DNA of 64,000 bases from Rhizobium sp. SG_E_25_P2 (GTDB lineage: Bacteria > Pseudomonadota > Alphaproteobacteria > Rhizobiales > Rhizobiaceae), in the NCBI RefSeq assembly GCF_029892285.1, contig NZ_JARXVM010000001.1, positions 248,001 through 312,000 of the forward strand, given 5' to 3'. This document shows, in pieces, positions 1 through 64,000 of this stretch (position 1 is the stretch's first letter; each line of letters begins with the position of its first letter). Both the position numbers and the translations under genes were made by a program. The notes beneath the pieces were generated by a model, which worked only from the letters and a program-made list of their open reading frames with translations, did not search any database and was not told the DNA's origin.

Positions 1-1562
1 GCAATGATATTGTCCTGGATGACAACGAGCTTGTCCTTGTCGAATGCAGGGCGTTCGAGCATGCGCCGCCCGGCCGCGCCATATGTCATGATCGCGCTCA
101 AAGGCTGATTGATCTCATGTGAGATCGAAGCCGTCATCTCGCCCAGAAGCGCAAGCCTCGTATGATGAGCGAACGACTTCTTGAGTTCTGCCAATGCGGA
201 TTCGGCCGCGACACGTTCGCTGATGTCGATAAGCCCCACAAGCAGGCGTCCCTGCGCCCTCAGCGTTGGGCTGGGATTGAACGACAGGTGAACGGCGACG
301 GGCGTCCCGTCCAGACGAAGCTGCTCCGTCTCCTCCTCGAATCCTGGCAGAAAGTTGTATCCGCATTCTACGGCGCGAATGAACGTTCTCATTCCCTTTG
401 GCGACCAAAGACCCTTGACGGTCCTGCCAACGAGATCGCTTGCCGACGCCGCGCCGTAGAGCGCCACAGCTGCAGTATTCACTTCGGCGATCACGGTCGC
501 CTCCATGGCCTCTTGTATCAGATGCGGGTTGATCTCGAGATGCGCCCGGAGGTCGACGACACCTTCCTGCTTCAGGCGGTTGAATATCTGCCAGAGCCGT
601 CGCGTATCCAGATGGAGAAGGCCCATGCTCATCGCCTGAAACAGTTCCCGATAGCGGGTTTCACTCGCGACAAGTTCCGCCTCCGAGCGCTTCCGATCAG
701 AAATGTCGATGACGCCCACCAGCACTGATCCCTTGCCCTCATGCCCCGGCGGCCAGCACACCGTGAACAGCGCGTTGAAGGGCGTTCCGTCCAACCGCGT
801 CAGGATCGTTTCGGCAGACAGTCGCGGCTCACGCCGTATCGCATAGAGCAGTGCGTCCGCGAACAAGCCCCGGCTCTGCCTGGGCCAGACTGCCTCCACA
901 TTGCCGCCGATCATCGCCTCCCGGCTCTCAGCGCCGAACATCTCCACAGTCTTCTCATTGACGTCCAGGACGATGGTGTTGCGCAGCGCCGTCTCTATGA
1001 AGGCGTCGTCATGGTGCAAATGATGCGCGAAATCCGTCACGCCGCTTTGCATGAGTTCGCCGAACATTCGCCGGACTCCCGAGAAATCGAGCTCCCAAAA
1101 CGACGCCGCCATGGCTTGGAAGATATTCTCATAACGGTGCGACGCAATGCGAACTTGCTCGGCGATCTCCTCGTTACGGGCAAGGTCGCAGCTTCGTTCG
1201 ACGACGAAGCAAGGCATGCCATCATCGCCATAATGTAGCGTCCAGTCGACGCCGACCTTCAATTCGACTCCTGCGGCCGAACGCCGATAAAGCTCGCCCG
1301 ACCATGCGCCCGCCGCGAGAAGAAGCCGTTTGATCGTGCTCAAACCATGTGGGTGCCGTGTCGCAAGCAGATTGTCGACGCGCTCGCCTTCCACTCCATT
1401 CATCGCATGGCCATAAAGGGCGATGGCGGACTTATTTGCAAACAGTGTCGCCCCTTCCATGTCGAACACGATCATCGGATCGGGGACCGTATCCAACGCC
1501 GATGCAAGAACTCTGATCCTCGTTGGCTGCGCGATGGCGGGAACCAATGGGTCGATCGACAT
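1..1562 (-). CDS. Multi-PAS sensor histidine kinase (3' part cut off by window edge)
   Basis: Read on the minus strand, the frame is open from an ATG at 1562 to the window edge, giving about 520 residues without the C-terminus. A GGAGGAG ribosome site lies 5 bases before the ATG. Three PAS-like domains can be read at about residues 20-125, 140-285 and 300-450; the last two end in the typical 'VGVIDISDRK' and 'VGLIDISERV' motifs. They are followed by a HisKA dimerisation box with the phospho-acceptor His482 in 'SISHEINQPL'. The ATPase domain lies outside the window. No membrane segment is visible, so this is probably a cytoplasmic sensor. It starts 13 bases after the stop of a stand-alone receiver gene on the same strand, so the two very likely form a phosphorelay pair. 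The ligand is unknown. Confidence 0.9.
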   Translation of the reverse strand, partial: MSIDPLVPAIAQPTRIRVLASALDTVPDPMIVFDMEGATLFANKSAIALYGHAMNGVEGERVDNLLATRHPHGLSTIKRLLLAAGAWSGELYRRSAAGVELKVGVDWTLHYGDDGMPCFVVERSCDLARNEEIAEQVRIASHRYENIFQAMAASFWELDFSGVRRMFGELMQSGVTDFAHHLHHDDAFIETALRNTIVLDVNEKTVEMFGAESREAMIGGNVEAVWPRQSRGLFADALLYAIRREPRLSAETILTRLDGTPFNALFTVCWPPGHEGKGSVLVGVIDISDRKRSEAELVASETRYRELFQAMSMGLLHLDTRRLWQIFNRLKQEGVVDLRAHLEINPHLIQEAMEATVIAEVNTAAVALYGAASASDLVGRTVKGLWSPKGMRTFIRAVECGYNFLPGFEEETEQLRLDGTPVAVHLSFNPSPTLRAQGRLLVGLIDISERVAAESALAELKKSFAHHTRLALLGEMTASISHEINQPLSAIMTYGAAGRRMLERPAFDKDKLVVIQDNII

Positions 1563-1575
1563 CGCCACTCCTCCG

Positions 1576-1944
1576 TCAATGCTGAGAAAACACCCTGCCG
1601 AGACACTCAAGCAATTGCTCGCCCTCAAAGGGTTTGGACAGAAGACAGATCGGACCGGACGCAAGGGCGTCGTCAAGCGTGGCCGTCTCCTGCAGCGCGG
1701 TCATGATGATAACGGGCAGCGAGCCCCGCCGCTTAACAATAACACGCTTAAGCTCAATACCGTTCATTCCCGACATATTGATGTCAGTGATCAGGCAATC
1801 CGTGGTGTCCGCTTCGGCGGATGCGAGAAAAGCTTCGGCATTTTCGAAGCCCGTCGCCGCATAGTCCGATGCCTGCAGCAGGCTGACAAGGGCGCGCCGC
1901 AGCGACTTGTCGTCATCAACGACGGCAATAGAGATTTCAGTCAT
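1576..1944 (-). CDS. Single-domain response regulator (FixJ-type receiver, no output domain)
   Basis: The 122-residue protein is a complete CheY/FixJ-like receiver and nothing else. The acidic pair Asp10-Asp11, phospho-acceptor Asp54 in 'LITDINMSGMNG', Thr82 and Lys104 in 'LLSKPF' are all present. I use the ATG at 1944, because AGGA lies 7 bases before it; the ATG at 1950 would leave almost no spacing. With no DNA-binding domain it must act through protein contact, for example as a phosphate shuttle or sink. The partner is most likely the multi-PAS kinase encoded 13 bases downstream in the same operon. Confidence 0.88.
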   Translation of the reverse strand: MTEISIAVVDDDKSLRRALVSLLQASDYAATGFENAEAFLASAEADTTDCLITDINMSGMNGIELKRVIVKRRGSLPVIIMTALQETATLDDALASGPICLLSKPFEGEQLLECLGRVFSQH

Positions 1945-2035
1945 GACCATATCCTATCTGCCGGCGTAAAGGCGCGAGCATAAGCGATGCGGCCATCTCC
2001 GCAATATTATACGATGGTGTATTCGTATGGACACC

Positions 2036-2305
2036 TAGAGCGTGTTTCAGCTTATCCGCCTCATTCTGCCGGATCAATTTCGGTCAGGATCAAGGCTTTT
2101 GGCGAGGGCGTACCCAGATGTACGGCGGAGCCAAAAGCCGAAGATAGTGGCCGAAATTCATCCGGCCCGAAGGGTTGGTCGAAACCGGGCGCCCGCATCG
2201 TCGGAGGGCTTGGCCGTAGCATTAGCTACGACCTGCGCCCTTCTCCTCGCGGATCATCCCGGTTTGGACCAACAGAATGAGGCTGATAAGCTGAAACACG
2301 CTCTA
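2036..2305. mobile_element. MITE-like non-coding element with 33-bp terminal inverted repeats
   Basis: The element is 270 bases long. Its ends, 2036-2068 and 2273-2305, are inverted copies that agree at 32 of 33 positions, beginning TAGAGCGTGTTTCAGCTTAT. Both ends carry a terminal TA, the target duplicated by Tc1/mariner and IS630-type transposases. No transposase or convincing gene lies inside; short open frames there have no ribosome site or recognisable domain. A perfect six-base hairpin, CGTAGC-ATTA-GCTACG, sits at 2215-2230. No second copy was seen in this window. It lies between the response-regulator promoter side and the 3' end of the SDR gene. The size, ends and lack of coding suggest a MITE mobilised in trans. 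Confidence 0.72.
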
Positions 2306-2612
2306 GACCCGGCGCAAGCCTGAGGAACCAAAACCAACCGCTCATGGGGTCGCGCCTGTAAATTTACGCATGGCGCGACCTCTCACCACCGCCTCAGACT
2401 CGCATTTCGATCGAAATTCACCGGTCATCCCCGCGACCTTCAGAGGATCAGTCTGTCGACCATCTCCATTCTCTTTGTGTCGGCTCGACGTGGTTTTCAT
2501 GTTCCATCAACGACCAGGAGCGTTCCGCTGGAGGTGCGGAAAGTTCCGGAGGTACCCGTCGCGCGTGGCGGCGCAGGCGATTTGGCCGTTCGAAACACCG
2601 AAGACCTGGGGT
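2306..2612. other. Non-coding stretch with a perfect hairpin and a palindrome
   Basis: No gene was found. GGTCGCGCC at 2348-2356 pairs perfectly with GGCGCGACC at 2372-2380, with an inner TAAA/TTTA pairing. This hairpin lies downstream of the leftward SDR gene and could end that transcript, although it lacks a T run. A 14-base palindrome, ATTTCGATCGAAAT, lies at 2404-2417. No promoter for the neighbours could be assigned with confidence. Confidence 0.4.
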
Positions 2613-3410
2613 TTAATGCGTGACCGAACCCAGATATCGCGCCGCAGGGCGGTCGAGGGAAAGATGCGGTCCCAACTCGTGGCGGGCATCGTCAAGCGCC
2701 TTCCAGAGGCCCTGGTTGCCGAGCGACGGTATCGTGACGAGTTCGCCTGCGTCGAACCCGGCGAGCGCGGCATCGACCATCTGCCCCGCGTCCATCATCA
2801 TTCCTGCGGGAATGACGGAACTGTCGACGCCCGCGCGTTCGAAAATCTCCGTCCTGGTGAAGCCGGGCAATACCGCCTGAATTTGGACGCCCTTGGGCCG
2901 AAGTTCGACATCGAGCGCCTGTGTGAGCGACAACACGAACGCTTTTCCGGCGGAATAGCTTCCGTTGAAGCGTTCAGGCATCAGCGCCACGACCGACGCG
3001 ATGTTGATGATCGCTCCTGCGCCCTTGGCGGCGAATGTCTTTGCGGCGGCAACGGTGAGGGCATGCAGAACATCGACGTTGAGATGGACCATGCTGGCGA
3101 GACTCTCCTCGCTGGAGTCCAGAACATTACCGCTTGGCCCAACCCCGGCGCTGTTGACGAGAAGCCCGATATTCTCGTCATCCCGGATGCGCGCGAGCAG
3201 CAGATCGAGATCGCTTCGCTTGCTCAGATCGAGCGGTAGCGGCGTGGTGGCGATCGCATATTTTTCGGTCAGGCGATTGGCTGCGGTGCGAAGCCTTTCA
3301 AAATCCCTGGCGACCATGATGAGGTCGTAGCCTCGGGCGGCCAGCCGGTCGGCGTATACTGAACCGATGCCGGAGGATGCTCCGGTGACGATAGCGATAG
3401 ATTGGGTCAT
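2613..3410 (-). CDS. Short-chain dehydrogenase/reductase
   Basis: The 265-residue protein is a classical SDR. It has the NAD(P)-binding glycine motif 'TGASSGIG' at residues 9-16, 'NSAGV' near 86-90, and the catalytic Ser139, Tyr152 and Lys156 ('YSAGK'). AAGGAG lies 6 bases before the ATG. It is the last gene of a leftward group with two alpha/beta hydrolases, 76 bases behind the nearer one. The overall sequence is of the DltE-like, broadly specific kind, so the substrate cannot be read off. I considered pyridoxal 4-dehydrogenase, given the B6 locus at 9.4-26.5 kb. Nothing in the sequence supports that, and the gene is outside that locus. Confidence 0.9.
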   Translation of the reverse strand: MTQSIAIVTGASSGIGSVYADRLAARGYDLIMVARDFERLRTAANRLTEKYAIATTPLPLDLSKRSDLDLLLARIRDDENIGLLVNSAGVGPSGNVLDSSEESLASMVHLNVDVLHALTVAAAKTFAAKGAGAIINIASVVALMPERFNGSYSAGKAFVLSLTQALDVELRPKGVQIQAVLPGFTRTEIFERAGVDSSVIPAGMMMDAGQMVDAALAGFDAGELVTIPSLGNQGLWKALDDARHELGPHLSLDRPAARYLGSVTH

Positions 3411-3486
3411 GATGATCTCCTTGTGATGGCTGAATAAGCTGTCGAGGCGAAAGGCGCCGGGGTTTCCCGGGCGCGCGCCTTATGCG

Positions 3487-4308
3487 TCAAGCGGCAGTGC
3501 CGATTGCAATCCCGCCGGCCCCGGGCATGCCGGAGCGCGGATGGCGCACCGCCCAGTCGAGCGCGAAGTCGGCCACCTCTTCCCAACCCGCTTCGATACA
3601 GGTGAAATGCGAGCGACCCTCGAAAATCTTCAACGCCGTCTGCGATGGCGCGCGCCTCTGCTTGTCGTAGATCGCCCTGGTCATGCTCGCGTCTGCGATG
3701 AGGTCGAGGCCGCCGCCGATGAGCAGCAACGGAGCGCGGGCGGGATTGTCCCAGCGGATCTTTCCGGCAGATGTCAGGATGCCGTCCCAGTAGACTTTGC
3801 CCGCCGTCGGCACGATATAGCGGCTGTAGTAGGCGTCGACCTCATGCTCGCGGAGCCCGTTCGCGAACCGCTTGGCGAAGAAATTGGGCGACATATGCAT
3901 GATGCGCTTCCAACTGCCCCAGGAACCCAGGACGGGGAACGCGGAGACGATCGAATGAATGCCGAGCCGGACACCCGTCGTCGGCGCGGGATTGATGGCG
4001 ACGCCGGCGACACCAAGTCCGCGATCCAGCAAAATCTGGGTGAAGACTCCCCCTGCCGAATGGCCAATCAGGATGGGTTGCTCCGGCAATTTGCGGATTT
4101 CAGCCTCGAGATGATCGACAATCCCCTTCACGCCGACTGTCTTGAGCATAGGGTGCGGGTTGGCGCGCAAATCGGCGGGCTCGCCTTCGTCATAGGGCCA
4201 ATTCGGCGTATAAACAGTGTAACCTTTGGATTCATAGTGGGCTTTGAAACCCTCCCAGCTCTTGGCGTTGAGCCAGGCCCCATGGATAAGCGCGATCGTT
4301 TTCGTCAT
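3487..4308 (-). CDS. Alpha/beta hydrolase
   Basis: The 273-residue protein starts with the strand and oxyanion-hole motif 'ALIHGAW' typical of small esterases. Its nucleophile is Ser84 in 'GHSAGG'. The ATG at 4308 is chosen because GGAGC lies just upstream and the homologous fold starts there; the frame stays open further upstream without good start signals. The late part carries an Asp in 'GGGLDLIAD' and a His in 'EGRSHFTC', suitable to complete the triad. It lies 37 bases behind the Tat-signal hydrolase and 76 bases before the SDR gene, so the three are probably co-transcribed. The substrate is unknown. Confidence 0.85.
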   Translation of the reverse strand: MTKTIALIHGAWLNAKSWEGFKAHYESKGYTVYTPNWPYDEGEPADLRANPHPMLKTVGVKGIVDHLEAEIRKLPEQPILIGHSAGGVFTQILLDRGLGVAGVAINPAPTTGVRLGIHSIVSAFPVLGSWGSWKRIMHMSPNFFAKRFANGLREHEVDAYYSRYIVPTAGKVYWDGILTSAGKIRWDNPARAPLLLIGGGLDLIADASMTRAIYDKQRRAPSQTALKIFEGRSHFTCIEAGWEEVADFALDWAVRHPRSGMPGAGGIAIGTAA

Positions 4309-4345
4309 TGCAATGCTCCTTATAAAACTTGTCTTTGGGAGAGGC

Positions 4346-5332
4346 TCAGGCCTGGCTCTTGAAGAAAGCCAGAAGGTCGGCGTTGATGACGTCGGCGTTG
4401 ATGGTGCACATGCCATGACCGAAGCCCGCATAGGTCTTCAGCGTGCTGTTTTTGAGCAGCTTCGCAGAGAGCGGCGCGGCGTCCGCATAAGGGACGATCT
4501 GGTCATCGTCGCCATGCATGACGAGCACCGGAATATCGATCTTCCTGAGGTCTTCGGTGAAGTCGGTTTCCGAGAAGGCCTTGATGCAGTCATAATGCGC
4601 CTTGGCGGCGCCCATCATTCCCTGCCGCCACCAATTCTGGATCACGCCTTCGGAGACCTGGGCGCCGGGGCGGTTGAAGCCGTAGAACGGACCTGCCGGA
4701 ACGTCGCGGAAAAACTGGGCCCGGTTGGCGATCAGCGCAGCGCGGAAGCCATCGAACACCTCGATCGGGAGACCGCCCGGATTGTTTTCAGACTTGACCA
4801 TGATCGGGGGCACCGCACTGATGATGACGGCCCTGGAAACGCGGCCCTGCTCAGCGCGAGCGATGTAGCGGATCACTTCGCCCCCACCCGTGGAATGGCC
4901 CACATGAATGGCGCCCTTGAGGTCGAGTTCCTTAGCCAACGCCGCGACATCGGCGGCGTAAGTGTCCATCTCGTTGCCGGTGTCGGTCTGGGACGATCGT
5001 CCATGGCCGCGACGGTCATGGGCGATGACGCGGAAACCCTCGCCGAGGAAGTACATCATTTGATTGTCCCAATCGTCGGCCGACAGCGGCCAGCCGTGAT
5101 GGAACACGATCGCCTGGGCGCTCTTCGGGCCCCAGTCCTTGTAGAAAATTTCGACGCCGTCGGTGGTGGTGATAGAGGACATGATCCGTGTTTCCTGTTC
5201 GATTGTGAATGTTGTGGTCGCGGCCGAAGCAGTTTTCGGAAGAGCGGCGGCGGCGAGCGCGGCGCTGCCTCCGAGAAGCAGGTCGCGCCGGGTAGCGGTG
5301 ATCGAGGGTTGGGTGACTGCGGTGGCGTTCAT
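4346..5332 (-). CDS. Alpha/beta hydrolase, non-haem haloperoxidase type, with a Tat signal
   Basis: The 328-residue protein has an N-terminal twin-arginine signal: Arg15-Arg16 in 'RRDLLLGG', an alanine-rich core, and a likely cut after 'KTASA' near residue 37. The mature part is a cofactor-free haloperoxidase/esterase. It has 'HHGWPLSADDW', nucleophile Ser147 in 'GHSTGG', Asp in 'GDDDQIV' and His in 'GFGHGM'. Related enzymes usually start at the equivalent of Met51 ('MSSITTTDG'), so the export signal looks like an addition. A purine-rich stretch before codon 51 (ATG at 5182) could allow a cytoplasmic form too. I use the ATG at 5332, which has GGAG 7 bases upstream. These enzymes hydrolyse esters and can make peracids in vitro; the natural substrate is unknown. 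Confidence 0.88.
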   Translation of the reverse strand: MNATAVTQPSITATRRDLLLGGSAALAAAALPKTASAATTTFTIEQETRIMSSITTTDGVEIFYKDWGPKSAQAIVFHHGWPLSADDWDNQMMYFLGEGFRVIAHDRRGHGRSSQTDTGNEMDTYAADVAALAKELDLKGAIHVGHSTGGGEVIRYIARAEQGRVSRAVIISAVPPIMVKSENNPGGLPIEVFDGFRAALIANRAQFFRDVPAGPFYGFNRPGAQVSEGVIQNWWRQGMMGAAKAHYDCIKAFSETDFTEDLRKIDIPVLVMHGDDDQIVPYADAAPLSAKLLKNSTLKTYAGFGHGMCTINADVINADLLAFFKSQA

Positions 5333-5883
5333 GTTCGTCTCCTGGCAGCGTGGATGCCTCTGTTCGACGAGATGAAGCGTGGCGGACCGGTGCGTGTAAC
5401 GCGAGTAAAGGGTCGTAAATCCGTGAAAATTGAAGTTCAGCGAAGTCTTCGACCTAAAGAGGTGACGGGGCAAAGGCCCAAACCTTGGACAGCATGGATC
5501 CTGCGTTGGACAAGCGGCAGCGAGCCGATGGGTGTCGCCAAATCACGTCGCCTGCGATGAACCAATGAAGTCTGGATCGACGCTTGCGCTTCCGGAGAAG
5601 CGTCCCGGAATGGAATGTCCGCCGAAAGCGTCAGGAAACCGTCACTGAAAGCGGCGATGTCGACATTTCTCAGTGAGGCAGGCCGGCGAATGCCGATGCA
5701 CCCGGCTCGCCCCCGAGCACGGCGCCCAGCGCGAAGGAGAGGATTTCCCCGCGATGGATGAACTCGGCTGAAAGCTGATCATCTGCGACCTCTTTTGCCC
5801 TCAGGAAAGGGCCTAACAATTGTCCGATCAGATTGCTCGCGGGTGGGTGAATGATTGTAAATCACAGCGAAAAGGGGCAGCCT
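5333..5883. other. Intergenic stretch, possibly holding a decayed gene
   Basis: No complete gene was found. On the minus strand a frame without a good start runs from about 5861 to a stop at 5670. It has protein-like composition, for example 'LIGQLLGPFLRAKE' and 'FIHRGEILSFALG'. A second frame continues the protein-like pattern to about 5480 ('NVDIAAFSDGFLTLSADIPF'). This would fit a frameshifted remnant of one gene, but no family was recognised and chance is possible in GC-rich DNA. The stretch next to 5333-5480 should hold the promoter of the hydrolase operon; no clear -35/-10 pair was identified. Confidence 0.25.
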
Positions 5884-6360
5884 TTAGCGCAAAAGATGCT
5901 TGATCCATTCGAGATCAGTTGCCGAACTTCGAGTCATCGTGAACTCATGAATGGAGCCGCTTCTCGACGATCCAATTGGAAGCACGACCGTTTTTCCCTG
6001 ATCGAGAAACGCCTGCCTGAGCGCCGAGGCTGCGCCCAAGTCAGTAGCGTCGATCGGGAAAAACACCACGCCAACGAAATCGTCGACGACGATCTGCTCG
6101 ATGGAGAGCACATCGGCGATGTCACTGCGGGCGATGTGGTCCGCAAGAAAGCCTGCGATGACCGCGTTGTCCGAGAACACCCGCATGTGTCCGGCAATGA
6201 GCGGAAATCCACCGCCATCGCATGCGAATATCGTCTCTGCTCCCCTGCGTCTCAATTCGGCATAGGCCGAGGCTACGCCGAGCGCGAGTTCCCGATCGGG
6301 CGCGCCCATGCGATCACCGCCGTCCAACACGATCAATATTCTGGTGTGAAGGGTCGCCAT
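5884..6360 (-). CDS. DJ-1/PfpI-like protein lacking the usual nucleophile cysteine
   Basis: The 158-residue protein begins with a strand-turn pattern ('RILIVLDGGDRMG') and has a later 'DDFVGVVFFPID', both reminiscent of class I glutamine-amidotransferase-like (DJ-1/Hsp31) proteins. At the position where the nucleophile-elbow Cys would follow the strand 'GKTVVLPIG' there is no Cys. The C-terminus is also shorter than in Hsp31-like proteins. It is either a non-catalytic member or a trimmed gene. It lies 82 bases downstream of the large regulator gene on the same strand. The family assignment is from overall pattern only and is uncertain; an unrelated Rossmann-like fold is possible. Confidence 0.5.
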   Translation of the reverse strand: MATLHTRILIVLDGGDRMGAPDRELALGVASAYAELRRRGAETIFACDGGGFPLIAGHMRVFSDNAVIAGFLADHIARSDIADVLSIEQIVVDDFVGVVFFPIDATDLGAASALRQAFLDQGKTVVLPIGSSRSGSIHEFTMTRSSATDLEWIKHLLR

Positions 6361-6442
6361 AACTGCCTCTTTTGCCAGAAGCCTATTCGCACGTGAGGCG
6401 ACGGGCCAGTGAGGCGTTGTGAATCGGTGTAAAGAGAGCCAT

Positions 6443-9232
6443 TCAATGAAAAGCGCGGTGGCCCAGTCGGGAGGGTCCGGGAGCAGATATCTCGGGGCCC
6501 GCGGCTTCGGCGTTCGGCTCGCAATTGGCTAAGTCCCGTGGGACATTGGCAGAAGCACGACGTTCCCACGCGACTGCGCCTTGGGATTTTGATTCATCCT
6601 GGGCGGATCTGAACCATGTCGCCGCGACCGTGGGACCATCGGGCCCTCCTTCGTCAAGATTGAGCTGTCCTTTGACACGGAGGAGTTCAGGCTTGCACCA
6701 TCGTTCCCCTGACGAATCGCAATGACCGAGCGCGACATCGATAATCTGGTGCGCCTCGGCAAATCGCCCCAAAATTGCAAGCGCTCGCGCCTCAATAGAT
6801 TGGAAATATGTTCTGAACAGGTTGAAACCGGCGCGCGCGAGCAGCGACATACTCGATCGCAGCCGTGTCAGGCAAATATCCGCACGTCCTTCGCCGAGGG
6901 CGATCTCGGCCTCGAAGCAGGTTGCATAAGAGTTCCACACGTCCAGCGACAGCGACCTCGTATGCTCTTTGAGGAGAGCGATATAGTCTTTGGCGAGGTC
7001 GAGCCGTCCTTCCAGAATGGCGAGCGGACATGCAGCTTCCGCCAGAACATTCGTCAAAGAAAGCTCATGGCCAATCGAGATTGCCTGCTCGACGCTCGAC
7101 TGCGCTTCCGCCAGGGCTCGCTCTCCGTCGCCGAGCATCCAGAGATCGCGGGCGAGAATGATCCGCGCGGTGATCCGCTGGTCGAACTGGAAGCGCGTCG
7201 TCTGCCCCGAGGGCAAGGCGTCGTATTCAACGATCATTTGTTCGAGCAGTTCGCGGGACTGCTCATGACGACCGAGCCAATGCAGCGTCGCGCCCATGAT
7301 GCGCTTTGCCACCACATTGTCGACGGGATCGGTTGATCCTGCCGCGACACTCGAAAACTGTTGGGCGAACTGACGCCCAAGCTGAGGTTCGGCGCGATTG
7401 ATCGCGTCGACCCACATGGCCCATATCGCGCGCAACTGATAGTCGACGTCGCCAAGACGCTCTGCAATCCTCAACGCCGCAGTCCAGGCGTCGATGCCCT
7501 TTTCCGGTCTCTCTGTTGACCGCATCTGCGGCCATCCCAGAGCCGTATACAGCTTCATCCGTCGTCGTTCATCGCGGTCAGGATGGGCGTCGAGATAGGC
7601 TATGGCCTTTGTGACCGACACAAAACATTCGTCCAGAACAGAGAGACGGAAAAAGAGCGGCAAGGCGGCGACCGTCAGGCGGACGCCCAGCATTTGGTCG
7701 CCGCCAGGTTCGAACGCCCAATCGAGAGCCAGCCTCAAGCTGGCGACATGTTGCACGAAATCCTCGGACCAGTCCTCCATGGACGCGGAAGTAAGATCCT
7801 GCTCGCTGATCTCGAACAATTCCGACAGATATTCGGCGAGCCGGGACATCACGGTGGAATATTGTCCGCTCTCCAACAGCTTTTCGGCAGCATAAAAGCG
7901 TGTGGTGTCAAGCAGACGATACCGCGTTGTGTCGGACAACGCCTCGGCGACCACAAGCGACTTCGACACGAGATTCTCGACGACTTCGTCTGGGTCGTCG
8001 AGAACAGCCGAGGCGGCGTCGTCCGTGAACCAGCCGCGAAAGATCGACAGCTGCTGGACCGCCGTCTGCTCTTGCGGCGTCAGGACGAAATAGCTCCAAT
8101 CCAGTGTGGCGCGCAGTGTCTGGTGACGGAGAAGCGCTGTACGCCGCCCCCTGCTCAGCACCCTGAAACTGTCTTTCAGGGATGTCGAGAGCGTCTTGGC
8201 CGACATTGTGTCCATACGGGCGGCGGCCAACTCAATCGCGAGCGCAATGCCATCAAGCTGCTGGCAGAGCTCAACGACATAAGAGACATCTTCACCGCCG
8301 AGCGTATAGCCGCCGCGACAGGCGGCGGCGCGCTCAACGAACAACTGCACCGCTGGCGATTCCATTGCTTCAGCGACAGTCATCCCCGTCTCCGGGAGAT
8401 CCAGCGGACTGAGACGATGGACCCATTCGCCGTCCGATCGCAATGGCTCCCGGCTCGTCGCGAGAAATCGCGGCGACGCCGTCCGAGCCAGAATGGATTC
8501 CACGAAAAGCGCGGCCGCGTCGACGACATGCTCGCAGCTGTCCAGCACAATGACAATGTCGCGGCCATCCAACGCTTCTGCGATCTCACCGTCGATGTCG
8601 TCACCACGGGTCGGAATGTCGAGCTTGGACGCCACCTCCGTCGAAATAAGCTCGCCAGAACTCAGTTCAGCGAGATCGACCCAGACAACCTCTGCGGCCA
8701 ATCGGCCGAGCACGGCGCGCGCCACCGTGGATTTTCCGATTCCGCCTGGCCCGACGATCGTGAGAAGTCGAGCGTCGCGCAATTGCTCGGACAGTTTCTC
8801 GAGTGCTTTCGAGCGTCCGAAAAGCTTGGAATTCAGGCGACGTTCGGGCGGAACGACCGGGATCGCGCTGGGCAGGCGCTTATCGGCCAGATCATCCATC
8901 CCCCTGATCACCTCGGCAATGAAAGTGTAGCCGCGGCCCGGAACATTGGTGATGTAGACAGACTCGCGTCTGGTGTCGCCAAGCGCCCGGCGGATGGCGG
9001 AGATATGAACCCTAAGATTGGTTTCGTCGACGAAGGTGTCCGGCCAGGCATGCCGGATGATTTCGGCGTTGGTGAGAAGCCTTCCGGCATTGGCTACAAG
9101 GCAAGCGAGAATATCCATGGCCCGGCTTCCCAGGGTCACGGGGCTGCCGTCCCGTGTCAGGGTTCGCCTTCCCATCTTCAAGACGAACGGGCCGAATTGG
9201 ACCTCCTCTTCCACGATCGGATTCCCTTCCAT
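6443..9232 (-). CDS. Winged-helix / NB-ARC ATPase / TPR transcriptional regulator
   Basis: The 929-residue protein has three parts. An OmpR-type winged helix covers residues about 10-110 ('LTNAEIIRHAWPD', ending 'VYITNVPGRGYTFIAEV'). An NB-ARC/STAND ATPase lies at about 140-420, with Walker A 'GPGGIGKST' and Walker B 'IVIVLDSCEHV'. A long helical, TPR-like C-terminus fills about 450-900. Such proteins bind DNA through the N-terminal domain, and an unknown ligand or partner drives an ATP-dependent switch through the helical part. It is transcribed toward the hydrolase/SDR group, which are the obvious candidate targets. The last about 30 residues are low in family character but the frame is intact. 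Confidence 0.85.
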   Translation of the reverse strand: MEGNPIVEEEVQFGPFVLKMGRRTLTRDGSPVTLGSRAMDILACLVANAGRLLTNAEIIRHAWPDTFVDETNLRVHISAIRRALGDTRRESVYITNVPGRGYTFIAEVIRGMDDLADKRLPSAIPVVPPERRLNSKLFGRSKALEKLSEQLRDARLLTIVGPGGIGKSTVARAVLGRLAAEVVWVDLAELSSGELISTEVASKLDIPTRGDDIDGEIAEALDGRDIVIVLDSCEHVVDAAALFVESILARTASPRFLATSREPLRSDGEWVHRLSPLDLPETGMTVAEAMESPAVQLFVERAAACRGGYTLGGEDVSYVVELCQQLDGIALAIELAAARMDTMSAKTLSTSLKDSFRVLSRGRRTALLRHQTLRATLDWSYFVLTPQEQTAVQQLSIFRGWFTDDAASAVLDDPDEVVENLVSKSLVVAEALSDTTRYRLLDTTRFYAAEKLLESGQYSTVMSRLAEYLSELFEISEQDLTSASMEDWSEDFVQHVASLRLALDWAFEPGGDQMLGVRLTVAALPLFFRLSVLDECFVSVTKAIAYLDAHPDRDERRRMKLYTALGWPQMRSTERPEKGIDAWTAALRIAERLGDVDYQLRAIWAMWVDAINRAEPQLGRQFAQQFSSVAAGSTDPVDNVVAKRIMGATLHWLGRHEQSRELLEQMIVEYDALPSGQTTRFQFDQRITARIILARDLWMLGDGERALAEAQSSVEQAISIGHELSLTNVLAEAACPLAILEGRLDLAKDYIALLKEHTRSLSLDVWNSYATCFEAEIALGEGRADICLTRLRSSMSLLARAGFNLFRTYFQSIEARALAILGRFAEAHQIIDVALGHCDSSGERWCKPELLRVKGQLNLDEGGPDGPTVAATWFRSAQDESKSQGAVAWERRASANVPRDLANCEPNAEAAGPEISAPGPSRLGHRAFH

Positions 9233-9467
9233 TCGGGCCGCTACTGGCCGCTTGAACAGCTAGTTCATCGAAGGTTGAGAATAGCCAGCTTCGCGTCGCA
9301 AGCAATAGAACCTTGTCATTGATCGATCGACAGGAAGGCGTGCAGCTTCACTCTGCGCTCAAAAGCCATTGCCAGACCCGCTATTTAAGATTGGGGCCGC
9401 AATGGCTTTCGGTTTTCTTGGGTTCCGCAGCCCTGTGCCAGCGGTTCCCAACATCGACACTTGGCAA
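9233..9467. repeat. Intergenic inverted repeat downstream of the dioxygenase operon
   Basis: AAAGCCATTGC at 9362-9372 is perfectly repeated in inverted form, GCAATGGCTTT, at 9399-9409, with a 26-base loop. It lies just past the stop of the leftward seven-gene operon, so an RNA hairpin here could stabilise the 3' end or stop transcription. The rest of the stretch should contain the promoter of the leftward regulator gene. No gene was found. Confidence 0.4.
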
Positions 9468-10496
9468 TTAGACCACGCGGCCCTCTTTGGTCATAGCCAC
9501 GCCGTCCAGCGAGAGCGAGCAGCCACGGAGCGGGATGTCGAGATGACACGGCGTATCGCGCGTTCCCCCGGCTTCCGTGTTAGGGCCGGTCGAAAAGAGA
9601 AAATTGCCGGCGAATGAACGCGCGTCCATGCCCAGTCCCGCTTCCGGATTGTAAAGGCCGAGCGTCGTCCAGTGAGCGCGCGGCTCAAGGCCCCAGCCGA
9701 CATGGGCCATGGCATAGGCGGAGAGATCATCAAAGCTGTCCATGAAGCTCTTCATGTATTCAGCCGTGAAGCCGCCTTCGATCCGGGTCACAAAACCCTT
9801 TTCCACCGTGAGCGTCACTTTTTCGCGCGCATACATCTTGAACGGCAGCAGAATGTCGCCTTCGTCGATGACGATTACGCCTTCGGATGTCTGCTCATCC
9901 GGCCAGGTCGCGACGAAGCAGCTCGGCCAGTGGTCCCAGCGGCCTGGCTTGTCGGCGAGGCCATATTGCGTCAGCACCGGGTATTGCCCCACCGCGCAGC
10001 GGAAATCGGTGCCGGCCTTTGAGGTCACGGTCATGACCTTTGCCTTTTCAAGAATTTTCTCCGCCGCCAGCACGCGCGCCTTGCCTTCAGGCGTCGGCAT
10101 CATCCGCATCATGACTTCAGGCGGCTCGACGGCCAGCAGCATGCGGCTACCCGTTTCCAGGATCTCCGCCTGCTCAGGTGAAAACAACAGCTGCATCGTG
10201 TCGATGATCATGTCGCTGGCCTTAAGCGCAGCCAGCGCCGTGGTGTTGAACGCCAGCGGCGTCTTGCCGACATAACCGGATTTGTCGCGGCTGAGCGCCT
10301 TTTCGCCATTGATCGGCGGCAGGTTCAGCATGGTGATCACGCCGCCGAGCTGGGCAGCGGCGATGCGGCAGGTCGATATGATTTGCGGGTTGGAATCGTC
10401 GCTGGTCAGGATCGTAACCTGCTCGCCCGCCTTGACGTTGCACATTTCCAGCACGTTTTTCCAGGCGATGACGAAATCTGCGTCGCTGATGGCCAT
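9468..10496 (-). CDS. NicX-type 2,5-dihydroxypyridine 5,6-dioxygenase homologue
   Basis: The 342-residue protein resembles the aminopeptidase-T-like fold used by NicX, the Fe(II) extradiol enzyme that opens 2,5-dihydroxypyridine to N-formylmaleamate. The metal ligands known for Pseudomonas NicX, as I recall His265, His318 and Asp320, fall at exactly the same numbers here: His265 in 'AMAHVGWG', and His318 and Asp320 in 'CHLDIPLRG'. GAGGAG lies 9 bases before the ATG. It is the last gene of the leftward operon headed by an HpaB-type monooxygenase, 30 bases behind the flavin reductase. I infer that it opens a hydroxylated pyridine derived from vitamin B6, where the ring methyl group would give an N-acetyl product. 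The alternative is ordinary 2,5-dihydroxypyridine from nicotinate or 3-hydroxypyridine. Confidence 0.82.
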   Translation of the reverse strand: MAISDADFVIAWKNVLEMCNVKAGEQVTILTSDDSNPQIISTCRIAAAQLGGVITMLNLPPINGEKALSRDKSGYVGKTPLAFNTTALAALKASDMIIDTMQLLFSPEQAEILETGSRMLLAVEPPEVMMRMMPTPEGKARVLAAEKILEKAKVMTVTSKAGTDFRCAVGQYPVLTQYGLADKPGRWDHWPSCFVATWPDEQTSEGVIVIDEGDILLPFKMYAREKVTLTVEKGFVTRIEGGFTAEYMKSFMDSFDDLSAYAMAHVGWGLEPRAHWTTLGLYNPEAGLGMDARSFAGNFLFSTGPNTEAGGTRDTPCHLDIPLRGCSLSLDGVAMTKEGRVV

Positions 10497-10526
10497 GGTC
10501 GAATACTCCTCGGAAGAGATGGACGA

Positions 10527-11045
10527 TTAATTTTCAAGCTTGATGAATTTGCGATCAAAATGAACAAGCGGCGCGCCATCCGAAAGGCGAACATCGAGAA
10601 CGCGGCCGAAAAACACGGTGTGAGAAGCCGTCTCCACGCGCTCGGCGATTTCGCAATCGATATTGGCGAGTGCGCCGTCGAGCGCGGGCGCGCCGGTCGC
10701 TAAAATGCTCCAGGAGAAGGGCGTGAACTTGTCTGCCCCGGCTCGGCCGGTCTGCCCGGCGAAATCCATCGCCACGCCCTCGCCTTCACTCGCCAGAATA
10801 TTGACGCAGAATGCGCCGTCCTGCTCGATGGCATGATGAGCCTCGCCATTTTTGTTGACGCAAACCAGGATGGTCGGCGGGTCCATGGTGACGCTGGAAA
10901 TGGCGGTCGCCGTCAATCCACGGCGATTGTCGCCATGGCCGGCGGTGATAATGCCGACGCCGCTGGCGAAACGGCGCATGGCGCCTTTGAAGGCGTCGAT
11001 AGGAGGCTCGGACAAAGCTGGCGATGCGCTTATGGCGTCCTGCAT
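10527..11045 (-). CDS. HpaC-type flavin reductase
   Basis: The 172-residue protein is a flavin-reductase-like split-barrel protein: 'FASGVGIITAG', 'GLTATAISSVTMDPP', 'FCVNILA' and the C-terminal 'DGAPLVHFDRKF'. This family reduces FMN or FAD with NAD(P)H and passes the free reduced flavin to a partner monooxygenase. The partner should be the HpaB-type oxygenase at the head of the same operon. AAGGAC lies 6 bases before the ATG, and only 3 bases separate it from the AbrB-type gene upstream. Which flavin and nicotinamide it prefers cannot be told from the sequence. Confidence 0.9.
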   Translation of the reverse strand: MQDAISASPALSEPPIDAFKGAMRRFASGVGIITAGHGDNRRGLTATAISSVTMDPPTILVCVNKNGEAHHAIEQDGAFCVNILASEGEGVAMDFAGQTGRAGADKFTPFSWSILATGAPALDGALANIDCEIAERVETASHTVFFGRVLDVRLSDGAPLVHFDRKFIKLEN

Positions 11046-11048
11046 GGT

Positions 11049-12134
11049 TTAGTCCTTCCAAATCGGGATGCGGGCAATCTGCTTCATGATGAACGGGCCG
11101 AACAGCACGACCACAAGCATCCGCACAGTCTGAAACGCCAGAACGACGGAGACGTCGGCATGGCCGGCAATTGCGACGATGGCCACGGTCTCGATGCTGC
11201 CGGGCGCCGTGGCCAGAAATGCCGTCAGCATGTCGATGGGCAGAAACAGCCGCAGAACCAAGGCCAGGAGTGCGCTTAGCGCGATCAATAACAGGCACGA
11301 CACCAGCACGACCGGCACGATGCGCACGACATTGGCGAGCGATTCTCGCGTGAATTTCAGCCCGACCTCCAGTCCGATCACGGCGAATGTCAGGGAAACC
11401 ACCTCATCGAGCAAGACGATGTGAAAGGCTCCCGACGCTTCTAAAAACGCGCCCAGAACCAGGGGCGCCAGCATGGCGGCGGCCGGGATCCAGCGCAGTC
11501 GGGCGGCAAAAGGCGCGATCAGCGCCAACAGCGCCGACAATCCGACCGCAGTCCAGGAAAACCCGCCCACGGGATCAGCCGCCAGATTGGCCAAAGGCGA
11601 ATTGGGCAGGAAATGCGTGATCATCGACACGGCGAAGATCACGCTTGCCAGCCGGGTATATTGCATCAAGGCCACGATCCGGCCGTCGATACCACGCTCC
11701 TGGGCGATGATCACCATCGCTCCCGACATGCCGGGAAGGCTGCCAAGGATTGCCGGCATTTGCGCCACCCCACCCCAGCGATTGATCGACCAGCCGACAA
11801 AAAACGCCGAGGCCAGGGTGAGAGCCGTAAACAGGATCAAAAGCGGCCAATGGGCGGACACATCCACGAGAATGGACGGCGTCAGGCTGCGGGCGATGAA
11901 GACGCCCGCAAAGCCCTGCGCCAATATGTAGACGATCCTGGGCATGCGCAGTTGGGCGCCGCCGACGCCGAACACGATCCCGGCGATCATTGAGCCAAGC
12001 AGCACGGCGGCGGGAAATCCGACCTGTGTCAGCACGAAGGCAAGCATGACGGCGAGCAGGATGAGCCCCGCCCAGTTCCGCGCCTTGGCGCCGTGCTCCC
12101 GCCACCGCTGCCCGTCTGTTTCTGCAATACTCAT
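11049..12134 (-). CDS. AbrB-family membrane protein (putative transporter)
   Basis: The 361-residue, strongly hydrophobic protein has about ten membrane segments in two repeats. Each repeat carries a half-membrane loop with a Pro-Gly-Ser motif, 'GSLPGMSGAMV' near residue 145 and 'TAPGSIETVA' near 315. This duplicated AbrB arrangement was once called ammonia monooxygenase regulator and is now taken as a transporter-like family; no substrate is established. Its ATG overlaps the stop of the upstream amidase gene by four bases (ATGA), so translation is coupled. Inside a ring-degradation operon it may export or import an acid intermediate, but that is inference. Confidence 0.85.
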   Translation of the reverse strand: MSIAETDGQRWREHGAKARNWAGLILLAVMLAFVLTQVGFPAAVLLGSMIAGIVFGVGGAQLRMPRIVYILAQGFAGVFIARSLTPSILVDVSAHWPLLILFTALTLASAFFVGWSINRWGGVAQMPAILGSLPGMSGAMVIIAQERGIDGRIVALMQYTRLASVIFAVSMITHFLPNSPLANLAADPVGGFSWTAVGLSALLALIAPFAARLRWIPAAAMLAPLVLGAFLEASGAFHIVLLDEVVSLTFAVIGLEVGLKFTRESLANVVRIVPVVLVSCLLLIALSALLALVLRLFLPIDMLTAFLATAPGSIETVAIVAIAGHADVSVVLAFQTVRMLVVVLFGPFIMKQIARIPIWKD

Positions 12135-13444
12135 GCGAACGGACCGCCCGTGAATCCAACCGCCTTTTCGGCGAAAGCGGCCACATGCAGCAGCCGCGCA
12201 TCATCGCCAATCCGACCGACTAACTGCGCGCCGACGGGGAGACCCTTGGCCGACAACATCACGGGAAGGGTCACGCAAGGACCATGCAAAACAGTCCACG
12301 GGCTGTTGAACACAGGCGCGCCGGTGGATGAAAGGCCTTCTGGCGCCTCTCCCGGCGCCGGCAGCGTCATGATCGCATCCAGCCCATCCATCAGTGCAGA
12401 CAGTTGCGCGCGTCGTTCGATGATGGCAGTGCAAGCCGCTTCATAGTCTTCCACCGAAACTTTCGCTTTTTCAGTCAGGAAATCGCGCGTGACCGGCGTC
12501 AATCTATCCCAGAGCTTAAGGCGTTCGTGGGCCAGAGCGTGCGTGACCTCCCACCCCATGATCGCCGAATGCAGGTCGTGCAGACTGTCGAACCAGTCGG
12601 GCAAGGCGATCGTTTTCATCACACCGCCAGCAGCCGAAATCCGCGTAGCCGCCTGTTCCAGCGCGACCATGGCTTCGGGACCTGCTTGATCAATGCGCGA
12701 AGGCGCAAACAGGCCGATCACCGGCTGGTCCGGAATATCATTGACTACGAGGCGCGAACGCCCAGAAAGGGCTGCAGCGCACCAGGCTGCATCATCCACT
12801 CTGCGGGTAATCAGCCCCAGAGTGTCGAGCTGATGCGACAAGACCTTGACTTCAGCGGCGTCAATCAATCCAAAGCTCGGCTTGTAGCCGACCACCCCAC
12901 AATAGGAGGCGGGGCGAATGATGGAGCCGGCTGTCTGTGTGCCGAAGGCCATCAGCGCCATTCCGGCGGCCACCGCCGCGCAAGAACCGCTCGATGATCC
13001 GCCGGGGGTATGGGCCGGATTATAGGGGTTACGCGTCTTGCCGGAGCTGGCCATGGCGAACTCGGTCGAGACGGTCTTGCCGAGAACCAGCGCTCCCTCT
13101 GCGCGGCTCAGCGCTACGCAGGGCGCATCGCAAGCCGGCTGAAAGCCTTCATAGGCGGACGAACCGTAGCCGGTGGGCATATCCGCTGTGTCGATGACAT
13201 CCTTGACGCCGATGGCGACGCCCGAAAGCGCGCCTTTCGGGCCGGCCTTGTCGATGTCGCCCGCCTGAGCCAAGATCTGTTCCGCATCGATATATTTCCA
13301 AGCCTGCACATCGGCTTCATGCGCAGCGATCCGCTCCAGATAGGCTTCGGCGATCTCGGTCACGGTCAGGCTGTGGCCTTCAACGAAAGCAGCCAATGTT
13401 CTGGCGCTAAGCGCGCGGATTTCAGGGGATGACAACTTGTTCAT
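12131..13444 (-). CDS. Amidase-signature hydrolase 1
   Basis: The 437-residue protein has the amidase-signature fold with the Ser-cisSer-Lys triad: Lys81 in 'AIGVKDVIDT', Ser152 in 'GGSSSGS', and nucleophile Ser174 in 'GTQTAGSIIRP'. A GGAGAG ribosome site precedes the ATG. It follows the second amidase by 21 bases and overlaps the AbrB-type gene by four. Amidase-signature enzymes cut many amides, so the family alone does not fix the substrate. In this operon a ring-opened N-acyl maleamate is the likely target; the presence of two amidases matches the two C-N bonds that remain after NicX-type cleavage. Confidence 0.88.
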   Translation of the reverse strand: MNKLSSPEIRALSARTLAAFVEGHSLTVTEIAEAYLERIAAHEADVQAWKYIDAEQILAQAGDIDKAGPKGALSGVAIGVKDVIDTADMPTGYGSSAYEGFQPACDAPCVALSRAEGALVLGKTVSTEFAMASSGKTRNPYNPAHTPGGSSSGSCAAVAAGMALMAFGTQTAGSIIRPASYCGVVGYKPSFGLIDAAEVKVLSHQLDTLGLITRRVDDAAWCAAALSGRSRLVVNDIPDQPVIGLFAPSRIDQAGPEAMVALEQAATRISAAGGVMKTIALPDWFDSLHDLHSAIMGWEVTHALAHERLKLWDRLTPVTRDFLTEKAKVSVEDYEAACTAIIERRAQLSALMDGLDAIMTLPAPGEAPEGLSSTGAPVFNSPWTVLHGPCVTLPVMLSAKGLPVGAQLVGRIGDDARLLHVAAFAEKAVGFTGGPFA

Positions 13445-13465
13445 TTTCTCTCCTTCGCATGCGGC

Positions 13466-14908
13466 TCAAGCCGACACACTCCGCGGGCGGCGATGAAACC
13501 AGGGCCGGGCGCGCTCGATCTGCCCTGCCAGCGAAAACAGAAGTTCCTCGCCGCCAAAGGCTGCGCCAAGATGCACGCCGATGGGCAACCCGAATTGTGA
13601 TTGGCCAAACGGCACGCTCATGGCCGGGCAACCCGAGGCGTTGAAGGCGCAGGTAAACGGTCCATGCGACCAGAAGCGGTCATAAAAACTGTCGAGATCG
13701 CCCTGGCTGCTCGCCATCTCGCCGATCACAGGCGCAAGTTCTCCGGTGACGGGCGACATAAGCACGTCATAGCGCTCAAAGAACCGGCCGAGCGACCGCG
13801 CCGTCTGGTGCAACTGATTGACAGCGGAGAGATATTCGATGCTGCTGTGCGCCAAACCTTCGCGCACCCATTGCGCATTGACCGGCTCCAGTTCCGAGAT
13901 CGGATCGGAGAGCCCGAGCTGGCGGCCGCGCGCCAACACCGCCGGCGCAACATTGACGCCGGCAATCACCCGCCAGGCGGCCTTCAGGGCATGTGCATCA
14001 TAGCCTGCTTTATCGACCAGCTCGACGTGGTGGCCCAAGCTTTCCAGAAAACTGGCGGCCTCTTCGACCGTCCTGATGATGTCAGGATGAACCGCCGTGC
14101 CGAGCGGCGAGGTCAGCGTCAACCCGATGCGCAGCGGCTTTGGATCACGACCGGCGGCGGCGAGGAACGAGCCAGCGGCGGCCGGCGCGGCATAGGGATC
14201 GCCGATATCTGGACCCGCAGACGCATCGAGCAGAGCCGCATTGTCGCGAACGCTCCATGACAGCGCATGCGGCGTCGACATGCCGGCAATACCTTCCACA
14301 GCCACAGGGCCGAGCGGGTTACGCATGCGGCTGGGCTTGAAGCCGAACAGGCCGCTATGGGAGGCGGGCAGACGCGTCGAACCTGCGCCATCCGATGCAT
14401 TGGCCATCGGCATGATCCCTGCGGCGACGGCTGCGGCGGACCCGCCCGACGAGCCGCCCGGGCCATGCTCCGTGTTCCAGGGATTACGTGTGACGCCGAA
14501 GGCCGAAGGCTCGGTCGCAAAACTCAGCGCAAATTCCGGCGTATTGGATTTGCCGACAATGACCAGACCCGCATTCTTGTAGCGGGCAGCCAGCGTTCCA
14601 TCACGGCTCGATACGGCATCGGCGAAAAGCCTGGATCCTGTCGACAGGATCATGTCCTTCACTTCAAAGCCAGTGTTCTTGATCAGGAACGGCACGCCGG
14701 TGAAGAGCCCGTCGGGCAAGCCTTGTTCAATGGCGCTGAATGCAAGATCGAAATGGCGATGAACCACGGTGTTCAGCACAGGATCGAGCGCCTCGATCAG
14801 CGAGATGGCTGTTTTCAACAGCTCAACCGGTGAAACCGCCTTGGTCTTGACCAACTGGGCCAGGCCCAGCGCGTCATAGGTCTGATATTCGGCAATTCTC
14901 ATTGTCAT
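13466..14908 (-). CDS. Amidase-signature hydrolase 2
   Basis: The 480-residue protein carries Lys77 in 'FLIKNTGF', Ser154 in 'GGSSGGS' and nucleophile Ser177 in 'DGAGSTRLP', the complete amidase-signature triad. The start at 14908 is supported by a TGATG overlap with the SnoaL-like gene upstream; a GTG at 14911 and an ATG at 14902 are the other options. It is only distantly similar to the neighbouring amidase, so the pair is not a recent duplication and probably acts on different bonds. The predicted role is hydrolysis of the imide or amide left after pyridine ring opening. Confidence 0.88.
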   Translation of the reverse strand: MTMRIAEYQTYDALGLAQLVKTKAVSPVELLKTAISLIEALDPVLNTVVHRHFDLAFSAIEQGLPDGLFTGVPFLIKNTGFEVKDMILSTGSRLFADAVSSRDGTLAARYKNAGLVIVGKSNTPEFALSFATEPSAFGVTRNPWNTEHGPGGSSGGSAAAVAAGIMPMANASDGAGSTRLPASHSGLFGFKPSRMRNPLGPVAVEGIAGMSTPHALSWSVRDNAALLDASAGPDIGDPYAAPAAAGSFLAAAGRDPKPLRIGLTLTSPLGTAVHPDIIRTVEEAASFLESLGHHVELVDKAGYDAHALKAAWRVIAGVNVAPAVLARGRQLGLSDPISELEPVNAQWVREGLAHSSIEYLSAVNQLHQTARSLGRFFERYDVLMSPVTGELAPVIGEMASSQGDLDSFYDRFWSHGPFTCAFNASGCPAMSVPFGQSQFGLPIGVHLGAAFGGEELLFSLAGQIERARPWFHRRPRSVSA

Positions 14909-15300
14909 CACGCAATCTGCGCCAGAAACTCGGCCTTGTCCCAGAGATCCTGCGTCTCAATGATCTGTCCGTTTTCAATCGTGAACACATGCAGCCCTGG
15001 CAGGGCGACTGGCTTGGCTGCGGCATCCGAAGAGCGCGGCGCCACATGGCCCGTCATCGTATAGACAACAGCGACGCGGCCAGCGGAGCGAACCCGTTCG
15101 CGCTCGCGCCAGACGACATCGGGCATCATCTTGAAAAAGCCTTCGAGCCCCGCCTGAAGCGCATCGGCGCCGGCGCGCGTCTTGCCCATGGCCATCTCGA
15201 CATGGCGCCCATCACTGGCATAGAGCGCAATGGCTGCGGACGCATCATGGCGATTATAGCAATCGTAAAACTGGTCGATGAGTTGATCGTGAGACAACAT
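14908..15300 (-). CDS. SnoaL/NTF2-like protein
   Basis: The 130-residue protein has the NTF2-like pattern of SnoaL and ketosteroid-isomerase relatives: 'LIDQFYDCYNRHDASAAIALYA', 'GLEGFFKMMPDVVW' and the C-terminal 'IIETQDLWDKAEFLAQI'. I use the ATG at 15300, where the fold begins; the frame is open far upstream, but that part overlaps the oxygenase gene. The ribosome site is weak, so coupling to the upstream gene, 91 bases away, is possible. The fold can isomerise, hydrate or simply bind small acids and lactones. In this operon it may act on an intermediate between hydroxylation and ring opening. No catalytic residue can be assigned. Confidence 0.8.
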   Translation of the reverse strand: MLSHDQLIDQFYDCYNRHDASAAIALYASDGRHVEMAMGKTRAGADALQAGLEGFFKMMPDVVWRERERVRSAGRVAVVYTMTGHVAPRSSDAAAKPVALPGLHVFTIENGQIIETQDLWDKAEFLAQIA

Positions 15301-15391
15301 GGCATGTCTTTCGGTCGAGCCGACTGGCGGCCGCCAAAACAAGAGATGGAAGACAAGGCGCATTGGCGCGCCTTGTCCTCGTTTTCGCTGA

Positions 15392-16882
15392 TTACCAGTC
15401 CATGCCGGCAAGTTTCTTGACCTGCGCGACATAGCCGTTGCGATCGACTTCATCGAACAGGCGGGCGCGCAGGCGCGGCGCAGGGCTGGCGTTGACGTTT
15501 TCAAACAGGGCGACGCGGCCGGCAAGCGCGCTTGCGGTCATGTCCCAGATGAAGTTCATCAACAGTTCCTTCTGCATAGCCGATACGCCATGACCAGGCA
15601 GCAGATCCTTGAGATGGTGGCCGATCTCCGGGTTCTCGTAAGCAGCCTTGCCGAACCGCATGACCAGGCCCTGACCACACATTTCCTGCAGGATATGGAT
15701 GATGCGCGGATAGTGCTGGATGGAATAGAGACGGCCTGCCGTCAGCATGCCGACATCCGGCGCCATGACATCAGCTTCGGTCGGCTTGGCCTTGGCTTCG
15801 GCGGCGTAGATGAAGGCGCGCAAGGTCTGCGCATATTCGATCAGTTCGCCCAGCATCATCTGCACGGCCGGGATCTTGTCGGTGCCAAGCACCTCGATAA
15901 CCATCTGGCCGGCGCCGACGAACAGTTCGGCTTTAACCGCCAGACGCGTCAGCACATGCCAATGGGCAAACACGCAGACCGGACCATACCATTGCATGGC
16001 TGTGGGATCGCCGAGATTGAAGATCCGCTCCGTCGGCACGAACACATTGTCGAACACGATGAATTGGTCGGCTTCTTCGCCGCGATGACCGACCGGGTGG
16101 TCGAACGGGTCAGCGCCCGGCTGCGACACCATTTCGCGCGAGATCATCTTGATGCCGGGCGTGTTGATCGGCACAGAGCCCCAGATGCAGGCGTCGGCGG
16201 GCGTAGACTGGATGCCGCCGAGATTGGTGAAGAAGATTTCGTTGGCCTGAGCGGCGATGGAGCCGACCGTCTTGGCGCCTGAAATGCGGATGCCGCCCTT
16301 CTCGACCGATTTGACCCGCAACAGCGACCCTTCCGCCGCTTTTGGATCAGAACGATCTGTCTGCGGGCCCGCAAGGCTTTCGGAGGCGGTCAGATTGTTT
16401 TCACGGCCAAACGCAATGTAGCTTTCGATATTCTCGGCAAAATCAGGGCTGCAGCCGTCGATCAGCGATTTTTTCGCCTTGAAGGTTGGCAGATAGGCAG
16501 CCAGACCAACGGCGATCGCCGGAGCCAGATCCGGCGGACGACCAAAAGTGCCGCCCGTCTTCAGGCTGGTGTATTCGATCATCTTGCGACGATCTTCCAG
16601 ATCCTGCTTGGTGCGCGGAATCTGCCAGGAACGGCTGACGATCTCGTTGGTCGTCGGCTCGATATAGGTGGTGGCGTCGGCGTATTCTTCGGTGAACTGG
16701 TCGTCAAACATGGAGGCGAGCAGATCAATGCCCGCTTTCAGCGCCGGCTCGTCGGTCACCTTCTCAACGCGCTTGCCCCCGACCCAGAGCTGGCGCCCAT
16801 CATCGAGTGATGCCTTGAACTCTTCGCCTGTCTTCAGGCGACTGACGACCTTTGCCTTGGCGGCGGACACTGTGTTGACCAT
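15392..16882 (-). CDS. HpaB-type flavin-dependent monooxygenase, oxygenase component
   Basis: The 496-residue protein belongs to the 4-hydroxyphenylacetate 3-hydroxylase family, which uses free reduced flavin and O2 to hydroxylate phenol-like rings. Family features include 'TGGTFGRPPD', 'SESLAGPQTDRS', 'DHPVGHRGEEADQFIVFDNVFVP' (two overlapping family stretches) and the C-terminal helical region with 'LPGHGVSAMQKE'. AGGAG precedes the ATG by 6 bases. It heads the leftward operon that also encodes a flavin reductase and the NicX-like dioxygenase. I infer hydroxylation of a 3-hydroxypyridine at the para position, which would produce the diol that a NicX-type enzyme needs. Relatives that hydroxylate para to a phenol OH exist (chlorophenol 4-monooxygenases). 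The true substrate is untested. Confidence 0.88.
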   Translation of the reverse strand: MVNTVSAAKAKVVSRLKTGEEFKASLDDGRQLWVGGKRVEKVTDEPALKAGIDLLASMFDDQFTEEYADATTYIEPTTNEIVSRSWQIPRTKQDLEDRRKMIEYTSLKTGGTFGRPPDLAPAIAVGLAAYLPTFKAKKSLIDGCSPDFAENIESYIAFGRENNLTASESLAGPQTDRSDPKAAEGSLLRVKSVEKGGIRISGAKTVGSIAAQANEIFFTNLGGIQSTPADACIWGSVPINTPGIKMISREMVSQPGADPFDHPVGHRGEEADQFIVFDNVFVPTERIFNLGDPTAMQWYGPVCVFAHWHVLTRLAVKAELFVGAGQMVIEVLGTDKIPAVQMMLGELIEYAQTLRAFIYAAEAKAKPTEADVMAPDVGMLTAGRLYSIQHYPRIIHILQEMCGQGLVMRFGKAAYENPEIGHHLKDLLPGHGVSAMQKELLMNFIWDMTASALAGRVALFENVNASPAPRLRARLFDEVDRNGYVAQVKKLAGMDW

Positions 16883-17008
16883 TGGCTTCTCCTAAACCCC
16901 TCAAATTGGACACCGCACCGGCCGTGTTCGTCTGACGATCGACGGCAAGGCATGCATCCAGCGTGGCCCGTGCGGCTTCTTAGAGCCGACGATGAGCAAG
17001 GTAGCCCC

Positions 17009-17041
17009 CAACCAATTAAAATCAACCAAAATTATTGGTTG
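17009..17041. promoter_or_regulatory. Operator palindrome overlapping a candidate promoter of the oxygenase operon
   Basis: A perfect palindrome, CAACCAA-AATTA-TTGGTTG, lies at 17023-17041, with an extra CAACCAA half at 17009-17015. On the minus strand, GTGACA at 17056-17051 and TAATTT at 17034-17029 are 16 bases apart and could be -35 and -10 boxes. The palindrome would then cover the -10, about 150 bases before the oxygenase start. The same motif recurs at 17207-17237, 17294-17314, 23906-23940 and 24048-24070. It resembles the inverted TGGT/ACCA sites of FadR-type GntR regulators. Confidence 0.62.
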
Positions 17042-17206
17042 GAAAATTTTTGTCACGCCGAAGATTTGGGCGCCCGTCGCAAAATTGCACTAAAAGCATC
17101 CATTTAAACACTTTTTCATGACGCCATCAGGAAAATTCCCGTTCTCCGAGTGCAAATTTCCAATAGGTGTGCAAACGCATTGAACACAGATTTTTTGATT
17201 TTTCTC

Positions 17207-17314
17207 CAACCATACTCCAACCATTAAATATTGGTTGAATCTGTGTTGACGCTCTTCAAAGCCTGATTATAGTCTCGCGGCAGACGGGGCAGCCAACCAT
17301 TTCCCATATGGTTG
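17207..17314. promoter_or_regulatory. Cluster of operator repeats around candidate promoters
   Basis: CCAACCAT at 17207-17214 is repeated directly at 17217-17224, and the second copy starts the palindrome CAACCATTAAATATTGGTTG (17218-17237). A further palindrome, CAACCAT-N7-ATGGTTG, lies at 17294-17314. Between them, a perfect TATAAT on the minus strand (17271-17266), with TTGGCT touching the distal palindrome, could drive the oxygenase operon. On the plus strand, TTGACG at 17246-17251 with TATAGT at 17268-17273 (16-base spacer) is also a plausible promoter. Operators on both sides of the candidate promoters are typical of repression. The remaining bases from 16883 to 17418 hold no gene. Confidence 0.6.
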
Positions 17315-17418
17315 ACACGACCCGACACATGGCTTGGCTTTTCAAGCTTTCCGCAGCGGAGTTTTCCATGGCGTCCCCATCATCAAGACCCGGCGATAAA
17401 GACGATCTGCGAGGCGGC

Positions 17419-17853
17419 CTATTTCTGACTGCACCGAAGTCCGTCCGAGCTGGAAACGCAGGTCATGACGATTGGGCTAATCTTGACGCCCGCTTTTCGC
17501 TCGAAGCTGATTTCGGCGCGCGTTTGCCAGGATTGTCCGGCGAGACCACACCAGATTCGCTCGACCGGCATCCGGTCTTCTATCTGGTTCAGCAGAAAGA
17601 CAGCGCCAGTCTGCTGCTTTTGCCACAATTTCGCATGCAATACGGCCCCTGGTTTTACCGTGCCGAGAGACTGGGAATACCAGTGCGCAAGCGTCGCACC
17701 GCAGGCGATCGGTCGCGCGCCATCATTCTTCATCGTAATGAGGAGCGGCGACAGTCCTTTGGACCCGCGCTCCAGCGGCGTGGCGTAAGCGCCAGACGCA
17801 GAAAAGGCAGCGCAAACCACGGAAGCGGCTACAAAGAATTGAATATATCTCAT
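17419..17853 (-). CDS. Small exported protein of unknown function
   Basis: The 144-residue protein has a clear signal peptide (residues 1-24, ending 'SASGAYA') and GGGGAC before the ATG at 17853. The mature part contains four cysteines, in 'IACGAT', 'IWCGLAG', 'MTCVSS' and 'LRCSQK', which could form two disulphides in the periplasm. I do not recognise the family. It lies between the operator cluster of the oxygenase operon and the divergent BMP transporter operon, and its start faces that of the binding protein across 77 bases. A link to B6 uptake is possible but rests on position only. Confidence 0.72.
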   Translation of the reverse strand: MRYIQFFVAASVVCAAFSASGAYATPLERGSKGLSPLLITMKNDGARPIACGATLAHWYSQSLGTVKPGAVLHAKLWQKQQTGAVFLLNQIEDRMPVERIWCGLAGQSWQTRAEISFERKAGVKISPIVMTCVSSSDGLRCSQK

Positions 17854-17930
17854 ATACGTCCCCTTTGACTTTCGCAAAGGCCTATCACTGAGATATATCC
17901 ATGTAAAGCAATCAATAAAAGGGAACAGAG

Positions 17931-18956
17931 ATGAAAATGAAAACTATATCTACGCTTCTCGCATCAGTAACTTTTGCGCTATTTACAACAATGGCGCATT
18001 CTCAGGACATAAAGTCCATCGCAATTCTTACGCCTGAACAAGGAACAGACTTCGGCTGGAACCAGCAAGGCGTCGATGGCGCAAAAGCTGCCGGCAAGGC
18101 GACCGGCGTTGAGGTGGTGACGGCTGAAAATCTTGGCTATGGCGATGTGCGGCCGACCCTGCGCGAGCTGGCGGAAGACGGCAATGCGCTTCTCATCGCC
18201 CATGCCAGCGGCTACAATACCGCAGCGCCTGAGATTGGCGCGGAACTGGGTGTGAAGGTCGCCATTGTCGACAGCCCCAACTCGCTGAAAAAGGACGCGG
18301 TGGCCGACTACACCGCCAGCGGCCATGAAGGCGCGTATCTTGCCGGACGCCTTGCCGCCAAAATGTCGCGCTCCGGCACTGTCGGCATCGTGGTGTCGGG
18401 CGAGCCGCCATCTTGGAATTCGCAATCCGCCGCTTTTGCCGAAGGCGTGAAGGCTGAGAAGCCGTCGACCGTCATCCGCTACGCCGTGATCGGCCCGGCC
18501 GCCTATTCCGACGCCGCTGGCGGCAAGCGCGTGACGGAATCGCTGATCGCTTCCGGCGCCGACATCATTTTCGGCCAGGGCAACGGCTCGTCCTTCGGCA
18601 TGCTGCAGGCCGTGGAAACGACAAAGGCCGTCGACGGCGGCAAGGTGCTGTTCATTGATGTGATCGGCGACAAGTCCACTATCGACAAGGGCTATCTGCT
18701 GAGTTCGGTGTTGTGGAACCTGACGCCCGTCTACACAGCCATGATCGAGGACATCAAGGCGGACAAATTCGGATCACGGAACTACAATATCTCGCTGCAG
18801 GATGACTCCGTCTCGCTGCTCAAGACCAAGCAGATCCCGGACGATGTCTGGACATCGGTGATGGAGATCCGCGACCAGATCATCAAGGGCGACATCAAGA
18901 TCACGCCGAAGTTCGACGCCGAATCCGTGCATGCGCTGGTCAGCCAGTTGAAGTAA
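17931..18956 (+). CDS. BMP-family periplasmic substrate-binding protein
   Basis: The 341-residue protein has a signal peptide (about residues 1-24, ending 'TTMAHS') without a lipobox, as expected for a Gram-negative periplasmic protein. The mature part is of the BMP/PnrA type: 'ILTPEQGTDFGWNQQGVDGAK', 'AHASGYNTAAPEIG', 'GHEGAYLAGRLAAKMS' and 'VIGDKS' (all short family stretches). Known relatives bind purine nucleosides, and one branch (Treponema RfuA) binds riboflavin. It is the first gene of a four-gene ABC operon and is followed by a stem-loop. Because the flanking genes degrade vitamin B6, I infer that it binds a B6 vitamer or a related pyridine. This has not been shown. Confidence 0.87.
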   Translation: MKMKTISTLLASVTFALFTTMAHSQDIKSIAILTPEQGTDFGWNQQGVDGAKAAGKATGVEVVTAENLGYGDVRPTLRELAEDGNALLIAHASGYNTAAPEIGAELGVKVAIVDSPNSLKKDAVADYTASGHEGAYLAGRLAAKMSRSGTVGIVVSGEPPSWNSQSAAFAEGVKAEKPSTVIRYAVIGPAAYSDAAGGKRVTESLIASGADIIFGQGNGSSFGMLQAVETTKAVDGGKVLFIDVIGDKSTIDKGYLLSSVLWNLTPVYTAMIEDIKADKFGSRNYNISLQDDSVSLLKTKQIPDDVWTSVMEIRDQIIKGDIKITPKFDAESVHALVSQLK

Positions 18957-18964
18957 TAAATAGT

Positions 18965-18996
18965 GGTCCGGGGCCGGCGCAAGCCAACTCCGGACC
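18965..18996 (+). promoter_or_regulatory. Stem-loop between binding-protein and ATPase genes
   Basis: GGTCCGG at 18965-18971 pairs perfectly with CCGGACC at 18990-18996. There is no T run, so full termination is unlikely. A stem-loop here commonly protects the upstream message and gives more binding protein than membrane components. Confidence 0.5.
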
Positions 18997-19030
18997 GCAT
19001 GACTGCGCGGAAAAAACGGCGGTAATTTTG

Positions 19031-20602
19031 ATGACATCTCCCCAAGCTGCGGCGTTGGCGCCGAGCCAGCCGATCGTGTCGCTGAAAGACGTGACCAAGC
19101 GCTTTCCCGGCATTGTCGCAAACGATTCCATATCGATCGATTTTTTCCCGGGTGAAGTGCATGTGCTTCTGGGCGAGAACGGCGCTGGCAAGTCCACACT
19201 GGTCAGCATGCTCTCCGGACTGCAGCAGCCGGACGATGGCGACATCCTGATCGACGGGGTTCGCAAGGCCATCCAGTCGCCGCAGCACGCTTTGTCAGTG
19301 GGCATCGGCACGGTGTTTCAGCATTCCATGCTGGTGCCCAGCCTGACGCTGGTGGACAATGTCAATCTCGGCGGTCGCTGGTGGCGCAGCCCGGACAGGC
19401 CAGCGATCGCTGCGCGCATGAGCGAAACCGCCCGGTCGATCGGCGTCGAGGTCACGCCGATGGCGGTGACCAACAGCCTGTCGCTGGGCGAGCAGCAACA
19501 AGCCGAGATCGTGCGTGCGCTGATGCGCGGCAGCCGCTTTCTCATTCTTGATGAAGCCACCGCCATGCTGACGCCGAAGGATGCGGAGAAGCTTGGCCTT
19601 CTGATGCGCCGGCTGGTGTCGCAGGGTCTCGCGGTGATCTTCATCACCCACAAGCTCAACGAAGCCGTGGCCTATGGCGATCGGATCTCGGTGCTGCGGC
19701 TCGGCAAGAAAGTCGGTGCGATTGCGCCGGATGCATTGAAATCGCTTGGCCCGGAAAAGGTGACGCAAGAAATCGTCAGGCTGATGTTTGGCCAGAGCGA
19801 AGACAAAACCGCCCAACCGCAGGCAGATACCGTATCCAGGGCAAAGCCGCCTCTGGGCGAACCCGTGCTGGAAATTCTGGCTCTCGAAGTCGATGATCCG
19901 TCTGTCCCGGTCTCCGGCGTCGAGTTGAAGATCCGCTCTGGCGAAATCGTCGGCGTCGCCGGCATCGATGGCAATGGCCAGAAGCAGCTGGCCGAAGCGC
20001 TCGCCGGCCAACGGCCCATCCGCAATGGACGCATCTATCTCGACGGCGCGCCGCTGGAGGATCTTTCCGTGGGCGATCGTCGCAAGCGCGGCCTGCGTTA
20101 TGTCACCGATGATCGCCTGGGCGAAGGCACGGTCGGCGCTTTTCCCGTTTCCATCAATCTTCTGCTCAAGCAGATCGGCGAAGCGCCATTCTGGCGATCG
20201 GGTCTCGAAAACCCATCCGAAATCGCCGCCAACGCCCGAAAACAGGTGGTCGAATTCGACATACGCACGCCAAGCATTGAAACGCCTGCGGGCAAGCTGT
20301 CGGGTGGGAATATCCAGAAACTGCTTCTGGCGCGCGAACTGACCGGCTCCGCCCGCGCTGTCATCTTCGCCAAGCCGACTTATGGGCTGGACCTGCAGAA
20401 TATCGCCGCCTCGCGCCGCCGCATCCGCGACGCCGCCGATACCGGCAAGGCGGTGCTGGTGTTTTCAACCGAGCTCGACGAACTCCTGGAATTGTCCGAC
20501 CGTATCGCTGTGATGTCGCAGGGACGCGTGGTCGGCATTGTCGACAATGACGCCTCCGCCCGCCAGCGGATCGGCGAAATGATGAGTGGTGTGGCCAAAT
20601 GA
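19031..20602 (+). CDS. ABC transporter ATPase with two nucleotide-binding domains
   Basis: The protein has about 523 residues from the ATG at 19031 (a TTG one codon earlier is less likely). The first half has an intact Walker A, 'GENGAGKST', signature 'LSLGEQQQ' and Walker B 'FLILDEATAM'. The second half has a degenerate Walker A, 'GIDGNGQKQ', and signature 'LSGGN'. This fused layout is typical of sugar and nucleoside importers of the RbsA/NupA type. Walker B of the second half reads 'VIFAKPTYGLD', where the usual acidic residue of 'LIVAQPTRGLD'-like motifs is also absent in relatives. The stop overlaps the next gene by four bases. It powers the BMP-type importer. Confidence 0.92.
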   Translation: MTSPQAAALAPSQPIVSLKDVTKRFPGIVANDSISIDFFPGEVHVLLGENGAGKSTLVSMLSGLQQPDDGDILIDGVRKAIQSPQHALSVGIGTVFQHSMLVPSLTLVDNVNLGGRWWRSPDRPAIAARMSETARSIGVEVTPMAVTNSLSLGEQQQAEIVRALMRGSRFLILDEATAMLTPKDAEKLGLLMRRLVSQGLAVIFITHKLNEAVAYGDRISVLRLGKKVGAIAPDALKSLGPEKVTQEIVRLMFGQSEDKTAQPQADTVSRAKPPLGEPVLEILALEVDDPSVPVSGVELKIRSGEIVGVAGIDGNGQKQLAEALAGQRPIRNGRIYLDGAPLEDLSVGDRRKRGLRYVTDDRLGEGTVGAFPVSINLLLKQIGEAPFWRSGLENPSEIAANARKQVVEFDIRTPSIETPAGKLSGGNIQKLLLARELTGSARAVIFAKPTYGLDLQNIAASRRRIRDAADTGKAVLVFSTELDELLELSDRIAVMSQGRVVGIVDNDASARQRIGEMMSGVAK

Positions 20603-21708
20603 GCGCGGACATCTCGAGCGTCGCTAAGGGCGGCGACATGACTAAATCGGCCGTAGCGACTGGCCAGAGCGATACGACGCGCGAACGCCTGCACACCATA
20701 GCCCTGTCCATCGGGCCGCTGATCGCCGCGCTGCTGATCGCCAGCCTGATCCTGTTGCTGATGAGCGTCGATCCGCTTGCCTATTACGGCTATATCGTCA
20801 AAAGGGGTCTGCTGTCGCCCACCGGCCTGCAGGCGACCCTGACGGGCATGGGACCTCTGCTGCTCATCGCCGCCGGCCTGATCGTCGCCTTCCGCGCCGG
20901 CATATGGAATCTCGGCGGCGACGCGCAGTTCCTGCTCGGCGCCGTGTTCGTCGCCGCCTTCGCGCCGCTTCTGGTTCAGATCATGCCTGTTTGGGCCACG
21001 CTCATCGTCAGCCTGGTCATTGGCGCGGTCGCCGGCGCAATCTGGTCAATCGTGCCTGCGCTGTTGCGCGCCTATCAGGGCGTCAACGAGATCATCACCA
21101 CGATGATGATGACGTTTCTCGGCATTTCCTTCGCCAATGTGCTGGTGAAACTATTGTTTCTCGATCCGACGACGACTGTGCCGCAAACCCGCACACTGCC
21201 GGTCGAGGATCGCCTGCCGCGTCTTTTCGACACCACCGTATCGAGCGGACTACTGATCGGTTTGGCCGCGATCCTGATCGTGCATTTTGTCATGGCGCGC
21301 ACCGCTTTCGGCCTCAAGCTGCGGATCGTTGGGGCCAATGCCCGCGCCGCCGTGCATGCGGGACTGCCGGTGTCGGCGCTCACGGTCACGGTGTTCGCTT
21401 TGTCGGCCGGCCTCTCCGGCCTGTCGGGCGCGACCGCCATCCTCGGCCAATATGGCAATGTCCGCGCCGACTGGAATCCGGCCTATTCGCTGACCATCGT
21501 GCCGCTGGTGTTTCTGGCCCGCTTCAATGGTTTTGCCACCATCGCCTATGTGTTTTTCTTCTCGATGCTGTCGATCGGCAGCGAGAGCGCCGCGCGACGG
21601 ATGGGCGTGCCGAATTATTTCACGCTGGTGACCATGGCGGTTCTGCTCATTTTGCTCGCCGTCACCGAAATGCTCGATCAACGTCGCCGCGATCGCAAGA
21701 GGGTTTGA
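20599..21708 (+). CDS. ABC transporter permease 1 (BMP/nucleoside type)
   Basis: The 369-residue protein has a short cytoplasmic N-terminus of about 35 residues and then nine or ten membrane segments. The conserved loop 'YQGVNEIITTMMMTFLGIS' (residues about 158-176) is the ATPase-coupling helix typical of the branched-chain/ribose permease superfamily. The ATG overlaps the ATPase stop (ATGA). It pairs with permease 2, whose ATG lies two bases after its stop. Together they should form the channel of the importer in the inner membrane. Confidence 0.92.
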   Translation: MSADISSVAKGGDMTKSAVATGQSDTTRERLHTIALSIGPLIAALLIASLILLLMSVDPLAYYGYIVKRGLLSPTGLQATLTGMGPLLLIAAGLIVAFRAGIWNLGGDAQFLLGAVFVAAFAPLLVQIMPVWATLIVSLVIGAVAGAIWSIVPALLRAYQGVNEIITTMMMTFLGISFANVLVKLLFLDPTTTVPQTRTLPVEDRLPRLFDTTVSSGLLIGLAAILIVHFVMARTAFGLKLRIVGANARAAVHAGLPVSALTVTVFALSAGLSGLSGATAILGQYGNVRADWNPAYSLTIVPLVFLARFNGFATIAYVFFFSMLSIGSESAARRMGVPNYFTLVTMAVLLILLAVTEMLDQRRRDRKRV

Positions 21709-21710
21709 CC

Positions 21711-22643
21711 ATGACGCTTTTCACGGAAGCCTTCATGACCGCATTGCTGGTGGGCGCGATCGCCGCCGGCATCCCGCTTCTGCTTGCCGGCCTCGGCGAA
21801 CAACTCTCTGAAAAGGCCGGCGTGTTAAATATCGGCATTGAAGGCATGATGCTGTCGGGCGCCTATTTCGGCTTCCTTGTCGCCTGGAAGACAGACTCGG
21901 CCTTGCTCGGCTTTCTAGGCGGCATGGGCGGCGGCATGGTCGTCGCAGCGCTGATGGCGCTGTTTTGCGTGCGCATGGGCCTGAACCAGATCGTCATCGG
22001 CATTGCGCTGACGCTCGGGGCGGAGGGAGCCACAGCGCTTCTGCATCATGTGCAGTTCAGCCAGAGCTATCCGAGACTGTCGGCGCCGACGACATGGGCC
22101 ATTCCAGGATTGACTCAAATCCCGGTGCTCGGGCCCGCGCTGTTCAGCCGCGAACCGGTCGCCTATCTCTCCCTGGCGCTGGTGGGCGTGCTTGCCTATC
22201 TCTACCGCCGCACACATTGGGGCATCGCGCTCCAGGCGGCCGGCGACAAGCCGGCGGCCTTGGATGCCGCCGGCGTCAATGTCATTCTCATCCGCTCCGG
22301 CGCTGTCCTCATCACTGGGGCGCTTGTCGGGCTGGGCGGCGCGTTCATGGCCATTGTCGGGGCCGGCATTTTCGTGCCGTTCATGACCCATGGCCAGGGC
22401 TTTATCGGCATCGTGCTGGCGATGCTGGCTCGCGGCAAGCCGCTCTGGGTGCTGGGCGGCGCAATCCTGTTCGGCGCCTGCCTGTCGCTGACCACAGCGC
22501 TGCAGGTGGCGGGCGTGGATATTCCCACTGACGTCATCCAGATGTTGCCATTTGCCGCCGTGATGCTGGTGCTGGTTTTTCTCGGTCGCAAGGCCAATCT
22601 GCCGAGCGCTTTGGGAGCCGCCTATGTGCGCGGCGCCCGCTGA
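21711..22643 (+). CDS. ABC transporter permease 2 (BMP/nucleoside type)
   Basis: The 310-residue membrane protein has the family hallmarks 'EKAGVLNIGIEGMMLSGAY' near residue 35 and 'MGLNQIVIGIALTLGAEG' near 90, followed by several membrane segments. The start is the ATG at 21711, two bases after the permease 1 stop; the same frame is open far upstream only because it is a shadow of permease 1. It is the last gene of the importer operon. It ends 49 bases before the convergent transaminase gene; the GC-rich gap holds no obvious T-tailed terminator. Confidence 0.92.
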   Translation: MTLFTEAFMTALLVGAIAAGIPLLLAGLGEQLSEKAGVLNIGIEGMMLSGAYFGFLVAWKTDSALLGFLGGMGGGMVVAALMALFCVRMGLNQIVIGIALTLGAEGATALLHHVQFSQSYPRLSAPTTWAIPGLTQIPVLGPALFSREPVAYLSLALVGVLAYLYRRTHWGIALQAAGDKPAALDAAGVNVILIRSGAVLITGALVGLGGAFMAIVGAGIFVPFMTHGQGFIGIVLAMLARGKPLWVLGGAILFGACLSLTTALQVAGVDIPTDVIQMLPFAAVMLVLVFLGRKANLPSALGAAYVRGAR

Positions 22644-22692
22644 TCGGCTCGGGAGCGTGGGGGGCTGGCGCCCGCCCTCGCCCCTTCATCCG

Positions 22693-23868
22693 TCACGATG
22701 CGTCGATGGACGCGATGACCGCCGCGGCGCCCGCGCCGATATCACAGGCGCCGGCAACCAGTTTATTGAGCGCGGCCCCCAAGGCAGCCACGGCAGTCAG
22801 CGCATAGATGGGCTGGGCGGTCGGCCCCATATGGCCGATGCGGACCAGTTTGTTGTGCGTCTCGCCACGTCCCGACGAAATCATGACGCCGTAATCATCA
22901 CGCATGATGCGGCGCAATGCGGTCTCATCCACGCCCAAGGGCAGCGCCACCGCCGTCGCCGTCGGGGAGGCAATCTCCTCACGAGCCGCCCAGAGCGTCA
23001 ATCCCATAGCCTTGATCCCGGCGCGGCACGCTGCGGCGGTCGCGGCGTGTCGGGCCCAGACAACCTGCGCTCCTTCCGCCAGATAAAGATCGAGCGCGGC
23101 TTCCAAGGCGTTGATCTCCGCGACCGACGGCGTGAATGGAAAGGGCTGGTCCGGGCGCCAGGCATGCTCCCAATCCAAAATGCTCAGGATCGACGCCTTT
23201 GGCGCGCGCGGATTGGATTTTATCTTCTCCCAGCCCTTGGCGCTGATAGCGAGGAGCGACAGACCCGGAGGGCAGCCCAGGCACTTGTTCGGGCCCGTGA
23301 CAAAAATGTCGGCATGCACGGCGTCCGGCAAAATCTCCATGCCGCCGAAAGACGATACGGCGTCGACAATAAAAACCGCCCGGCTCTTGGCGACCAATGC
23401 GCCAATGGCCGCGACCGGATTGATGGTGCCGGACGGCGTATCGTGATGGCAGACGGCGACGACCGTGATGTCAGGCCTCTGCTCAAGCATCGCCGCGACC
23501 GCGTCGGGATCGATCGCTTCATTGAAGGGCGTACGGATCTCCAGATATTCGCGGCAGCGCGGCTCCAGCCAATAGCGATAGCCGTCGCCATAAACGCCAG
23601 ACGCAAGATTGAGCACGACATCGTCTGGCGACACGACCGATGCGGCGGCGGCCTCAAGCCCAAGCACCGGTTCGCCCTGCAAGATGATCGGCGGAACAGA
23701 GGTTTGCATGGCCGCCATCGCTTTTTGGCTTACACGGGAATAGGTTTCGAGGAATCCGGGATCGTAATCGTAGAGCACCGGCCGGCCCAGCGCCTGCAGC
23801 ACGGCGGGGTAACAATTGACCGGGCCAGTGGTCAGCGTGAAAATCGTTTCGTTGCGGGGCTGTGTCAT
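22693..23868 (-). CDS. ppaT: Pyridoxamine-pyruvate transaminase
   Basis: The 391-residue fold-type I PLP-like enzyme converts pyridoxamine and pyruvate to pyridoxal and L-alanine, the entry step of B6 breakdown. It matches the Mesorhizobium loti enzyme, as I recall its sequence, along nearly its whole length: 'TGPVNCYPAVL', 'VLYDYDPGF', 'QGEPVLGLEAAAAS', 'NLASGVYGDG', 'CHHDTPSGTINP', 'RIGHMGPTAQPIYA'. The substrate-binding lysine is Lys195 in 'TGPNKCLG' (Lys197 in M. loti). That is well beyond general similarity to serine- or alanine-glyoxylate aminotransferases. The ATG at 23868 has GGAG 9 bases upstream. It is divergent from the FadR-type regulator, with CAACCA operators between them. Confidence 0.93.
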   Translation of the reverse strand: MTQPRNETIFTLTTGPVNCYPAVLQALGRPVLYDYDPGFLETYSRVSQKAMAAMQTSVPPIILQGEPVLGLEAAAASVVSPDDVVLNLASGVYGDGYRYWLEPRCREYLEIRTPFNEAIDPDAVAAMLEQRPDITVVAVCHHDTPSGTINPVAAIGALVAKSRAVFIVDAVSSFGGMEILPDAVHADIFVTGPNKCLGCPPGLSLLAISAKGWEKIKSNPRAPKASILSILDWEHAWRPDQPFPFTPSVAEINALEAALDLYLAEGAQVVWARHAATAAACRAGIKAMGLTLWAAREEIASPTATAVALPLGVDETALRRIMRDDYGVMISSGRGETHNKLVRIGHMGPTAQPIYALTAVAALGAALNKLVAGACDIGAGAAAVIASIDAS

Positions 23869-23905
23869 GCGGCATTTTCTCCAGGCAAATGGGACGTCCT
23901 GCACT

Positions 23906-23940
23906 CAACCATTCGTCAAACCATAATTGATTATTGGTTG
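23906..23940. promoter_or_regulatory. Operator repeats before the transaminase gene
   Basis: CAACCAT lies at 23906-23912. The imperfect palindrome AACCA-N11-TGGTT spans 23919-23939, with TTGGTTG ending at 23940. On the minus strand, TTGTGC upstream and an AATAAT-like -10 inside the palindrome could form the ppaT promoter. Operator over the -10 is the same arrangement proposed at 17023-17041. Confidence 0.58.
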
Positions 23941-24047
23941 GCCATCACCTTGCACAATAGGTTTCATTCCGCAAAAAGCAATTGCGACATTCACCGACTT
24001 GGCTTAGTTGCTAGGGAAATTCGCCATCACAGCCTGCCGTTTAGGAT

Positions 24048-24070
24048 CAACCATAAGGCCAACCATATGG
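24048..24070. promoter_or_regulatory. Operator repeats overlapping the regulator's start codon
   Basis: CAACCATA at 24048-24055 is repeated as CAACCATATGG at 24060-24070, a 12-base step. The second copy contains the palindrome CCATATGG and includes the ATG at 24067. Binding here would block the regulator's own message, so autoregulation is likely. Confidence 0.55.
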
Positions 24071-24879
24071 CCACCACGGCCAAGCGCAGATGGCGCAGTG
24101 TGAACTATGACGCTGGGGAGGTTTGGCGTCGCGTCGGAGAGAGGACGAAGTTGGACAAGCAAGCGAAACGTCAGGCGGCAGAGGCGCTGTCGAACCCGGG
24201 CCCCCACCCCATGCCGAATGACGAGGAGCCGAGCGATGTGGTCGGCTCGCTGCGCCGGATCATGGAAGAGCACGGCGTCATGCCGCCGGAGCGCGAGCTT
24301 GCGGAACGGCTGAACATCAAGCGCCATCAGTTGCGGAAGGGGCTGCAGACGCTGCGCGACCTTGGCGAACTGGAACCGGCGCGCGCCGGCCGCAGGACGT
24401 CGACAACGGAAGCAACGGCGCAGAGCGGGCGTCTTGTCCTATCCACCAATCCGCTGGAAGTGATGGAGATGCGCATGATGCTGGAGCCGGCGCTGGCCCG
24501 GCTTGCGGCTCTGCGCGCCTCGCCCGCCGAAATCATCCGCATCGTCCAGGCGGCCAGGTCGCCGGCAGGAATGAGCCCCAGCCAGGCCGACCAGATGTTC
24601 CATCGCGCCATTGCCGCCGGGTCGCGAAACAGCCTCGCCAGCGAACTGCATCTTCTGTTGAACCAGGTGCAAAACGACAGCCGGCTGCGTTTCGCCGAAA
24701 GCGACGACGAAACCACGGCGGAGCGCATCGCCGAGCGCGACGCAGAACACCAACAGATCGCCGAGGCCATTATCGCACGCGATCCGGACCGGGCGGAAAA
24801 ATGCATGTGGGATCACCTTGCAGTGGTCCAGCGCAAAATCGCCGCCAGGCTCGGCGTGGGGAGCTTGGACAGCCTGTAA
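24067..24879 (+). CDS. FadR/GntR-family transcriptional regulator of the B6 locus
   Basis: The 270-residue protein has an N-terminal extension of about 50 residues. A GntR winged helix follows at about 55-118 ('MPPERELAERLNIKRHQLRKG', read as family pattern ERELAERL...LRKGL...LGEL), then an FCD ligand domain at about 135-260 ('FHRAIAAGSRNSL', 'EHQQIAEAIIARD', 'MWDHLAVV'). Most relatives are about 230 residues, so an internal ATG at 24211 is an alternative start. I prefer 24067, with AAGG 8 bases upstream. It is divergent from ppaT and 87 bases before pyridoxine 4-oxidase. It is the natural candidate for the protein that binds the CAACCA...TGGTTG sites. Its inducer is probably a B6 vitamer or its acid. 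Confidence 0.88.
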   Translation: MATTAKRRWRSVNYDAGEVWRRVGERTKLDKQAKRQAAEALSNPGPHPMPNDEEPSDVVGSLRRIMEEHGVMPPERELAERLNIKRHQLRKGLQTLRDLGELEPARAGRRTSTTEATAQSGRLVLSTNPLEVMEMRMMLEPALARLAALRASPAEIIRIVQAARSPAGMSPSQADQMFHRAIAAGSRNSLASELHLLLNQVQNDSRLRFAESDDETTAERIAERDAEHQQIAEAIIARDPDRAEKCMWDHLAVVQRKIAARLGVGSLDSL

Positions 24880-24966
24880 GCTGCCTCAGTTTCCATCTCG
24901 ACAGACCGTAATTTCCCGCCCTTGCAGCTTGAACGCCGCGAGACGCCTCACCATGGAGTTTTTAGG

Positions 24967-26496
24967 ATGCCGCATTTCGATATTCTGATCATAGGCGCGG
25001 GCTCTGCGGGCTCGGTGCTTGCCAATCGACTATCCGCTGACCCCGCATGCCGCGTCGGTGTGCTCGAGGCGGGGGGCATGCCGACAGATCCGGACATCGA
25101 CAATCCGTTAAAGTGGCCATTCATCCAAGGTCGCGACTATGATTGGGCGTTCGAGACCATCCCGCAGGCCGGCACGGCCGGGCGCGTCCATCCCTGGCCG
25201 CGTGGCAGGATATTTGGCGGATCGAGCTGCCTACACGCAATGGCGCATGTGCGCGGACATCGCGACGATTTCGCCCCCTGGGCCGAGGCGACAGGATCCT
25301 CGCGCTGGTCTTATGAGGGCTTGCTGCCAAGCTTTATCGCAATGGAGGACTTCTCAGGCCCGGCGAGCGCCCATCATGGCAAAGGCGGCCCGCTGCCTGT
25401 CTGGATTCCCCATGACGAGGTCAGTCCGGTGGCGCGGGCCTATATGCGCGCGGGCGAAGAAATCGGCGCGCCCGTGCTCGGCGATCATAATGGCGAACAT
25501 CTGAACGGCTTGGCGCCCAATTCGCTGACGATTCGCGATGGCAAGCGCGTCAGCGCCGCGCAGGCCTATCTGTTCCCGATCCTGTCGCGTCCTAACCTCA
25601 CGCTGCAGGGGGACGCCACGGTTCATCGGCTGATCATGGAGGCAGGCAGGATCGCGGGAGTGGAGGTGACCATTGGTGGTCAGGATATGGTCTACAGCGC
25701 CGACACGGTGATCCTTGCCGCCGGCTCAGTGGCCAATCCACTGCTGCTGATGCGCTCGGGCGTCGGCGATCCGGAGACGCTTGCGAAGGCGGGCGTCGCC
25801 TGCAGTCTGTCCCGATCGCAGGTTGGCCGCAATTTGCACGACCATTTGCTGGGCTCCGGCAACGCCTATCGATCCAGGCAACCGGTGCCCGCTTCGCGCC
25901 TCCAGCATTCCGAATCGCTGATGTATCTGAACGCAAAAGACCCGTCGATCGCCTCGGGGAAACCCGACGTGGTCCTGGGCTGCGTCATCGGCCCGTCGGC
26001 ATCTGAAGCGTTGCCGTCGCAGCAGCCCGGCGAAGCCTATACGCTGCTGTTCGGGGTCACGCACCCAACCAGCCGAGGCGACCTGAAAATCTCAGGACCC
26101 GACATCGCGAACAAACCGATCATCGACCCCGCTTATCTCCAGACCGAGAATGATCGTCGGCTCTTTCGCCGCGCGCTCGATTACGCGCGCATGGTAGGCC
26201 AGGCAAGCGCGATGGACGACTGGCGCGGCGAGGAAATCTTGCCGGGTTCCAAGCCGATGTCGGACGCGGAAAAGGACGCCTTCATCGCCAAGGCGGTGAT
26301 CACCCATCACCACCCGGTTGGCACATGCCGGATGGGGAAAGATGAAACCGCCGTCGTAAACGCGGACCTCAAGCTCAATGGCCTCGACAATCTCTATATC
26401 GTCGATGCTTCGGTCATTCCCTCGATCACTTCCGGCCCCGTTCACGCCGCCGTTCTGGCGATCGCGGAAACCTTTGCCGCGACATGGAGGCCATGA
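24967..26496 (+). CDS. pno: Pyridoxine 4-oxidase (GMC flavoprotein)
   Basis: The 509-residue GMC oxidoreductase oxidises the 4-hydroxymethyl of pyridoxine to pyridoxal with O2. It matches the Mesorhizobium loti enzyme, as I recall it, throughout: 'EAGGMPTDPDI', 'QGRDYDW', 'QAGTAGR', 'GGSSCLHAM', 'GKGGPLP', 'PNSLTIRDGKRVSAA', 'RNLHDHLLGSGN', 'PASRLQHSES', 'LLFGVTHPTSRG', 'DPAYLQT'. The FAD-binding motif GAGSAG is at residues 10-15. The catalytic region is 'ITHHHPVGTCRMG' (His447-449), with a second conserved His493. The ATG at 24967 has GGAG about 9 bases upstream. It probably shares a transcript with the regulator 87 bases upstream. No signal peptide is present, so it is cytoplasmic. Confidence 0.93.
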   Translation: MPHFDILIIGAGSAGSVLANRLSADPACRVGVLEAGGMPTDPDIDNPLKWPFIQGRDYDWAFETIPQAGTAGRVHPWPRGRIFGGSSCLHAMAHVRGHRDDFAPWAEATGSSRWSYEGLLPSFIAMEDFSGPASAHHGKGGPLPVWIPHDEVSPVARAYMRAGEEIGAPVLGDHNGEHLNGLAPNSLTIRDGKRVSAAQAYLFPILSRPNLTLQGDATVHRLIMEAGRIAGVEVTIGGQDMVYSADTVILAAGSVANPLLLMRSGVGDPETLAKAGVACSLSRSQVGRNLHDHLLGSGNAYRSRQPVPASRLQHSESLMYLNAKDPSIASGKPDVVLGCVIGPSASEALPSQQPGEAYTLLFGVTHPTSRGDLKISGPDIANKPIIDPAYLQTENDRRLFRRALDYARMVGQASAMDDWRGEEILPGSKPMSDAEKDAFIAKAVITHHHPVGTCRMGKDETAVVNADLKLNGLDNLYIVDASVIPSITSGPVHAAVLAIAETFAATWRP

Positions 26497-26976
26497 GCTG
26501 AGCGCGGCGAGAGAGAGTCCCGCGGGCTCTGGATCATAGTCACGCATCTGGCCCGGCGCCAAACACCCAACAAAACGGGGATGCTTGCTGGACATCCGAC
26601 GGACGGAACCTTTTAAAACCGGGTGATCGCACTCGGCGGAATGACCAGGTCCTGGCATCCCACTTCGCAACCGGGTTTTGCAAGCGCGGCCCCGCGTTTC
26701 CTTTCAAAAGCATATCGCGTGGCCTTGCGAAACAACCGCCGCGATCCTGCCTCGCAGGCGCTGCCGACTGCTTTGCAATGGCTGAAACCGAGCATGCGGT
26801 CGCTGTTTCGGTCGAAATGAAAATGAAAGATCCTTGCGTCGACGCCAAATAGGTCGCCCGGTATATGGAAAATCACATTAACGACTTGTAGAGCTTTCTT
26901 AAGTTTTAATTTACCATATTTATTTACTTTTTCCTTCAGCGATCAACAGGGCAATCGCTTTAGAGGGGCAAGTTCA
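26497..26976. other. 480-base intergenic stretch
   Basis: No gene is supported. The first 360 bases are GC-rich with only short open frames lacking ribosome sites. The last about 100 bases (26876-26945) are strikingly A+T-rich, with runs such as TTAAGTTTTAATTTACC. They should hold the promoter of the methyltransferase gene. The stretch marks the border between the accessory B6 locus and the core-like region to the right. Confidence 0.5.
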
Positions 26977-27645
26977 ATGGCCGCGCAGGCAAGGCAAAAA
27001 CGCATCACTTCCGAGATCCAGCCGGAAGCCTATTCGCTGGAAGCGAAATATGCTCGTTTCGACAAATTTCTGAAAAGTCTCTGGAAGGATGTCTATCCCG
27101 AGACGGCCACAGAGTTGCATGACTCCATCACCGCCTCGGCCTATAAGGCGCTCAAGACGGAGCATCCGTTGGCCGAAGGCGCCAAGGTGCTGGATATTGG
27201 TTGCGGCCAAGGCGTGGCGCTTAAGCACTTCACCGCCGACAAACTCGACGCCGTCGGCATCGCCATCGGCGAGGATGTGCGGATCTGCTGCGAGAAGGGT
27301 TACAACGCCGTCGAGATGGACCTGTCCTTTCTCGATTTCGAAGACGAAACCTTCGATCTCGTCTGGTCGCGACATGTGCTGGAACATAGCATTTTCCCCT
27401 ATTTCTCGCTGGCGGAAACCTATCGTGTGCTGAAGCCGGGCGGCATCCTCTATATGGAAGTGCCGGCGCCGGATACTGCGGCCAATCATCAGAACAACCC
27501 CAATCACTACTCCGTGCTCGGCCGCTCGATGTGGCTCGAACTGATCCGCCGCGTTGGCTATTCGTCGGTTCGGGTTCGCGAAATCGGCTTTAACCTCGCC
27601 GCGGGCCCCGACCGCTATTGGAGTTTCACGGTCAAAAAGCGCTGA
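26977..27645 (+). CDS. Class I SAM-dependent methyltransferase
   Basis: The 222-residue protein has the Rossmann methyltransferase motif I 'VLDIGCGQGVALKHF' (residues about 70-84), an acidic motif II region 'AVEMDLSFLDFEDE', 'FDLVWSRHVLEHS' and post-motif 'RVLKPGGILYMEVP'. The sequence is of the methyltransf_11 kind acting on small molecules or glycans. A leading segment of about 55 residues ('YSLEAKYARFDKFLKSLW') is helical and not part of the core. GAGGGG lies 8 bases before the ATG. There is no operon partner; the upstream border is A+T-rich. The substrate is unknown. Confidence 0.85.
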   Translation: MAAQARQKRITSEIQPEAYSLEAKYARFDKFLKSLWKDVYPETATELHDSITASAYKALKTEHPLAEGAKVLDIGCGQGVALKHFTADKLDAVGIAIGEDVRICCEKGYNAVEMDLSFLDFEDETFDLVWSRHVLEHSIFPYFSLAETYRVLKPGGILYMEVPAPDTAANHQNNPNHYSVLGRSMWLELIRRVGYSSVRVREIGFNLAAGPDRYWSFTVKKR

Positions 27646-27853
27646 CGCAGAGCAACTGATCCGCGCAAAGCAAAGCTATATAGGGCGGCGCTGGCGAAAG
27701 GGATGAGAATCGCCTAGACATCGAGGAAGGCGCGGCCCGCGCCTCCCTCCCTCCACCGGGAAAGCATCATCATGCCGGGCGATATCCCTTGGGACATCCT
27801 TGAGCGCGCTGCATAAGGAGGGGTTGCGGAAAAGCTCGCTGTGCGAGGTTCCG

Positions 27854-28567
27854 ATGACATATCCTGTTTTCCTGCTTAAACGACAGGCGCGGCGGTTGGC
27901 GCGCGACAAAAACCAGCCGCTCCATCAGGCGCTCGACGAGATTGCCCGGCGCGAGGGCTATCAGGCCTGGAGCCATCTGGTTGCGGCATCGAACCGCCAG
28001 GCTGTCCCCGATCCAGCCATATTCGCCGAGCCGGGCGAGGTGTTGCTCATTGGCGCACGCCCGAGTCAGGGAAAGACGCTGTTCGGGCTTGGTCTGGCCG
28101 CGGATGCCGTGCGGGCCGGATTTCAGGCCTCCATCTTTTCGCTGGAATGCACCGAGCCGACTATCAGGCGTCGACTGGAGCGCATGCGGCGCGCAGACGA
28201 CCTGACATCGGGACGGCTTCGGATCGACCTGACGGAGGGGCTGGACGCCGATCACATCATGACCCAACTGCAAACCGCCAAGCCTGGAGACGTCGCCGTC
28301 GTCGACTATCTGCAACTGCTGGACCAGAACCGACGGTCGCCAACGCTGCGCGATCAGGTCGCGCGTCTGCGCGGGCATGCGCGTGACAGGCGCCTCCGGC
28401 TGGCGTTTCTCTCGCAGATCGACAGGCGTTTCGAGCTTTCCGGAAAGCCTGTGCCCGACTATTCCGACATCAGGAGGCTCGACGCGCTCGGCACAGGCCT
28501 GTTCGACAAGGCCTGCTTCCTGCACAAGGGAAAAACAAGCCTCGTCACATTGCCGCCGTCCGGCTGA
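27854..28567 (+). CDS. DnaB-like RecA-fold ATPase with an N-terminal GYxxW motif
   Basis: The 237-residue protein contains a helicase core resembling the C-terminal half of DnaB: Walker A 'GARPSQGKTLFGL' near residue 75, Walker B 'VAVVDYLQLLD' near 150, and 'LAFLSQIDRRFE' near 190. There is no primase-interaction domain or DnaB N-terminus. The first 45 residues carry a helical motif with 'LHQALDEIARREGYQAWSHL', which recalls small domains in unrelated proteins ('alel.A...G...W..L'). Because the DnaB N-terminus is missing, it is unlikely to be the replicative helicase. The frame is open upstream, but the ATG at 27854 is where homologous sequence begins. Function unknown. Confidence 0.75.
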   Translation: MTYPVFLLKRQARRLARDKNQPLHQALDEIARREGYQAWSHLVAASNRQAVPDPAIFAEPGEVLLIGARPSQGKTLFGLGLAADAVRAGFQASIFSLECTEPTIRRRLERMRRADDLTSGRLRIDLTEGLDADHIMTQLQTAKPGDVAVVDYLQLLDQNRRSPTLRDQVARLRGHARDRRLRLAFLSQIDRRFELSGKPVPDYSDIRRLDALGTGLFDKACFLHKGKTSLVTLPPSG

Positions 28568-28585
28568 TATCGCCGCAATCGGCAG

Positions 28586-28605
28586 GGGCGGATTTAGATC
28601 CGCCC
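28586..28605. terminator. Hairpin between convergent genes
   Basis: GGGCGGAT at 28586-28593 and ATCCGCCC at 28598-28605 form a perfect eight-base stem with a TTAG loop that includes the manC stop. It lies between two convergent genes. A T run is lacking, so termination strength is unclear. Confidence 0.4.
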
Positions 28606-30018
28606 GAACGTGTCTTCGATGCGAACGATGTCGTCTTCGCCGAGATAAGAGCCGGTCTGGACTTCCACCAGCTCAAGCAGGATTTTCCCGGGGTTCGAAA
28701 GGCGGTGCAACTCACCCTGCGGAATATAGATCGACTCGTTTTCGCGCAGCATCTGCTTGGCCTCGCCAATCTGCACCTCGGCGGTGCCGCGCACCACGAT
28801 CCAGTGCTCGGAGCGGTGATGGTGCTTCTGCAGCGACAACTGCTTGCCCGGCTTCACGAAGATACGCTTCACCTGAAAGCGTTCGCCCATCAACACGGAC
28901 GTATAGCCGCCCCAGGGCCGGTAGCTGGTGCGATGCTCCTCGGTGAGTTTGGCGGTGGCCGGGTTCTTCATCAGGTCTTTCACGACCTTGCCGACATCCT
29001 GCGCATCGGTGAGCTTGCCCACATACACAGCGTCTTCCGAAACCAGCACCACCGCGTCCTCCACCCCGTTGACCGCGACATGGGCGCTTTCGGAGAAGAC
29101 GAAGGAATTCTTGGTGTTGTAGAGATTGACCGGTCCGCGCGCGACATTGCCGTCCGCATCGCATTCGCTTTCCTTCCACACCGCGTCCCAGGCGCCGAGA
29201 TCCGACCACTGGATCGGCGACGGCGCGACGGAGGCGAGCTTGGTGTGCTCGAAAATCGCATAGTCGACGGAGATATCGGGCGACTTGGCGAATTCCGCCT
29301 CGCCGAGGCGGACGAAATCGAGATCGACGCGGGCATTGTCGACCGAATTCTTAGCCGCATCCAACACTTCTGGCGCAAACGCCGCGCATTCGCCGAGGAA
29401 GACGTCGGTGTTGAACAGGAACATCCCGGAATTCCAGTAATAGTTTCCGGTCGCCAGCATGTCCTTGGCGCGCTCCTCATTCGGCTTTTCGACGAAGCGC
29501 TGGACGAGATGGGCGCCAGAAGCCTCCTTTTGTCCAGCCTCGATATAGCCGAAGCCGGTCGCCGGCGAAGTCGGAGTGATGCCGAAAGTGGCGAGACGAC
29601 CCGCGCGGGCGGCTGCGGTGGCGGTGTCGATCGCCGTTACATAGGCGTCGTCCACACGGATATTGTGGTCGGAAGCCAGCACATGCACGAGCCGCGGCCC
29701 GTTCTTGGCGGCGATCAGAGCCGCGGCCGCGATGGCGGGGGCAGTGTTGCGCGCGATCGGCTCGAGAACAACCGCCTCCAGTTCGACGCCCGCCTCCTGA
29801 GCCTGCTCGGCGACCAGGAAGCGATATTCGGAATTGGTCACCACGATCGGCTTGCCATATCGTTTGGGATCCTTGAGCCGCTTCAGCGTCAACTGAAAGA
29901 GGCTGTCGTCGCCGATCAGCGCCAAAAACTGTTTGGGCCGCGCCGAACGTGACATCGGCCAGAGACGCGTGCCTTTGCCGCCCGCCAAGATAACCGGGAC
30001 GATGAGATCCTGAGACAT
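28594..30018 (-). CDS. manC: Mannose-1-phosphate guanylyltransferase / mannose-6-phosphate isomerase
   Basis: The 474-residue bifunctional enzyme makes GDP-mannose for surface polysaccharides. The N-terminal nucleotidyltransferase has 'VILAGGKGTRLWPMSR' (residues about 8-23) and the sugar-phosphate motif 'FVEKPNEE'. The C-terminal cupin isomerase has 'YRPWGGYTSV', 'VKPGKQLSLQKHHHRSEHW' (metal-binding histidines) and 'IYIPQGELHRLSNPG'. The ATG at 30018 is where the family starts. The length is usual. It is divergent from lnt across about 190 bases. Its product probably feeds glycan synthesis, to which the cluster at 58.8-64 kb may also belong. Confidence 0.95.
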   Translation of the reverse strand: MSQDLIVPVILAGGKGTRLWPMSRSARPKQFLALIGDDSLFQLTLKRLKDPKRYGKPIVVTNSEYRFLVAEQAQEAGVELEAVVLEPIARNTAPAIAAAALIAAKNGPRLVHVLASDHNIRVDDAYVTAIDTATAAARAGRLATFGITPTSPATGFGYIEAGQKEASGAHLVQRFVEKPNEERAKDMLATGNYYWNSGMFLFNTDVFLGECAAFAPEVLDAAKNSVDNARVDLDFVRLGEAEFAKSPDISVDYAIFEHTKLASVAPSPIQWSDLGAWDAVWKESECDADGNVARGPVNLYNTKNSFVFSESAHVAVNGVEDAVVLVSEDAVYVGKLTDAQDVGKVVKDLMKNPATAKLTEEHRTSYRPWGGYTSVLMGERFQVKRIFVKPGKQLSLQKHHHRSEHWIVVRGTAEVQIGEAKQMLRENESIYIPQGELHRLSNPGKILLELVEVQTGSYLGEDDIVRIEDTFGRI

Positions 30019-30209
30019 ATGCACCTTGCTCCAAAATGAGGACCGGATCCCTTGCGGCGCGTACGGATGCAAGCAGACGGCCAAATCATGTTTCCGTTCT
30101 TCATTGGCATATTCTTCAGGGTGGAAACAAGCGTCAGCGCAAGGCGGGACAAATTGCGGCGAATGCTGCAAAACTCCGGCAATTGATTCGCAACACGAGG
30201 AAAATAAGC

Positions 30210-31796
30210 ATGGAGCGCATCGCCGCGATGGTCATGTTGAGCGCCGGATGGAAGCGTTTCGCGATCGCTGTCGCCGCCGGCGCTTTCTCGGCGCTGATGC
30301 TGCCGCCATTCGGCCTGTTTCCCGCCGGTTTCGTGTCTTTTTCCGTGCTTGTCTGGCTGATCGACGGCGCTTCGGGCAATCCCGATCGCGGCGTCATCCT
30401 GCGCCGATGGCCGTCTTTCCTCATCGGCTGGAGCTTCGGGCTCGGCTATTTCGTCGCCAGCCTCTGGTGGACCGCCAATGCGCTTCTGGTGGATGCTGAC
30501 GAATTCGCCTGGGCGGTGCCGCTGGCGGCCGTCGGGCTGCCCGCCTACCTGGCTATCTTTTACGGCCTGGCGGCAGTGCTGGCCAGAATGCTCTGGAGCG
30601 ACGGTTTCCTGCGCATTCTCGCCCTGGCCGCGAGCTTCGGTCTCGCTGAGTGGCTGCGCGGCGTCGTGTTCACCGGCTTTCCCTGGAATGCTGTCGGCCA
30701 GGGCCTCACGCCGTTCCCGCTGATGATGCAAAGCCTTGCCTTGGTGGGCAGCCACACGATGAATATGGCGGCGGTGTTCATTTTCGCAGCGCCGGCGCTT
30801 TTTGCCTCGTCACGCGGTCGGGCAGCGGGCTTGAGCCTTGCTGCGCTTCTGTTCACCGCGCATCTCGGCTATGGCGCCTATGCTTTGTATCTGGCGCCGC
30901 AACCGGCGCAAACCGATCGAGTCGTCAGGCTGGTGCAGCCGGCAATCTCGCAAGCCGACAAGCTGGATGACGATCAACGCGCCGCCGTCTTCCAGGCGCA
31001 TCTGGATCTCACCAAGGCCCCCCCGGCCACCGGTGGAAAGCCGCCCCGCCTGATCGTATGGCCGGAAACCTCGGTTCCTTTCATCCTCACACGCAGCCCG
31101 GATGCGCTGTCGTTGATCTCCGACGCGCTTGAGGATGGACAGACCCTGTTTGCGGGCGCAGTGCGCGTGGAAGGCGGCGGCGCCGAGGAACGTTTTTACA
31201 ACTCGATCTACATGATCGATTCCCAAGGCCAGATCATCGGCGCCGCGGACAAAGTGCATCTCGTGCCTTTCGGAGAGTTTCTCCCGTTCGAGGACTTTTT
31301 CCGCAAACTGGATCTCCAGGCAGTCGCCGCCATGCCCGGCGGCTTTTCGGCCGCGCTTCAGCGCGGCATGCTGACGCTGCCGGACGGTTTCAGGCTGATG
31401 CCGCTCATCTGCTACGAAATCATCTTTCCGGACGAGATCAACGCCGAGGGTTCCGACGCGCCGGACGCGATCCTGAACATCACCAATGACGAATGGTTCG
31501 GCGTCAGCCCCGGACCTTGGCAGCATTTCCTCCAGGCGCGGCTGACGGCGGTGGAAACGGGCCTGCCGGTGATCCGCGACGCCAATAGCGGCATATCGGC
31601 GATGATCGACCCGCGCGGAAGAGTCGTCGCCGGACTCGCTTTTGGCGCAAAAGGTTTCACCGACACAACCATTCCGACCAAGATCGACACAATTGTGCCA
31701 AAAGCCTACCGCACACTCCTCTTCGGGTTGCTGCTGTTATCTAGTTTTTTGATTGCATTGCTTGCTCGCATGGGTTTTGTTTTCGATCGCAATTGA
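30210..31796 (+). CDS. lnt: Apolipoprotein N-acyltransferase
   Basis: The 528-residue inner-membrane enzyme adds the third acyl chain to lipoproteins. The N-terminal 200 residues contain six or seven membrane segments. The periplasmic nitrilase-like domain carries Glu286 in 'IVWPETSVPF', Lys348 in 'DKVHLVPFGEFLPF' and nucleophile Cys401 in 'LICYEIIFP'. A last membrane segment ends the protein. The ATG at 30210 has CGAGG upstream; an upstream open frame is not used. The order lnt, XRE regulator, metK, trmB is typical of alphaproteobacteria. Confidence 0.95.
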   Translation: MERIAAMVMLSAGWKRFAIAVAAGAFSALMLPPFGLFPAGFVSFSVLVWLIDGASGNPDRGVILRRWPSFLIGWSFGLGYFVASLWWTANALLVDADEFAWAVPLAAVGLPAYLAIFYGLAAVLARMLWSDGFLRILALAASFGLAEWLRGVVFTGFPWNAVGQGLTPFPLMMQSLALVGSHTMNMAAVFIFAAPALFASSRGRAAGLSLAALLFTAHLGYGAYALYLAPQPAQTDRVVRLVQPAISQADKLDDDQRAAVFQAHLDLTKAPPATGGKPPRLIVWPETSVPFILTRSPDALSLISDALEDGQTLFAGAVRVEGGGAEERFYNSIYMIDSQGQIIGAADKVHLVPFGEFLPFEDFFRKLDLQAVAAMPGGFSAALQRGMLTLPDGFRLMPLICYEIIFPDEINAEGSDAPDAILNITNDEWFGVSPGPWQHFLQARLTAVETGLPVIRDANSGISAMIDPRGRVVAGLAFGAKGFTDTTIPTKIDTIVPKAYRTLLFGLLLLSSFLIALLARMGFVFDRN

Positions 31797-31942
31797 CCAA
31801 AAACCCCTAGAAATGCATAGTGTATTCGACGGGTTCAAGACATCCTGGAACACGCCATCAATTAACGACATGCAACGTTCGGTTTGCGCATCCTCCCGTA
31901 TTGGCGGCAGAACTGCACGGCACACATCACCGGAACCAAAAA

Positions 31943-32365
31943 ATGATAGAAAACAAGAAGAAACCGAATCCGATCGACATCCATGTGGGCAGCCGGATTC
32001 GCCTTCGCCGCACTATGTTGGGCATGAGCCAGGAGAAGCTCGGCGAAAGCTTGGGCATCACCTTCCAGCAGATCCAAAAATATGAAAAAGGCACCAACCG
32101 CGTCGGCGCAAGCCGTCTGCAGGCGATCTCGGGCATTCTGAATGTTCCGGTGTCCTTCTTCTTCGAAGACGCTCCCGATGGCAACCCTGCCAACACGCCA
32201 TCCGGCATGGCTGAAGCGTCAAGCTCCAATTACGTCGTCGACTTCCTGTCTTCTTCGGAAGGCCTGCAGTTGAACCGCGCCTTCGTAAAGATCACCGATC
32301 AAAAGGTCCGTCGCAAACTCGTCGACCTCGTCAAGGCTCTCGCCGCCGAGGCGGAAACCGAATAA
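31943..32365 (+). CDS. XRE-family helix-turn-helix regulator
   Basis: The 140-residue protein has a Cro/CI-type helix-turn-helix at about residues 15-70 ('IRLRRTMLGMSQEKLGESLG', 'ITFQQIQKYEKGTNRVGASRL'). A short C-terminal tail follows, ending in a helical stretch 'AFVKITDQKVRRKLVDLVKAL'. It lies between lnt and metK, a conserved place in this group of bacteria. The ATG at 31943 is chosen because the homologous sequence starts there. Its target genes are unknown; a role in cell-cycle or developmental regulation has been proposed for relatives. Confidence 0.88.
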   Translation: MIENKKKPNPIDIHVGSRIRLRRTMLGMSQEKLGESLGITFQQIQKYEKGTNRVGASRLQAISGILNVPVSFFFEDAPDGNPANTPSGMAEASSSNYVVDFLSSSEGLQLNRAFVKITDQKVRRKLVDLVKALAAEAETE

Positions 32366-32372
32366 TGCCGCA

Positions 32373-32409
32373 TCTGGATCGCGGGTTTCCCCAGGGGAAC
32401 CCGCATCCG
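32373..32409 (+). terminator. Long hairpin after the XRE gene
   Basis: GCGGGTT at 32381-32387 pairs with AACCCGC at 32398-32404, and the stem extends outward through CTGGAT/ATCCGG with one bulge. No T run follows. It probably ends or protects the XRE transcript before metK. Confidence 0.5.
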
Positions 32410-32633
32410 GTCGCATAGCGCCGCGCGCGCAAAGTCCCCTCCCCCGCATGACCTGAATCGACCGATCTGCCTTCCGCCTTGTCATTCGAGGCAGCGAGAA
32501 ATCGCGCATGACCGATTTCCGTTAATGAAGCGGAAACACATTCATATAAAGATATATTTATGTCCTTCTACGCTTGTTTTTCAACAGGCGAGTGACTACA
32601 CCTGCTTCGGTCTTTCATTGAGGGGAATCCCGC

Positions 32634-33875
32634 ATGCGCTCCAGCTATCTGTTCACCAGCGAGTCGGTATCTGAAGGTCATCCAGACAAGGTCTGCGACC
32701 GAATTTCCGACGAAATCGTCGACCTCGTCTATCGCGAAGCCATCAAGACCGGCATCGACCCCTGGTCTGTCCGCATCGCATGCGAGACGCTCGCCACAAC
32801 CAACCGCGTGGTGATCGCCGGAGAAGTGCGTCTGCCGCCAAGCTTGATGAAGAAAGACAAGAACGGCGTCGACCAGATCAATCCCTCCAAGTTCAAGGCC
32901 GTGGCGCGCAAGGCGATCCGCGACATCGGCTATGAGCAGGACGGCTTCCATTGGAAGACCGCAAAGATCGATGTGCTGCTGCATTCGCAGTCGGCCGACA
33001 TTGCCCAAGGCGTTGACAACGCCGCCGACAAGCAGGGCGAAGAGGGCGCCGGCGACCAGGGAATCATGTTCGGCTACGCCTGCAATGAGACGCCTGACCT
33101 GATGCCGGCGCCGATTTATTATTCGCATCGCATTCTACAATTGATTTCGGAGGCGCGCCGCAAGGGCGAAGGCGACCCCGGCAAGCTTGGTCCGGACGCC
33201 AAGAGCCAGGTGACCGTGCGTTATGTCGACGGCAAACCCGCCGCAGCAACATCCATCGTTTTGTCGACGCAGCATCTGGACGAAAGCTGGGACTCCCAGA
33301 AGGTGCGCAGCGTTGTCGAACCCTTTATCCGGGAAGCGCTTGGCGATCTGCCGATCGCCGACGATTGCGCCTGGTACATCAACCCCACCGGCAAATTCGT
33401 GATCGGCGGACCTGACGGCGACGCTGGCCTCACCGGCCGCAAAATCATTGTCGACACCTATGGCGGCGCGGCGCCCCATGGCGGCGGCGCATTTTCGGGC
33501 AAGGACACGACCAAGGTCGACCGTTCGGCCGCTTATATGGCGCGTTACCTCGCAAAGAATGTCGTGGCCGCAGGTCTTGCCGACCGCTGCACGATCCAGC
33601 TCTCCTACGCCATTGGCGTCGCCCAACCGCTGTCGATCTATGTCGACTTGCATGGCACGGGCAAGAAGGTGACGGAAGACCAGATCGAGGCCGCGATCCG
33701 CAAGGTGATCGACCTCTCGCCGACCGGCATTCGCCGTCACCTCAACCTCAACAAGCCGATTTACGCCAAGACCTCGTCCTATGGCCATTTTGGCCGCAAG
33801 GCCGGCCGTGACGGTTCCTTCTCCTGGGAAAAGATCGACCTGGCCAAGCCGCTCAAGGAAGCTTTGGCTTCGTGA
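32634..33875 (+). CDS. metK: S-adenosylmethionine synthetase
   Basis: The 413-residue enzyme makes SAM from methionine and ATP in the cytoplasm. The hallmarks are present: '[21 protein letters not shown]' (ATP and Mg site, split family stretch), the hexapeptide-type '[12 protein letters not shown]', the P-loop-like '[16 protein letters not shown]' and '[10 protein letters not shown]'. GAGGGG precedes the ATG by 8 bases. It is slightly longer than the E. coli enzyme, as usual in alphaproteobacteria, with an insert near residue 165. The 268-base leader (32366-32633) contains an A+T-rich promoter-like tract at 32537-32571. I looked for SAM-II, SAM-V and SAM/SAH riboswitch cores and did not recognise one. 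Confidence 0.97.
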
Positions 33876-34585
33876 GCGCTTCCGACGATCAGACAGAGCA
33901 CCCTTCGCGCTCGACCGAAGCCTTTTTCGGTCGGCGCAAAGGCAAGGCGCTCCGGGTCAATCAGGCGCGCCTGATGGGCGAGACTTTGTCGGCGCTGAAG
34001 CTCGATCTTTCCAAGCCGGCGCCCGACGATCTCGCAACGCTTTTTCCCACGCCGGTCGAGCGCATCCGGCTCGAAAGCGGTTTCGGCGGCGGTGAACACC
34101 TCATTCACCGGGCGCTGGAAAATCCGGAGACCGGTTTCATTGGCGTAGAGCCCTTCGTCAATTCCATGGCGAAGCTGCTGGCGCGGGTTGAAGAACAGGG
34201 CATCCGCAATATCCGCGTCTTCGATGATGATGCGACTTTGGTGCTCGACTGGTTGCCACCCGCTTCCGTCGACCATATGGATCTGCTCTATCCGGACCCT
34301 TGGCCGAAAAAGCGTCACTGGAAGCGTCGTTTCGTGTCCGACATCAATGTCGAACGCTTCCATCGGGTGATCAAGCCCGGCGGGCAGTTCTGCTTCGCCT
34401 CGGATATCGACACCTATGTGAACTGGACTCTCGCACATTTCGACCGGCATCCCGGTTTCGAATGGACGGCGCGCAACGCCCGCGACTGGCTGACCCCCTT
34501 CGCGAACTGGCCAGGCACCCGCTACGAGGCGAAAGCCCGGAGAGAGGGTCGTTCCTCAGCCTACCTGACCTTCAGCCGGCTGTGA
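33872..34585 (+). CDS. trmB: tRNA (guanine-N7-)-methyltransferase
   Basis: The 237-residue enzyme methylates G46 of tRNA. It has '[15 protein letters not shown]' (SAM site), '[13 protein letters not shown]', the diagnostic '[19 protein letters not shown]', and the C-terminal '[12 protein letters not shown]'. The start is a GTG that overlaps the metK stop by four bases (GTGA), so translation is coupled. The linkage to metK supplies the cofactor enzyme from the same message. It converges on a hydrolase gene three bases away. Confidence 0.96.
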
Positions 34586-34588
34586 CGT

Positions 34589-35398
34589 TCACAATTCGAG
34601 GTTTTTGAGAAAAGCGAGCGCGGCCGCGTTGAAAACATACGGCCGCTGTATCGGCGCGAAATGGCTGACGCCCGGAAGGCGCATCAAGGCGCCCTCGCCC
34701 AATGCGCGCGCGAGATATTCCGCATGTTCGGGCTTTATAAATTCATCATGCTCTGCCTGGACAACCGTCACAGGCGTCAAGATGGCCGCAAGATCCTGGG
34801 CGCTCAAATTTGGCTCGCTCCGCTGCATGGTCGACACGATGTCCACCAAACCCTGAAAATCCTCCGGCGTCTCCGACAACCGGGCATAGTCCTTACCGTG
34901 CCGAGAAAAACAGCGTTCGATTTCGGGCGTCAACTCGAAAGGCTTTGCACCGGAAGGATCGATATTGCAGGCGAAAAACAACAGGCCGGCAATGCGAAGG
35001 GGATGGCTGCGGCAGAGTTCGAGCCCGATGCAGGCGCCGTCGCTCCAGCCAATGACCGCGAAGCGTTCGAGCCCCAGCCCATCACAGACCGCGAGCACGT
35101 CGCAACTCAGCAGTTGATAGTTAAGAGGGCGCACATCCCGCGTGCTGTGACCATGGCCGCGGGTATCGATCAGCAGGACACGATAACCGGCGTCGAGAAG
35201 AGGCGTTATTTGATTGGCCCAATTGCCGCTATGACCGAGCCCGCCATGCAGCAGGATCACGCATGGCCCGCGCTCGCCATGCAGCGCCCACCAAATCCGC
35301 GCGCCAGAGATGGGTGTATAGCCAGATCGCTCCGGCGCTTGCGTGACGGTGAGGCCGTCACGCTCGAAATCGATCAATTGATCGTCCTGCTTGTACAT
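34589..35398 (-). CDS. Alpha/beta hydrolase
   Basis: The 269-residue protein has 'ILLHGGLGHSGNW' (oxyanion hole), 'LIDTRGHGHST', the nucleophile elbow 'GWSDGACIG', an Asp in 'AEHDEFIKPEH' and a His in 'GVSHFAP'. It is of the broad esterase/lactonase group related to 3-oxoadipate enol-lactonase. The ATG at 35398 has GGGAG upstream; the longer open frame adds only residues with no homology pattern. It converges with trmB. The substrate is unknown. Confidence 0.88.
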   Translation of the reverse strand: MYKQDDQLIDFERDGLTVTQAPERSGYTPISGARIWWALHGERGPCVILLHGGLGHSGNWANQITPLLDAGYRVLLIDTRGHGHSTRDVRPLNYQLLSCDVLAVCDGLGLERFAVIGWSDGACIGLELCRSHPLRIAGLLFFACNIDPSGAKPFELTPEIERCFSRHGKDYARLSETPEDFQGLVDIVSTMQRSEPNLSAQDLAAILTPVTVVQAEHDEFIKPEHAEYLARALGEGALMRLPGVSHFAPIQRPYVFNAAALAFLKNLEL

Positions 35399-35495
35399 GG
35401 CCGCTCTCCCCCGCCGCGTGCACAAACGCTAGCTGGCAAACAGGGTAGGCGACAAGCCGCATTCCGGCAAGATCAGCCGGACTGCGGCAACGTCT

Positions 35496-35753
35496 TCAGT
35501 GCAGGCTCACAGTCTGCAGATCGTCCTCAGCGGCCTTGAAGAATGTAGAGGATCTGTTGTCGGTCAGGAGGATCGGCGTGCCATCGGCGCCGAACAGCGC
35601 CCAGAGGTCGAGACCTGGGTTGATATTCGGGGCTTCCGGGAAAACGCGCGATACGTCTTCAGAACGCATCTTGCGAATATAGCCGAGCTTTCCAGCGCCG
35701 AGATGCGCGAACTCGCTACGTGTCAAGCGATCCAGTGTGGGTCTTGCGGCCAT
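35496..35753 (-). CDS. DUF1150 family protein
   Basis: The 85-residue protein has the small-family pattern 'LTRSEFAHLGAGKLGYIRKM...LWALFGADGTPILLTD'. DUF1150 proteins are almost confined to alphaproteobacteria and are usually encoded just downstream of a small heat-shock gene, exactly as here (52 bases after hsp20). GGAGG precedes the ATG by 7 bases. The function is not known; the constant pairing suggests a role with the small heat-shock protein. Confidence 0.9.
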   Translation of the reverse strand: MAARPTLDRLTRSEFAHLGAGKLGYIRKMRSEDVSRVFPEAPNINPGLDLWALFGADGTPILLTDNRSSTFFKAAEDDLQTVSLH

Positions 35754-35805
35754 TCAATTGCCTCCTGCATGATTCGGAAGACGCGGGGCCAATCCCGTCC
35801 AACCA

Positions 35806-36240
35806 TCATTCTGAAACAGAGATGTTAATTTTTCGCACAAGTTTCTCAGGTTCGGGCCTGATGAGGTCGACGGAAAGCAGTCCATTCTTGAGGCTGGCGC
35901 CAATCACCTGCATTCCATCCGCCAGCATGAAGCAGCGCTGGAACTGGCGCGACGCGATGCCGCGATAAAGGAACTCTCGCTCACCCTGCTCGGCCTGCCG
36001 GCCGCGGATGATCAGCTGGTTCTCTTCCGTGGTGACGTCAAGATCATCCTCCCCGAATCCGGCGACAGCCAGAGTGATGCGGAGGCGTTCTGGCTCACCA
36101 GCGGCGGCGTCGGCCTTCAGTCGTTCAATATTGTAGGGCGGATAGCCGTCGTTGCTCTTGGCGAGACGCTCAAGCGTCTTCTCCATGGCGTCAAAGCCCA
36201 GAAGAAGCGGGCTGGCGAAAGGGGCAATGCGCGTGTTCAT
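35806..36240 (-). CDS. Small heat-shock protein, Hsp20/IbpA type
   Basis: The 144-residue protein has an alpha-crystallin domain at about residues 35-130: 'YPPYNIER', 'LRITLAVAGFGEDDLDV', 'LIIRGRQ', 'REFLYRGIASRQFQRCFML' and 'GASLKNGLLSVDLIRPEPE'. It keeps unfolding proteins soluble during heat or oxidative stress. I use the ATG at 36240; another ATG three codons earlier (36249) would sit directly against the Shine-Dalgarno sequence. The leader can form a ROSE-like hairpin that hides this site. It is co-oriented with a DUF1150 gene. Confidence 0.92.
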   Translation of the reverse strand: MNTRIAPFASPLLLGFDAMEKTLERLAKSNDGYPPYNIERLKADAAAGEPERLRITLAVAGFGEDDLDVTTEENQLIIRGRQAEQGEREFLYRGIASRQFQRCFMLADGMQVIGASLKNGLLSVDLIRPEPEKLVRKINISVSE

Positions 36241-36249
36241 TCCGTTCAT

Positions 36250-36268
36250 GTCCTTGGCTGCAAGCGAC
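36250..36268 (-). promoter_or_regulatory. Candidate ROSE-like RNA thermometer masking the hsp20 ribosome site
   Basis: On the minus strand, bases 36268-36250 read GTCGCTTGCAGCCAAGGAC. GTC pairs with GAC and CTTG pairs with CAAG around a CAGC loop, leaving one bulged G. The Shine-Dalgarno AAGG lies inside the stem. ROSE elements of rhizobial small heat-shock genes likewise sequester this site with a bulged G. The upstream leader (to about 36400) could hold the other hairpins; I did not resolve them. Confidence 0.45.
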
Positions 36269-36403
36269 AATCGCCGGGCCTCGTTCGAGCATCCGACATG
36301 GCGACATATGGTGTCTTCCTGATGGAGTTGCAAGACGCTTGCGCTTGCGGGTCCTCCGCGCAATAGTCGTCGCGAAATCAATAAGAAGAGGACCGCCGCC
36401 GTC

Positions 36404-37348
36404 ATGGCCAATCCGAGAAAGATCATCATCGACACCGACCCTGGCCAGGATGACGCCGCCGCCATCATGCTGGCCCTGGGTTCGCCGGACGAAATCGACG
36501 TCCTCGGCATCACCACGGTCGCGGGCAATGTGCCTCTGTCCCGCACCCAGACCAATGCCCGGATCGTTTGCGAATTCTCCGGCCGCCCCGATGTCAAGGT
36601 TTTCGCGGGTTGCGACCGCCCTCTCAAACGTCAGCCCGTGACGGCCGAATATGTGCATGGCCCTACCGGGCTCGACGGTCCTGAGCTCTTCGAGCCCACA
36701 ATGCCGCTGCAGGACACGAACGGCGTCGATTTCATCATCGACACGCTCCGGACCCATGAGGCCGGAACCGTGACGCTCTGCACGCTCGGACCGATGACCA
36801 ATATCGCGACAGCCTTCCAACGCGCGCCAGATATCATGTCCCGCGTCCAGGAAGTCGTGATGATGGGCGGCGCTTATTTCGAAGTCGGCAACATCACGCC
36901 GGCCGCCGAATTCAACATTTTTGTCGACCCTGAGGCCGCCGATATCGTGCTCAAATCAGGCGTCCCCATCGTGATGATGCCGCTCGACCTGACCCACAAG
37001 GTGCTGACGCTGAAAGCCCGTGTCGGGAAGATCCGCGCGCTGGGAAATCGCGCCGGCATGGCGCTCGCCGACATGCTGGATTTCTTCGAACGTTTCGACA
37101 TCGAGAAATACGGCTCAGACGGCGGGCCGCTGCACGACCCGACGGTCATCGCCTATCTTCTGAAGCCAGAGATCTTTTCCGGCCGGGAATGCAATGTCGA
37201 GATCGAGCTTAACTCGGAACTGACGCTCGGCATGACGGTGGTCGATTGGTGGCGCGTGACCAAGCGCGAGAAAAACGCGATGGTGATGAAGGACATCGAC
37301 GCCCAGGCGTTTTTCGACCTGCTGACGGAACGCGTCGGTCGTCTCTGA
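36404..37348 (+). CDS. Inosine-uridine-type nucleoside hydrolase
   Basis: The 314-residue protein is a Ca-dependent nucleoside N-ribohydrolase. The metal cluster 'DTDPGQDD' is at residues 10-17. The 'VTLCTLGPMTNIA' strand, 'VVMMGGAY', 'AAEFNIFVDPEAA' and a final 'LHDPTVIAYLL' supply the other ligands. It cuts nucleosides to base and ribose for salvage. It is divergent from hsp20. It has no signal peptide. Substrate preference (purine or pyrimidine) is not clear from the sequence. A T-tailed terminator follows the gene. Confidence 0.92.
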   Translation: MANPRKIIIDTDPGQDDAAAIMLALGSPDEIDVLGITTVAGNVPLSRTQTNARIVCEFSGRPDVKVFAGCDRPLKRQPVTAEYVHGPTGLDGPELFEPTMPLQDTNGVDFIIDTLRTHEAGTVTLCTLGPMTNIATAFQRAPDIMSRVQEVVMMGGAYFEVGNITPAAEFNIFVDPEAADIVLKSGVPIVMMPLDLTHKVLTLKARVGKIRALGNRAGMALADMLDFFERFDIEKYGSDGGPLHDPTVIAYLLKPEIFSGRECNVEIELNSELTLGMTVVDWWRVTKREKNAMVMKDIDAQAFFDLLTERVGRL

Positions 37349-37371
37349 CCACTACAGAATTTGACTTTGGC

Positions 37372-37399
37372 AAGGCCCTGCTCATGCGGGGCCTTTTCC
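37372..37399 (+). terminator. Terminator of the nucleoside hydrolase gene
   Basis: AAGGCCC at 37372-37378 pairs with GGGGCCTT at 37388-37395, followed by TTTTCC. It is a simple intrinsic terminator 24 bases after the stop. Confidence 0.7.
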
Positions 37400-37413
37400 T
37401 TTCGCGACATACG

Positions 37414-37440
37414 AAAAAGGGCGACCCGAAGGCCGCCCTT
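37414..37440 (-). terminator. Terminator of groESL
   Basis: On the minus strand, AAGGGCG pairs with CGCCCTT across a TTCG tetraloop region, followed by a run of T (bases 37418-37414). It lies about 140 bases past the groEL stop, beyond the duplicated segment. Confidence 0.72.
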
Positions 37441-37466
37441 AATTCCGATCGGTGGATCAGCGCAAC

Positions 37467-39236
<1,770 letters not shown>

Positions 39237-39278
39237 TCATTGCCCATTGGTTTGCATGGAATTTGACGAGATCGGCAA

Positions 39279-39575
39279 TCAGCCGATGATGCCCATGATG
39301 TCGGATTCCTTCATGATCAGAAGGTCTTCGCCATCGAGCTTAACTTCGGTGCCCGACCACTTGCCGAACAGAACGCGGTCGCCAGCCTTGACGTCGAGAG
39401 CAACGATATTGCCCTTGTCGTCGCGGACGCCGGAGCCGACAGCGACGATTTCGCCTTCCTGCGGCTTTTCCTTGGCGGTGTCAGGGATGATGATGCCACC
39501 CTTGGTCTTTTCTTCGGATGCAACGCGGCGAACGACGACGCGATCGTGAAGCGGGCGGAAATTGGTGCTTGCCAT
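39279..39575 (-). CDS. groES: Co-chaperonin GroES (Hsp10)
   Basis: The 98-residue protein has '[13 protein letters not shown]', the mobile loop '[19 protein letters not shown]', and '[24 protein letters not shown]'. Its length and motifs are standard. It caps the GroEL chamber. GGAAAC precedes the ATG. It is the first gene of groESL, about 55 bases downstream of a CIRCE operator. Confidence 0.98.
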
Positions 39576-39629
39576 TGTCTGTTTCCTCGATCAAATGACA
39601 TTACCGGGTCAAGCCCGGCGGAAAGGTTG

Positions 39630-39656
39630 TTAGCACTCTCTCCTGTGGAGTGCTAG
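39630..39656 (-). promoter_or_regulatory. CIRCE operator of groESL (HrcA site)
   Basis: TTAGCACTC-N9-GAGTGCTAG spans 39630-39656. This matches the CIRCE consensus (TTAGCACTC-N9-GAGTGCTAA) at all but the last base. It is the binding site of the repressor HrcA, so groESL is heat-inducible through HrcA. HrcA itself is not in the window. Confidence 0.93.
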
Positions 39657-39741
39657 CGGGACTGGATTTAGGATCGGGGCGACCGAGAGTCAAGGTTTGA
39701 CGCTCGGAAAAATATTGCGACAAGGTAAACGCGGAACCGCA

Positions 39742-41106
39742 ATGATCGATCTGGAACAGCCGTCCCCACGCCCTCCGCATCCTGATTTTCGCGAGGCCGC
39801 CCGCCTTTGGGCGAAGATCGGCGTGCTCAGCTTCGGCGGCCCGGCGGGTCAGATCGCGCTGATGCATCGGGAACTCGTCGATGAACGGCGCTGGATTTCT
39901 GAAAGCCGTTTCCTGCATGCGCTCAATTTCTGCATGCTGCTGCCCGGTCCCGAAGCGCAGCAACTCGCAACCTATATCGGCTGGCTCCTGCATGGCTGGC
40001 GCGGCGGACTGGTCGCCGGCATGCTTTTTATCCTGCCGGGTTTCATCGTGATCCTCGGACTCTCGGCAATTTACGCCGTTTGGGGGCATACAGGCCTGCT
40101 CGACAGCGCGTTCGCCGGGTTGAAAGCCGCAGTGCTGGTGATCGTCGTGGAAGCGCTGATCCGGGTCGGGCGACGGTCGCTCAAGAACAACGCCATGCGC
40201 GCCATCGCGCTTGCGGCCTTCATTGCCCTCTTTGCTTTCGCCGCGCCCTTTCCGCTGGTCATCGTCGTCGCGGCGCTGATCGGTTACGCCGGCTTCCGAT
40301 TTGCGCCCGACCGCTTCTCCAGTGGCGGCCACCATGGCGCAGGCGCGGACCGCCCGTCGGTCATTGACGCTGATCATCCGGGGCGTCCGGCGAGCTGGCT
40401 CGGCTCGATTGTGGCGGCGGTCGTCTGGTCGATGCTATGGGCCGCTCCATTCGGACTTCTCTTCGCCTTTGGCTTCGGCTCGAGCGTTTATCTCGACATC
40501 AGCCTGTTTTTCTCGAAAATGGCAGTCGTCACCTTCGGCGGCGCCTATGCCGTGCTCTCTTATGTCGCCCAACAGGCGGTCGATCATTATCAATGGCTGA
40601 AGCCCGGCGAGATGCTGGATGGTCTCGGCCTTGCGGAAACCACGCCGGGCCCTCTGGTCCTGGTGCTCAGCTTTGTCGGCTTCATCGCCGGCTTTCGCGC
40701 GTCCGGGGATCTGTCACCGCTTCTGGGCGGCGCGCTCGGCGCTACGCTGACTACCTGGGTGACTTTCACCCCCTGTTTTCTGTGGATCTTCCTCGGCGCG
40801 CCCTGGGTCGAACGCCTGAGATCCAACCAGGCGCTTTCGGGGGCTTTGACAGCCATTTCCGCCGCCGTAACCGGCGTCATCGCCAATCTGGCGCTCTGGT
40901 TTGCGGCGCATGTTCTGTTTACGCGCCATGCGGTCGTCGAGACGGGTCCGATCCGCATGAGCCTGCCGGACATCTCCTCGCTCGACATCGTCCAACTGGC
41001 GCTGACGGCGCTGGCCGCGCTGGCTTTGTTTCGTTTCAAGCTCGGCGTGTTCAAGACGCTCGCGCTACTGGCGGGAGCGGGCCTGCTGACCGGACTCGCG
41101 TCATGA
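39742..41106 (+). CDS. chrA: Chromate transporter, long (two-domain) CHR family
   Basis: The 454-residue membrane protein contains two CHR domains. The first starts at 'FREAARLWAKIGVLSFGGPAGQIALMHRELVDERRW' (family pattern FGGP...L...VDE.RW) with 'LPGPEAQQLATYIG'. The second has 'FFSKMAVVTFGGAYAVLSYV' and 'GLAETTPGPLVL'. The family exports chromate by proton exchange and may use sulphate as well. The ATG at 39742 is where the family starts, divergent from groESL, and the CIRCE region lies between. No other chromate gene is nearby. Confidence 0.9.
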   Translation: MIDLEQPSPRPPHPDFREAARLWAKIGVLSFGGPAGQIALMHRELVDERRWISESRFLHALNFCMLLPGPEAQQLATYIGWLLHGWRGGLVAGMLFILPGFIVILGLSAIYAVWGHTGLLDSAFAGLKAAVLVIVVEALIRVGRRSLKNNAMRAIALAAFIALFAFAAPFPLVIVVAALIGYAGFRFAPDRFSSGGHHGAGADRPSVIDADHPGRPASWLGSIVAAVVWSMLWAAPFGLLFAFGFGSSVYLDISLFFSKMAVVTFGGAYAVLSYVAQQAVDHYQWLKPGEMLDGLGLAETTPGPLVLVLSFVGFIAGFRASGDLSPLLGGALGATLTTWVTFTPCFLWIFLGAPWVERLRSNQALSGALTAISAAVTGVIANLALWFAAHVLFTRHAVVETGPIRMSLPDISSLDIVQLALTALAALALFRFKLGVFKTLALLAGAGLLTGLAS

Positions 41107-41161
41107 TCGGACGCGCTCCAAGAGACTTGCGAATTTCCCGATCCCTGTCATAACCCGTGAC

Positions 41162-41863
41162 ATGACCGACAAACGCGCATTGCCCCAGCCATCCGATTTC
41201 GCCCATGTGACCGAATGGGTGTTCGATCTCGACAACACCCTTTATCCGCATCATGTGGATCTGTTCGCGCAAATCGACCGCAACATGACCGCCTTCGTGG
41301 CGGAACTCCTGGGGCTGGACGCCGGCGAGGCGCGCAAGCTGCAGAAGCAGTATTACCACGAACATGGAACGACGCTTCGCGGATTGATGCATCATCATGG
41401 CATCGACCCTGCGGCCTTTCTTGAGGCGGCCCATCGCATCGATTACTCCGGGCTCGCCGCGGACGAGGGGCTGAGCGAGGCGATCAAGGCCCTGCCCGGC
41501 CGCAAGTTCATCCTGACAAACGGCACGGTCAAGCATGCGGAGGAAGCTGCCCGCGCACTGGGCGTCCTGCATCATTTCGAAGACATTTTCGACATCGTGG
41601 CCGCCGATTTCGTGCCGAAGCCGGCCGGCTCGACCTATGACAAATTCGCGAGCCTTCATCGCGTGGAGACGCGCAAGGCCGCCATGTTCGAGGATCTGCC
41701 TCGCAATCTCGAAATCCCGAGGGCGCTTGGCATGAAGACCGTGCTGATCGTGCCTGTCGACAAGGAGCATCACCTCGAACGGTGGGAAATACCCGACGAG
41801 AACGATCCCGTCATCGACCATATCACCGATAATCTCGCCGATTTCCTGAGAGCCATCCTCTGA
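41162..41863 (+). CDS. HAD-family hydrolase, pyrimidine 5'-nucleotidase type
   Basis: The 233-residue protein has motif I 'WVFDLDNTLYP' (Asp22 and Asp24), motif II 'FILTNGT', a lysine in 'DFVPKPAGSTYDKF', and motif III 'AAMFEDLPRNLEIPRALG'. A helical cap follows motif I. The pattern matches pyrimidine 5'-nucleotidase (SDT1-like) members of the HAD superfamily. It lies 55 bases after chrA. Nucleotide dephosphorylation is the likely reaction; the exact substrate is not determined. Confidence 0.88.
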   Translation: MTDKRALPQPSDFAHVTEWVFDLDNTLYPHHVDLFAQIDRNMTAFVAELLGLDAGEARKLQKQYYHEHGTTLRGLMHHHGIDPAAFLEAAHRIDYSGLAADEGLSEAIKALPGRKFILTNGTVKHAEEAARALGVLHHFEDIFDIVAADFVPKPAGSTYDKFASLHRVETRKAAMFEDLPRNLEIPRALGMKTVLIVPVDKEHHLERWEIPDENDPVIDHITDNLADFLRAIL

Positions 41864-42006
41864 CCGGTTAGCTGAACGAGGCGTTCAGCCTCGGTTCAGG
41901 GCAAATCTCCTAGAAGTGATTTCAACGTCGCGGCCGGATTCCTCCAAACGCGACGATGCGACGGCCGGCTTCCCCCATCCGGCCGAACCAGAGAAAGGTT
42001 GAAATC

Positions 42007-42534
42007 ATGAACTCCAAGACCCTTATCGCCTCCGCCATCGCCCTGACTTTGGCCGCCACCAGCGGCGCTGCGTTTGCCGCCGCCTCCACCACGCCCACGA
42101 CGACAGCTAAGGATCCCGCCAAGCGGGAGCAGCGCGTCGCCCGGATGGTCAAGCGGCTCGACACCGACAAGGATGGCAAAGTCTCCAAGTCGGAAATGGA
42201 AGCAGCGATGAACGCCACCGTGACGGTGGTCGACGCTGACAAGGACGGTTTCCTTTCCAAACAGGAAGTCGATGCCGGCAAGGACGCCCTCAAGGCCTAT
42301 CGCCAGAAAGTGAAGGCTGAGCCGAACGCCACCATGGCGAAGCCCGGACAGTTGCCCCGCGGCCTGATCAAGCATTTCGACAAGATCGACGCCAACAAGG
42401 ACGGCAAACTGTCCAAGGAAGAACTCGACACCGTTGCAGACCGCATGTTCCAGCGTCGTGACGCCAACAAGGATGGCTTCATCACCGCCGATGAGTTCCT
42501 GGCGACCAAGACCAAGGCCAAGAAGCAGGGTTGA
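42007..42534 (+). CDS. Exported protein with four EF-hand loops
   Basis: The 175-residue protein has a signal peptide (residues 1-24, cut after 'AAFA'). Four calcium-binding EF-hand loops follow at about residues 52-63 ('DTDKDGKVSKSE'), 76-87 ('DADKDGFLSKQE'), 128-139 ('DANKDGKLSKEE') and 152-163 ('DANKDGFITADE'), all with complete ligands. It is probably a periplasmic calcium-binding or calcium-buffering protein. The ATG at 42007 has AAAGG upstream. Its partner is unknown. Confidence 0.88.
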   Translation: MNSKTLIASAIALTLAATSGAAFAAASTTPTTTAKDPAKREQRVARMVKRLDTDKDGKVSKSEMEAAMNATVTVVDADKDGFLSKQEVDAGKDALKAYRQKVKAEPNATMAKPGQLPRGLIKHFDKIDANKDGKLSKEELDTVADRMFQRRDANKDGFITADEFLATKTKAKKQG

Positions 42535-42571
42535 ACACCCTCACTTTCCTGAATCTGATGCGGCGTCTCCG

Positions 42572-43447
42572 TCAGGAGGCGCCGTTTTCCTTTTCATAGA
42601 ACCGCTTTATGATGGCGCAGGCCTCATCGGCGGTGTTGACGAAGCTGATCAGTTCGACATCCTCCGGCGCGATCGTGCCGAATTCGGCCAGCGCGTCAAA
42701 ATCGACGACCCTGCGCCAGAACTGTTCGCCGAACAGGATCAGCGGCACTTTCGCCATGCGCCCGGTCTGCATCAGCGTGATCGTCTCGAACAATTCGTCC
42801 AGCGTGCCGAAGCCGCCGGGAAACACCGTCACGGCCTTGGCCCGCATGAGGAAGTGCATCTTGCGAATGGCGAAATAGTGGAAGTTGAAGCTCAGTTCCG
42901 GGGTGACATAGGGATTGGGCGCCTGCTCATGCGGCAGCACGATATTGAGCCCGATCGACGGCGCGCCGACATCGTCAGCGCCGCGATTGCCCGCTTCCAT
43001 GACGCCCGGGCCGCCGCCGGTCACAACCACATATTCCTTGTAGTCATAGCCCGCCGACCATTCCGAGCACAGGCGAGCAAATTTGCGCGCCTCGTCATAG
43101 AAGACCGACGCTGCTTCGAGATTGGCTTTCTGGCCATCGTTTTTGGCCGCCCAGGCCGGCTGGCCCGGGGCGGGAATGCGGGCGCCGCCGAACATGACCA
43201 CCGTCGAGCGGATGCCATATTCGGTGAGCATCATTTCCACCTTGAGCAGCTCGAGCTGCAGGCGAACCGGGCGAAGCTCTTCCCGGCACAGGAATTCGGA
43301 ATCGGCGAAAGCGAGGCGATAGGCTGGCGACAGGGATTGCGGCGTGCCGGGAATACGCTCGGCGCGCTTGAGGTCGCTGCGGCTGCTGCGCAAGGGATCC
43401 CACACGCCGTCCTTGCGCCTGAGTTGGTCGGTTTTCCCCTTTGCCAT
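42572..43447 (-). CDS. LOG/TIGR00730-family protein, lysine-decarboxylase-like
   Basis: The 291-residue protein has the family signatures 'VVTGGGPGVMEAGNRGA' and 'VFPGGFGTLDELFETI', together with 'VVMFGGARIP'. These motifs mark LOG-like phosphoribohydrolases that act on nucleoside monophosphates; the 'lysine decarboxylase' label is historical. The ATG at 43447 ('MAKGKTD') has GGAA 6 bases upstream; an ATG four codons earlier is less likely. It is divergent from dapD. Whether it acts on cytokinin-type substrates cannot be told here. Confidence 0.88.
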   Translation of the reverse strand: MAKGKTDQLRRKDGVWDPLRSSRSDLKRAERIPGTPQSLSPAYRLAFADSEFLCREELRPVRLQLELLKVEMMLTEYGIRSTVVMFGGARIPAPGQPAWAAKNDGQKANLEAASVFYDEARKFARLCSEWSAGYDYKEYVVVTGGGPGVMEAGNRGADDVGAPSIGLNIVLPHEQAPNPYVTPELSFNFHYFAIRKMHFLMRAKAVTVFPGGFGTLDELFETITLMQTGRMAKVPLILFGEQFWRRVVDFDALAEFGTIAPEDVELISFVNTADEACAIIKRFYEKENGAS

Positions 43448-43533
43448 GCTTATTTCCATCCGCTATAGAGCCGCAACCGGCCCAGTTTTTCGCTATTCTG
43501 GCAGGATAATCCTTCAAAGCTTAAGGAATTCCC

Positions 43534-44391
43534 ATGACCGTCCATGACCTCGCCTCGCTCGAAAAGACCATCGACGCCGCCTTCGACAACCGTGATTCCG
43601 TCTCGACCGCCACCAAAGGCGAGATCCGCGACGCCGTCGAAACCGCGCTGAACCTGCTCGACGCCGGAAAAGTGCGCGTCGCGACCCGCAGCGAGGACGG
43701 CGCCTGGACCGTGCATCAGTGGCTCAAGAAAGCGGTTCTTCTCTCCTTCCGCCTCAACGCCATGGAAGTGATCAAGGGCGGTCCGGGCGATTCTACCTGG
43801 TGGGACAAGGTGCCGTCGAAATTCGATGGCTGGAGCGCCAACGAATTCGAAAAGGCGGGGTTCCGCGCCGTGCCGAACGCCGTTGTCCGCCGCTCGGCCT
43901 ATATCGCGCCGAACGCCATCCTGATGCCGTCCTTCGTCAATCTCGGCGCTTATGTCGGCGAAGGCACGATGGTTGACACCTGGGCCACCGTCGGCTCCTG
44001 CGCCCAGATCGGCAAGCATGTGCATCTTTCGGGCGGCGTCGGCATCGGCGGCGTGCTGGAGCCGATGCAGGCCGGCCCGACCATCATCGAAGACAATTGC
44101 TTCATCGGCGCCCGCTCGGAAGTCGTCGAAGGCTGCATCGTACGCGAAGGCTCCGTGCTAGGCATGGGCGTGTTCATCGGCAAGTCGACCAAGATCGTCG
44201 ATCGCGCCACCGGCGAAGTCACCTATGGCGAAGTCCCGCCCTATTCCGTCGTCGTCGCCGGCTCGATGGGCAGCGGCAATCTCATGCCGAACGGCGTTGC
44301 GGCTCCGAACCTCTATTGCGCCGTCATCGTCAAGCGCGTCGATGCGCAGACCCGCTCCAAGACAGGCATCAACGAATTGCTGCGCGACTAA
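43534..44391 (+). CDS. dapD: Tetrahydrodipicolinate N-succinyltransferase
   Basis: The 285-residue enzyme catalyses the succinylation step of the lysine and diaminopimelate pathway. The N-terminal helical part is followed by a left-handed beta-helix with '[40 protein letters not shown]' (split hexapeptide repeats) and '[14 protein letters not shown]'. It is full length. AAGGAA precedes the ATG. It is separated from dapE by a strong terminator, so the two are probably expressed separately. Confidence 0.97.
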
Positions 44392-44408
44392 GGGGCAGCG
44401 ACGCCTTG

Positions 44409-44436
44409 CGGCGCGCCGGCTGGCGCGCCGTTTTTT
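44409..44436 (+). terminator. Strong intrinsic terminator after dapD
   Basis: CGGCGCGCC (44409-44417), a GGCT loop, GGCGCGCCG (44422-44430) and six T form a textbook terminator. Confidence 0.88.
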
Positions 44437-44478
44437 CCCCGTGACAGAGCCTCATTCATCGGCTAACGCTGGACCATC

Positions 44479-45672
44479 ATGCCAGTCAAAGATCCGATTG
44501 ATAATCTTCAAAAACTCATCCGCTGCCCCTCTGTGACGCCCGAGGAGGGCGGCGCGCTGGCGTTGCTCGAATCCATGTTGGCTCCGCTCGGCTTCAAGGT
44601 CGAGCGAATGACCATGCGCGAGGCGGATACGCCCGATATCGACAATCTCTACGCCCGACTGGGCGAGACCGGCCCGCATCTGATGTTTGCCGGCCATACG
44701 GATGTCGTGCCGGTGGGCGACGAAGCCGCCTGGAGCCATCCGCCCTTCGGCGCCGAAATCCATGATGGCGTCATGTTCGGTCGCGGCGCGGTCGATATGA
44801 AAGGCGGCGTCGCCTGCTTTGCAGCCGCAGTCGCCCGTCATATCGAAAAGCACGGGCGTCCCCAGGGGTCGATTTCCTTCCTGATCACCGGCGACGAGGA
44901 AGGTCCCGCCGTCAACGGCACAGTGAAGCTGCTGGAATGGGCGCATGCCCGGGGCGAGCGCTGGGACGGCTGCCTGGTAGGCGAGCCGACCAATCCGGAC
45001 ACTCTCGGCGACATGATCAAGATCGGCCGTCGCGGCTCGGTGTCGGGAATGGTGACCGTCCAGGGCGTGCAGGGCCATGTCGCCTATCCGCATCTGGCCG
45101 AAAATCCGGTTCGCGCCGCCTTGGCCATGGCGACCGAACTGATGGAAACACCCTTCGATCATGGCACGGATGATTTCCAGCCGTCCAATATGGAAGTGAC
45201 GACGATCGACGCCGGCAACAAGGCGACCAATGTCATTCCCGCCAAGGTCAGCTTCGCCTTCAACATCCGCTTCAACGACGCCTGGACCGCCGACACGGTC
45301 AAGGCGGAAATCATCCGGCGGCTGGATCAGGGCGCGGCATCCGCGGCGCTGCGGCCGGGCCGCGCTCCGGCGCGCTATGAGTTGGTCTGGGCCGAACGGC
45401 CGAGCCATGTGTTCCTGACCCGCGACGATCGATTGATCGGCACGCTGTCGCGCGCCATCGAACGCCATACTGGAACAACGCCCAAGCTTTCGACGACGGG
45501 CGGAACTTCGGATGCACGGTTCATCAAGGATTACTGCCCGGTGGTGGAGTTCGGCCTGGTTGGCCAGACCATGCATATGGTCGACGAGCGCGTGCGCGTA
45601 TCGGAACTCGAAGCCTTGACGCGGATCTACGAGAGTTTCATCGCCGACTGGTTCAGAGATGCCGGGGCGTGA
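44479..45672 (+). CDS. dapE: Succinyl-diaminopimelate desuccinylase
   Basis: The 397-residue zinc enzyme removes succinate from the diaminopimelate precursor. The metal site includes His in 'FAGHTDVVPVGD', Asp in 'GRGAVDMKGG', Glu in 'ITGDEEGPA', and a His in the C-terminal 'VGQTMHMVDERV'. The dimerisation domain is present. It is full length and shares 14 bases with the next gene. Together with dapD it covers two steps of the succinylase branch. Confidence 0.96.
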   Translation: MPVKDPIDNLQKLIRCPSVTPEEGGALALLESMLAPLGFKVERMTMREADTPDIDNLYARLGETGPHLMFAGHTDVVPVGDEAAWSHPPFGAEIHDGVMFGRGAVDMKGGVACFAAAVARHIEKHGRPQGSISFLITGDEEGPAVNGTVKLLEWAHARGERWDGCLVGEPTNPDTLGDMIKIGRRGSVSGMVTVQGVQGHVAYPHLAENPVRAALAMATELMETPFDHGTDDFQPSNMEVTTIDAGNKATNVIPAKVSFAFNIRFNDAWTADTVKAEIIRRLDQGAASAALRPGRAPARYELVWAERPSHVFLTRDDRLIGTLSRAIERHTGTTPKLSTTGGTSDARFIKDYCPVVEFGLVGQTMHMVDERVRVSELEALTRIYESFIADWFRDAGA

Positions 45673-46255
45673 GGAAGTCTTCTATTACCTGAACGGCCTG
45701 TGGCTGCTCATCCGCGGCCGCAGCGAGGGCTTTCAGTGGCTCGATCTGAGTGATCGCGGTTTCTGGCGGTCATGGTGGGCGATCGTCTATTGCCTACCGC
45801 CCATTTTCCTTGATCTCTGGGGAACACGGGCCGTCTATCTCCAGGACATGCCGGAGAATACGCATCTCGGAAACGGCTTCTGGTCGGGCCTGTTGTTGCT
45901 GGATCTCCTGGGCTGGACCGCGCCTTACGCTATCCTCTACGCCGCGATGGTCGCCGGCGGCTATGCGCAGCACTTCCGGCAGGCCGTCATTCTGCTGAAC
46001 TGGCTGAGCGTACCGGTGCAATGGGCGCTGATGGCCATCTCCGCATCGATGATCTTCGCGCCCGCCAATCTCGATCTTCAGGCCTCGATCGCCCTCGTTC
46101 TCTATCTCGTCTCGGGCTACGCGCATGTCATGGTCATGCTGCAACTGACCGAACGCAAGGCGCTTCCGGCCATCGCCTTCGTGATGACGCTCGCCGTGGG
46201 CTCGGTGCTCACCCAATATTATGCAATCGATGCGCTCGGCCTATCCTTCGGCTGA
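45659..46255 (+). CDS. Membrane protein of unknown function downstream of dapE
   Basis: The 198-residue protein overlaps the end of dapE by 14 bases and has about four membrane segments, at roughly 40-58, 75-95, 108-132 and 140-195. I do not recognise a domain. Translational overlap implies co-expression with dapE. A similar hydrophobic protein after dapE occurs in related genomes as far as I recall. It converges on truA, with 15 bases shared at the 3' ends. Confidence 0.75.
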
Positions 46256-47035
46256 CTCGTCATCATCGAGCGTCAAAAGCGTGGACAGATCGCCGTAATC
46301 CACCTGCATGAAAAACAGCCCATGCGGCGGAGCCACGGGTCCACAGCGCGCGCGATCACGCGCAAGCAGCGCCTCGCGGATGTCGAGAGCGCTCCATTTT
46401 CCCTCGCCTGCCATCTTCAGCGTGCCCGCAAACGAACGGATCTGATTGTGCAGGAAGCTCTGCGCCGAGGCGCGGATCTCGACATAGTCGCCATTGCGGC
46501 TGACCTCGACCCGTTCGATCGTCCGACGCGGATTCTTCGCCTGGCAATGCGAGGAACGGAAGGTGGTGAAATCGTGGTGGCCGACGAATTCCTGCGCCGC
46601 CTCATGCATGCGCTCCGCATCGAGCGGCTTCTTGACATGCCAGGCGCGCTCGGCGTCGATAGCAGATGGCGCCATGCGGTTGATGATGCGATAGAGATAA
46701 TGCCGTTTGGTGGCCGAAAAGCGGGCGTCGAATGTGGTGGGAACCTGCTCCGCCGAGAGAATGGCGACACGCTCCTCCTCCATGGCGAGATGGGCGTTGA
46801 TGGCGTTGGCCACTGTCGACGCCTTCCAGTCTCGGCTGAGATCGACATGGCAGACCTGGCCGAACGCGTGAACGCCCGAGTCAGTGCGTCCGGCGGCGCG
46901 CAAGGACACCTCTTCGCCGCTCATCGCGAAAATGGCCTTCTCGATCGCGCCCTGCACGGATTTGCCATTGTCCTGCCGCTGCCAGCCGACATAGGGCACG
47001 CCGTCATATTCGACGACCATCTTGTAACGCGGCAT
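46241..47035 (-). CDS. truA: tRNA pseudouridine(38-40) synthase
   Basis: The 264-residue enzyme has the catalytic Asp in '[17 protein letters not shown]', the start '[18 protein letters not shown]', and '[13 protein letters not shown]'. It is a complete TruA. Its ATG overlaps the fmt stop by one base (TGATG), so it is translated with fmt. Its 3' end overlaps that of the dapE-linked membrane gene on the other strand by 15 bases. Confidence 0.96.
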
Positions 47036-47970
47036 CAGCCGATCCTCACGCCCGGGGCGACGGGCAACCCGCGCAGGAAATCGCCAGCGTCGAGCGGCTT
47101 GCCGCCAGCCTTCTGCAGCCTCAACAGCCGCACCGCGCCGTCGCCGCAGGCAATGGTCAGGCGGTCATCGAGCGCCGTTCCCGGCTCCCCTGCCCCAGCG
47201 GCGCGCTCGGACGCCAACACCTTGACCCGCTCGATCTTGCCGCCGAACGTCGCTTCGAACCAGGCGCCGGGAAACGGGGCCAGGCCGCGAATGTGATTGT
47301 GGACATCGGCAGCCGGTTTGGAAAAGTCGATGCGCGTTTCGTCCTTGCTGATCTTGGCGGCGTAGAGAACGCCGTCTTCGGACTGCGGCGTCAGCGTCAG
47401 CGTTCCCGCCTCAAGCGCAGCCATCGCCTCGACCATCAATTCTGCGCCCATCTCCGACAGGGCGTCATGCAGTTCGCCTGAAGTCATGGTCTCGGAGATG
47501 CCGATCTCGCGGATCATCGCCACCGGGCCGGTATCCAGCCCCTTGTCCATCTTCATCACCATCATGCCGGTCTTTGCATCTCCGGCCATGATGGCGCGCT
47601 GGATGGGGGCAGCGCCCCGCCAGCGCGGCAGAAGCGAGGCATGGCCGTTATAGCAGCCGAGCCGGGTTCCTTCGAGAACCGAGACAGGCAGCAATAATCC
47701 ATAGGCGACGACGACGGCGACATCGGCGCCGAGCGCCTTGAAAGCCTCAACATCTTCGGCGGCCTTGAAATTCACCGGCGTGCGCACCGTGATCCCCAGT
47801 TCCTCAGCCGTCTTGTGAACGGGAGACGGCGTCAGTTCCAGCCCGCGACGACCGGCGGGCCGGGGGGGCTGGGAATAGACGGCGACAATCTCATGACCTG
47901 CGGCGTACAGCGCTTTGAGGATGGGCGCGGAAAAATCGGGCGTTCCCATGAAAATGATTCTGAGCGGCAT
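47035..47970 (-). CDS. fmt: Methionyl-tRNA formyltransferase
   Basis: The 311-residue enzyme formylates initiator Met-tRNA. It has '[15 protein letters not shown]', the folate/catalytic motif '[20 protein letters not shown]', and '[10 protein letters not shown]'. The C-terminal tRNA-binding domain is present. AGATCC precedes the ATG. In many relatives def lies directly upstream; here an AraC-type gene and an exported protein gene intervene. Confidence 0.96.
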
Positions 47971-48018
47971 GGCGGATCTCCGGCTGATTGCCCCTTCAAG
48001 CCTCTTGCGCGCAGAAGA

Positions 48019-49074
48019 TCAAGCCCCTTGACTTGCGACCGCGCGCCGCCAGTCGGTCGGGCTCTGGCCTGACACGCGCAGAAATTCGCGATTGAAGTTG
48101 GATTTGGTCATGAAGCCGGCCTCCAGCGCGATCTGCACCACGCTTTCCTGGGTCTCCTTCAAGAGGCGTTGGGCCTCGCGCACACGAAATTCATTGACAT
48201 ATTGCGAGACCGAAACGCCGTGGCAGCGATTGACCGCACGGGAGACCGCACGGGTGGTCTTGCCGAGCTTGCGCGCCAGCCTGACAAGATTGAGTTCCAT
48301 GTCGCGATAAAGCGCGTTCGTCGCCATCAGCGCGTCGAGCGCTGCGGCAATCTCTCTGTCTTCCTCGCTGGCTTCCCGGGAGGACGACGGCGCGTCCTCA
48401 GCCTCGTCGTCCCTGTCGGCATTCTCCTCCTCCCTCTTCTCGACCCGCGCCGGGTCAACAAGAACTGCGGCAGCAGACAGGATGATCAGACTGACCGTCG
48501 TGCCGAAGGAAATAATGGCGCCGGAATAGCGACCGGCAAACAGGACCAGATCGAGACTGATCAGCATATCGGACACAGCGGACGCGATCAGGGTCGCGCC
48601 GGTGATCTGCAACGCCCGATAAGACGTGACGACGCCATCAAGCCGTGACGCAACCAGCCGGTCGGGACCGCCGCGCGCGCTGGCCAGCAGAAGTCCGCCA
48701 TAAAACAAGAAGTCGAGAATGATCACCGCGCCAACCCAATCCCGGCGCAGGACGAGCAGCGCTGTCACCAGGATGGGCCAGACCGCATGCGGCCAATCCG
48801 TCAGCCTCGGGCGCGTCGGACCTCCTGTCAGCCCTCGAAAGGCGAGGAAGGCGGCGGGCGGCAACAGGCTCGCCATCGCCGCCATAAAGGGTTGCAGCAC
48901 CGTGGCTCCATAACCCCATCGCGCCCCGACCAGGAGCGATTGGAACGCGAACAGGGCCATCAACACGATGAAGGCGAGGGCGTCGTCTCCGCGTTCGCGG
49001 GCGGTCCGACTGTAGCGGATCGCAAACACCGCCAGGAATAAAGCGACAACAAAGGGAAGCGGCAAAAGGATCAT
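48019..49074 (-). CDS. Membrane-anchored AraC-family regulator
   Basis: The 351-residue protein starts with six or seven membrane segments (residues about 1-215). A charged linker follows ('EEENADRDDEAEDAPSSSRE'), then an AraC helix-turn-helix pair at about 260-345 ('KLGKTTRAVSRAVNRCHG', 'SVVQIALEAGFMTKSNFNREF'). A DNA-binding domain tied to the inner membrane suggests direct signal sensing. It is divergent from an exported protein gene, whose likely regulator it is. Both genes sit between def and fmt, which are normally adjacent, so the pair looks inserted. Confidence 0.85.
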   Translation of the reverse strand: MILLPLPFVVALFLAVFAIRYSRTARERGDDALAFIVLMALFAFQSLLVGARWGYGATVLQPFMAAMASLLPPAAFLAFRGLTGGPTRPRLTDWPHAVWPILVTALLVLRRDWVGAVIILDFLFYGGLLLASARGGPDRLVASRLDGVVTSYRALQITGATLIASAVSDMLISLDLVLFAGRYSGAIISFGTTVSLIILSAAAVLVDPARVEKREEENADRDDEAEDAPSSSREASEEDREIAAALDALMATNALYRDMELNLVRLARKLGKTTRAVSRAVNRCHGVSVSQYVNEFRVREAQRLLKETQESVVQIALEAGFMTKSNFNREFLRVSGQSPTDWRRAVASQGA

Positions 49075-49219
49075 GAGCAGTCCATCGGCGAATGCATGCG
49101 TCTGCGCTGGTTCTGTCCTTTATCGCGATCCGGCGCGACCTCAAACACGTTTCAGGTCGCTCCTTTCTGCGATGTCGTCATTCTCCGTGTCGTCACTCAT
49201 CTCATCAGGAGGCGCCACG

Positions 49220-49963
49220 ATGCGCAAGAAACCCATCATCCTCGGACTGGCCGCTAGCTTTGGGGCCATCATGCTTCTCGACGCCGCCGTCTCTATCTGG
49301 ACGTCAGAAGCGCGGGCGTCGGATCCCGTCGATCTTTCGAGCGTCAACCGCATCGAGGTCCGCGGGGCCGCAAGTCGGGTCACGATCAATACGGACAATA
49401 CAGAGCCTCTTGAAGCTCGCCTTATGGGGACCCGCAGCGGCTGGGGAGCGTTGTGGCGCTCAAGTTGGTTCGACGACGGCTGTGCGATGACGGGCTCCAT
49501 GTCTCTCGATCGCGGCTCGCTGATCGTCGACACCGGCGACGCGCCCTTTGATTTCGACTGGGACGATTGCCGGCTGGAGCTCAGGGCCAATCTCAGGCCG
49601 GACGCGGCCGTGCTGATCGACCAGCGCGCCTCAGCCATCACGCTTGCCGGAGATTTCTCGGTGCTGGATATCAAATCAGACGCCGGCGATGTCGACGTCG
49701 AGGGTCATGCGGACGCGATTACTCTGTCGGGCGCGGCGCTCCGAGCCAGGATCGCCTTCGACGAGGTCCGCAAATCCGAAACGATCCGGCTGATGGGCAA
49801 GATGATGGATGCGACGCTGATCTTTCCGACGGGTTCCGTCATCAGCTATGCGGTGGAGTCGATCGCATCCTATATCGACAGCGCGCTGCCCAACACGCCG
49901 GGCGCGAAGCCGGAGATCCGGATCCGCGGCGACATGGTCAGGACCACGATCAAAGAAGGATGA
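49220..49963 (+). CDS. Exported beta-repeat protein (DUF4097/adhesin-like)
   Basis: The 247-residue protein has a signal peptide (residues about 1-33, 'IILGLAASFGAIMLLDAA', ending 'EARAS'). The mature part is rich in short beta strands ('NRIEVRGAASRVTINTD', 'LIVDTGDAPFDFDWDDCRLEL', 'SDAGDVDVEGHADAITLSGAA' with repeated short turns), similar in style to DUF4097/DUF2807 adhesin-like beta-helices. The ATG at 49220 has AGGAGG 8 bases upstream. It is divergent from the membrane AraC gene and ends right next to the convergent def stop. The function is unknown. Confidence 0.72.
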   Translation: MRKKPIILGLAASFGAIMLLDAAVSIWTSEARASDPVDLSSVNRIEVRGAASRVTINTDNTEPLEARLMGTRSGWGALWRSSWFDDGCAMTGSMSLDRGSLIVDTGDAPFDFDWDDCRLELRANLRPDAAVLIDQRASAITLAGDFSVLDIKSDAGDVDVEGHADAITLSGAALRARIAFDEVRKSETIRLMGKMMDATLIFPTGSVISYAVESIASYIDSALPNTPGAKPEIRIRGDMVRTTIKEG

Positions 49964-50476
49964 TCAGGCGCGCAGTTTGGCGGCCTTGGTGAACCGCTTG
50001 ATCACCATTTCGCGCTTCAGGCGCGAAATATGGTCGATGAAGAGAACGCCGTTCAGGTGATCGATCTCATGCTGCAGGCAGGTGGCCAGAAGGCCATCGG
50101 CCTCGATTTCCTGGATCTTGCCGTCGAGATCGACATAGCGGACGCGAATCGCCGCCGGCCGCTCGACCTCAGCATAATAATCCGGGATCGACAGGCAGCC
50201 TTCTTCATAGCTGGACCGGTCGTCGCCCGACGACAGGATTTCCGGATTGATGAAGACTTGCGGCTTCTTGTCCTCGCCTTCCTTGTGAAGGTCGATGACC
50301 ACCATTCGCTTGGGAACCCCCACCTGAATGGCGGCAAGGCCAATGCCTGGCGCATCATACATGGTCTCCAGCATGTCGCTGGCAAGGGATTGCACCTCCG
50401 GCGTCACGTCTTCGAGCAGGGCCGAAGTCTGGCGGAGGATCGGGTCGGGCAAAATAATGAGCGGCTTGATCGTCAT
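49964..50476 (-). CDS. def: Peptide deformylase
   Basis: The 170-residue metalloenzyme removes the formyl group from new proteins. Motif 1 '[10 protein letters not shown]', motif 2 'EGCLSIP' (metal Cys) and motif 3 'QHEIDHLNG' (HExxH) are all intact. Length is usual for class I. It is on the same strand as fmt and truA but about 2 kb upstream of fmt because of the inserted AraC and exported protein genes. It shares the fate of the fmt product functionally. Confidence 0.97.
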
Positions 50477-50555
50477 TTCGCCTCCATAATACAGCCGCCC
50501 GGCTTGCGCAACAGGCCGGCCGCTGCGAAGCGTCCGGCGCGTTCAAAATTGAAAG

Positions 50556-52067
50556 TCAGGCCGCCTGCCGTGTTCCGGCCGTCCGTCGTCCGGCGCCCCA
50601 GGCCGCCTCGCCGGTCTTGAAGCCATCGAGCACGCCGTTCAACCGCTCCACTTCGGCTGCAAGCGCGCGGACCTCGCCCGAACTCTTGTCAACCATGCCT
50701 GCATTCTGCTGTGTGATTGTGTCGAGGTTGCTGATCGCAGCCGACACCTCCTTGAGCCCGGAAGATTGCTCATCGGCGGCCGAGGCGATGTCGGAAATGA
50801 TCTTGGTCAGTTCGACAATGCGCGAGGTGATGTCGCCGAGCGATTCGCCGGAGCGATTGACGAGGGCGACCCCTGTCTGCACCTGATTGGAACTTTCGGC
50901 GATAATTCCCTTGATCTCCTTGGCGGCGTTTGCCGAACGTTGCGCAAGCTCTCGCACTTCCTGGGCGACGACCGCAAAGCCTCGTCCGGCCTCCCCCGCT
51001 CGCGCCGCCTCGACGCCGGCATTGAGCGCAAGGAGGTTGGTTTGGAAGGCGATTTCATCGATCACCGTGATGATTTTGGAAATTTCAGTGGAGGATTTTT
51101 CGATGGCGCTCATCGCCGACACCGCTTCCGACACGGTTGCGCCCGACGTCTTGACCACTCCGAGCGTTTCCTGCGCCACGCTAGATGCCGTTCTGGCGCC
51201 AGTTGCGGTCGACGTGACGTTTTCCGACAATTCGTGCAGCGCAGCCGAACTTTCTTCGATGCTGGCCGCCTGCTGTTCGGTGCGGCCGGAAAGATCATTG
51301 GTCGCCTTGGCGATCTCCTGGGAGCCATCCAGTATCTGCTGGGCGGCAATACGGACATTCTCCATGGACTGGCGAAGCGCTTCCACCGCATTGTTGTAGT
51401 TGCTGGCCATCGCGCCGAACTTTTCCGGCATGTCGCTTGCGAAGCGCGCCTGCAGATCACCCGCCGAAAGTTGCTCCAGCATGCGCCCGAGTTTGCTCAT
51501 CGCGTCAGCCTGCTCCGCCTCCGCAACGGCTCTATCGCGTTCGACACGCTCGCGTTGCGCCGCCTGCTCATCGAGATAGACGCTGATGGCGTAGTCCATG
51601 TCAAGAAGCGCGGCCTTGACGATCAACGAGATCTCATCCGCGATCACCTTGTCCTTGGATTTTGAAAAGAAGCCGCCGGACTTCCTGTCGACGACGCCAT
51701 GGATCAATTGCTCCAGCACCAGGGCGTAGCCGGCGATATAAAGCCGCGGCTCAAGGCCAATTCGCGCATGCGTCTTGCCGATCATGGTCACGCCGTTGAC
51801 ATAGGCATCATCGAGCGTGCCGGAGGTGATCAGCCCCCAATGCTTCGCCTGCGCGCTTTTGGCGCCGCTGATATGTCCTTCGGACTTGAAAAATCTGGCG
51901 GTCTCCGGATTGGCGCGCACCTTGGCGTAAAATTTGTCGAGTGCGGGACCTATCATGTCCATTACGAGAGGATTGAGCTTCTGCAACTCTTTCTGCGCCG
52001 CCCCGTCTATCCCGAGGAAATCAAGCCGTTGGCGAAGAGGTGTCGTTTGTTGCGAAGACGAAGTCAT
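50556..52067 (-). CDS. Globin-coupled chemoreceptor (HemAT type)
   Basis: The 503-residue protein has no membrane segment. Residues about 10-165 are a protoglobin domain with proximal His100 in '[20 protein letters not shown]' (family pattern). A HAMP-like linker ('[20 protein letters not shown]') and a methyl-accepting signalling domain follow, with the tip '[25 protein letters not shown]'. Such receptors bind haem and respond to oxygen or to nitric oxide and carbon monoxide. It is probably a soluble aerotaxis receptor. It is divergent from rmuC. No che genes are in the window, so it feeds a distant pathway. Confidence 0.9.
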
Positions 52068-52394
52068 GTCAGGCGATCCTCAAGGGGAGAAGTTGTGTCG
52101 TGGTCGGCATAGTACTTTTGAGCGTAGGGCGCATTGGTTAACGAGCTATTATTCCTATCTTATTAGTTTTTTAAATTTAAGGCGGAAGTCTTGCCGATGC
52201 GGTGAATATCATAGTCTTCTGATAATAGAGGGCGACCATGCGCTGTTCTTGATCAAGATCAAATTTGGATCGGCTGCTCGCCATCGACGGCAGCCGTCTT
52301 TGTTTCTTGGTTGACGCTTGGTTACCGGTAAGCGCCAAACTTCATGTTCACGTTTTGGTCTAGCGGGCGACCGCGAATCTGCTAGAATTGACGG
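52068..52394. promoter_or_regulatory. Divergent promoter region of HemAT-like receptor and rmuC
   Basis: 327 bases without a gene. The part next to the receptor gene (about 52135-52190) is A+T-rich, with TTATTAGTTTTTTAAATTTA-like runs, and probably holds its promoter. The rest contains nothing I recognise. Confidence 0.4.
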
Positions 52395-53615
52395 ATGAAC
52401 GCTTCCTTCGCCGCAGCCGCCCCCTTGCTGGAATTCGGAACAACGACCATCACGACCGGTCATGCCGCCAGCGCCATCGCATTTGTCGCCTTTATTGCCG
52501 GATTGCTGTTTCTGCGCTCCAGACGCCGAAGGGTGGAGGCGGAAGACTTCGCCGACGCTCTGGAAGCCAAGGCGGAGGACGATGCGCGGCAACTGAGCCA
52601 GATCCTCAAGGCGCAGACGGAAATGCAGGGCAGGATCGCCGCCATGACGGAAATGTTTGGCGCGCGACAGGCTGAATTCAACCAGAACGTCAATCAGCGG
52701 CTCGACGGCATGACGCAACGTATCGGAGCCACGATCAGCGAGCAGACACGCGCCACGCATGAAAATCTCCGCCGCCTGCAAGAGCGCTTGGCTGTCATCG
52801 ACACGGCCCAGACCAATATCCAGACGCTGGCGCGCGACATCGTCTCCTTGCAATCGATCCTCTCCAACAAACAGACACGCGGCGCTTTTGGCCAGGGACG
52901 CATGGAAGCAATCATCGCCGACGCGCTTCCGCAGGGCGCCTATCGATTTCAGGCGACCTTGTCCAACGGAGCCCGGCCGGACTGCCTGATCCGAATGCCG
53001 AACAGCCAGCCGTCGCTGGTCATCGACGCTAAATTTCCCCTCGAAGCCTGGAACGCGATGCGGGACGGCGGCCCAGAACGCGTAAAGGCCGCCGGCCAGC
53101 AATTCCGTCGCGATATGGAAATCCATATCCGCGACATCGCCTCGAAATATCTGCTTCCGGGAGAGACACAGGACACCGCCTTTATGTTCGTGCCATCCGA
53201 ATCGATTTTCGCGGATATGCACGAGCGGTTCGAGTCTATAACCCATACCGCGCATCGCAGCCGGGTGGTCATAGTGTCGCCGTCGCTTCTGCTTTTATCG
53301 ATCCAGTTGATCCAGTCCATGCTGAAGGACCAGCGGATGCGCGAACAGGCGCATGTGATCCAGGCGGAGGTCATCGGTCTGATGGAAGATCTCGGCCGCC
53401 TCGATGAACGGGTCAGAAAATTGCAAGGGCATTTTCTGGCCGCCCAGAAGGATGTCGATTTGGTAATCGCCGCGACCGACAAAGTCTCGCGGCGCGGTCA
53501 GAAGATCGAGGCGATGGAGTTTGAAACGCCCGGCATCTCGGCTGAGGCTCCCGTTCAAAAAACGGCGGAAAGCAAGACCGGCCTTCTCAAACTAAGGCTG
53601 GTTGACGAGGACTGA
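52395..53615 (+). CDS. rmuC: DNA recombination protein RmuC
   Basis: The 406-residue protein has an N-terminal membrane segment (residues about 25-42), a coiled coil (about 45-155), and the RmuC nuclease-like core with 'GRMEAIIADALP', 'PDCLIRMPNSQPSLVIDAKFPLEAW' (family core) and 'DTAFMFVPSESIFADMHE'. RmuC limits DNA inversions at short inverted repeats, probably as a nuclease acting on recombination structures. Length and domains are usual. It is divergent from the globin-coupled receptor and 54 bases before the ribokinase gene. Confidence 0.95.
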   Translation: MNASFAAAAPLLEFGTTTITTGHAASAIAFVAFIAGLLFLRSRRRRVEAEDFADALEAKAEDDARQLSQILKAQTEMQGRIAAMTEMFGARQAEFNQNVNQRLDGMTQRIGATISEQTRATHENLRRLQERLAVIDTAQTNIQTLARDIVSLQSILSNKQTRGAFGQGRMEAIIADALPQGAYRFQATLSNGARPDCLIRMPNSQPSLVIDAKFPLEAWNAMRDGGPERVKAAGQQFRRDMEIHIRDIASKYLLPGETQDTAFMFVPSESIFADMHERFESITHTAHRSRVVIVSPSLLLLSIQLIQSMLKDQRMREQAHVIQAEVIGLMEDLGRLDERVRKLQGHFLAAQKDVDLVIAATDKVSRRGQKIEAMEFETPGISAEAPVQKTAESKTGLLKLRLVDED

Positions 53616-53669
53616 CCGGCGGGCGACAAAGGGCGCCTCAAGAAAAACAACAGCCCTGCGGGAAAACCA

Positions 53670-54566
53670 ATGATCACTGTCCTCGGCTCCATCAATATGG
53701 ACCTCATCGCCAATGTGCCGCGTCTTCCCAAGCCTGGCGAAACCGTCACGGGCGACCGCTTCACCACCGCGCCTGGCGGCAAGGGCGCCAATCAGGCCTT
53801 GGCGGCGCGCCGGGCAGGCGCGCAGGTCGCCATGGTGGGAGCGTGTGGCGAGGACGAATTCGCCGGCCCGGCGCTGACCTATCTTCGCTATGACGGAGTC
53901 GAGTTGACGCGCATCAAGAGCGCGGCCACCGCGACCGGCGTCGCGCTGATCTTTGTCGGCAGCGACGGCGAGAACGTTATTTCGATCATCGCAGGCGCGA
54001 ATGGAAAGGTTGGCGTCGAGGACGCCGAGACCGCCGTGGCGTCGATGAAGCGCGGCGACATCCTGATGCTGCAGCTGGAAATTCCGGCGGCAACGATCGA
54101 GGCAGCGTTAAAGGCAGCCCGGGCGCGCGGCGTCCGCACAATCCTCAACATCGCGCCCTTTACTGAAGATGCGCCGAAACTGGCCGCCATGGCCGATTAC
54201 GTCATCGCCAACGAAACCGAGTTCGAACTGCTGGTCGGCCGCCCTGACCTGTCGGCAGAGGAACGTAGGGAGACGATGGAGGCGCGCCATAAGGAATTCC
54301 AGCAGACGCTGATCGTCACGCTTGGCGCTGACGGCGTCGCAGCAATGCACAAGGGTGTCTATTTGACAGCAGCCGGGCTCGACATCGACCCTGTCGATAC
54401 GGTTGGCGCCGGCGACACGTTCTGCGGCTATTTCGGAGCCGGGCTGGACGCGGGCTTGAATTTCGAATCATGTCTCCGTCAAGCTGCGGTGGCAGGATCT
54501 CTGGCCTGCACGAAACCAGGAGCGCAGCCATCCATCCCTTTTCTTGCAGAATTGCGCAATTTATAA
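53670..54566 (+). CDS. rbsK: Ribokinase (PfkB family)
   Basis: The 298-residue sugar kinase has PfkB signature 1 in 'GGKGANQALAARRAGAQV' and signature 2 in 'DTVGAGDTFCGYF' with the catalytic Asp. 'LGSINMDLIANVPRLPKPGET' is typical of ribokinases. It phosphorylates ribose at O5. No ribose transporter is adjacent; the nucleoside hydrolase at 36.4 kb would release ribose, but it is not linked. It probably shares a transcript with rmuC. Confidence 0.9.
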   Translation: MITVLGSINMDLIANVPRLPKPGETVTGDRFTTAPGGKGANQALAARRAGAQVAMVGACGEDEFAGPALTYLRYDGVELTRIKSAATATGVALIFVGSDGENVISIIAGANGKVGVEDAETAVASMKRGDILMLQLEIPAATIEAALKAARARGVRTILNIAPFTEDAPKLAAMADYVIANETEFELLVGRPDLSAEERRETMEARHKEFQQTLIVTLGADGVAAMHKGVYLTAAGLDIDPVDTVGAGDTFCGYFGAGLDAGLNFESCLRQAAVAGSLACTKPGAQPSIPFLAELRNL

Positions 54567-54757
54567 GCAGCAAGAACGTAATTTCTGAGCAATCGCCGGG
54601 AAGCTGAGAATTTCCCGGCCAGCAAATATGAAAGATTCATGATACCTAATGTGTCAGAGCTGATTTTTAGCAATTTTGAAATATTTTACGGCTGATCTTG
54701 ATGGCATTTGCCGGAGATGGGGTTGTTCACCCTGTCCGTTTTCGAGGTTAGCCGCCA

Positions 54758-56989
54758 ATGACGTCCTTCGCGCCGAAATCGCTCGCCATGAAGTTGTTGC
54801 TCGTGACCGGAGCCACGATCGCAGCCCTTCTCGTCGTTTCCAACTTCTTCCTGATTTCCCAAACCCGGGACCGCGTGCAGTCGCTGATCCAAAACCAGGC
54901 GGAGACGGAAGCCAAATCCATCGCCTCGCTCATCGCCGGACAGACCAGCGAACTTGCCAGCGCCGCCCGCACCATGACTGGAGTGATCGGACGCGCCCAT
55001 CAGGACAAGTCGCTCGACCGGAAGGGCGTCATCAATGTGCTGCGCGCCAATCTCGAGCAGCATCCTATGGCGTTCGGCAGTTGGTTCGCCGAAGAGCCCA
55101 AGGCATTTGACGGCCGCAAGGACGAATTGAAGAAGCAGAAGGATCTCGGCGCCAACGAAGACGGCGTTTTCACACCCTATTGGTCCAAGGGTAAGACCGG
55201 CGAGGCGTTCTATTCCACCTTCCGCGCCGACTATGCGGCTGAATGGTACTCCGTTTCCGCCAAGACGCTCAAAGGCTCGATCACCAAGCCCTATCTCGCC
55301 GAAGGTACGGAAGTGCCGACGTCAATGAGTTCGATCTCCTTTCCGGTCATATCCAACGGCAAGCTGATCGGAGTTGGCGGGGTGGACATATCGCTGCGCA
55401 TGCTGGCCGAGTCGCTTTCGGCGCTCAAGCCGTTCGGCACTGGACGTGTGATGCTGGTGTCGCAGGACGGTAAGTGGTTGGTGGCCCCACAGGCCGAGCA
55501 GATGATGAAGGAATATGATGGCGCGGCGCCCGAGGTGGTGAAATCGGCGATGCAATCCGGCAAACTAGCCGAGATCGACGATCTCGACGGGGCCGACGGC
55601 GAAACTTTCAACCGTCTTGTCTATCCCTTCGAACTGACGGGCCTTGGCGTGAGCTGGGTTCTGCTGATCGATGTGCCGCAATCTGCCCTAGCCGGTCCGG
55701 TGCGCGACCAGACGATCCTGATGGTGGCTGGCGGCGTCGCCCTGCTGTTCGCCGTGCTGGGCGGGCTCTATTACGCCGTCCGCGGCTTCGTGCAACGTCC
55801 GATCCGAAGCATCATTTCAGATGTCGTCAGGCTTGAAAACGGCGACTATGCGCATGTGGTCTCCGGCCAGCATCAATCCGATGAAACCGGCGACGTCGCA
55901 CGCGCCCTGGAGGGTTTCCGCCACAAGCTCGCTCGCTCCCAGGACGTCGAGCGCGAATCCGAAGCGCACCGCCGGGCGACGGAAAGCGAACGCGCCCGAA
56001 CTGAAAATGAACGGCTGGAGAATGCGCGGGTTCAAAACCTCGTGGTCACCGAAGTCGGAAAAGCGCTTGAGAAATTATCAAGCGGTGACCTGACATGTCG
56101 CATCGACGGCGCGTTCCCAGGTGAATATCAAAGCCTGCGCGACAACTTCAATTCCGCCGTCGAAAGTCTCGAGCAGACCGTGCAGATGGTCAATGCGGCA
56201 GTGGTGGCCATCAACGGCGGCACGAGCGAAATTTCCAGCAGCGCCAATGATCTGTCGCGTCGCACCGAACAGCAGGCGGCGCAACTTGAGGAAACGGCGG
56301 CTGCGCTCAACGAGCTCACCGAGCAGGTGCAGTCGAGCGCCGACAATGCGCGCAACGCCGCAGGCGCCGTGCAGAAGGCCTCGAATGACGCCGAGCATTC
56401 CGGCAAGATCGTACAGAGCGCCATACAGGCCATGCAGGGCATCGAGCAGTCATCGGGCCAGATCTCCAACATCATCGGCGTCATCGACGAAATCGCTTTC
56501 CAGACCAACCTTTTGGCGCTGAACGCAGGCGTTGAAGCCGCCCGCGCCGGAGAGGCGGGCAAGGGCTTTGCTGTGGTGGCGCAGGAAGTGCGCGAACTCG
56601 CACAACGCTCCGCAACAGCGGCCAAGGAGATCAAGACGCTGATCAGCGCGTCGGAGGCGCAGGTGCATGACGGCGTCAATCTCGTTGCCCAGACCGGAGA
56701 TACCCTGCAGGCGATCGCCCAGCAGGTTCTGCAGATCAACGGCCTGATCAAGATGATCTCGGTTTCGGCCAGCGAGCAGGCGACGGGCCTTAAGGAAATG
56801 AACTCGGCCATGCATCAGATGGATCAGGTGACGCAGCAAAACGCCGCCATGGTCGAAGAAACGACCGCCGCCTCCATGACGCTCAGTGAAGAAGCCGAGA
56901 GCCTCAAGAACCTGGTGGCCCGCTTCCGCACCTCCGGTCATGCAGGCGCCAATGCCTTGCATTCGGTGGCCCGCAGGATGCGCGCCTGA
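54758..56989 (+). CDS. Methyl-accepting chemotaxis protein with a Cache domain
   Basis: The 743-residue protein has a first membrane segment at about 13-30, a periplasmic double-Cache domain at about 45-315 ('SWFAEEPKAFDGR', 'YSTFRADYAAEWYSV', 'SISFPVISNGKLIGVGGVDISL'), and a second membrane segment at about 325-345. HAMP-type helices and a methyl-accepting domain follow, with '[38 protein letters not shown]' (split family tip). There is no pentapeptide tether at the C-terminus. It senses small molecules; Cache domains of this kind often bind amino or organic acids. The ligand cannot be predicted. Confidence 0.92.
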   Translation: MTSFAPKSLAMKLLLVTGATIAALLVVSNFFLISQTRDRVQSLIQNQAETEAKSIASLIAGQTSELASAARTMTGVIGRAHQDKSLDRKGVINVLRANLEQHPMAFGSWFAEEPKAFDGRKDELKKQKDLGANEDGVFTPYWSKGKTGEAFYSTFRADYAAEWYSVSAKTLKGSITKPYLAEGTEVPTSMSSISFPVISNGKLIGVGGVDISLRMLAESLSALKPFGTGRVMLVSQDGKWLVAPQAEQMMKEYDGAAPEVVKSAMQSGKLAEIDDLDGADGETFNRLVYPFELTGLGVSWVLLIDVPQSALAGPVRDQTILMVAGGVALLFAVLGGLYYAVRGFVQRPIRSIISDVVRLENGDYAHVVSGQHQSDETGDVARALEGFRHKLARSQDVERESEAHRRATESERARTENERLENARVQNLVVTEVGKALEKLSSGDLTCRIDGAFPGEYQSLRDNFNSAVESLEQTVQMVNAAVVAINGGTSEISSSANDLSRRTEQQAAQLEETAAALNELTEQVQSSADNARNAAGAVQKASNDAEHSGKIVQSAIQAMQGIEQSSGQISNIIGVIDEIAFQTNLLALNAGVEAARAGEAGKGFAVVAQEVRELAQRSATAAKEIKTLISASEAQVHDGVNLVAQTGDTLQAIAQQVLQINGLIKMISVSASEQATGLKEMNSAMHQMDQVTQQNAAMVEETTAASMTLSEEAESLKNLVARFRTSGHAGANALHSVARRMRA

Positions 56990-57009
56990 TCATCGCGATG
57001 GGATCTCAA

Positions 57010-57039
57010 AAAAGGGTGGAGGCTCAGCCCTGCCCTTTT
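57010..57039 (+). terminator. Terminator of the Cache chemoreceptor gene
   Basis: AAAAGGG (57010-57016) pairs with CCCTTTT (57033-57039), with an inner GGCT-c-AGCC stem. It lies about 20 bases after the stop. Confidence 0.7.
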
Positions 57040-57685
57040 CCGCGGGCCATCTGGAAGATAACGGAGGCCTAAAATCCGAAAGCCAAGCCATAGCGAGACG
57101 GCGCCTTCCTTTGCGACATGATTAAATTAGCGGCGCCGACACTGCTGCCGCTATTTCTCATTGGAGCCGGAAAGTATTATCTTTGTATTCTTCAGTCGGA
57201 TTTCTTTATCCTCCCCGCCTTCAATTTCTTCAATTCAACTTTTTGAACATCATAAAAGCATGCGCCATGGAAGAATATTCGCAGGATACATTGATTTTTT
57301 TCGCGCCTTCATCGCCGCGATCAACAGGATTTCCTTATATATCGTGGAATTTTAATTTTGAGGATTAACAAAATTTCCTATCAGCGGCGATGGTCGGCGA
57401 ATTTTCCACTCGAAGACCTACTTTAAATTGGAGATCGCGATGTTATTCATGGCTTGTGCAGGCGATAAAACAACTTATAAAAGAGCACCGAATCATCGTT
57501 GTGCAGGAATGTAAAGTGCGTAAGGTCGGCGAGTTGACACTTCGGGTCAGAACGCAACTGATCTACGATGACGAAATTTAATTAATGGACATCCGTGCTC
57601 GGAGAGGAATGGCCGGAACGGCCAACGTGGTGCGGATTTAGGTGTTCAACCCATATGTTGAATCATTGATCGGGCGGGAATCGAC
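57040..57685. other. A+T-rich intergenic stretch
   Basis: About 650 bases with much lower GC content than the surroundings, especially 57160-57500. A 63-codon frame at 57390-57581 and shorter ones exist, but ribosome sites and family patterns are lacking. The low GC suggests either a remnant of foreign DNA or an unusual regulatory region before the PAS-like gene. Nothing more specific can be supported. Confidence 0.45.
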
Positions 57686-58114
57686 GTGTTCAGGATTTCG
57701 AAAGCGACAACTTTTCTCCGGCAGTCCCTTGTTACCGATCACGGCGATGCGGACGCGCATGACGTCGACCGTTTCTGCTCGACGGAAGCATGGGTTGGAG
57801 ACCTGGCGAATGGCCTGTTTCAGATCGGGCGGGTCAGCGGTTATTTTCATGGCCTGGAACAGGGTGAATGTGGGCTTCTGACCCTGCTGCGCTGCTACGA
57901 GCCAAATGATCGCGTTCATATCCTCGAACTGCTCGAAGACGCGTCTTCGTCGCCATCATCCTTCTGCTTCTCGACCTATATCATTTGCGGCCCAGAAGAG
58001 CGCCAGCCGGTAATGTGCGTGGGCGAATCCATGGGCTTTGGCGACACCACCCATGGCGCGATGCGCGGCGTCTTCATCTTCCCGCGCATTATTCCGGCTC
58101 AAGGCTCGCACTGA
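57686..58114 (+). CDS. PAS-like sensory protein without output domain
   Basis: The 142-residue protein starts with GTG (GGGAA 5 bases upstream). It shows a PAS-like pattern: 'WVGDLANGLFQIGRVSGYFHGL', 'CGLLTLLRCYEPNDRVHILELLE' and 'SSFCFSTYIICGPEERQPVMCVGES' (short family-like stretches). The end 'GVFIFPRIIP' is strand-like. No kinase, cyclase or DNA-binding part is present. It may act as a stand-alone sensor binding a partner. The assignment is from pattern only and the start is uncertain. Confidence 0.58.
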   Translation: MFRISKATTFLRQSLVTDHGDADAHDVDRFCSTEAWVGDLANGLFQIGRVSGYFHGLEQGECGLLTLLRCYEPNDRVHILELLEDASSSPSSFCFSTYIICGPEERQPVMCVGESMGFGDTTHGAMRGVFIFPRIIPAQGSH

Positions 58115-58201
58115 CGCCGGCGCGCTTACGAAACGCGAATTCCTGGCGGTCGCTTTTCCGAAATTTTTCCACCGTTTCGTTGATCGCGCGGACTGTTCAC
58201 C

Positions 58202-58226
58202 AGATGAAGACGAAACGTCTTCATCT
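58202..58226. promoter_or_regulatory. Perfect 11-base hairpin upstream of doxX
   Basis: AGATGAAGACG (58202-58212), AAA and CGTCTTCATCT (58216-58226) form a perfect stem. It lies 60 bases before the DoxX start and could be a terminator of the PAS-like gene or an operator. A second, weaker inverted repeat, CTAAAC...GTTTAG, lies at 58238-58261. Confidence 0.5.
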
Positions 58227-58286
58227 ACGCATATATCCTAAACAATTAGAACATGGTTTAGTCTCTTCATCGAAATGGAGAGTCCA

Positions 58287-58712
58287 ATGACCAACAACGT
58301 CCTCATTCTCATCGCCCGCATCCTTCTGTCGTTCATGTTCATCATGGCCGGTTTCGGCAAATTGATGGATCCCGGCCAGACCGCCGGCATGATCGCTGGC
58401 GCCGGCATGCCCGCCGCCACCGCTCTGGCCTATCTCGCCGGCCTGTTCGAACTGGTTGCGGGTCTCGCCGTACTCGTCGGCTTCCAGACCAAGATCGCCG
58501 GCTTCGCTTTGGCCGCCTTCTGCGTCTTCACCGGCGCGTTGTTCCACAGCGGCACCATCGCCGTTCCCGGCTGGCCGGAGGCTGCGCTCGGCTGGCTGAA
58601 CGCACTGAACTCGATCATGTTGTTTAAGAACTTCACGCTCGCCGGCGCTTACATCCTGCTCGCCGTGTCTGGCGCTGGCGCCTATTCGGTCGACGCCCGT
58701 CGCGCAGGCTGA
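58287..58712 (+). CDS. DoxX family membrane protein
   Basis: The 141-residue protein has four membrane segments and the DoxX pattern 'LIARILLSFMFIMAGFGKLMDP', 'ELVAGLAVLVGFQTKIAGFALAAFC' (hydrophobic core, split) and 'LFKNFTLAGAYILLAVSGAGAYSVD'. DoxX-like proteins of bacteria are linked to respiratory or thiol redox stress, but most, including this one, have no assigned reaction. I use the ATG at 58287, which has GGAG 6 bases upstream; another ATG four codons earlier has none. Confidence 0.88.
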   Translation: MTNNVLILIARILLSFMFIMAGFGKLMDPGQTAGMIAGAGMPAATALAYLAGLFELVAGLAVLVGFQTKIAGFALAAFCVFTGALFHSGTIAVPGWPEAALGWLNALNSIMLFKNFTLAGAYILLAVSGAGAYSVDARRAG

Positions 58713-58738
58713 TCCCCCGGACAAGTCTGGAAATACTG

Positions 58739-58771
58739 CGGCGGAGCCTCAAGCTCCGCCGTTTCTGTTTT
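58739..58771. terminator. Intrinsic terminator after doxX
   Basis: CGGCGGAGC (58739-58747) pairs with GCTCCGCCG (58753-58761), followed by TTTCTGTTTT. It lies between convergent doxX and the epimerase gene. Confidence 0.82.
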
Positions 58772-58789
58772 GACTATTTTGCGGAATGA

Positions 58790-59626
58790 TCAGCGACGGA
58801 TGACGTTGCACAACCCCGCCACCGCCTGCGGATCGCGCGGATGCACCTGTGCGGCGCCAAAACTCAAAAGATGACGCGCGCCGTAGAGATCGGCGATCCG
58901 CTCGGCGGCGTCTCGCAACGTCACCGGTTCGCCAGAGCAGACATTGACGACGCCGGTCTGGCCGGTATCGACCAATCCGGCCACATCGGCGCCGGCGATC
59001 TCGACATTGAGGAAATCGCGGATCTTGTCGCCGGCCGACAGGCTCATGGCTTCGCCCGCCTTGAGCTTGCGATGCAGGGTCGGAAAGAGGCGCGCCGGAT
59101 GCTCGCCTTCCCCGAACAGATAGAAGAGACGCGCCCAGGCGAAATCGACGCCTGCGTGATCGAAACGCCGTCGGGCGGCGAGATAGAATGCGAGCTTCGC
59201 CGCGGCGTAGAGCGTGAACGGTCCGAGCGGCGATGTATCGGTGATCCCACTGTTTGGCAGCCGATATTCGAAACAGGTGCCGATGCCCACAAAACGCCGC
59301 ACACCGGCGAGACAGGCCGCATCGGCGAGCCGCAAGCTCCCCTGCAGGCAGCGGATATTCTCTGCGGAATCGAGATATAGTCCCGGCTCGACAAACCAGG
59401 CGGCGTGGATCACGGCATCGACGCCCTCAAGACGCGAAAGCCACCAGGCTTCGCTTTCCCCGAAGAGGTCGGCGGTCGGGACGATGTCAACCAGGCCTGG
59501 ACACGCCGCGGAAACTCCGCGGTCGGGCCGCGCGGTCAGGCGCACGCCATAGCCGCGGCTCAGAAGCGACTTGACGATCTGTCGCCCCACAAATCCGGTT
59601 CCACCTGTCACCAGCACTGTTTTCAA
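58790..59626 (-). CDS. NAD-dependent epimerase/dehydratase
   Basis: The 278-residue protein is an extended SDR with 'VLVTGGTGFVGRQIV' (residues about 4-18), 'VIHAAWFVEPG' and a Tyr-x3-Lys in 'LYAAAKLAFYL'. A purine-rich GGGGGAA is just upstream of a TTG start at 59626; no ATG fits the family start, and a GTG three codons later is possible. The family converts nucleotide sugars. It is divergent from the first FkbM gene and belongs to the surface-glycan-like cluster. Confidence 0.82.
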   Translation of the reverse strand: MKTVLVTGGTGFVGRQIVKSLLSRGYGVRLTARPDRGVSAACPGLVDIVPTADLFGESEAWWLSRLEGVDAVIHAAWFVEPGLYLDSAENIRCLQGSLRLADAACLAGVRRFVGIGTCFEYRLPNSGITDTSPLGPFTLYAAAKLAFYLAARRRFDHAGVDFAWARLFYLFGEGEHPARLFPTLHRKLKAGEAMSLSAGDKIRDFLNVEIAGADVAGLVDTGQTGVVNVCSGEPVTLRDAAERIADLYGARHLLSFGAAQVHPRDPQAVAGLCNVIRR

Positions 59627-59734
59627 ACAATTCCCCCGGTTCAATACCACGCCACGGATGTATTCGACGTCATGAATAGCTCCGTGCAAGGATCGGGGGA
59701 ATATGGTGATCACCGTTAACCAGAGATTCGTAGG

Positions 59735-60952
59735 ATGCCGCAGCTTTTGGATATGACAGGCAGCGCCCGAATGCGGCATGGCGCGCGCATATTTTCCAGC
59801 CCGCCGGGCGTCATCAGGTCGCTCGGACTGCTGGAGGAAATCGCCAACGGAGCGCCATTCGCCGCGCCTATTCGCGATCAATCGGGAATAGGTTTGTACG
59901 GCGCCGGCGATTTCGGCCGCATGGCGCTGGATGTGCTGAAGGCGCTGTGGATTCGACCGGCTTTCATCATCGACCAGAGGGCCAAGGCCGCCCGCGACAA
60001 TCCCGCATTCGCGGGCATTCCCATTTATGCGCCGGACGAGGCGCCCGATGCTCTGAAGCAACAGGCGCAGATCCTGGTCACGGTGGCGACCGCACCCTAT
60101 GCGCCCATCGAAAACGCCCTTCACGAGCGCGGCTTTCAGCATGTCGCGCCTTTCTATGACTTTTCTCAGCGTTTTCGCCACATTCACCCCTTGTCGAACG
60201 GTTGGCGGCTGGACGCGTTCACCTCGCATGACCAAGCCATGGTGGCCAATGTTCTTCAGGGGCTCGAAGATGATATGTCGCGCGCCCATCACCTGCAATT
60301 TCTCGCCTGGCGGCGGCTTCGGCAGGAGTGGACGTTCGACGGCGCGCCGGTCGACACCTCCAATCGCTACTTCATTCCAGACGTCGAGACGCTGCTTGCG
60401 CAACACGAGCGCTTCGTCGACGCGGGCGCCTATCGCGGCGGCGTATCGATTGAACTTTCAAAACGCCGTTCCGATTGGGGCAGCATCACCGCGATTGAAC
60501 CGGACCCGCTCAATCGCGCGGATATGACCGACGCTTTCGCCGCGGCTTTCCCGGATGCGGCAAGACAGCCGCTCATATTCGATTGCGCGCTCGGCGCGGC
60601 CAATGGCGAAGCCTCGTTCCATCACGGTCTCGGCTATGCCTCGCAGCTCTCCGTCACCGGTGGACTTGTTGCGCAATTGCGGGCGCTGGATGATCTGGAC
60701 CTGTCACCAACATTTCTCAAACTTCACCTCGAAGGCGGCGAACTCGACGCGCTCAAGGGAGCCAGCCGCACGCTCGCCAAGCAACGCCCCATCATCGCCG
60801 CGACTATCTATCACAACGACGACGGGGTCTGGCGCACGCCGCTCTATCTGATGCAGACCCTGAAGGACTATCGTTTCCTCCTCCGCCTGCACGCCTGGTG
60901 CGGCACGGGCGCGGTGCTTTACGCCCTGCCCCGCGAAAGGTCGGCGCCATGA
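59735..60952 (+). CDS. FkbM-family methyltransferase with an N-terminal Rossmann-like domain (1)
   Basis: The 405-residue protein has an N-terminal nucleotide-binding-like domain ('IGLYGAGDFGRMALDVLK', glycine motif at residues 54-61, up to about 130). Its C-terminal FkbM methyltransferase contains 'RFVDAGAYRGGVSIEL' and 'FLKLHLEGGELDALKGA'. FkbM proteins O-methylate sugars or hydroxy groups using SAM. The gene shares its architecture with the next gene, whose ATG overlaps its stop by four bases (ATGA). Glycan or lipid decoration is likely. Confidence 0.85.
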   Translation: MPQLLDMTGSARMRHGARIFSSPPGVIRSLGLLEEIANGAPFAAPIRDQSGIGLYGAGDFGRMALDVLKALWIRPAFIIDQRAKAARDNPAFAGIPIYAPDEAPDALKQQAQILVTVATAPYAPIENALHERGFQHVAPFYDFSQRFRHIHPLSNGWRLDAFTSHDQAMVANVLQGLEDDMSRAHHLQFLAWRRLRQEWTFDGAPVDTSNRYFIPDVETLLAQHERFVDAGAYRGGVSIELSKRRSDWGSITAIEPDPLNRADMTDAFAAAFPDAARQPLIFDCALGAANGEASFHHGLGYASQLSVTGGLVAQLRALDDLDLSPTFLKLHLEGGELDALKGASRTLAKQRPIIAATIYHNDDGVWRTPLYLMQTLKDYRFLLRLHAWCGTGAVLYALPRERSAP

Positions 60953-62034
60953 CGCCCGGTTTCGACACGCTCGCCGAATGGGCTGGGCAAATCCGCCGAT
61001 CCACGCCCGAAGGCCTGCTGTCCGGGACGAAGCCTGCGGCGCTTTATGGCTATGGCTTTCTCGGCCGCTTCGCCCACACGGACCTGCTGAACCAGGGCGT
61101 CGACCTTCATTGCGCCTATGATGGCAAACCGGAATTGGATGGGCAGACCGTGAACGGGCTCGAAATCCGCTCCCCCACCCGTCTCGGCGCAGACAAGCCG
61201 CCCTTCGTTTTCGTCAGCGCCCGCCACGCGGTGCGTGACGTCTCCATGAGGCTCGACGCGCTCGGCATCGCCCATGTTTCTGTCGACGCCCATTATGTTG
61301 CGCGCGATATAGACGCCTACAAGCAAATTCACGACGACTGGCTGACCGACGAGCGCTCCCGGTCGACTTTGCGCGCGGTGATGGCGACGATGCTGACGGG
61401 CGATAAAGCCTATGTCGCGGGGGTGTTCGAACGCGACCAGTATTTCTGCCTGCCACAATTCTGCGGGTCGGAGAAGGAAATCTATGTCGATGCCGGCGCC
61501 TATGTCGGCGACAGTCTCGAGCGTTTTCTCTGGAGCCAGAACGGCGTCTTTCACAAGGCGCTCTGCTTCGAGCCGGGCATGCGCCAGTTTCGCGCGCTCG
61601 CCAATCGCCGCCGTCGGCTGATCAGCGAATGGGCGCTCGACGAGAACCAGATCGCTGTCATCCCAGCCGCGCTGGGTGAGACGGATCAAACCGCCTCAGC
61701 CGCCACCAGCAGCGGCGACATGACCAGCCTGGCGCTGTCTGATGCAGGCGAGCACCCGATCAAGATCCTCTCGCTCGACGCGCATCTCGCCGGCGAGCGT
61801 GTGAGCATGATCAAGGCGGATGTCGAAGGCATGGAAATGCCGCTGCTTCGCGGCGCCGCCGAGACCATCCGCCGACACAGGCCCAAACTCGCCATCTGCG
61901 TCTATCATTACCCCTCGGATATTCCGGTCATCAGCCGGACCATCAAATCGCTCGTTCCGGACTATCGTTTCGCGCTGCGGCACCATTCGCCGCAGTTCAT
62001 GGAAACGGTGCTCTACGCCTGGGTCGAGACCTGA
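60949..62034 (+). CDS. FkbM-family methyltransferase with an N-terminal Rossmann-like domain (2)
   Basis: The 361-residue protein repeats the layout of its neighbour: an N-terminal glycine motif 'ALYGYGFLGRF' (residues about 31-41) with a Rossmann-like stretch to about 130, then an FkbM methyltransferase with 'IYVDAGAYVGDSLERFL', 'CFEPGMRQFR' and 'MIKADVEGMEMPLLRG'. The two proteins are clearly related but distant, so they are old paralogues, possibly methylating different positions of one glycan. The ATG overlaps the previous stop. The CmcI-like gene starts 12 bases downstream. Confidence 0.87.
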   Translation: MTPGFDTLAEWAGQIRRSTPEGLLSGTKPAALYGYGFLGRFAHTDLLNQGVDLHCAYDGKPELDGQTVNGLEIRSPTRLGADKPPFVFVSARHAVRDVSMRLDALGIAHVSVDAHYVARDIDAYKQIHDDWLTDERSRSTLRAVMATMLTGDKAYVAGVFERDQYFCLPQFCGSEKEIYVDAGAYVGDSLERFLWSQNGVFHKALCFEPGMRQFRALANRRRRLISEWALDENQIAVIPAALGETDQTASAATSSGDMTSLALSDAGEHPIKILSLDAHLAGERVSMIKADVEGMEMPLLRGAAETIRRHRPKLAICVYHYPSDIPVISRTIKSLVPDYRFALRHHSPQFMETVLYAWVET

Positions 62035-62046
62035 AAGGAAGCCGTT

Positions 62047-62859
62047 ATGGATCCCGTCGAACATTTCCGCCAATTGGTCGCCAACAATATCCGCAAGATC
62101 GGCGAAGACAGAGATTTTCTCGGCCTGTCCAATATCTGGGTGCGGGAATCGATCCGGCATGGCTATGCACAGAATTTCACCTGGCTCGGCCGTCCCGTCA
62201 TCCAGGTGCCGCAGGATCTCTATGCGATCCAGGAACTGATCTGGGCCTGCCGGCCCGATCTCATCATCGAAACCGGCATCGCCCATGGCGGCTCGCTGGT
62301 GACCTCGGCCTCGATGCTGGCGCTCATGGATTATTGCGACGCCGTGGTCGAAGGCAAGGTTCTCGACCCCAAGGCCAGCCGCAGAAAGGTGGTCGGCGTC
62401 GACATCGACATCCGCGCCCATAACCGTTCGGCGATCGACGCCCATCCGATGCGCCACAAGATCCATCTGATCGAGGGCTCCTCCGTCTCCGCCGAGGTGA
62501 TGGCCCAGATCGAACAGCATGCCGAGGGTTATGAGCGGATCATGGTCTTCCTCGATTCCAACCATACGCATGAGCATGTGCTTCAGGAACTGGAGCTTTA
62601 CGCGCCTTATGTCAGCAAGGGCTCCTATTGCGTGGTGTGGGACACCGGCGTCGAAGACCTGCCGGAGGGCTTCACCGCCGATCGCCCCTGGGGCAAGGGC
62701 GACAATCCGAAGACGGCCGTCTGGGAATATCGCAAGCGCCTGGAGAGCGAAGGCCGCAAGGGCCGCGACGGCGAGCCGCTGAACCTCGACATCGACCTCA
62801 CCATCGAACACAAGATCGCCATCACCGCTTCGCCGGATGGGTTCCTGAAGCGGGTGTGA
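62047..62859 (+). CDS. CmcI-like (cephalosporin hydroxylase family) methyltransferase-fold protein
   Basis: The 270-residue protein has 'PDLIIETGIAHGGSLVTSASML' (SAM-type glycine motif), 'VVGVDIDIRAHNR', 'LIEGSSVSAEV' and 'IMVFLDSNHTHEHVLQELELYAPYVSKGSYCVVWDTG' (split family core). The family name comes from the cephamycin enzyme CmcI, but in non-producers it lies in surface-polysaccharide loci and probably methylates sugars. It is the third gene of an operon with two FkbM genes. AAGGAAG precedes the ATG. Confidence 0.87.
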   Translation: MDPVEHFRQLVANNIRKIGEDRDFLGLSNIWVRESIRHGYAQNFTWLGRPVIQVPQDLYAIQELIWACRPDLIIETGIAHGGSLVTSASMLALMDYCDAVVEGKVLDPKASRRKVVGVDIDIRAHNRSAIDAHPMRHKIHLIEGSSVSAEVMAQIEQHAEGYERIMVFLDSNHTHEHVLQELELYAPYVSKGSYCVVWDTGVEDLPEGFTADRPWGKGDNPKTAVWEYRKRLESEGRKGRDGEPLNLDIDLTIEHKIAITASPDGFLKRV

Positions 62860-62882
62860 CAGGAACCGCGCACAGCAATGAG

Positions 62883-62910
62883 AAAAGCCGGGTCGAACGC
62901 CCGGCTTTTT
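62883..62910. terminator. Bidirectional terminator
   Basis: AAAAGCCGGG (62883-62892) pairs with CCCGGCTTTT (62900-62909) and ends in a T run on the plus strand and an A run, hence T on the minus strand, on the other side. It lies between convergent CmcI-like and radical SAM genes. Confidence 0.85.
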
Positions 62911-62932
62911 CATTGTTCAGATGGGGCTTGAA

Positions 62933-63973
62933 TTATTCCGCCGCCTGCGCCGCCGTCGGCGGCACGATGGCCGCGTCCAACTGACGCCTGATATCTGCAG
63001 GCAGTTGCGAGACGTCGACGGCAGTGCGGTTGCCGCAGCCGGCGCAGAGCTTGATGTCGTTGCAGCCGCCATTGAGATGCTTGCGGCGGATCTCGTAAAG
63101 CGCGACGGAATCGACGACTTCGAGGATCGAGCCGCCCAGATGCGCCTTGGTCGGCGGAAGCTCCTCCATCAGATGTCCGACGGTCAGGCCGTTGAACACG
63201 TCGGAGCAGCAGGCCGAAACCTTGCCATTGTGCATGACATAAAGGAGATAGAAGGGGATTTCGCAGGGCGCGGCCATGCCGTCCTTGCCGTCCAGCATGC
63301 CCTTGCCGACATCGACCAGCGGCTGCTGCTTCAGATGCACGACATTGGACTTGCGGGCGGCCTCGGCGAATTCGTTGAACACCGAATCCGAATCCGCCTG
63401 GGTGATGCCATAAGAGTTATCCTCCTCGGCGGCGAAATATTTGATGTAGAGCTCGGTCTTGCCCTCGGCTTCGACAACCGGAATGACAGCGCGAAGATTG
63501 GCGGCCACCCGTTCGGCGAAATCGCCCACTTTGACCGTGTTGTATTTATCGCGATCGAGCGTATCGACGCTGATATGGATCTCATCCAAACCGGCGGCGA
63601 TCAGTTCCCGAGCCTTGGTCTCGTTGAGCAGAATGCCGTTGGTGATGACGCGGGTTTTCAGCGCGAAGCCTTCAGCCTTCACCTTGGCGATCATCCCGCC
63701 GATTTTCTTGTTGAGCAGCGGCTCGCCATTGCCATGGAACTGGATCATCGCCAGCGGCCCGCGCTCGGCGACATAGACGCGGAGATCCGACAGGATCTTC
63801 TCCCAGGTCTCTTCCTTCATCACGCCGGCATGTTCGCGGAATTTTGGCGCGCGGCCGGAATGGGCGTCGCAGAAGGTGCATTTCAGATTGCAGGCAGAGG
63901 CCGCTTCGATCACCAGCGTCAGGATCTTTCGATCGAGCAGCGCTGCGGTGAGATTGCGGGCCCGGATCGCCAT
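62933..63973 (-). CDS. Radical SAM/SPASM protein
   Basis: The protein has 346 residues from the ATG at 63973 and may extend past the right edge of the window. The iron-sulphur motif 'CNLKCTFC' (Cys28, Cys32, Cys35) is typical, followed by 'FHGNGEPLLNKK' and 'RVITNGILLN'. The C-terminus has a SPASM-type cysteine set: 'CEIPFYLLYVMHNGKVSACCSDVFN' (split) and 'CNDIKLCAGCGNR'. AAGGA lies 10 bases before the ATG, but the bases upstream also read as coding, so the start is uncertain. SPASM proteins modify peptides or sugars; placement beside the FkbM/CmcI genes suggests work on a glycan. Confidence 0.86.
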   Translation of the reverse strand: MAIRARNLTAALLDRKILTLVIEAASACNLKCTFCDAHSGRAPKFREHAGVMKEETWEKILSDLRVYVAERGPLAMIQFHGNGEPLLNKKIGGMIAKVKAEGFALKTRVITNGILLNETKARELIAAGLDEIHISVDTLDRDKYNTVKVGDFAERVAANLRAVIPVVEAEGKTELYIKYFAAEEDNSYGITQADSDSVFNEFAEAARKSNVVHLKQQPLVDVGKGMLDGKDGMAAPCEIPFYLLYVMHNGKVSACCSDVFNGLTVGHLMEELPPTKAHLGGSILEVVDSVALYEIRRKHLNGGCNDIKLCAGCGNRTAVDVSQLPADIRRQLDAAIVPPTAAQAAE

Positions 63974-64000
63974 GAATTGCGGATCCTTGGCTTGCTGGAA

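Follow-up and report, generated by a model that had tools for sequence, protein, structure and literature searches.

Vitamin B6 uptake and first breakdown genes beside a ring-opening gene set unlike that of Mesorhizobium loti in Rhizobium sp. SG_E_25_P2

In Rhizobium sp. SG_E_25_P2, the genes for the uptake and first breakdown of vitamin B6 lie beside a ring-opening gene set that is not of the M. loti type, at positions 9468-26496 of the window (the whole stretch of DNA analyzed here, 64,000 nucleotides). The locus probably forms one regulon for B6 uptake and ring opening, with a lower pathway unlike that of M. loti. Because the same gene combination occurs in dozens of other bacteria, it probably represents an undescribed route of vitamin B6 consumption. 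To our knowledge, bacterial vitamin B6 catabolism has been described in few organisms. Among the matches listed from the titles and abstract openings of the open-licence literature, none showed an HpaB/NicX pathway for B6, an absence that is not proof. The features of the locus are as follows.

9468-10496, minus strand: NicX-family Fe(II) ring-cleavage dioxygenase with Gln177 (NicX numbering); phmmer match to 7cn3, E 1.4e-121
10527-11045, minus strand: HpaC-type flavin reductase; PF01613 (Flavin_Reduct), 142.7 bits
11049-12134, minus strand: AbrB-duplication membrane transporter; PF05145 and TIGR03082, above cut-off
12131-13444, minus strand: amidase-signature hydrolase 2; PF01425, 226.8 bits
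13466-14911, minus strand: amidase-signature hydrolase 1; PF01425, 278.5 bits
14908-15300, minus strand: SnoaL-like small protein; PF12680
15392-16882, minus strand: HpaB-type monooxygenase; PF11794 (HpaB_N) and PF03241 (HpaB), and position in the HpaB tree
17009-17314, no strand: operator-like cluster of eight CAACCA/TGGTTG half-sites between the HpaB operon and the importer
17419-17853, minus strand: small secreted protein in which four Cys residues are invariant, accompanying the B6 importer across loci
17931-18956, plus strand: B6 ABC importer, BMP-type binding protein; NF047927, 488 bits (cut-off 400)
19028-20602, plus strand: B6 ABC importer, ATPase; NF047930, 761 bits (cut-off 670)
20599-21708, plus strand: B6 ABC importer, permease 2; NF047929, 523 bits (cut-off 400)
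21711-22643, plus strand: B6 ABC importer, permease 1; NF047928, 511 bits (cut-off 465)
22693-23868, minus strand: pyridoxamine-pyruvate transaminase (PPAT); NF046070, 636 bits (cut-off 600), and 536 bits to 2z9u
23906-24065, no strand: operator-like cluster of four CAACCA/TGGTTG half-sites between PPAT and the regulator
24067-24879, plus strand: FCD-type regulator, candidate operator binder; PF07729 (FCD), above cut-off
24922-26496, plus strand: pyridoxine 4-oxidase (GMC oxidase); 608.9 bits to the known structure 4ha6

Every gene named in a first-pass annotation of this DNA was recovered at its position. The entry 2z9u, deposited as 'aspartate aminotransferase', is one that we take to be the M. 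loti PPAT, and 4ha6 is deposited as 'Pyridoxine 4-oxidase'. All four importer subunits exceeded the curated NCBIfam cut-offs for the 'putative B6 ABC transporter', and the HpaB/HpaC-type pair, the NicX-type dioxygenase and the two amidases were each confirmed by a Pfam or phmmer match. The regulator, previously called FadR, is the FCD-type protein, and its GntR domain scored 20.3 bits, under the cut-off of 27. The AbrB-type transporter, the SnoaL-like protein, the small secreted protein and the operator-like repeats were not part of that annotation. The SnoaL-like protein is conserved in the module (43/47 B6-type loci). For the small secreted protein, a structure search found nothing at E<=0.001.

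The window shares PPAT and pyridoxine 4-oxidase with pathway I of M. loti and Pseudomonas MA-1. In contrast to M. loti, it lacks 4-pyridoxolactonase, the MHPC oxygenase and acetamidomethylenesuccinate hydrolase, and has HpaB/HpaC, a NicX-type dioxygenase and two amidases in their place. All 39 contigs of the genome, which is 99.5% complete, were searched for four M. loti-type enzymes. The MHPC ring-opening oxygenase, for which the identity of the query was established via 3alj, was not found (best match, 32% identity), and the final hydrolase, acetamidomethylenesuccinate hydrolase (query identity established via 3kxp), had no match at E<=1e-15. The best scores for 4-pyridoxolactonase (NF047925) and the SDR-type pyridoxal 4-dehydrogenase (NF047923) were 103 and 220 bits, respectively, against a cut-off of 325 in both cases. 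The absence of the lactonase, the oxygenase and the hydrolase, first noted for the locus, extends to the genome. These searches rule out that any of the three M. loti-type enzymes is encoded elsewhere in the host, where the full M. loti lower pathway had been named as evidence against an alternative route.

A pattern-based scan for exact matches to peptide words from the window HpaB, which favors close relatives, yielded 59 loci, 47 of which had a window-type HpaB (at least 73% identity). PPAT was present in 43, pyridoxine oxidase in 44 and NicX in 45 of these 47 loci; those missing any of the three (L085, L099, L114 and L118) are all contigs of 4.7-11.6 kb. In the HpaB tree, a clade of 56 rows (SH-aLRT 99) contained 54 with PPAT, the remaining two being short contigs, and no PPAT was associated with the 14 rows of another clade; the fragments L114 and L118, below the coverage limit, and L119, below the identity limit, were omitted from the tree. 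In an order-level set of 397 genomes including that of the window, PPAT exceeded its cut-off in 24 and HpaB was detected at E<=1e-80 in eight, all of them among the 24 (Fisher P 5e-11, assuming that the genomes are independent). The locus scan and the genome set overlap, for example in L068 and L053, whose HpaB proteins are identical, and are therefore not independent of each other. No M. loti-type oxygenase, 4-pyridoxolactonase above cut-off or final hydrolase at 76% identity or more was detected in the eight HpaB genomes; five other genomes have the oxygenase (86-100% identity), the same five have the hydrolase, and ten others have the lactonase. The mutual exclusion of HpaB and the M. loti-type oxygenase is weak (0/8 overlap, P 0.10), and that of HpaB and the lactonase gave P 0.004. 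Four of the five oxygenase genomes resemble the window in having the same ABC importer family and the small secreted protein at the PPAT locus.

The two promoter regions contain eight and four CAACCA/TGGTTG half-sites, compared with 22 across the remainder of the window. The word was initially chosen by eye in the window, and the related loci have common descent; in the 25 of the 47 loci that have the FCD regulator, CAACCA and the overlapping AACCAA were the sole 6-base words present in both regions of every locus (25/25). In group B alone, 11 words, mostly common GC-rich ones, were present in both regions of 10/10 loci. Since the palindrome is also found near the regulator of an HpaB-NicX locus without B6 genes (L008), it is not B6-specific. 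The FCD protein is a candidate for binding these sites.

The operon read leftward from HpaB might alternatively handle another 3-hydroxypyridine and be a mere neighbor of the B6 genes. Operons of HpaB, NicX and, mostly, two amidases without PPAT and pyridoxine oxidase do exist, and the module can therefore serve other substrates. The first-pass annotation had held that the regular occurrence of such operons would speak against a B6 role; the operons are real, but their HpaB proteins form the separate 14-row clade (63-67% identical), and their NicX proteins are about 40% identical. Linkage within the window-type clade is near-complete, spans several named families and survives rearrangement of the loci, and the operator word is common to both promoter regions. 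Mere adjacency is contradicted by these observations together with the co-occurrence in genomes, so that this explanation is very unlikely, and chance adjacency is ruled out by the genome co-occurrence, the HpaB tree, the locus linkage and the shared operator word. The HpaB-NicX-amidase operon is more than a neighbor of the B6 genes.

The entry matched by the window dioxygenase, 7cn3, is a 2,5-dihydroxypyridine dioxygenase chain. According to PMC7910607, the Fe ligands of NicX are His265, Ser302, His318 and Asp320, and Glu177 contacts the pyridine N1 and the 2-OH. All four ligands are kept in the window enzyme, as in the nic pathway of P. putida, and in 49/49 NicX-type sequences of PPAT loci. 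However, Glu177, the criterion for 2,5-dihydroxypyridine specificity, is replaced by Gln in the window enzyme and throughout its clade (50/50, counting the short contigs L085 and L114, in which PPAT was not seen, and excluding L157 with Val and L012 and L115 with Glu), whereas Glu occupies this position in 18/18 relatives outside HpaB loci. Position 193 is Cys in the window-type dioxygenase and Gly in 16/18 relatives. Two HpaB-paired NicX proteins, those of L115 and L012, retain Glu177; since L115 is a PPAT locus, Gln177 is not required. Position 105 was dropped from the markers, since NicX relatives without HpaB often have Phe there as well. A further difference from the nic pathway is the pairing of the dioxygenase with HpaB and amidase-signature proteins, and no nic-type deformylase or isochorismatase-type amidase was found among the proteins of the window operon. 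HpaB, with both its domains and a flavin reductase partner, belongs to the same families as the HpaB/HpaC and chlorophenol-type two-component monooxygenases and has the same reductase partner, but it scored 240.6 bits against the HpaB-1 (4-hydroxyphenylacetate) equivalog cut-off of 480.2 and falls in the separate, B6-linked clade.

From the chemistry of these families, we infer the following route. The ABC importer would take up B6, and pyridoxal would be formed from pyridoxamine by PPAT and from pyridoxine by pyridoxine 4-oxidase. HpaB, with reduced flavin from the HpaC-type reductase, would hydroxylate pyridoxal or 4-pyridoxate at C6, the position para to the 3-OH, giving a ring of the 2,5-dihydroxypyridine type. 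The NicX-type dioxygenase would then cleave the C2-C3 bond to yield an N-acetyl imide. Hydrolysis of this imide by the two amidases may free acetate and ammonia and supply central metabolism with an unsaturated acid that bears a hydroxymethyl group. The FCD regulator may bind the CAACCA/TGGTTG sites. A lower pathway of para hydroxylation, C2-C3 cleavage and two amide hydrolyses had been proposed in the first-pass annotation; the linkage, the shared word and the missing M. loti enzymes support its reading of the operon as part of B6 breakdown. In vitamin B6 pathway II of Pseudomonas IA and Arthrobacter Cr-7, oxidation starts at the 5' carbon, and a side chain of one carbon persists when the ring is opened. 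The proposed route would likewise retain such a side chain, but PPAT and pyridoxine 4-oxidase of the window work at the 4' carbon.

The related loci bear on the substrate of HpaB. Because window-type loci have no recognized pyridoxal dehydrogenase or lactonase, either pyridoxal reaches HpaB unchanged or some other enzyme converts it first; and since neither the SDR-type dehydrogenase nor 4-pyridoxolactonase exceeds its cut-off in the window genome, hydroxylation of pyridoxal is at least as likely as that of 4-pyridoxate. HpaB may act directly on the hemiacetal of pyridoxal, the 4' carbon being oxidized only once the ring is open; in groups B and C, a lactonase-type hydrolase and a carboxymuconolactone decarboxylase (CMD) homologue would then work on the lactol or lactone and the gem-diacid derived from the opened ring. 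This reading, to which we give almost an even chance, is consistent with the lack of a pyridoxal-oxidizing enzyme common to all of groups A, B and C and L115, and with the CMD homologues beside 30/47 loci, the PcaD-like hydrolase in 10/14 group B loci and the metallo-beta-lactamase-fold (MBL) protein in 20/47 loci. On the other hand, enzymes encoded elsewhere, such as a pyridoxal oxidase or a common aldehyde dehydrogenase, could yield 4-pyridoxate, and the AKR of L115 might itself oxidize pyridoxal. A direct pyridoxal oxidase is mentioned in PMC6253932. In group C, moreover, an SDR and a lactonase-fold (MBL) protein near PPAT resemble the M. loti dehydrogenase-lactonase pair. The parallel with the M. 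loti-type order favors the earlier proposal that HpaB acts on 4-pyridoxate, with pyridoxal oxidized by this pair in group C and by some other enzyme in the window type. However, the group C MBL protein was rejected as a 4-pyridoxolactonase orthologue (NF047925, 50.7 bits against the cut-off of 325), and no protein of the window genome is closely related to it (28-30% identity at best); we consider this proposal plausible but somewhat short of an even chance.

Gene content also varies around the core. In N. alkalisoli and N. lilium, the two amidases and HpaC are missing from the B6 locus (L065 and L066), and a second HpaB is encoded on that contig at a distance of 25 kb. The Komagataeibacter locus (L115) combines PPAT, HpaB and two amidases with a NicX of another branch; here the gene set appears to have come together independently. 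Returning to direct hydroxylation of pyridoxal, we tentatively propose that HpaB 6-hydroxylates pyridoxal itself and that the Gln177 NicX-family enzyme opens the ring, bypassing 4-pyridoxate, in a lower pathway assembled at least twice, in the window-type clade and in Komagataeibacter.

The Gln in place of Glu177 is a directly testable residue difference. If the proposed route is correct, it would define a new substrate class for NicX-family dioxygenases and HpaB monooxygenases and account for PPAT genomes without M. loti lower genes, and a second ring-opening chemistry in many alphaproteobacteria would alter the annotation of B6 breakdown.

Family searches of the window proteins recovered the gene set that the first-pass annotation had placed here. 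The pyridoxamine-pyruvate transaminase (PPAT) scored 636 bits against a curated cut-off of 600, and 536 bits against the structure 2z9u, deposited as 'aspartate aminotransferase', which we take to be M. loti PPAT. The GMC protein scored 609 bits against pyridoxine 4-oxidase 4ha6, and all four transporter genes were above the cut-off of their NCBIfam models, which describe a putative B6 ABC transporter. The leftward operon encodes an HpaB-type monooxygenase, a SnoaL-like protein, two amidase-signature proteins, an AbrB-type transporter, an HpaC-type reductase and a NicX-type dioxygenase. Adjoining the locus, a gene at 6443-9232 (minus strand) encodes a large regulator with Trans_reg_C and AAA-type ATPase domains. 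Beside the importer genes lies one further gene:

17419-17853, minus strand, small secreted protein

This protein, found in 68 of 94 loci, has four invariant Cys residues and an AHW motif (27 aligned sequences), and in M. loti-type genomes, too, there are loci where it adjoins the B6 importer. It matched no Pfam family. Its AlphaFold model (pLDDT 89) is all-beta except for an N-terminal helix, and a structure search gave no PDB match at E<=0.001. It is possibly an uptake accessory.

Four lines of evidence, namely linkage, phylogeny, an order-wide survey and a shared operator-like word, indicate that the leftward operon is part of B6 metabolism. With the window HpaB as query, a pattern-based scan across the species-genome collection yielded 59 loci; in 47 of them the HpaB was a close relative, at least 73% identical. 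PPAT was found in 43 of these 47, pyridoxine oxidase in 44 and NicX in 45; the four loci that lacked at least one of the three were contigs of 4.7-11.6 kb. Among the remaining 12 loci, PPAT was present in L115 only. In the HpaB tree, the B6-linked clade (56 rows, SH-aLRT 99) included PPAT in 54 rows, the other two being on short contigs. The order-wide survey covered 397 genomes, that of the window among them; PPAT was over the cut-off in 24, and all eight genomes with window-type HpaB fell inside this set. The proposed tie between the HpaB-NicX-amidase operon and B6 genes was supported. The first-pass annotation had also named regular occurrence of this operon without B6 genes as evidence against the tie; such loci do exist, but they form a separate HpaB clade of 14 loci, none with PPAT.

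These loci (L008-L011, L104-L110, L116, L120 and L121) mostly have two amidases and lack PPAT and pyridoxine oxidase; four (L008, L104, L105 and L116) carry a BMP importer 53-60% like the B6 importer. Their substrate is possibly 4-pyridoxate itself. Neorhizobium alkalisoli (L065 with L107) and N. lilium (L066 with L109) have both HpaB types, 25 kb apart, and their B6 loci are without amidases and HpaC.

The half-site CAACCA/TGGTTG occurred in eight copies in the region that separates HpaB from the small secreted protein/importer, four between PPAT and the regulator, and 22 in the remaining 63 kb of the window. It was first picked by eye, and all 6-base words were scanned afterwards in 25 related loci with an FCD regulator (15 window-type and 10 Ancylobacter-type); no words other than CAACCA and AACCAA, which overlap, were shared by both regions in all 25. 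The half-site was absent within 700 bases upstream of HpaB in six loci: three of group C (R. daejeonense/Ochrobactrum type), which carry a different regulator, and three that lack B6 genes. L008 nevertheless has the palindrome near its regulator. In group C loci (L005-L007 and others), the words ACCGTAA/TACCGTA are repeated in intergenic regions; they are possibly the operator of that group's other GntR regulator.

The absence of M. loti lower-pathway genes was borne out for the MHPC oxygenase, the final hydrolase and 4-pyridoxolactonase, none of which was found in the eight HpaB genomes. The structures 3alj and 3kxp served to identify the oxygenase and hydrolase queries, respectively. The oxygenase was present at 86-100% identity in five of the 24 PPAT genomes, the hydrolase at 76-100% in the same five, and the lactonase over the cut-off in 10. 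The best oxygenase match in the window genome was 32%, and no SDR-type pyridoxal dehydrogenase there was over the cut-off; in these four parts, the M. loti route is not present elsewhere in this genome. Eleven of the 24 PPAT genomes had neither MHPC oxygenase nor HpaB. Two surveyed genomes, G015 and G131 (L045, L122, L044 and L124), have several further genes in common within about 20 kb of PPAT. One encodes a GMC protein that resembles the one of L123 at 72-77%; the others were classed by eye only, as LVIVD-, GST- and HIBDH-like. This set is perhaps yet another lower route.

In the proposed pathway, imported B6 would be converted to pyridoxal by PPAT and pyridoxine oxidase, as supported by family membership. 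HpaB/HpaC would then hydroxylate C6, the NicX-type enzyme would cleave C2-C3 to an N-acetyl imide, and the two amidases would free acetate and ammonia. Because the dehydrogenase and lactonase are missing in the window genome, we lean slightly towards pyridoxal over 4-pyridoxate as the HpaB substrate.

The published NicX structure report (PMC7910607) gives His265, Ser302, His318 and Asp320 as iron ligands and Glu177 and His189 as substrate contacts. The four ligands and His189 were conserved in 49 of 49 dioxygenases of PPAT loci. Residue 177 was Gln in all 50 B6-clade dioxygenases and in all 14 from HpaB loci without PPAT, and Glu in 18 of 18 other proteins (P. putida and 17 survey matches); the exceptions among HpaB-paired dioxygenases were L115 and L012, both with Glu177. 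This pattern takes two changes on the dioxygenase tree, which carries long-branch warnings. Gln177 would fit a substituted ring.

Within about 10 kb, group A (window type) had no conserved genes other than the core and those for AbrB and the small secreted protein. Loci of group B (Ancylobacter type) have in addition carboxymuconolactone-decarboxylase and hydroxyisobutyrate-dehydrogenase homologues and, in 10 of 14, a PcaD-like hydrolase; group C adds both homologues, an SDR, an MBL lactonase-fold protein and a PrpD-family protein. These additions would fit ring opening to a lactone-forming gem-diacid that carries a hydroxymethyl group. L115 (Komagataeibacter rhaeticus) combines PPAT with HpaB, two amidases and a NicX of another branch, together with an NCS1-like symporter scoring below that model's cut-off and an AKR (NF007695, presumably YdbC, which we take to be the pyridoxal reductase PdxI); neither pyridoxine oxidase nor a B6 ABC importer was found in this locus.

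No paper on an HpaB/NicX-type B6 route was among the matches listed in the literature searches. The kind of system is itself already known, and the locus would be a new variant form of vitamin B6 catabolism.
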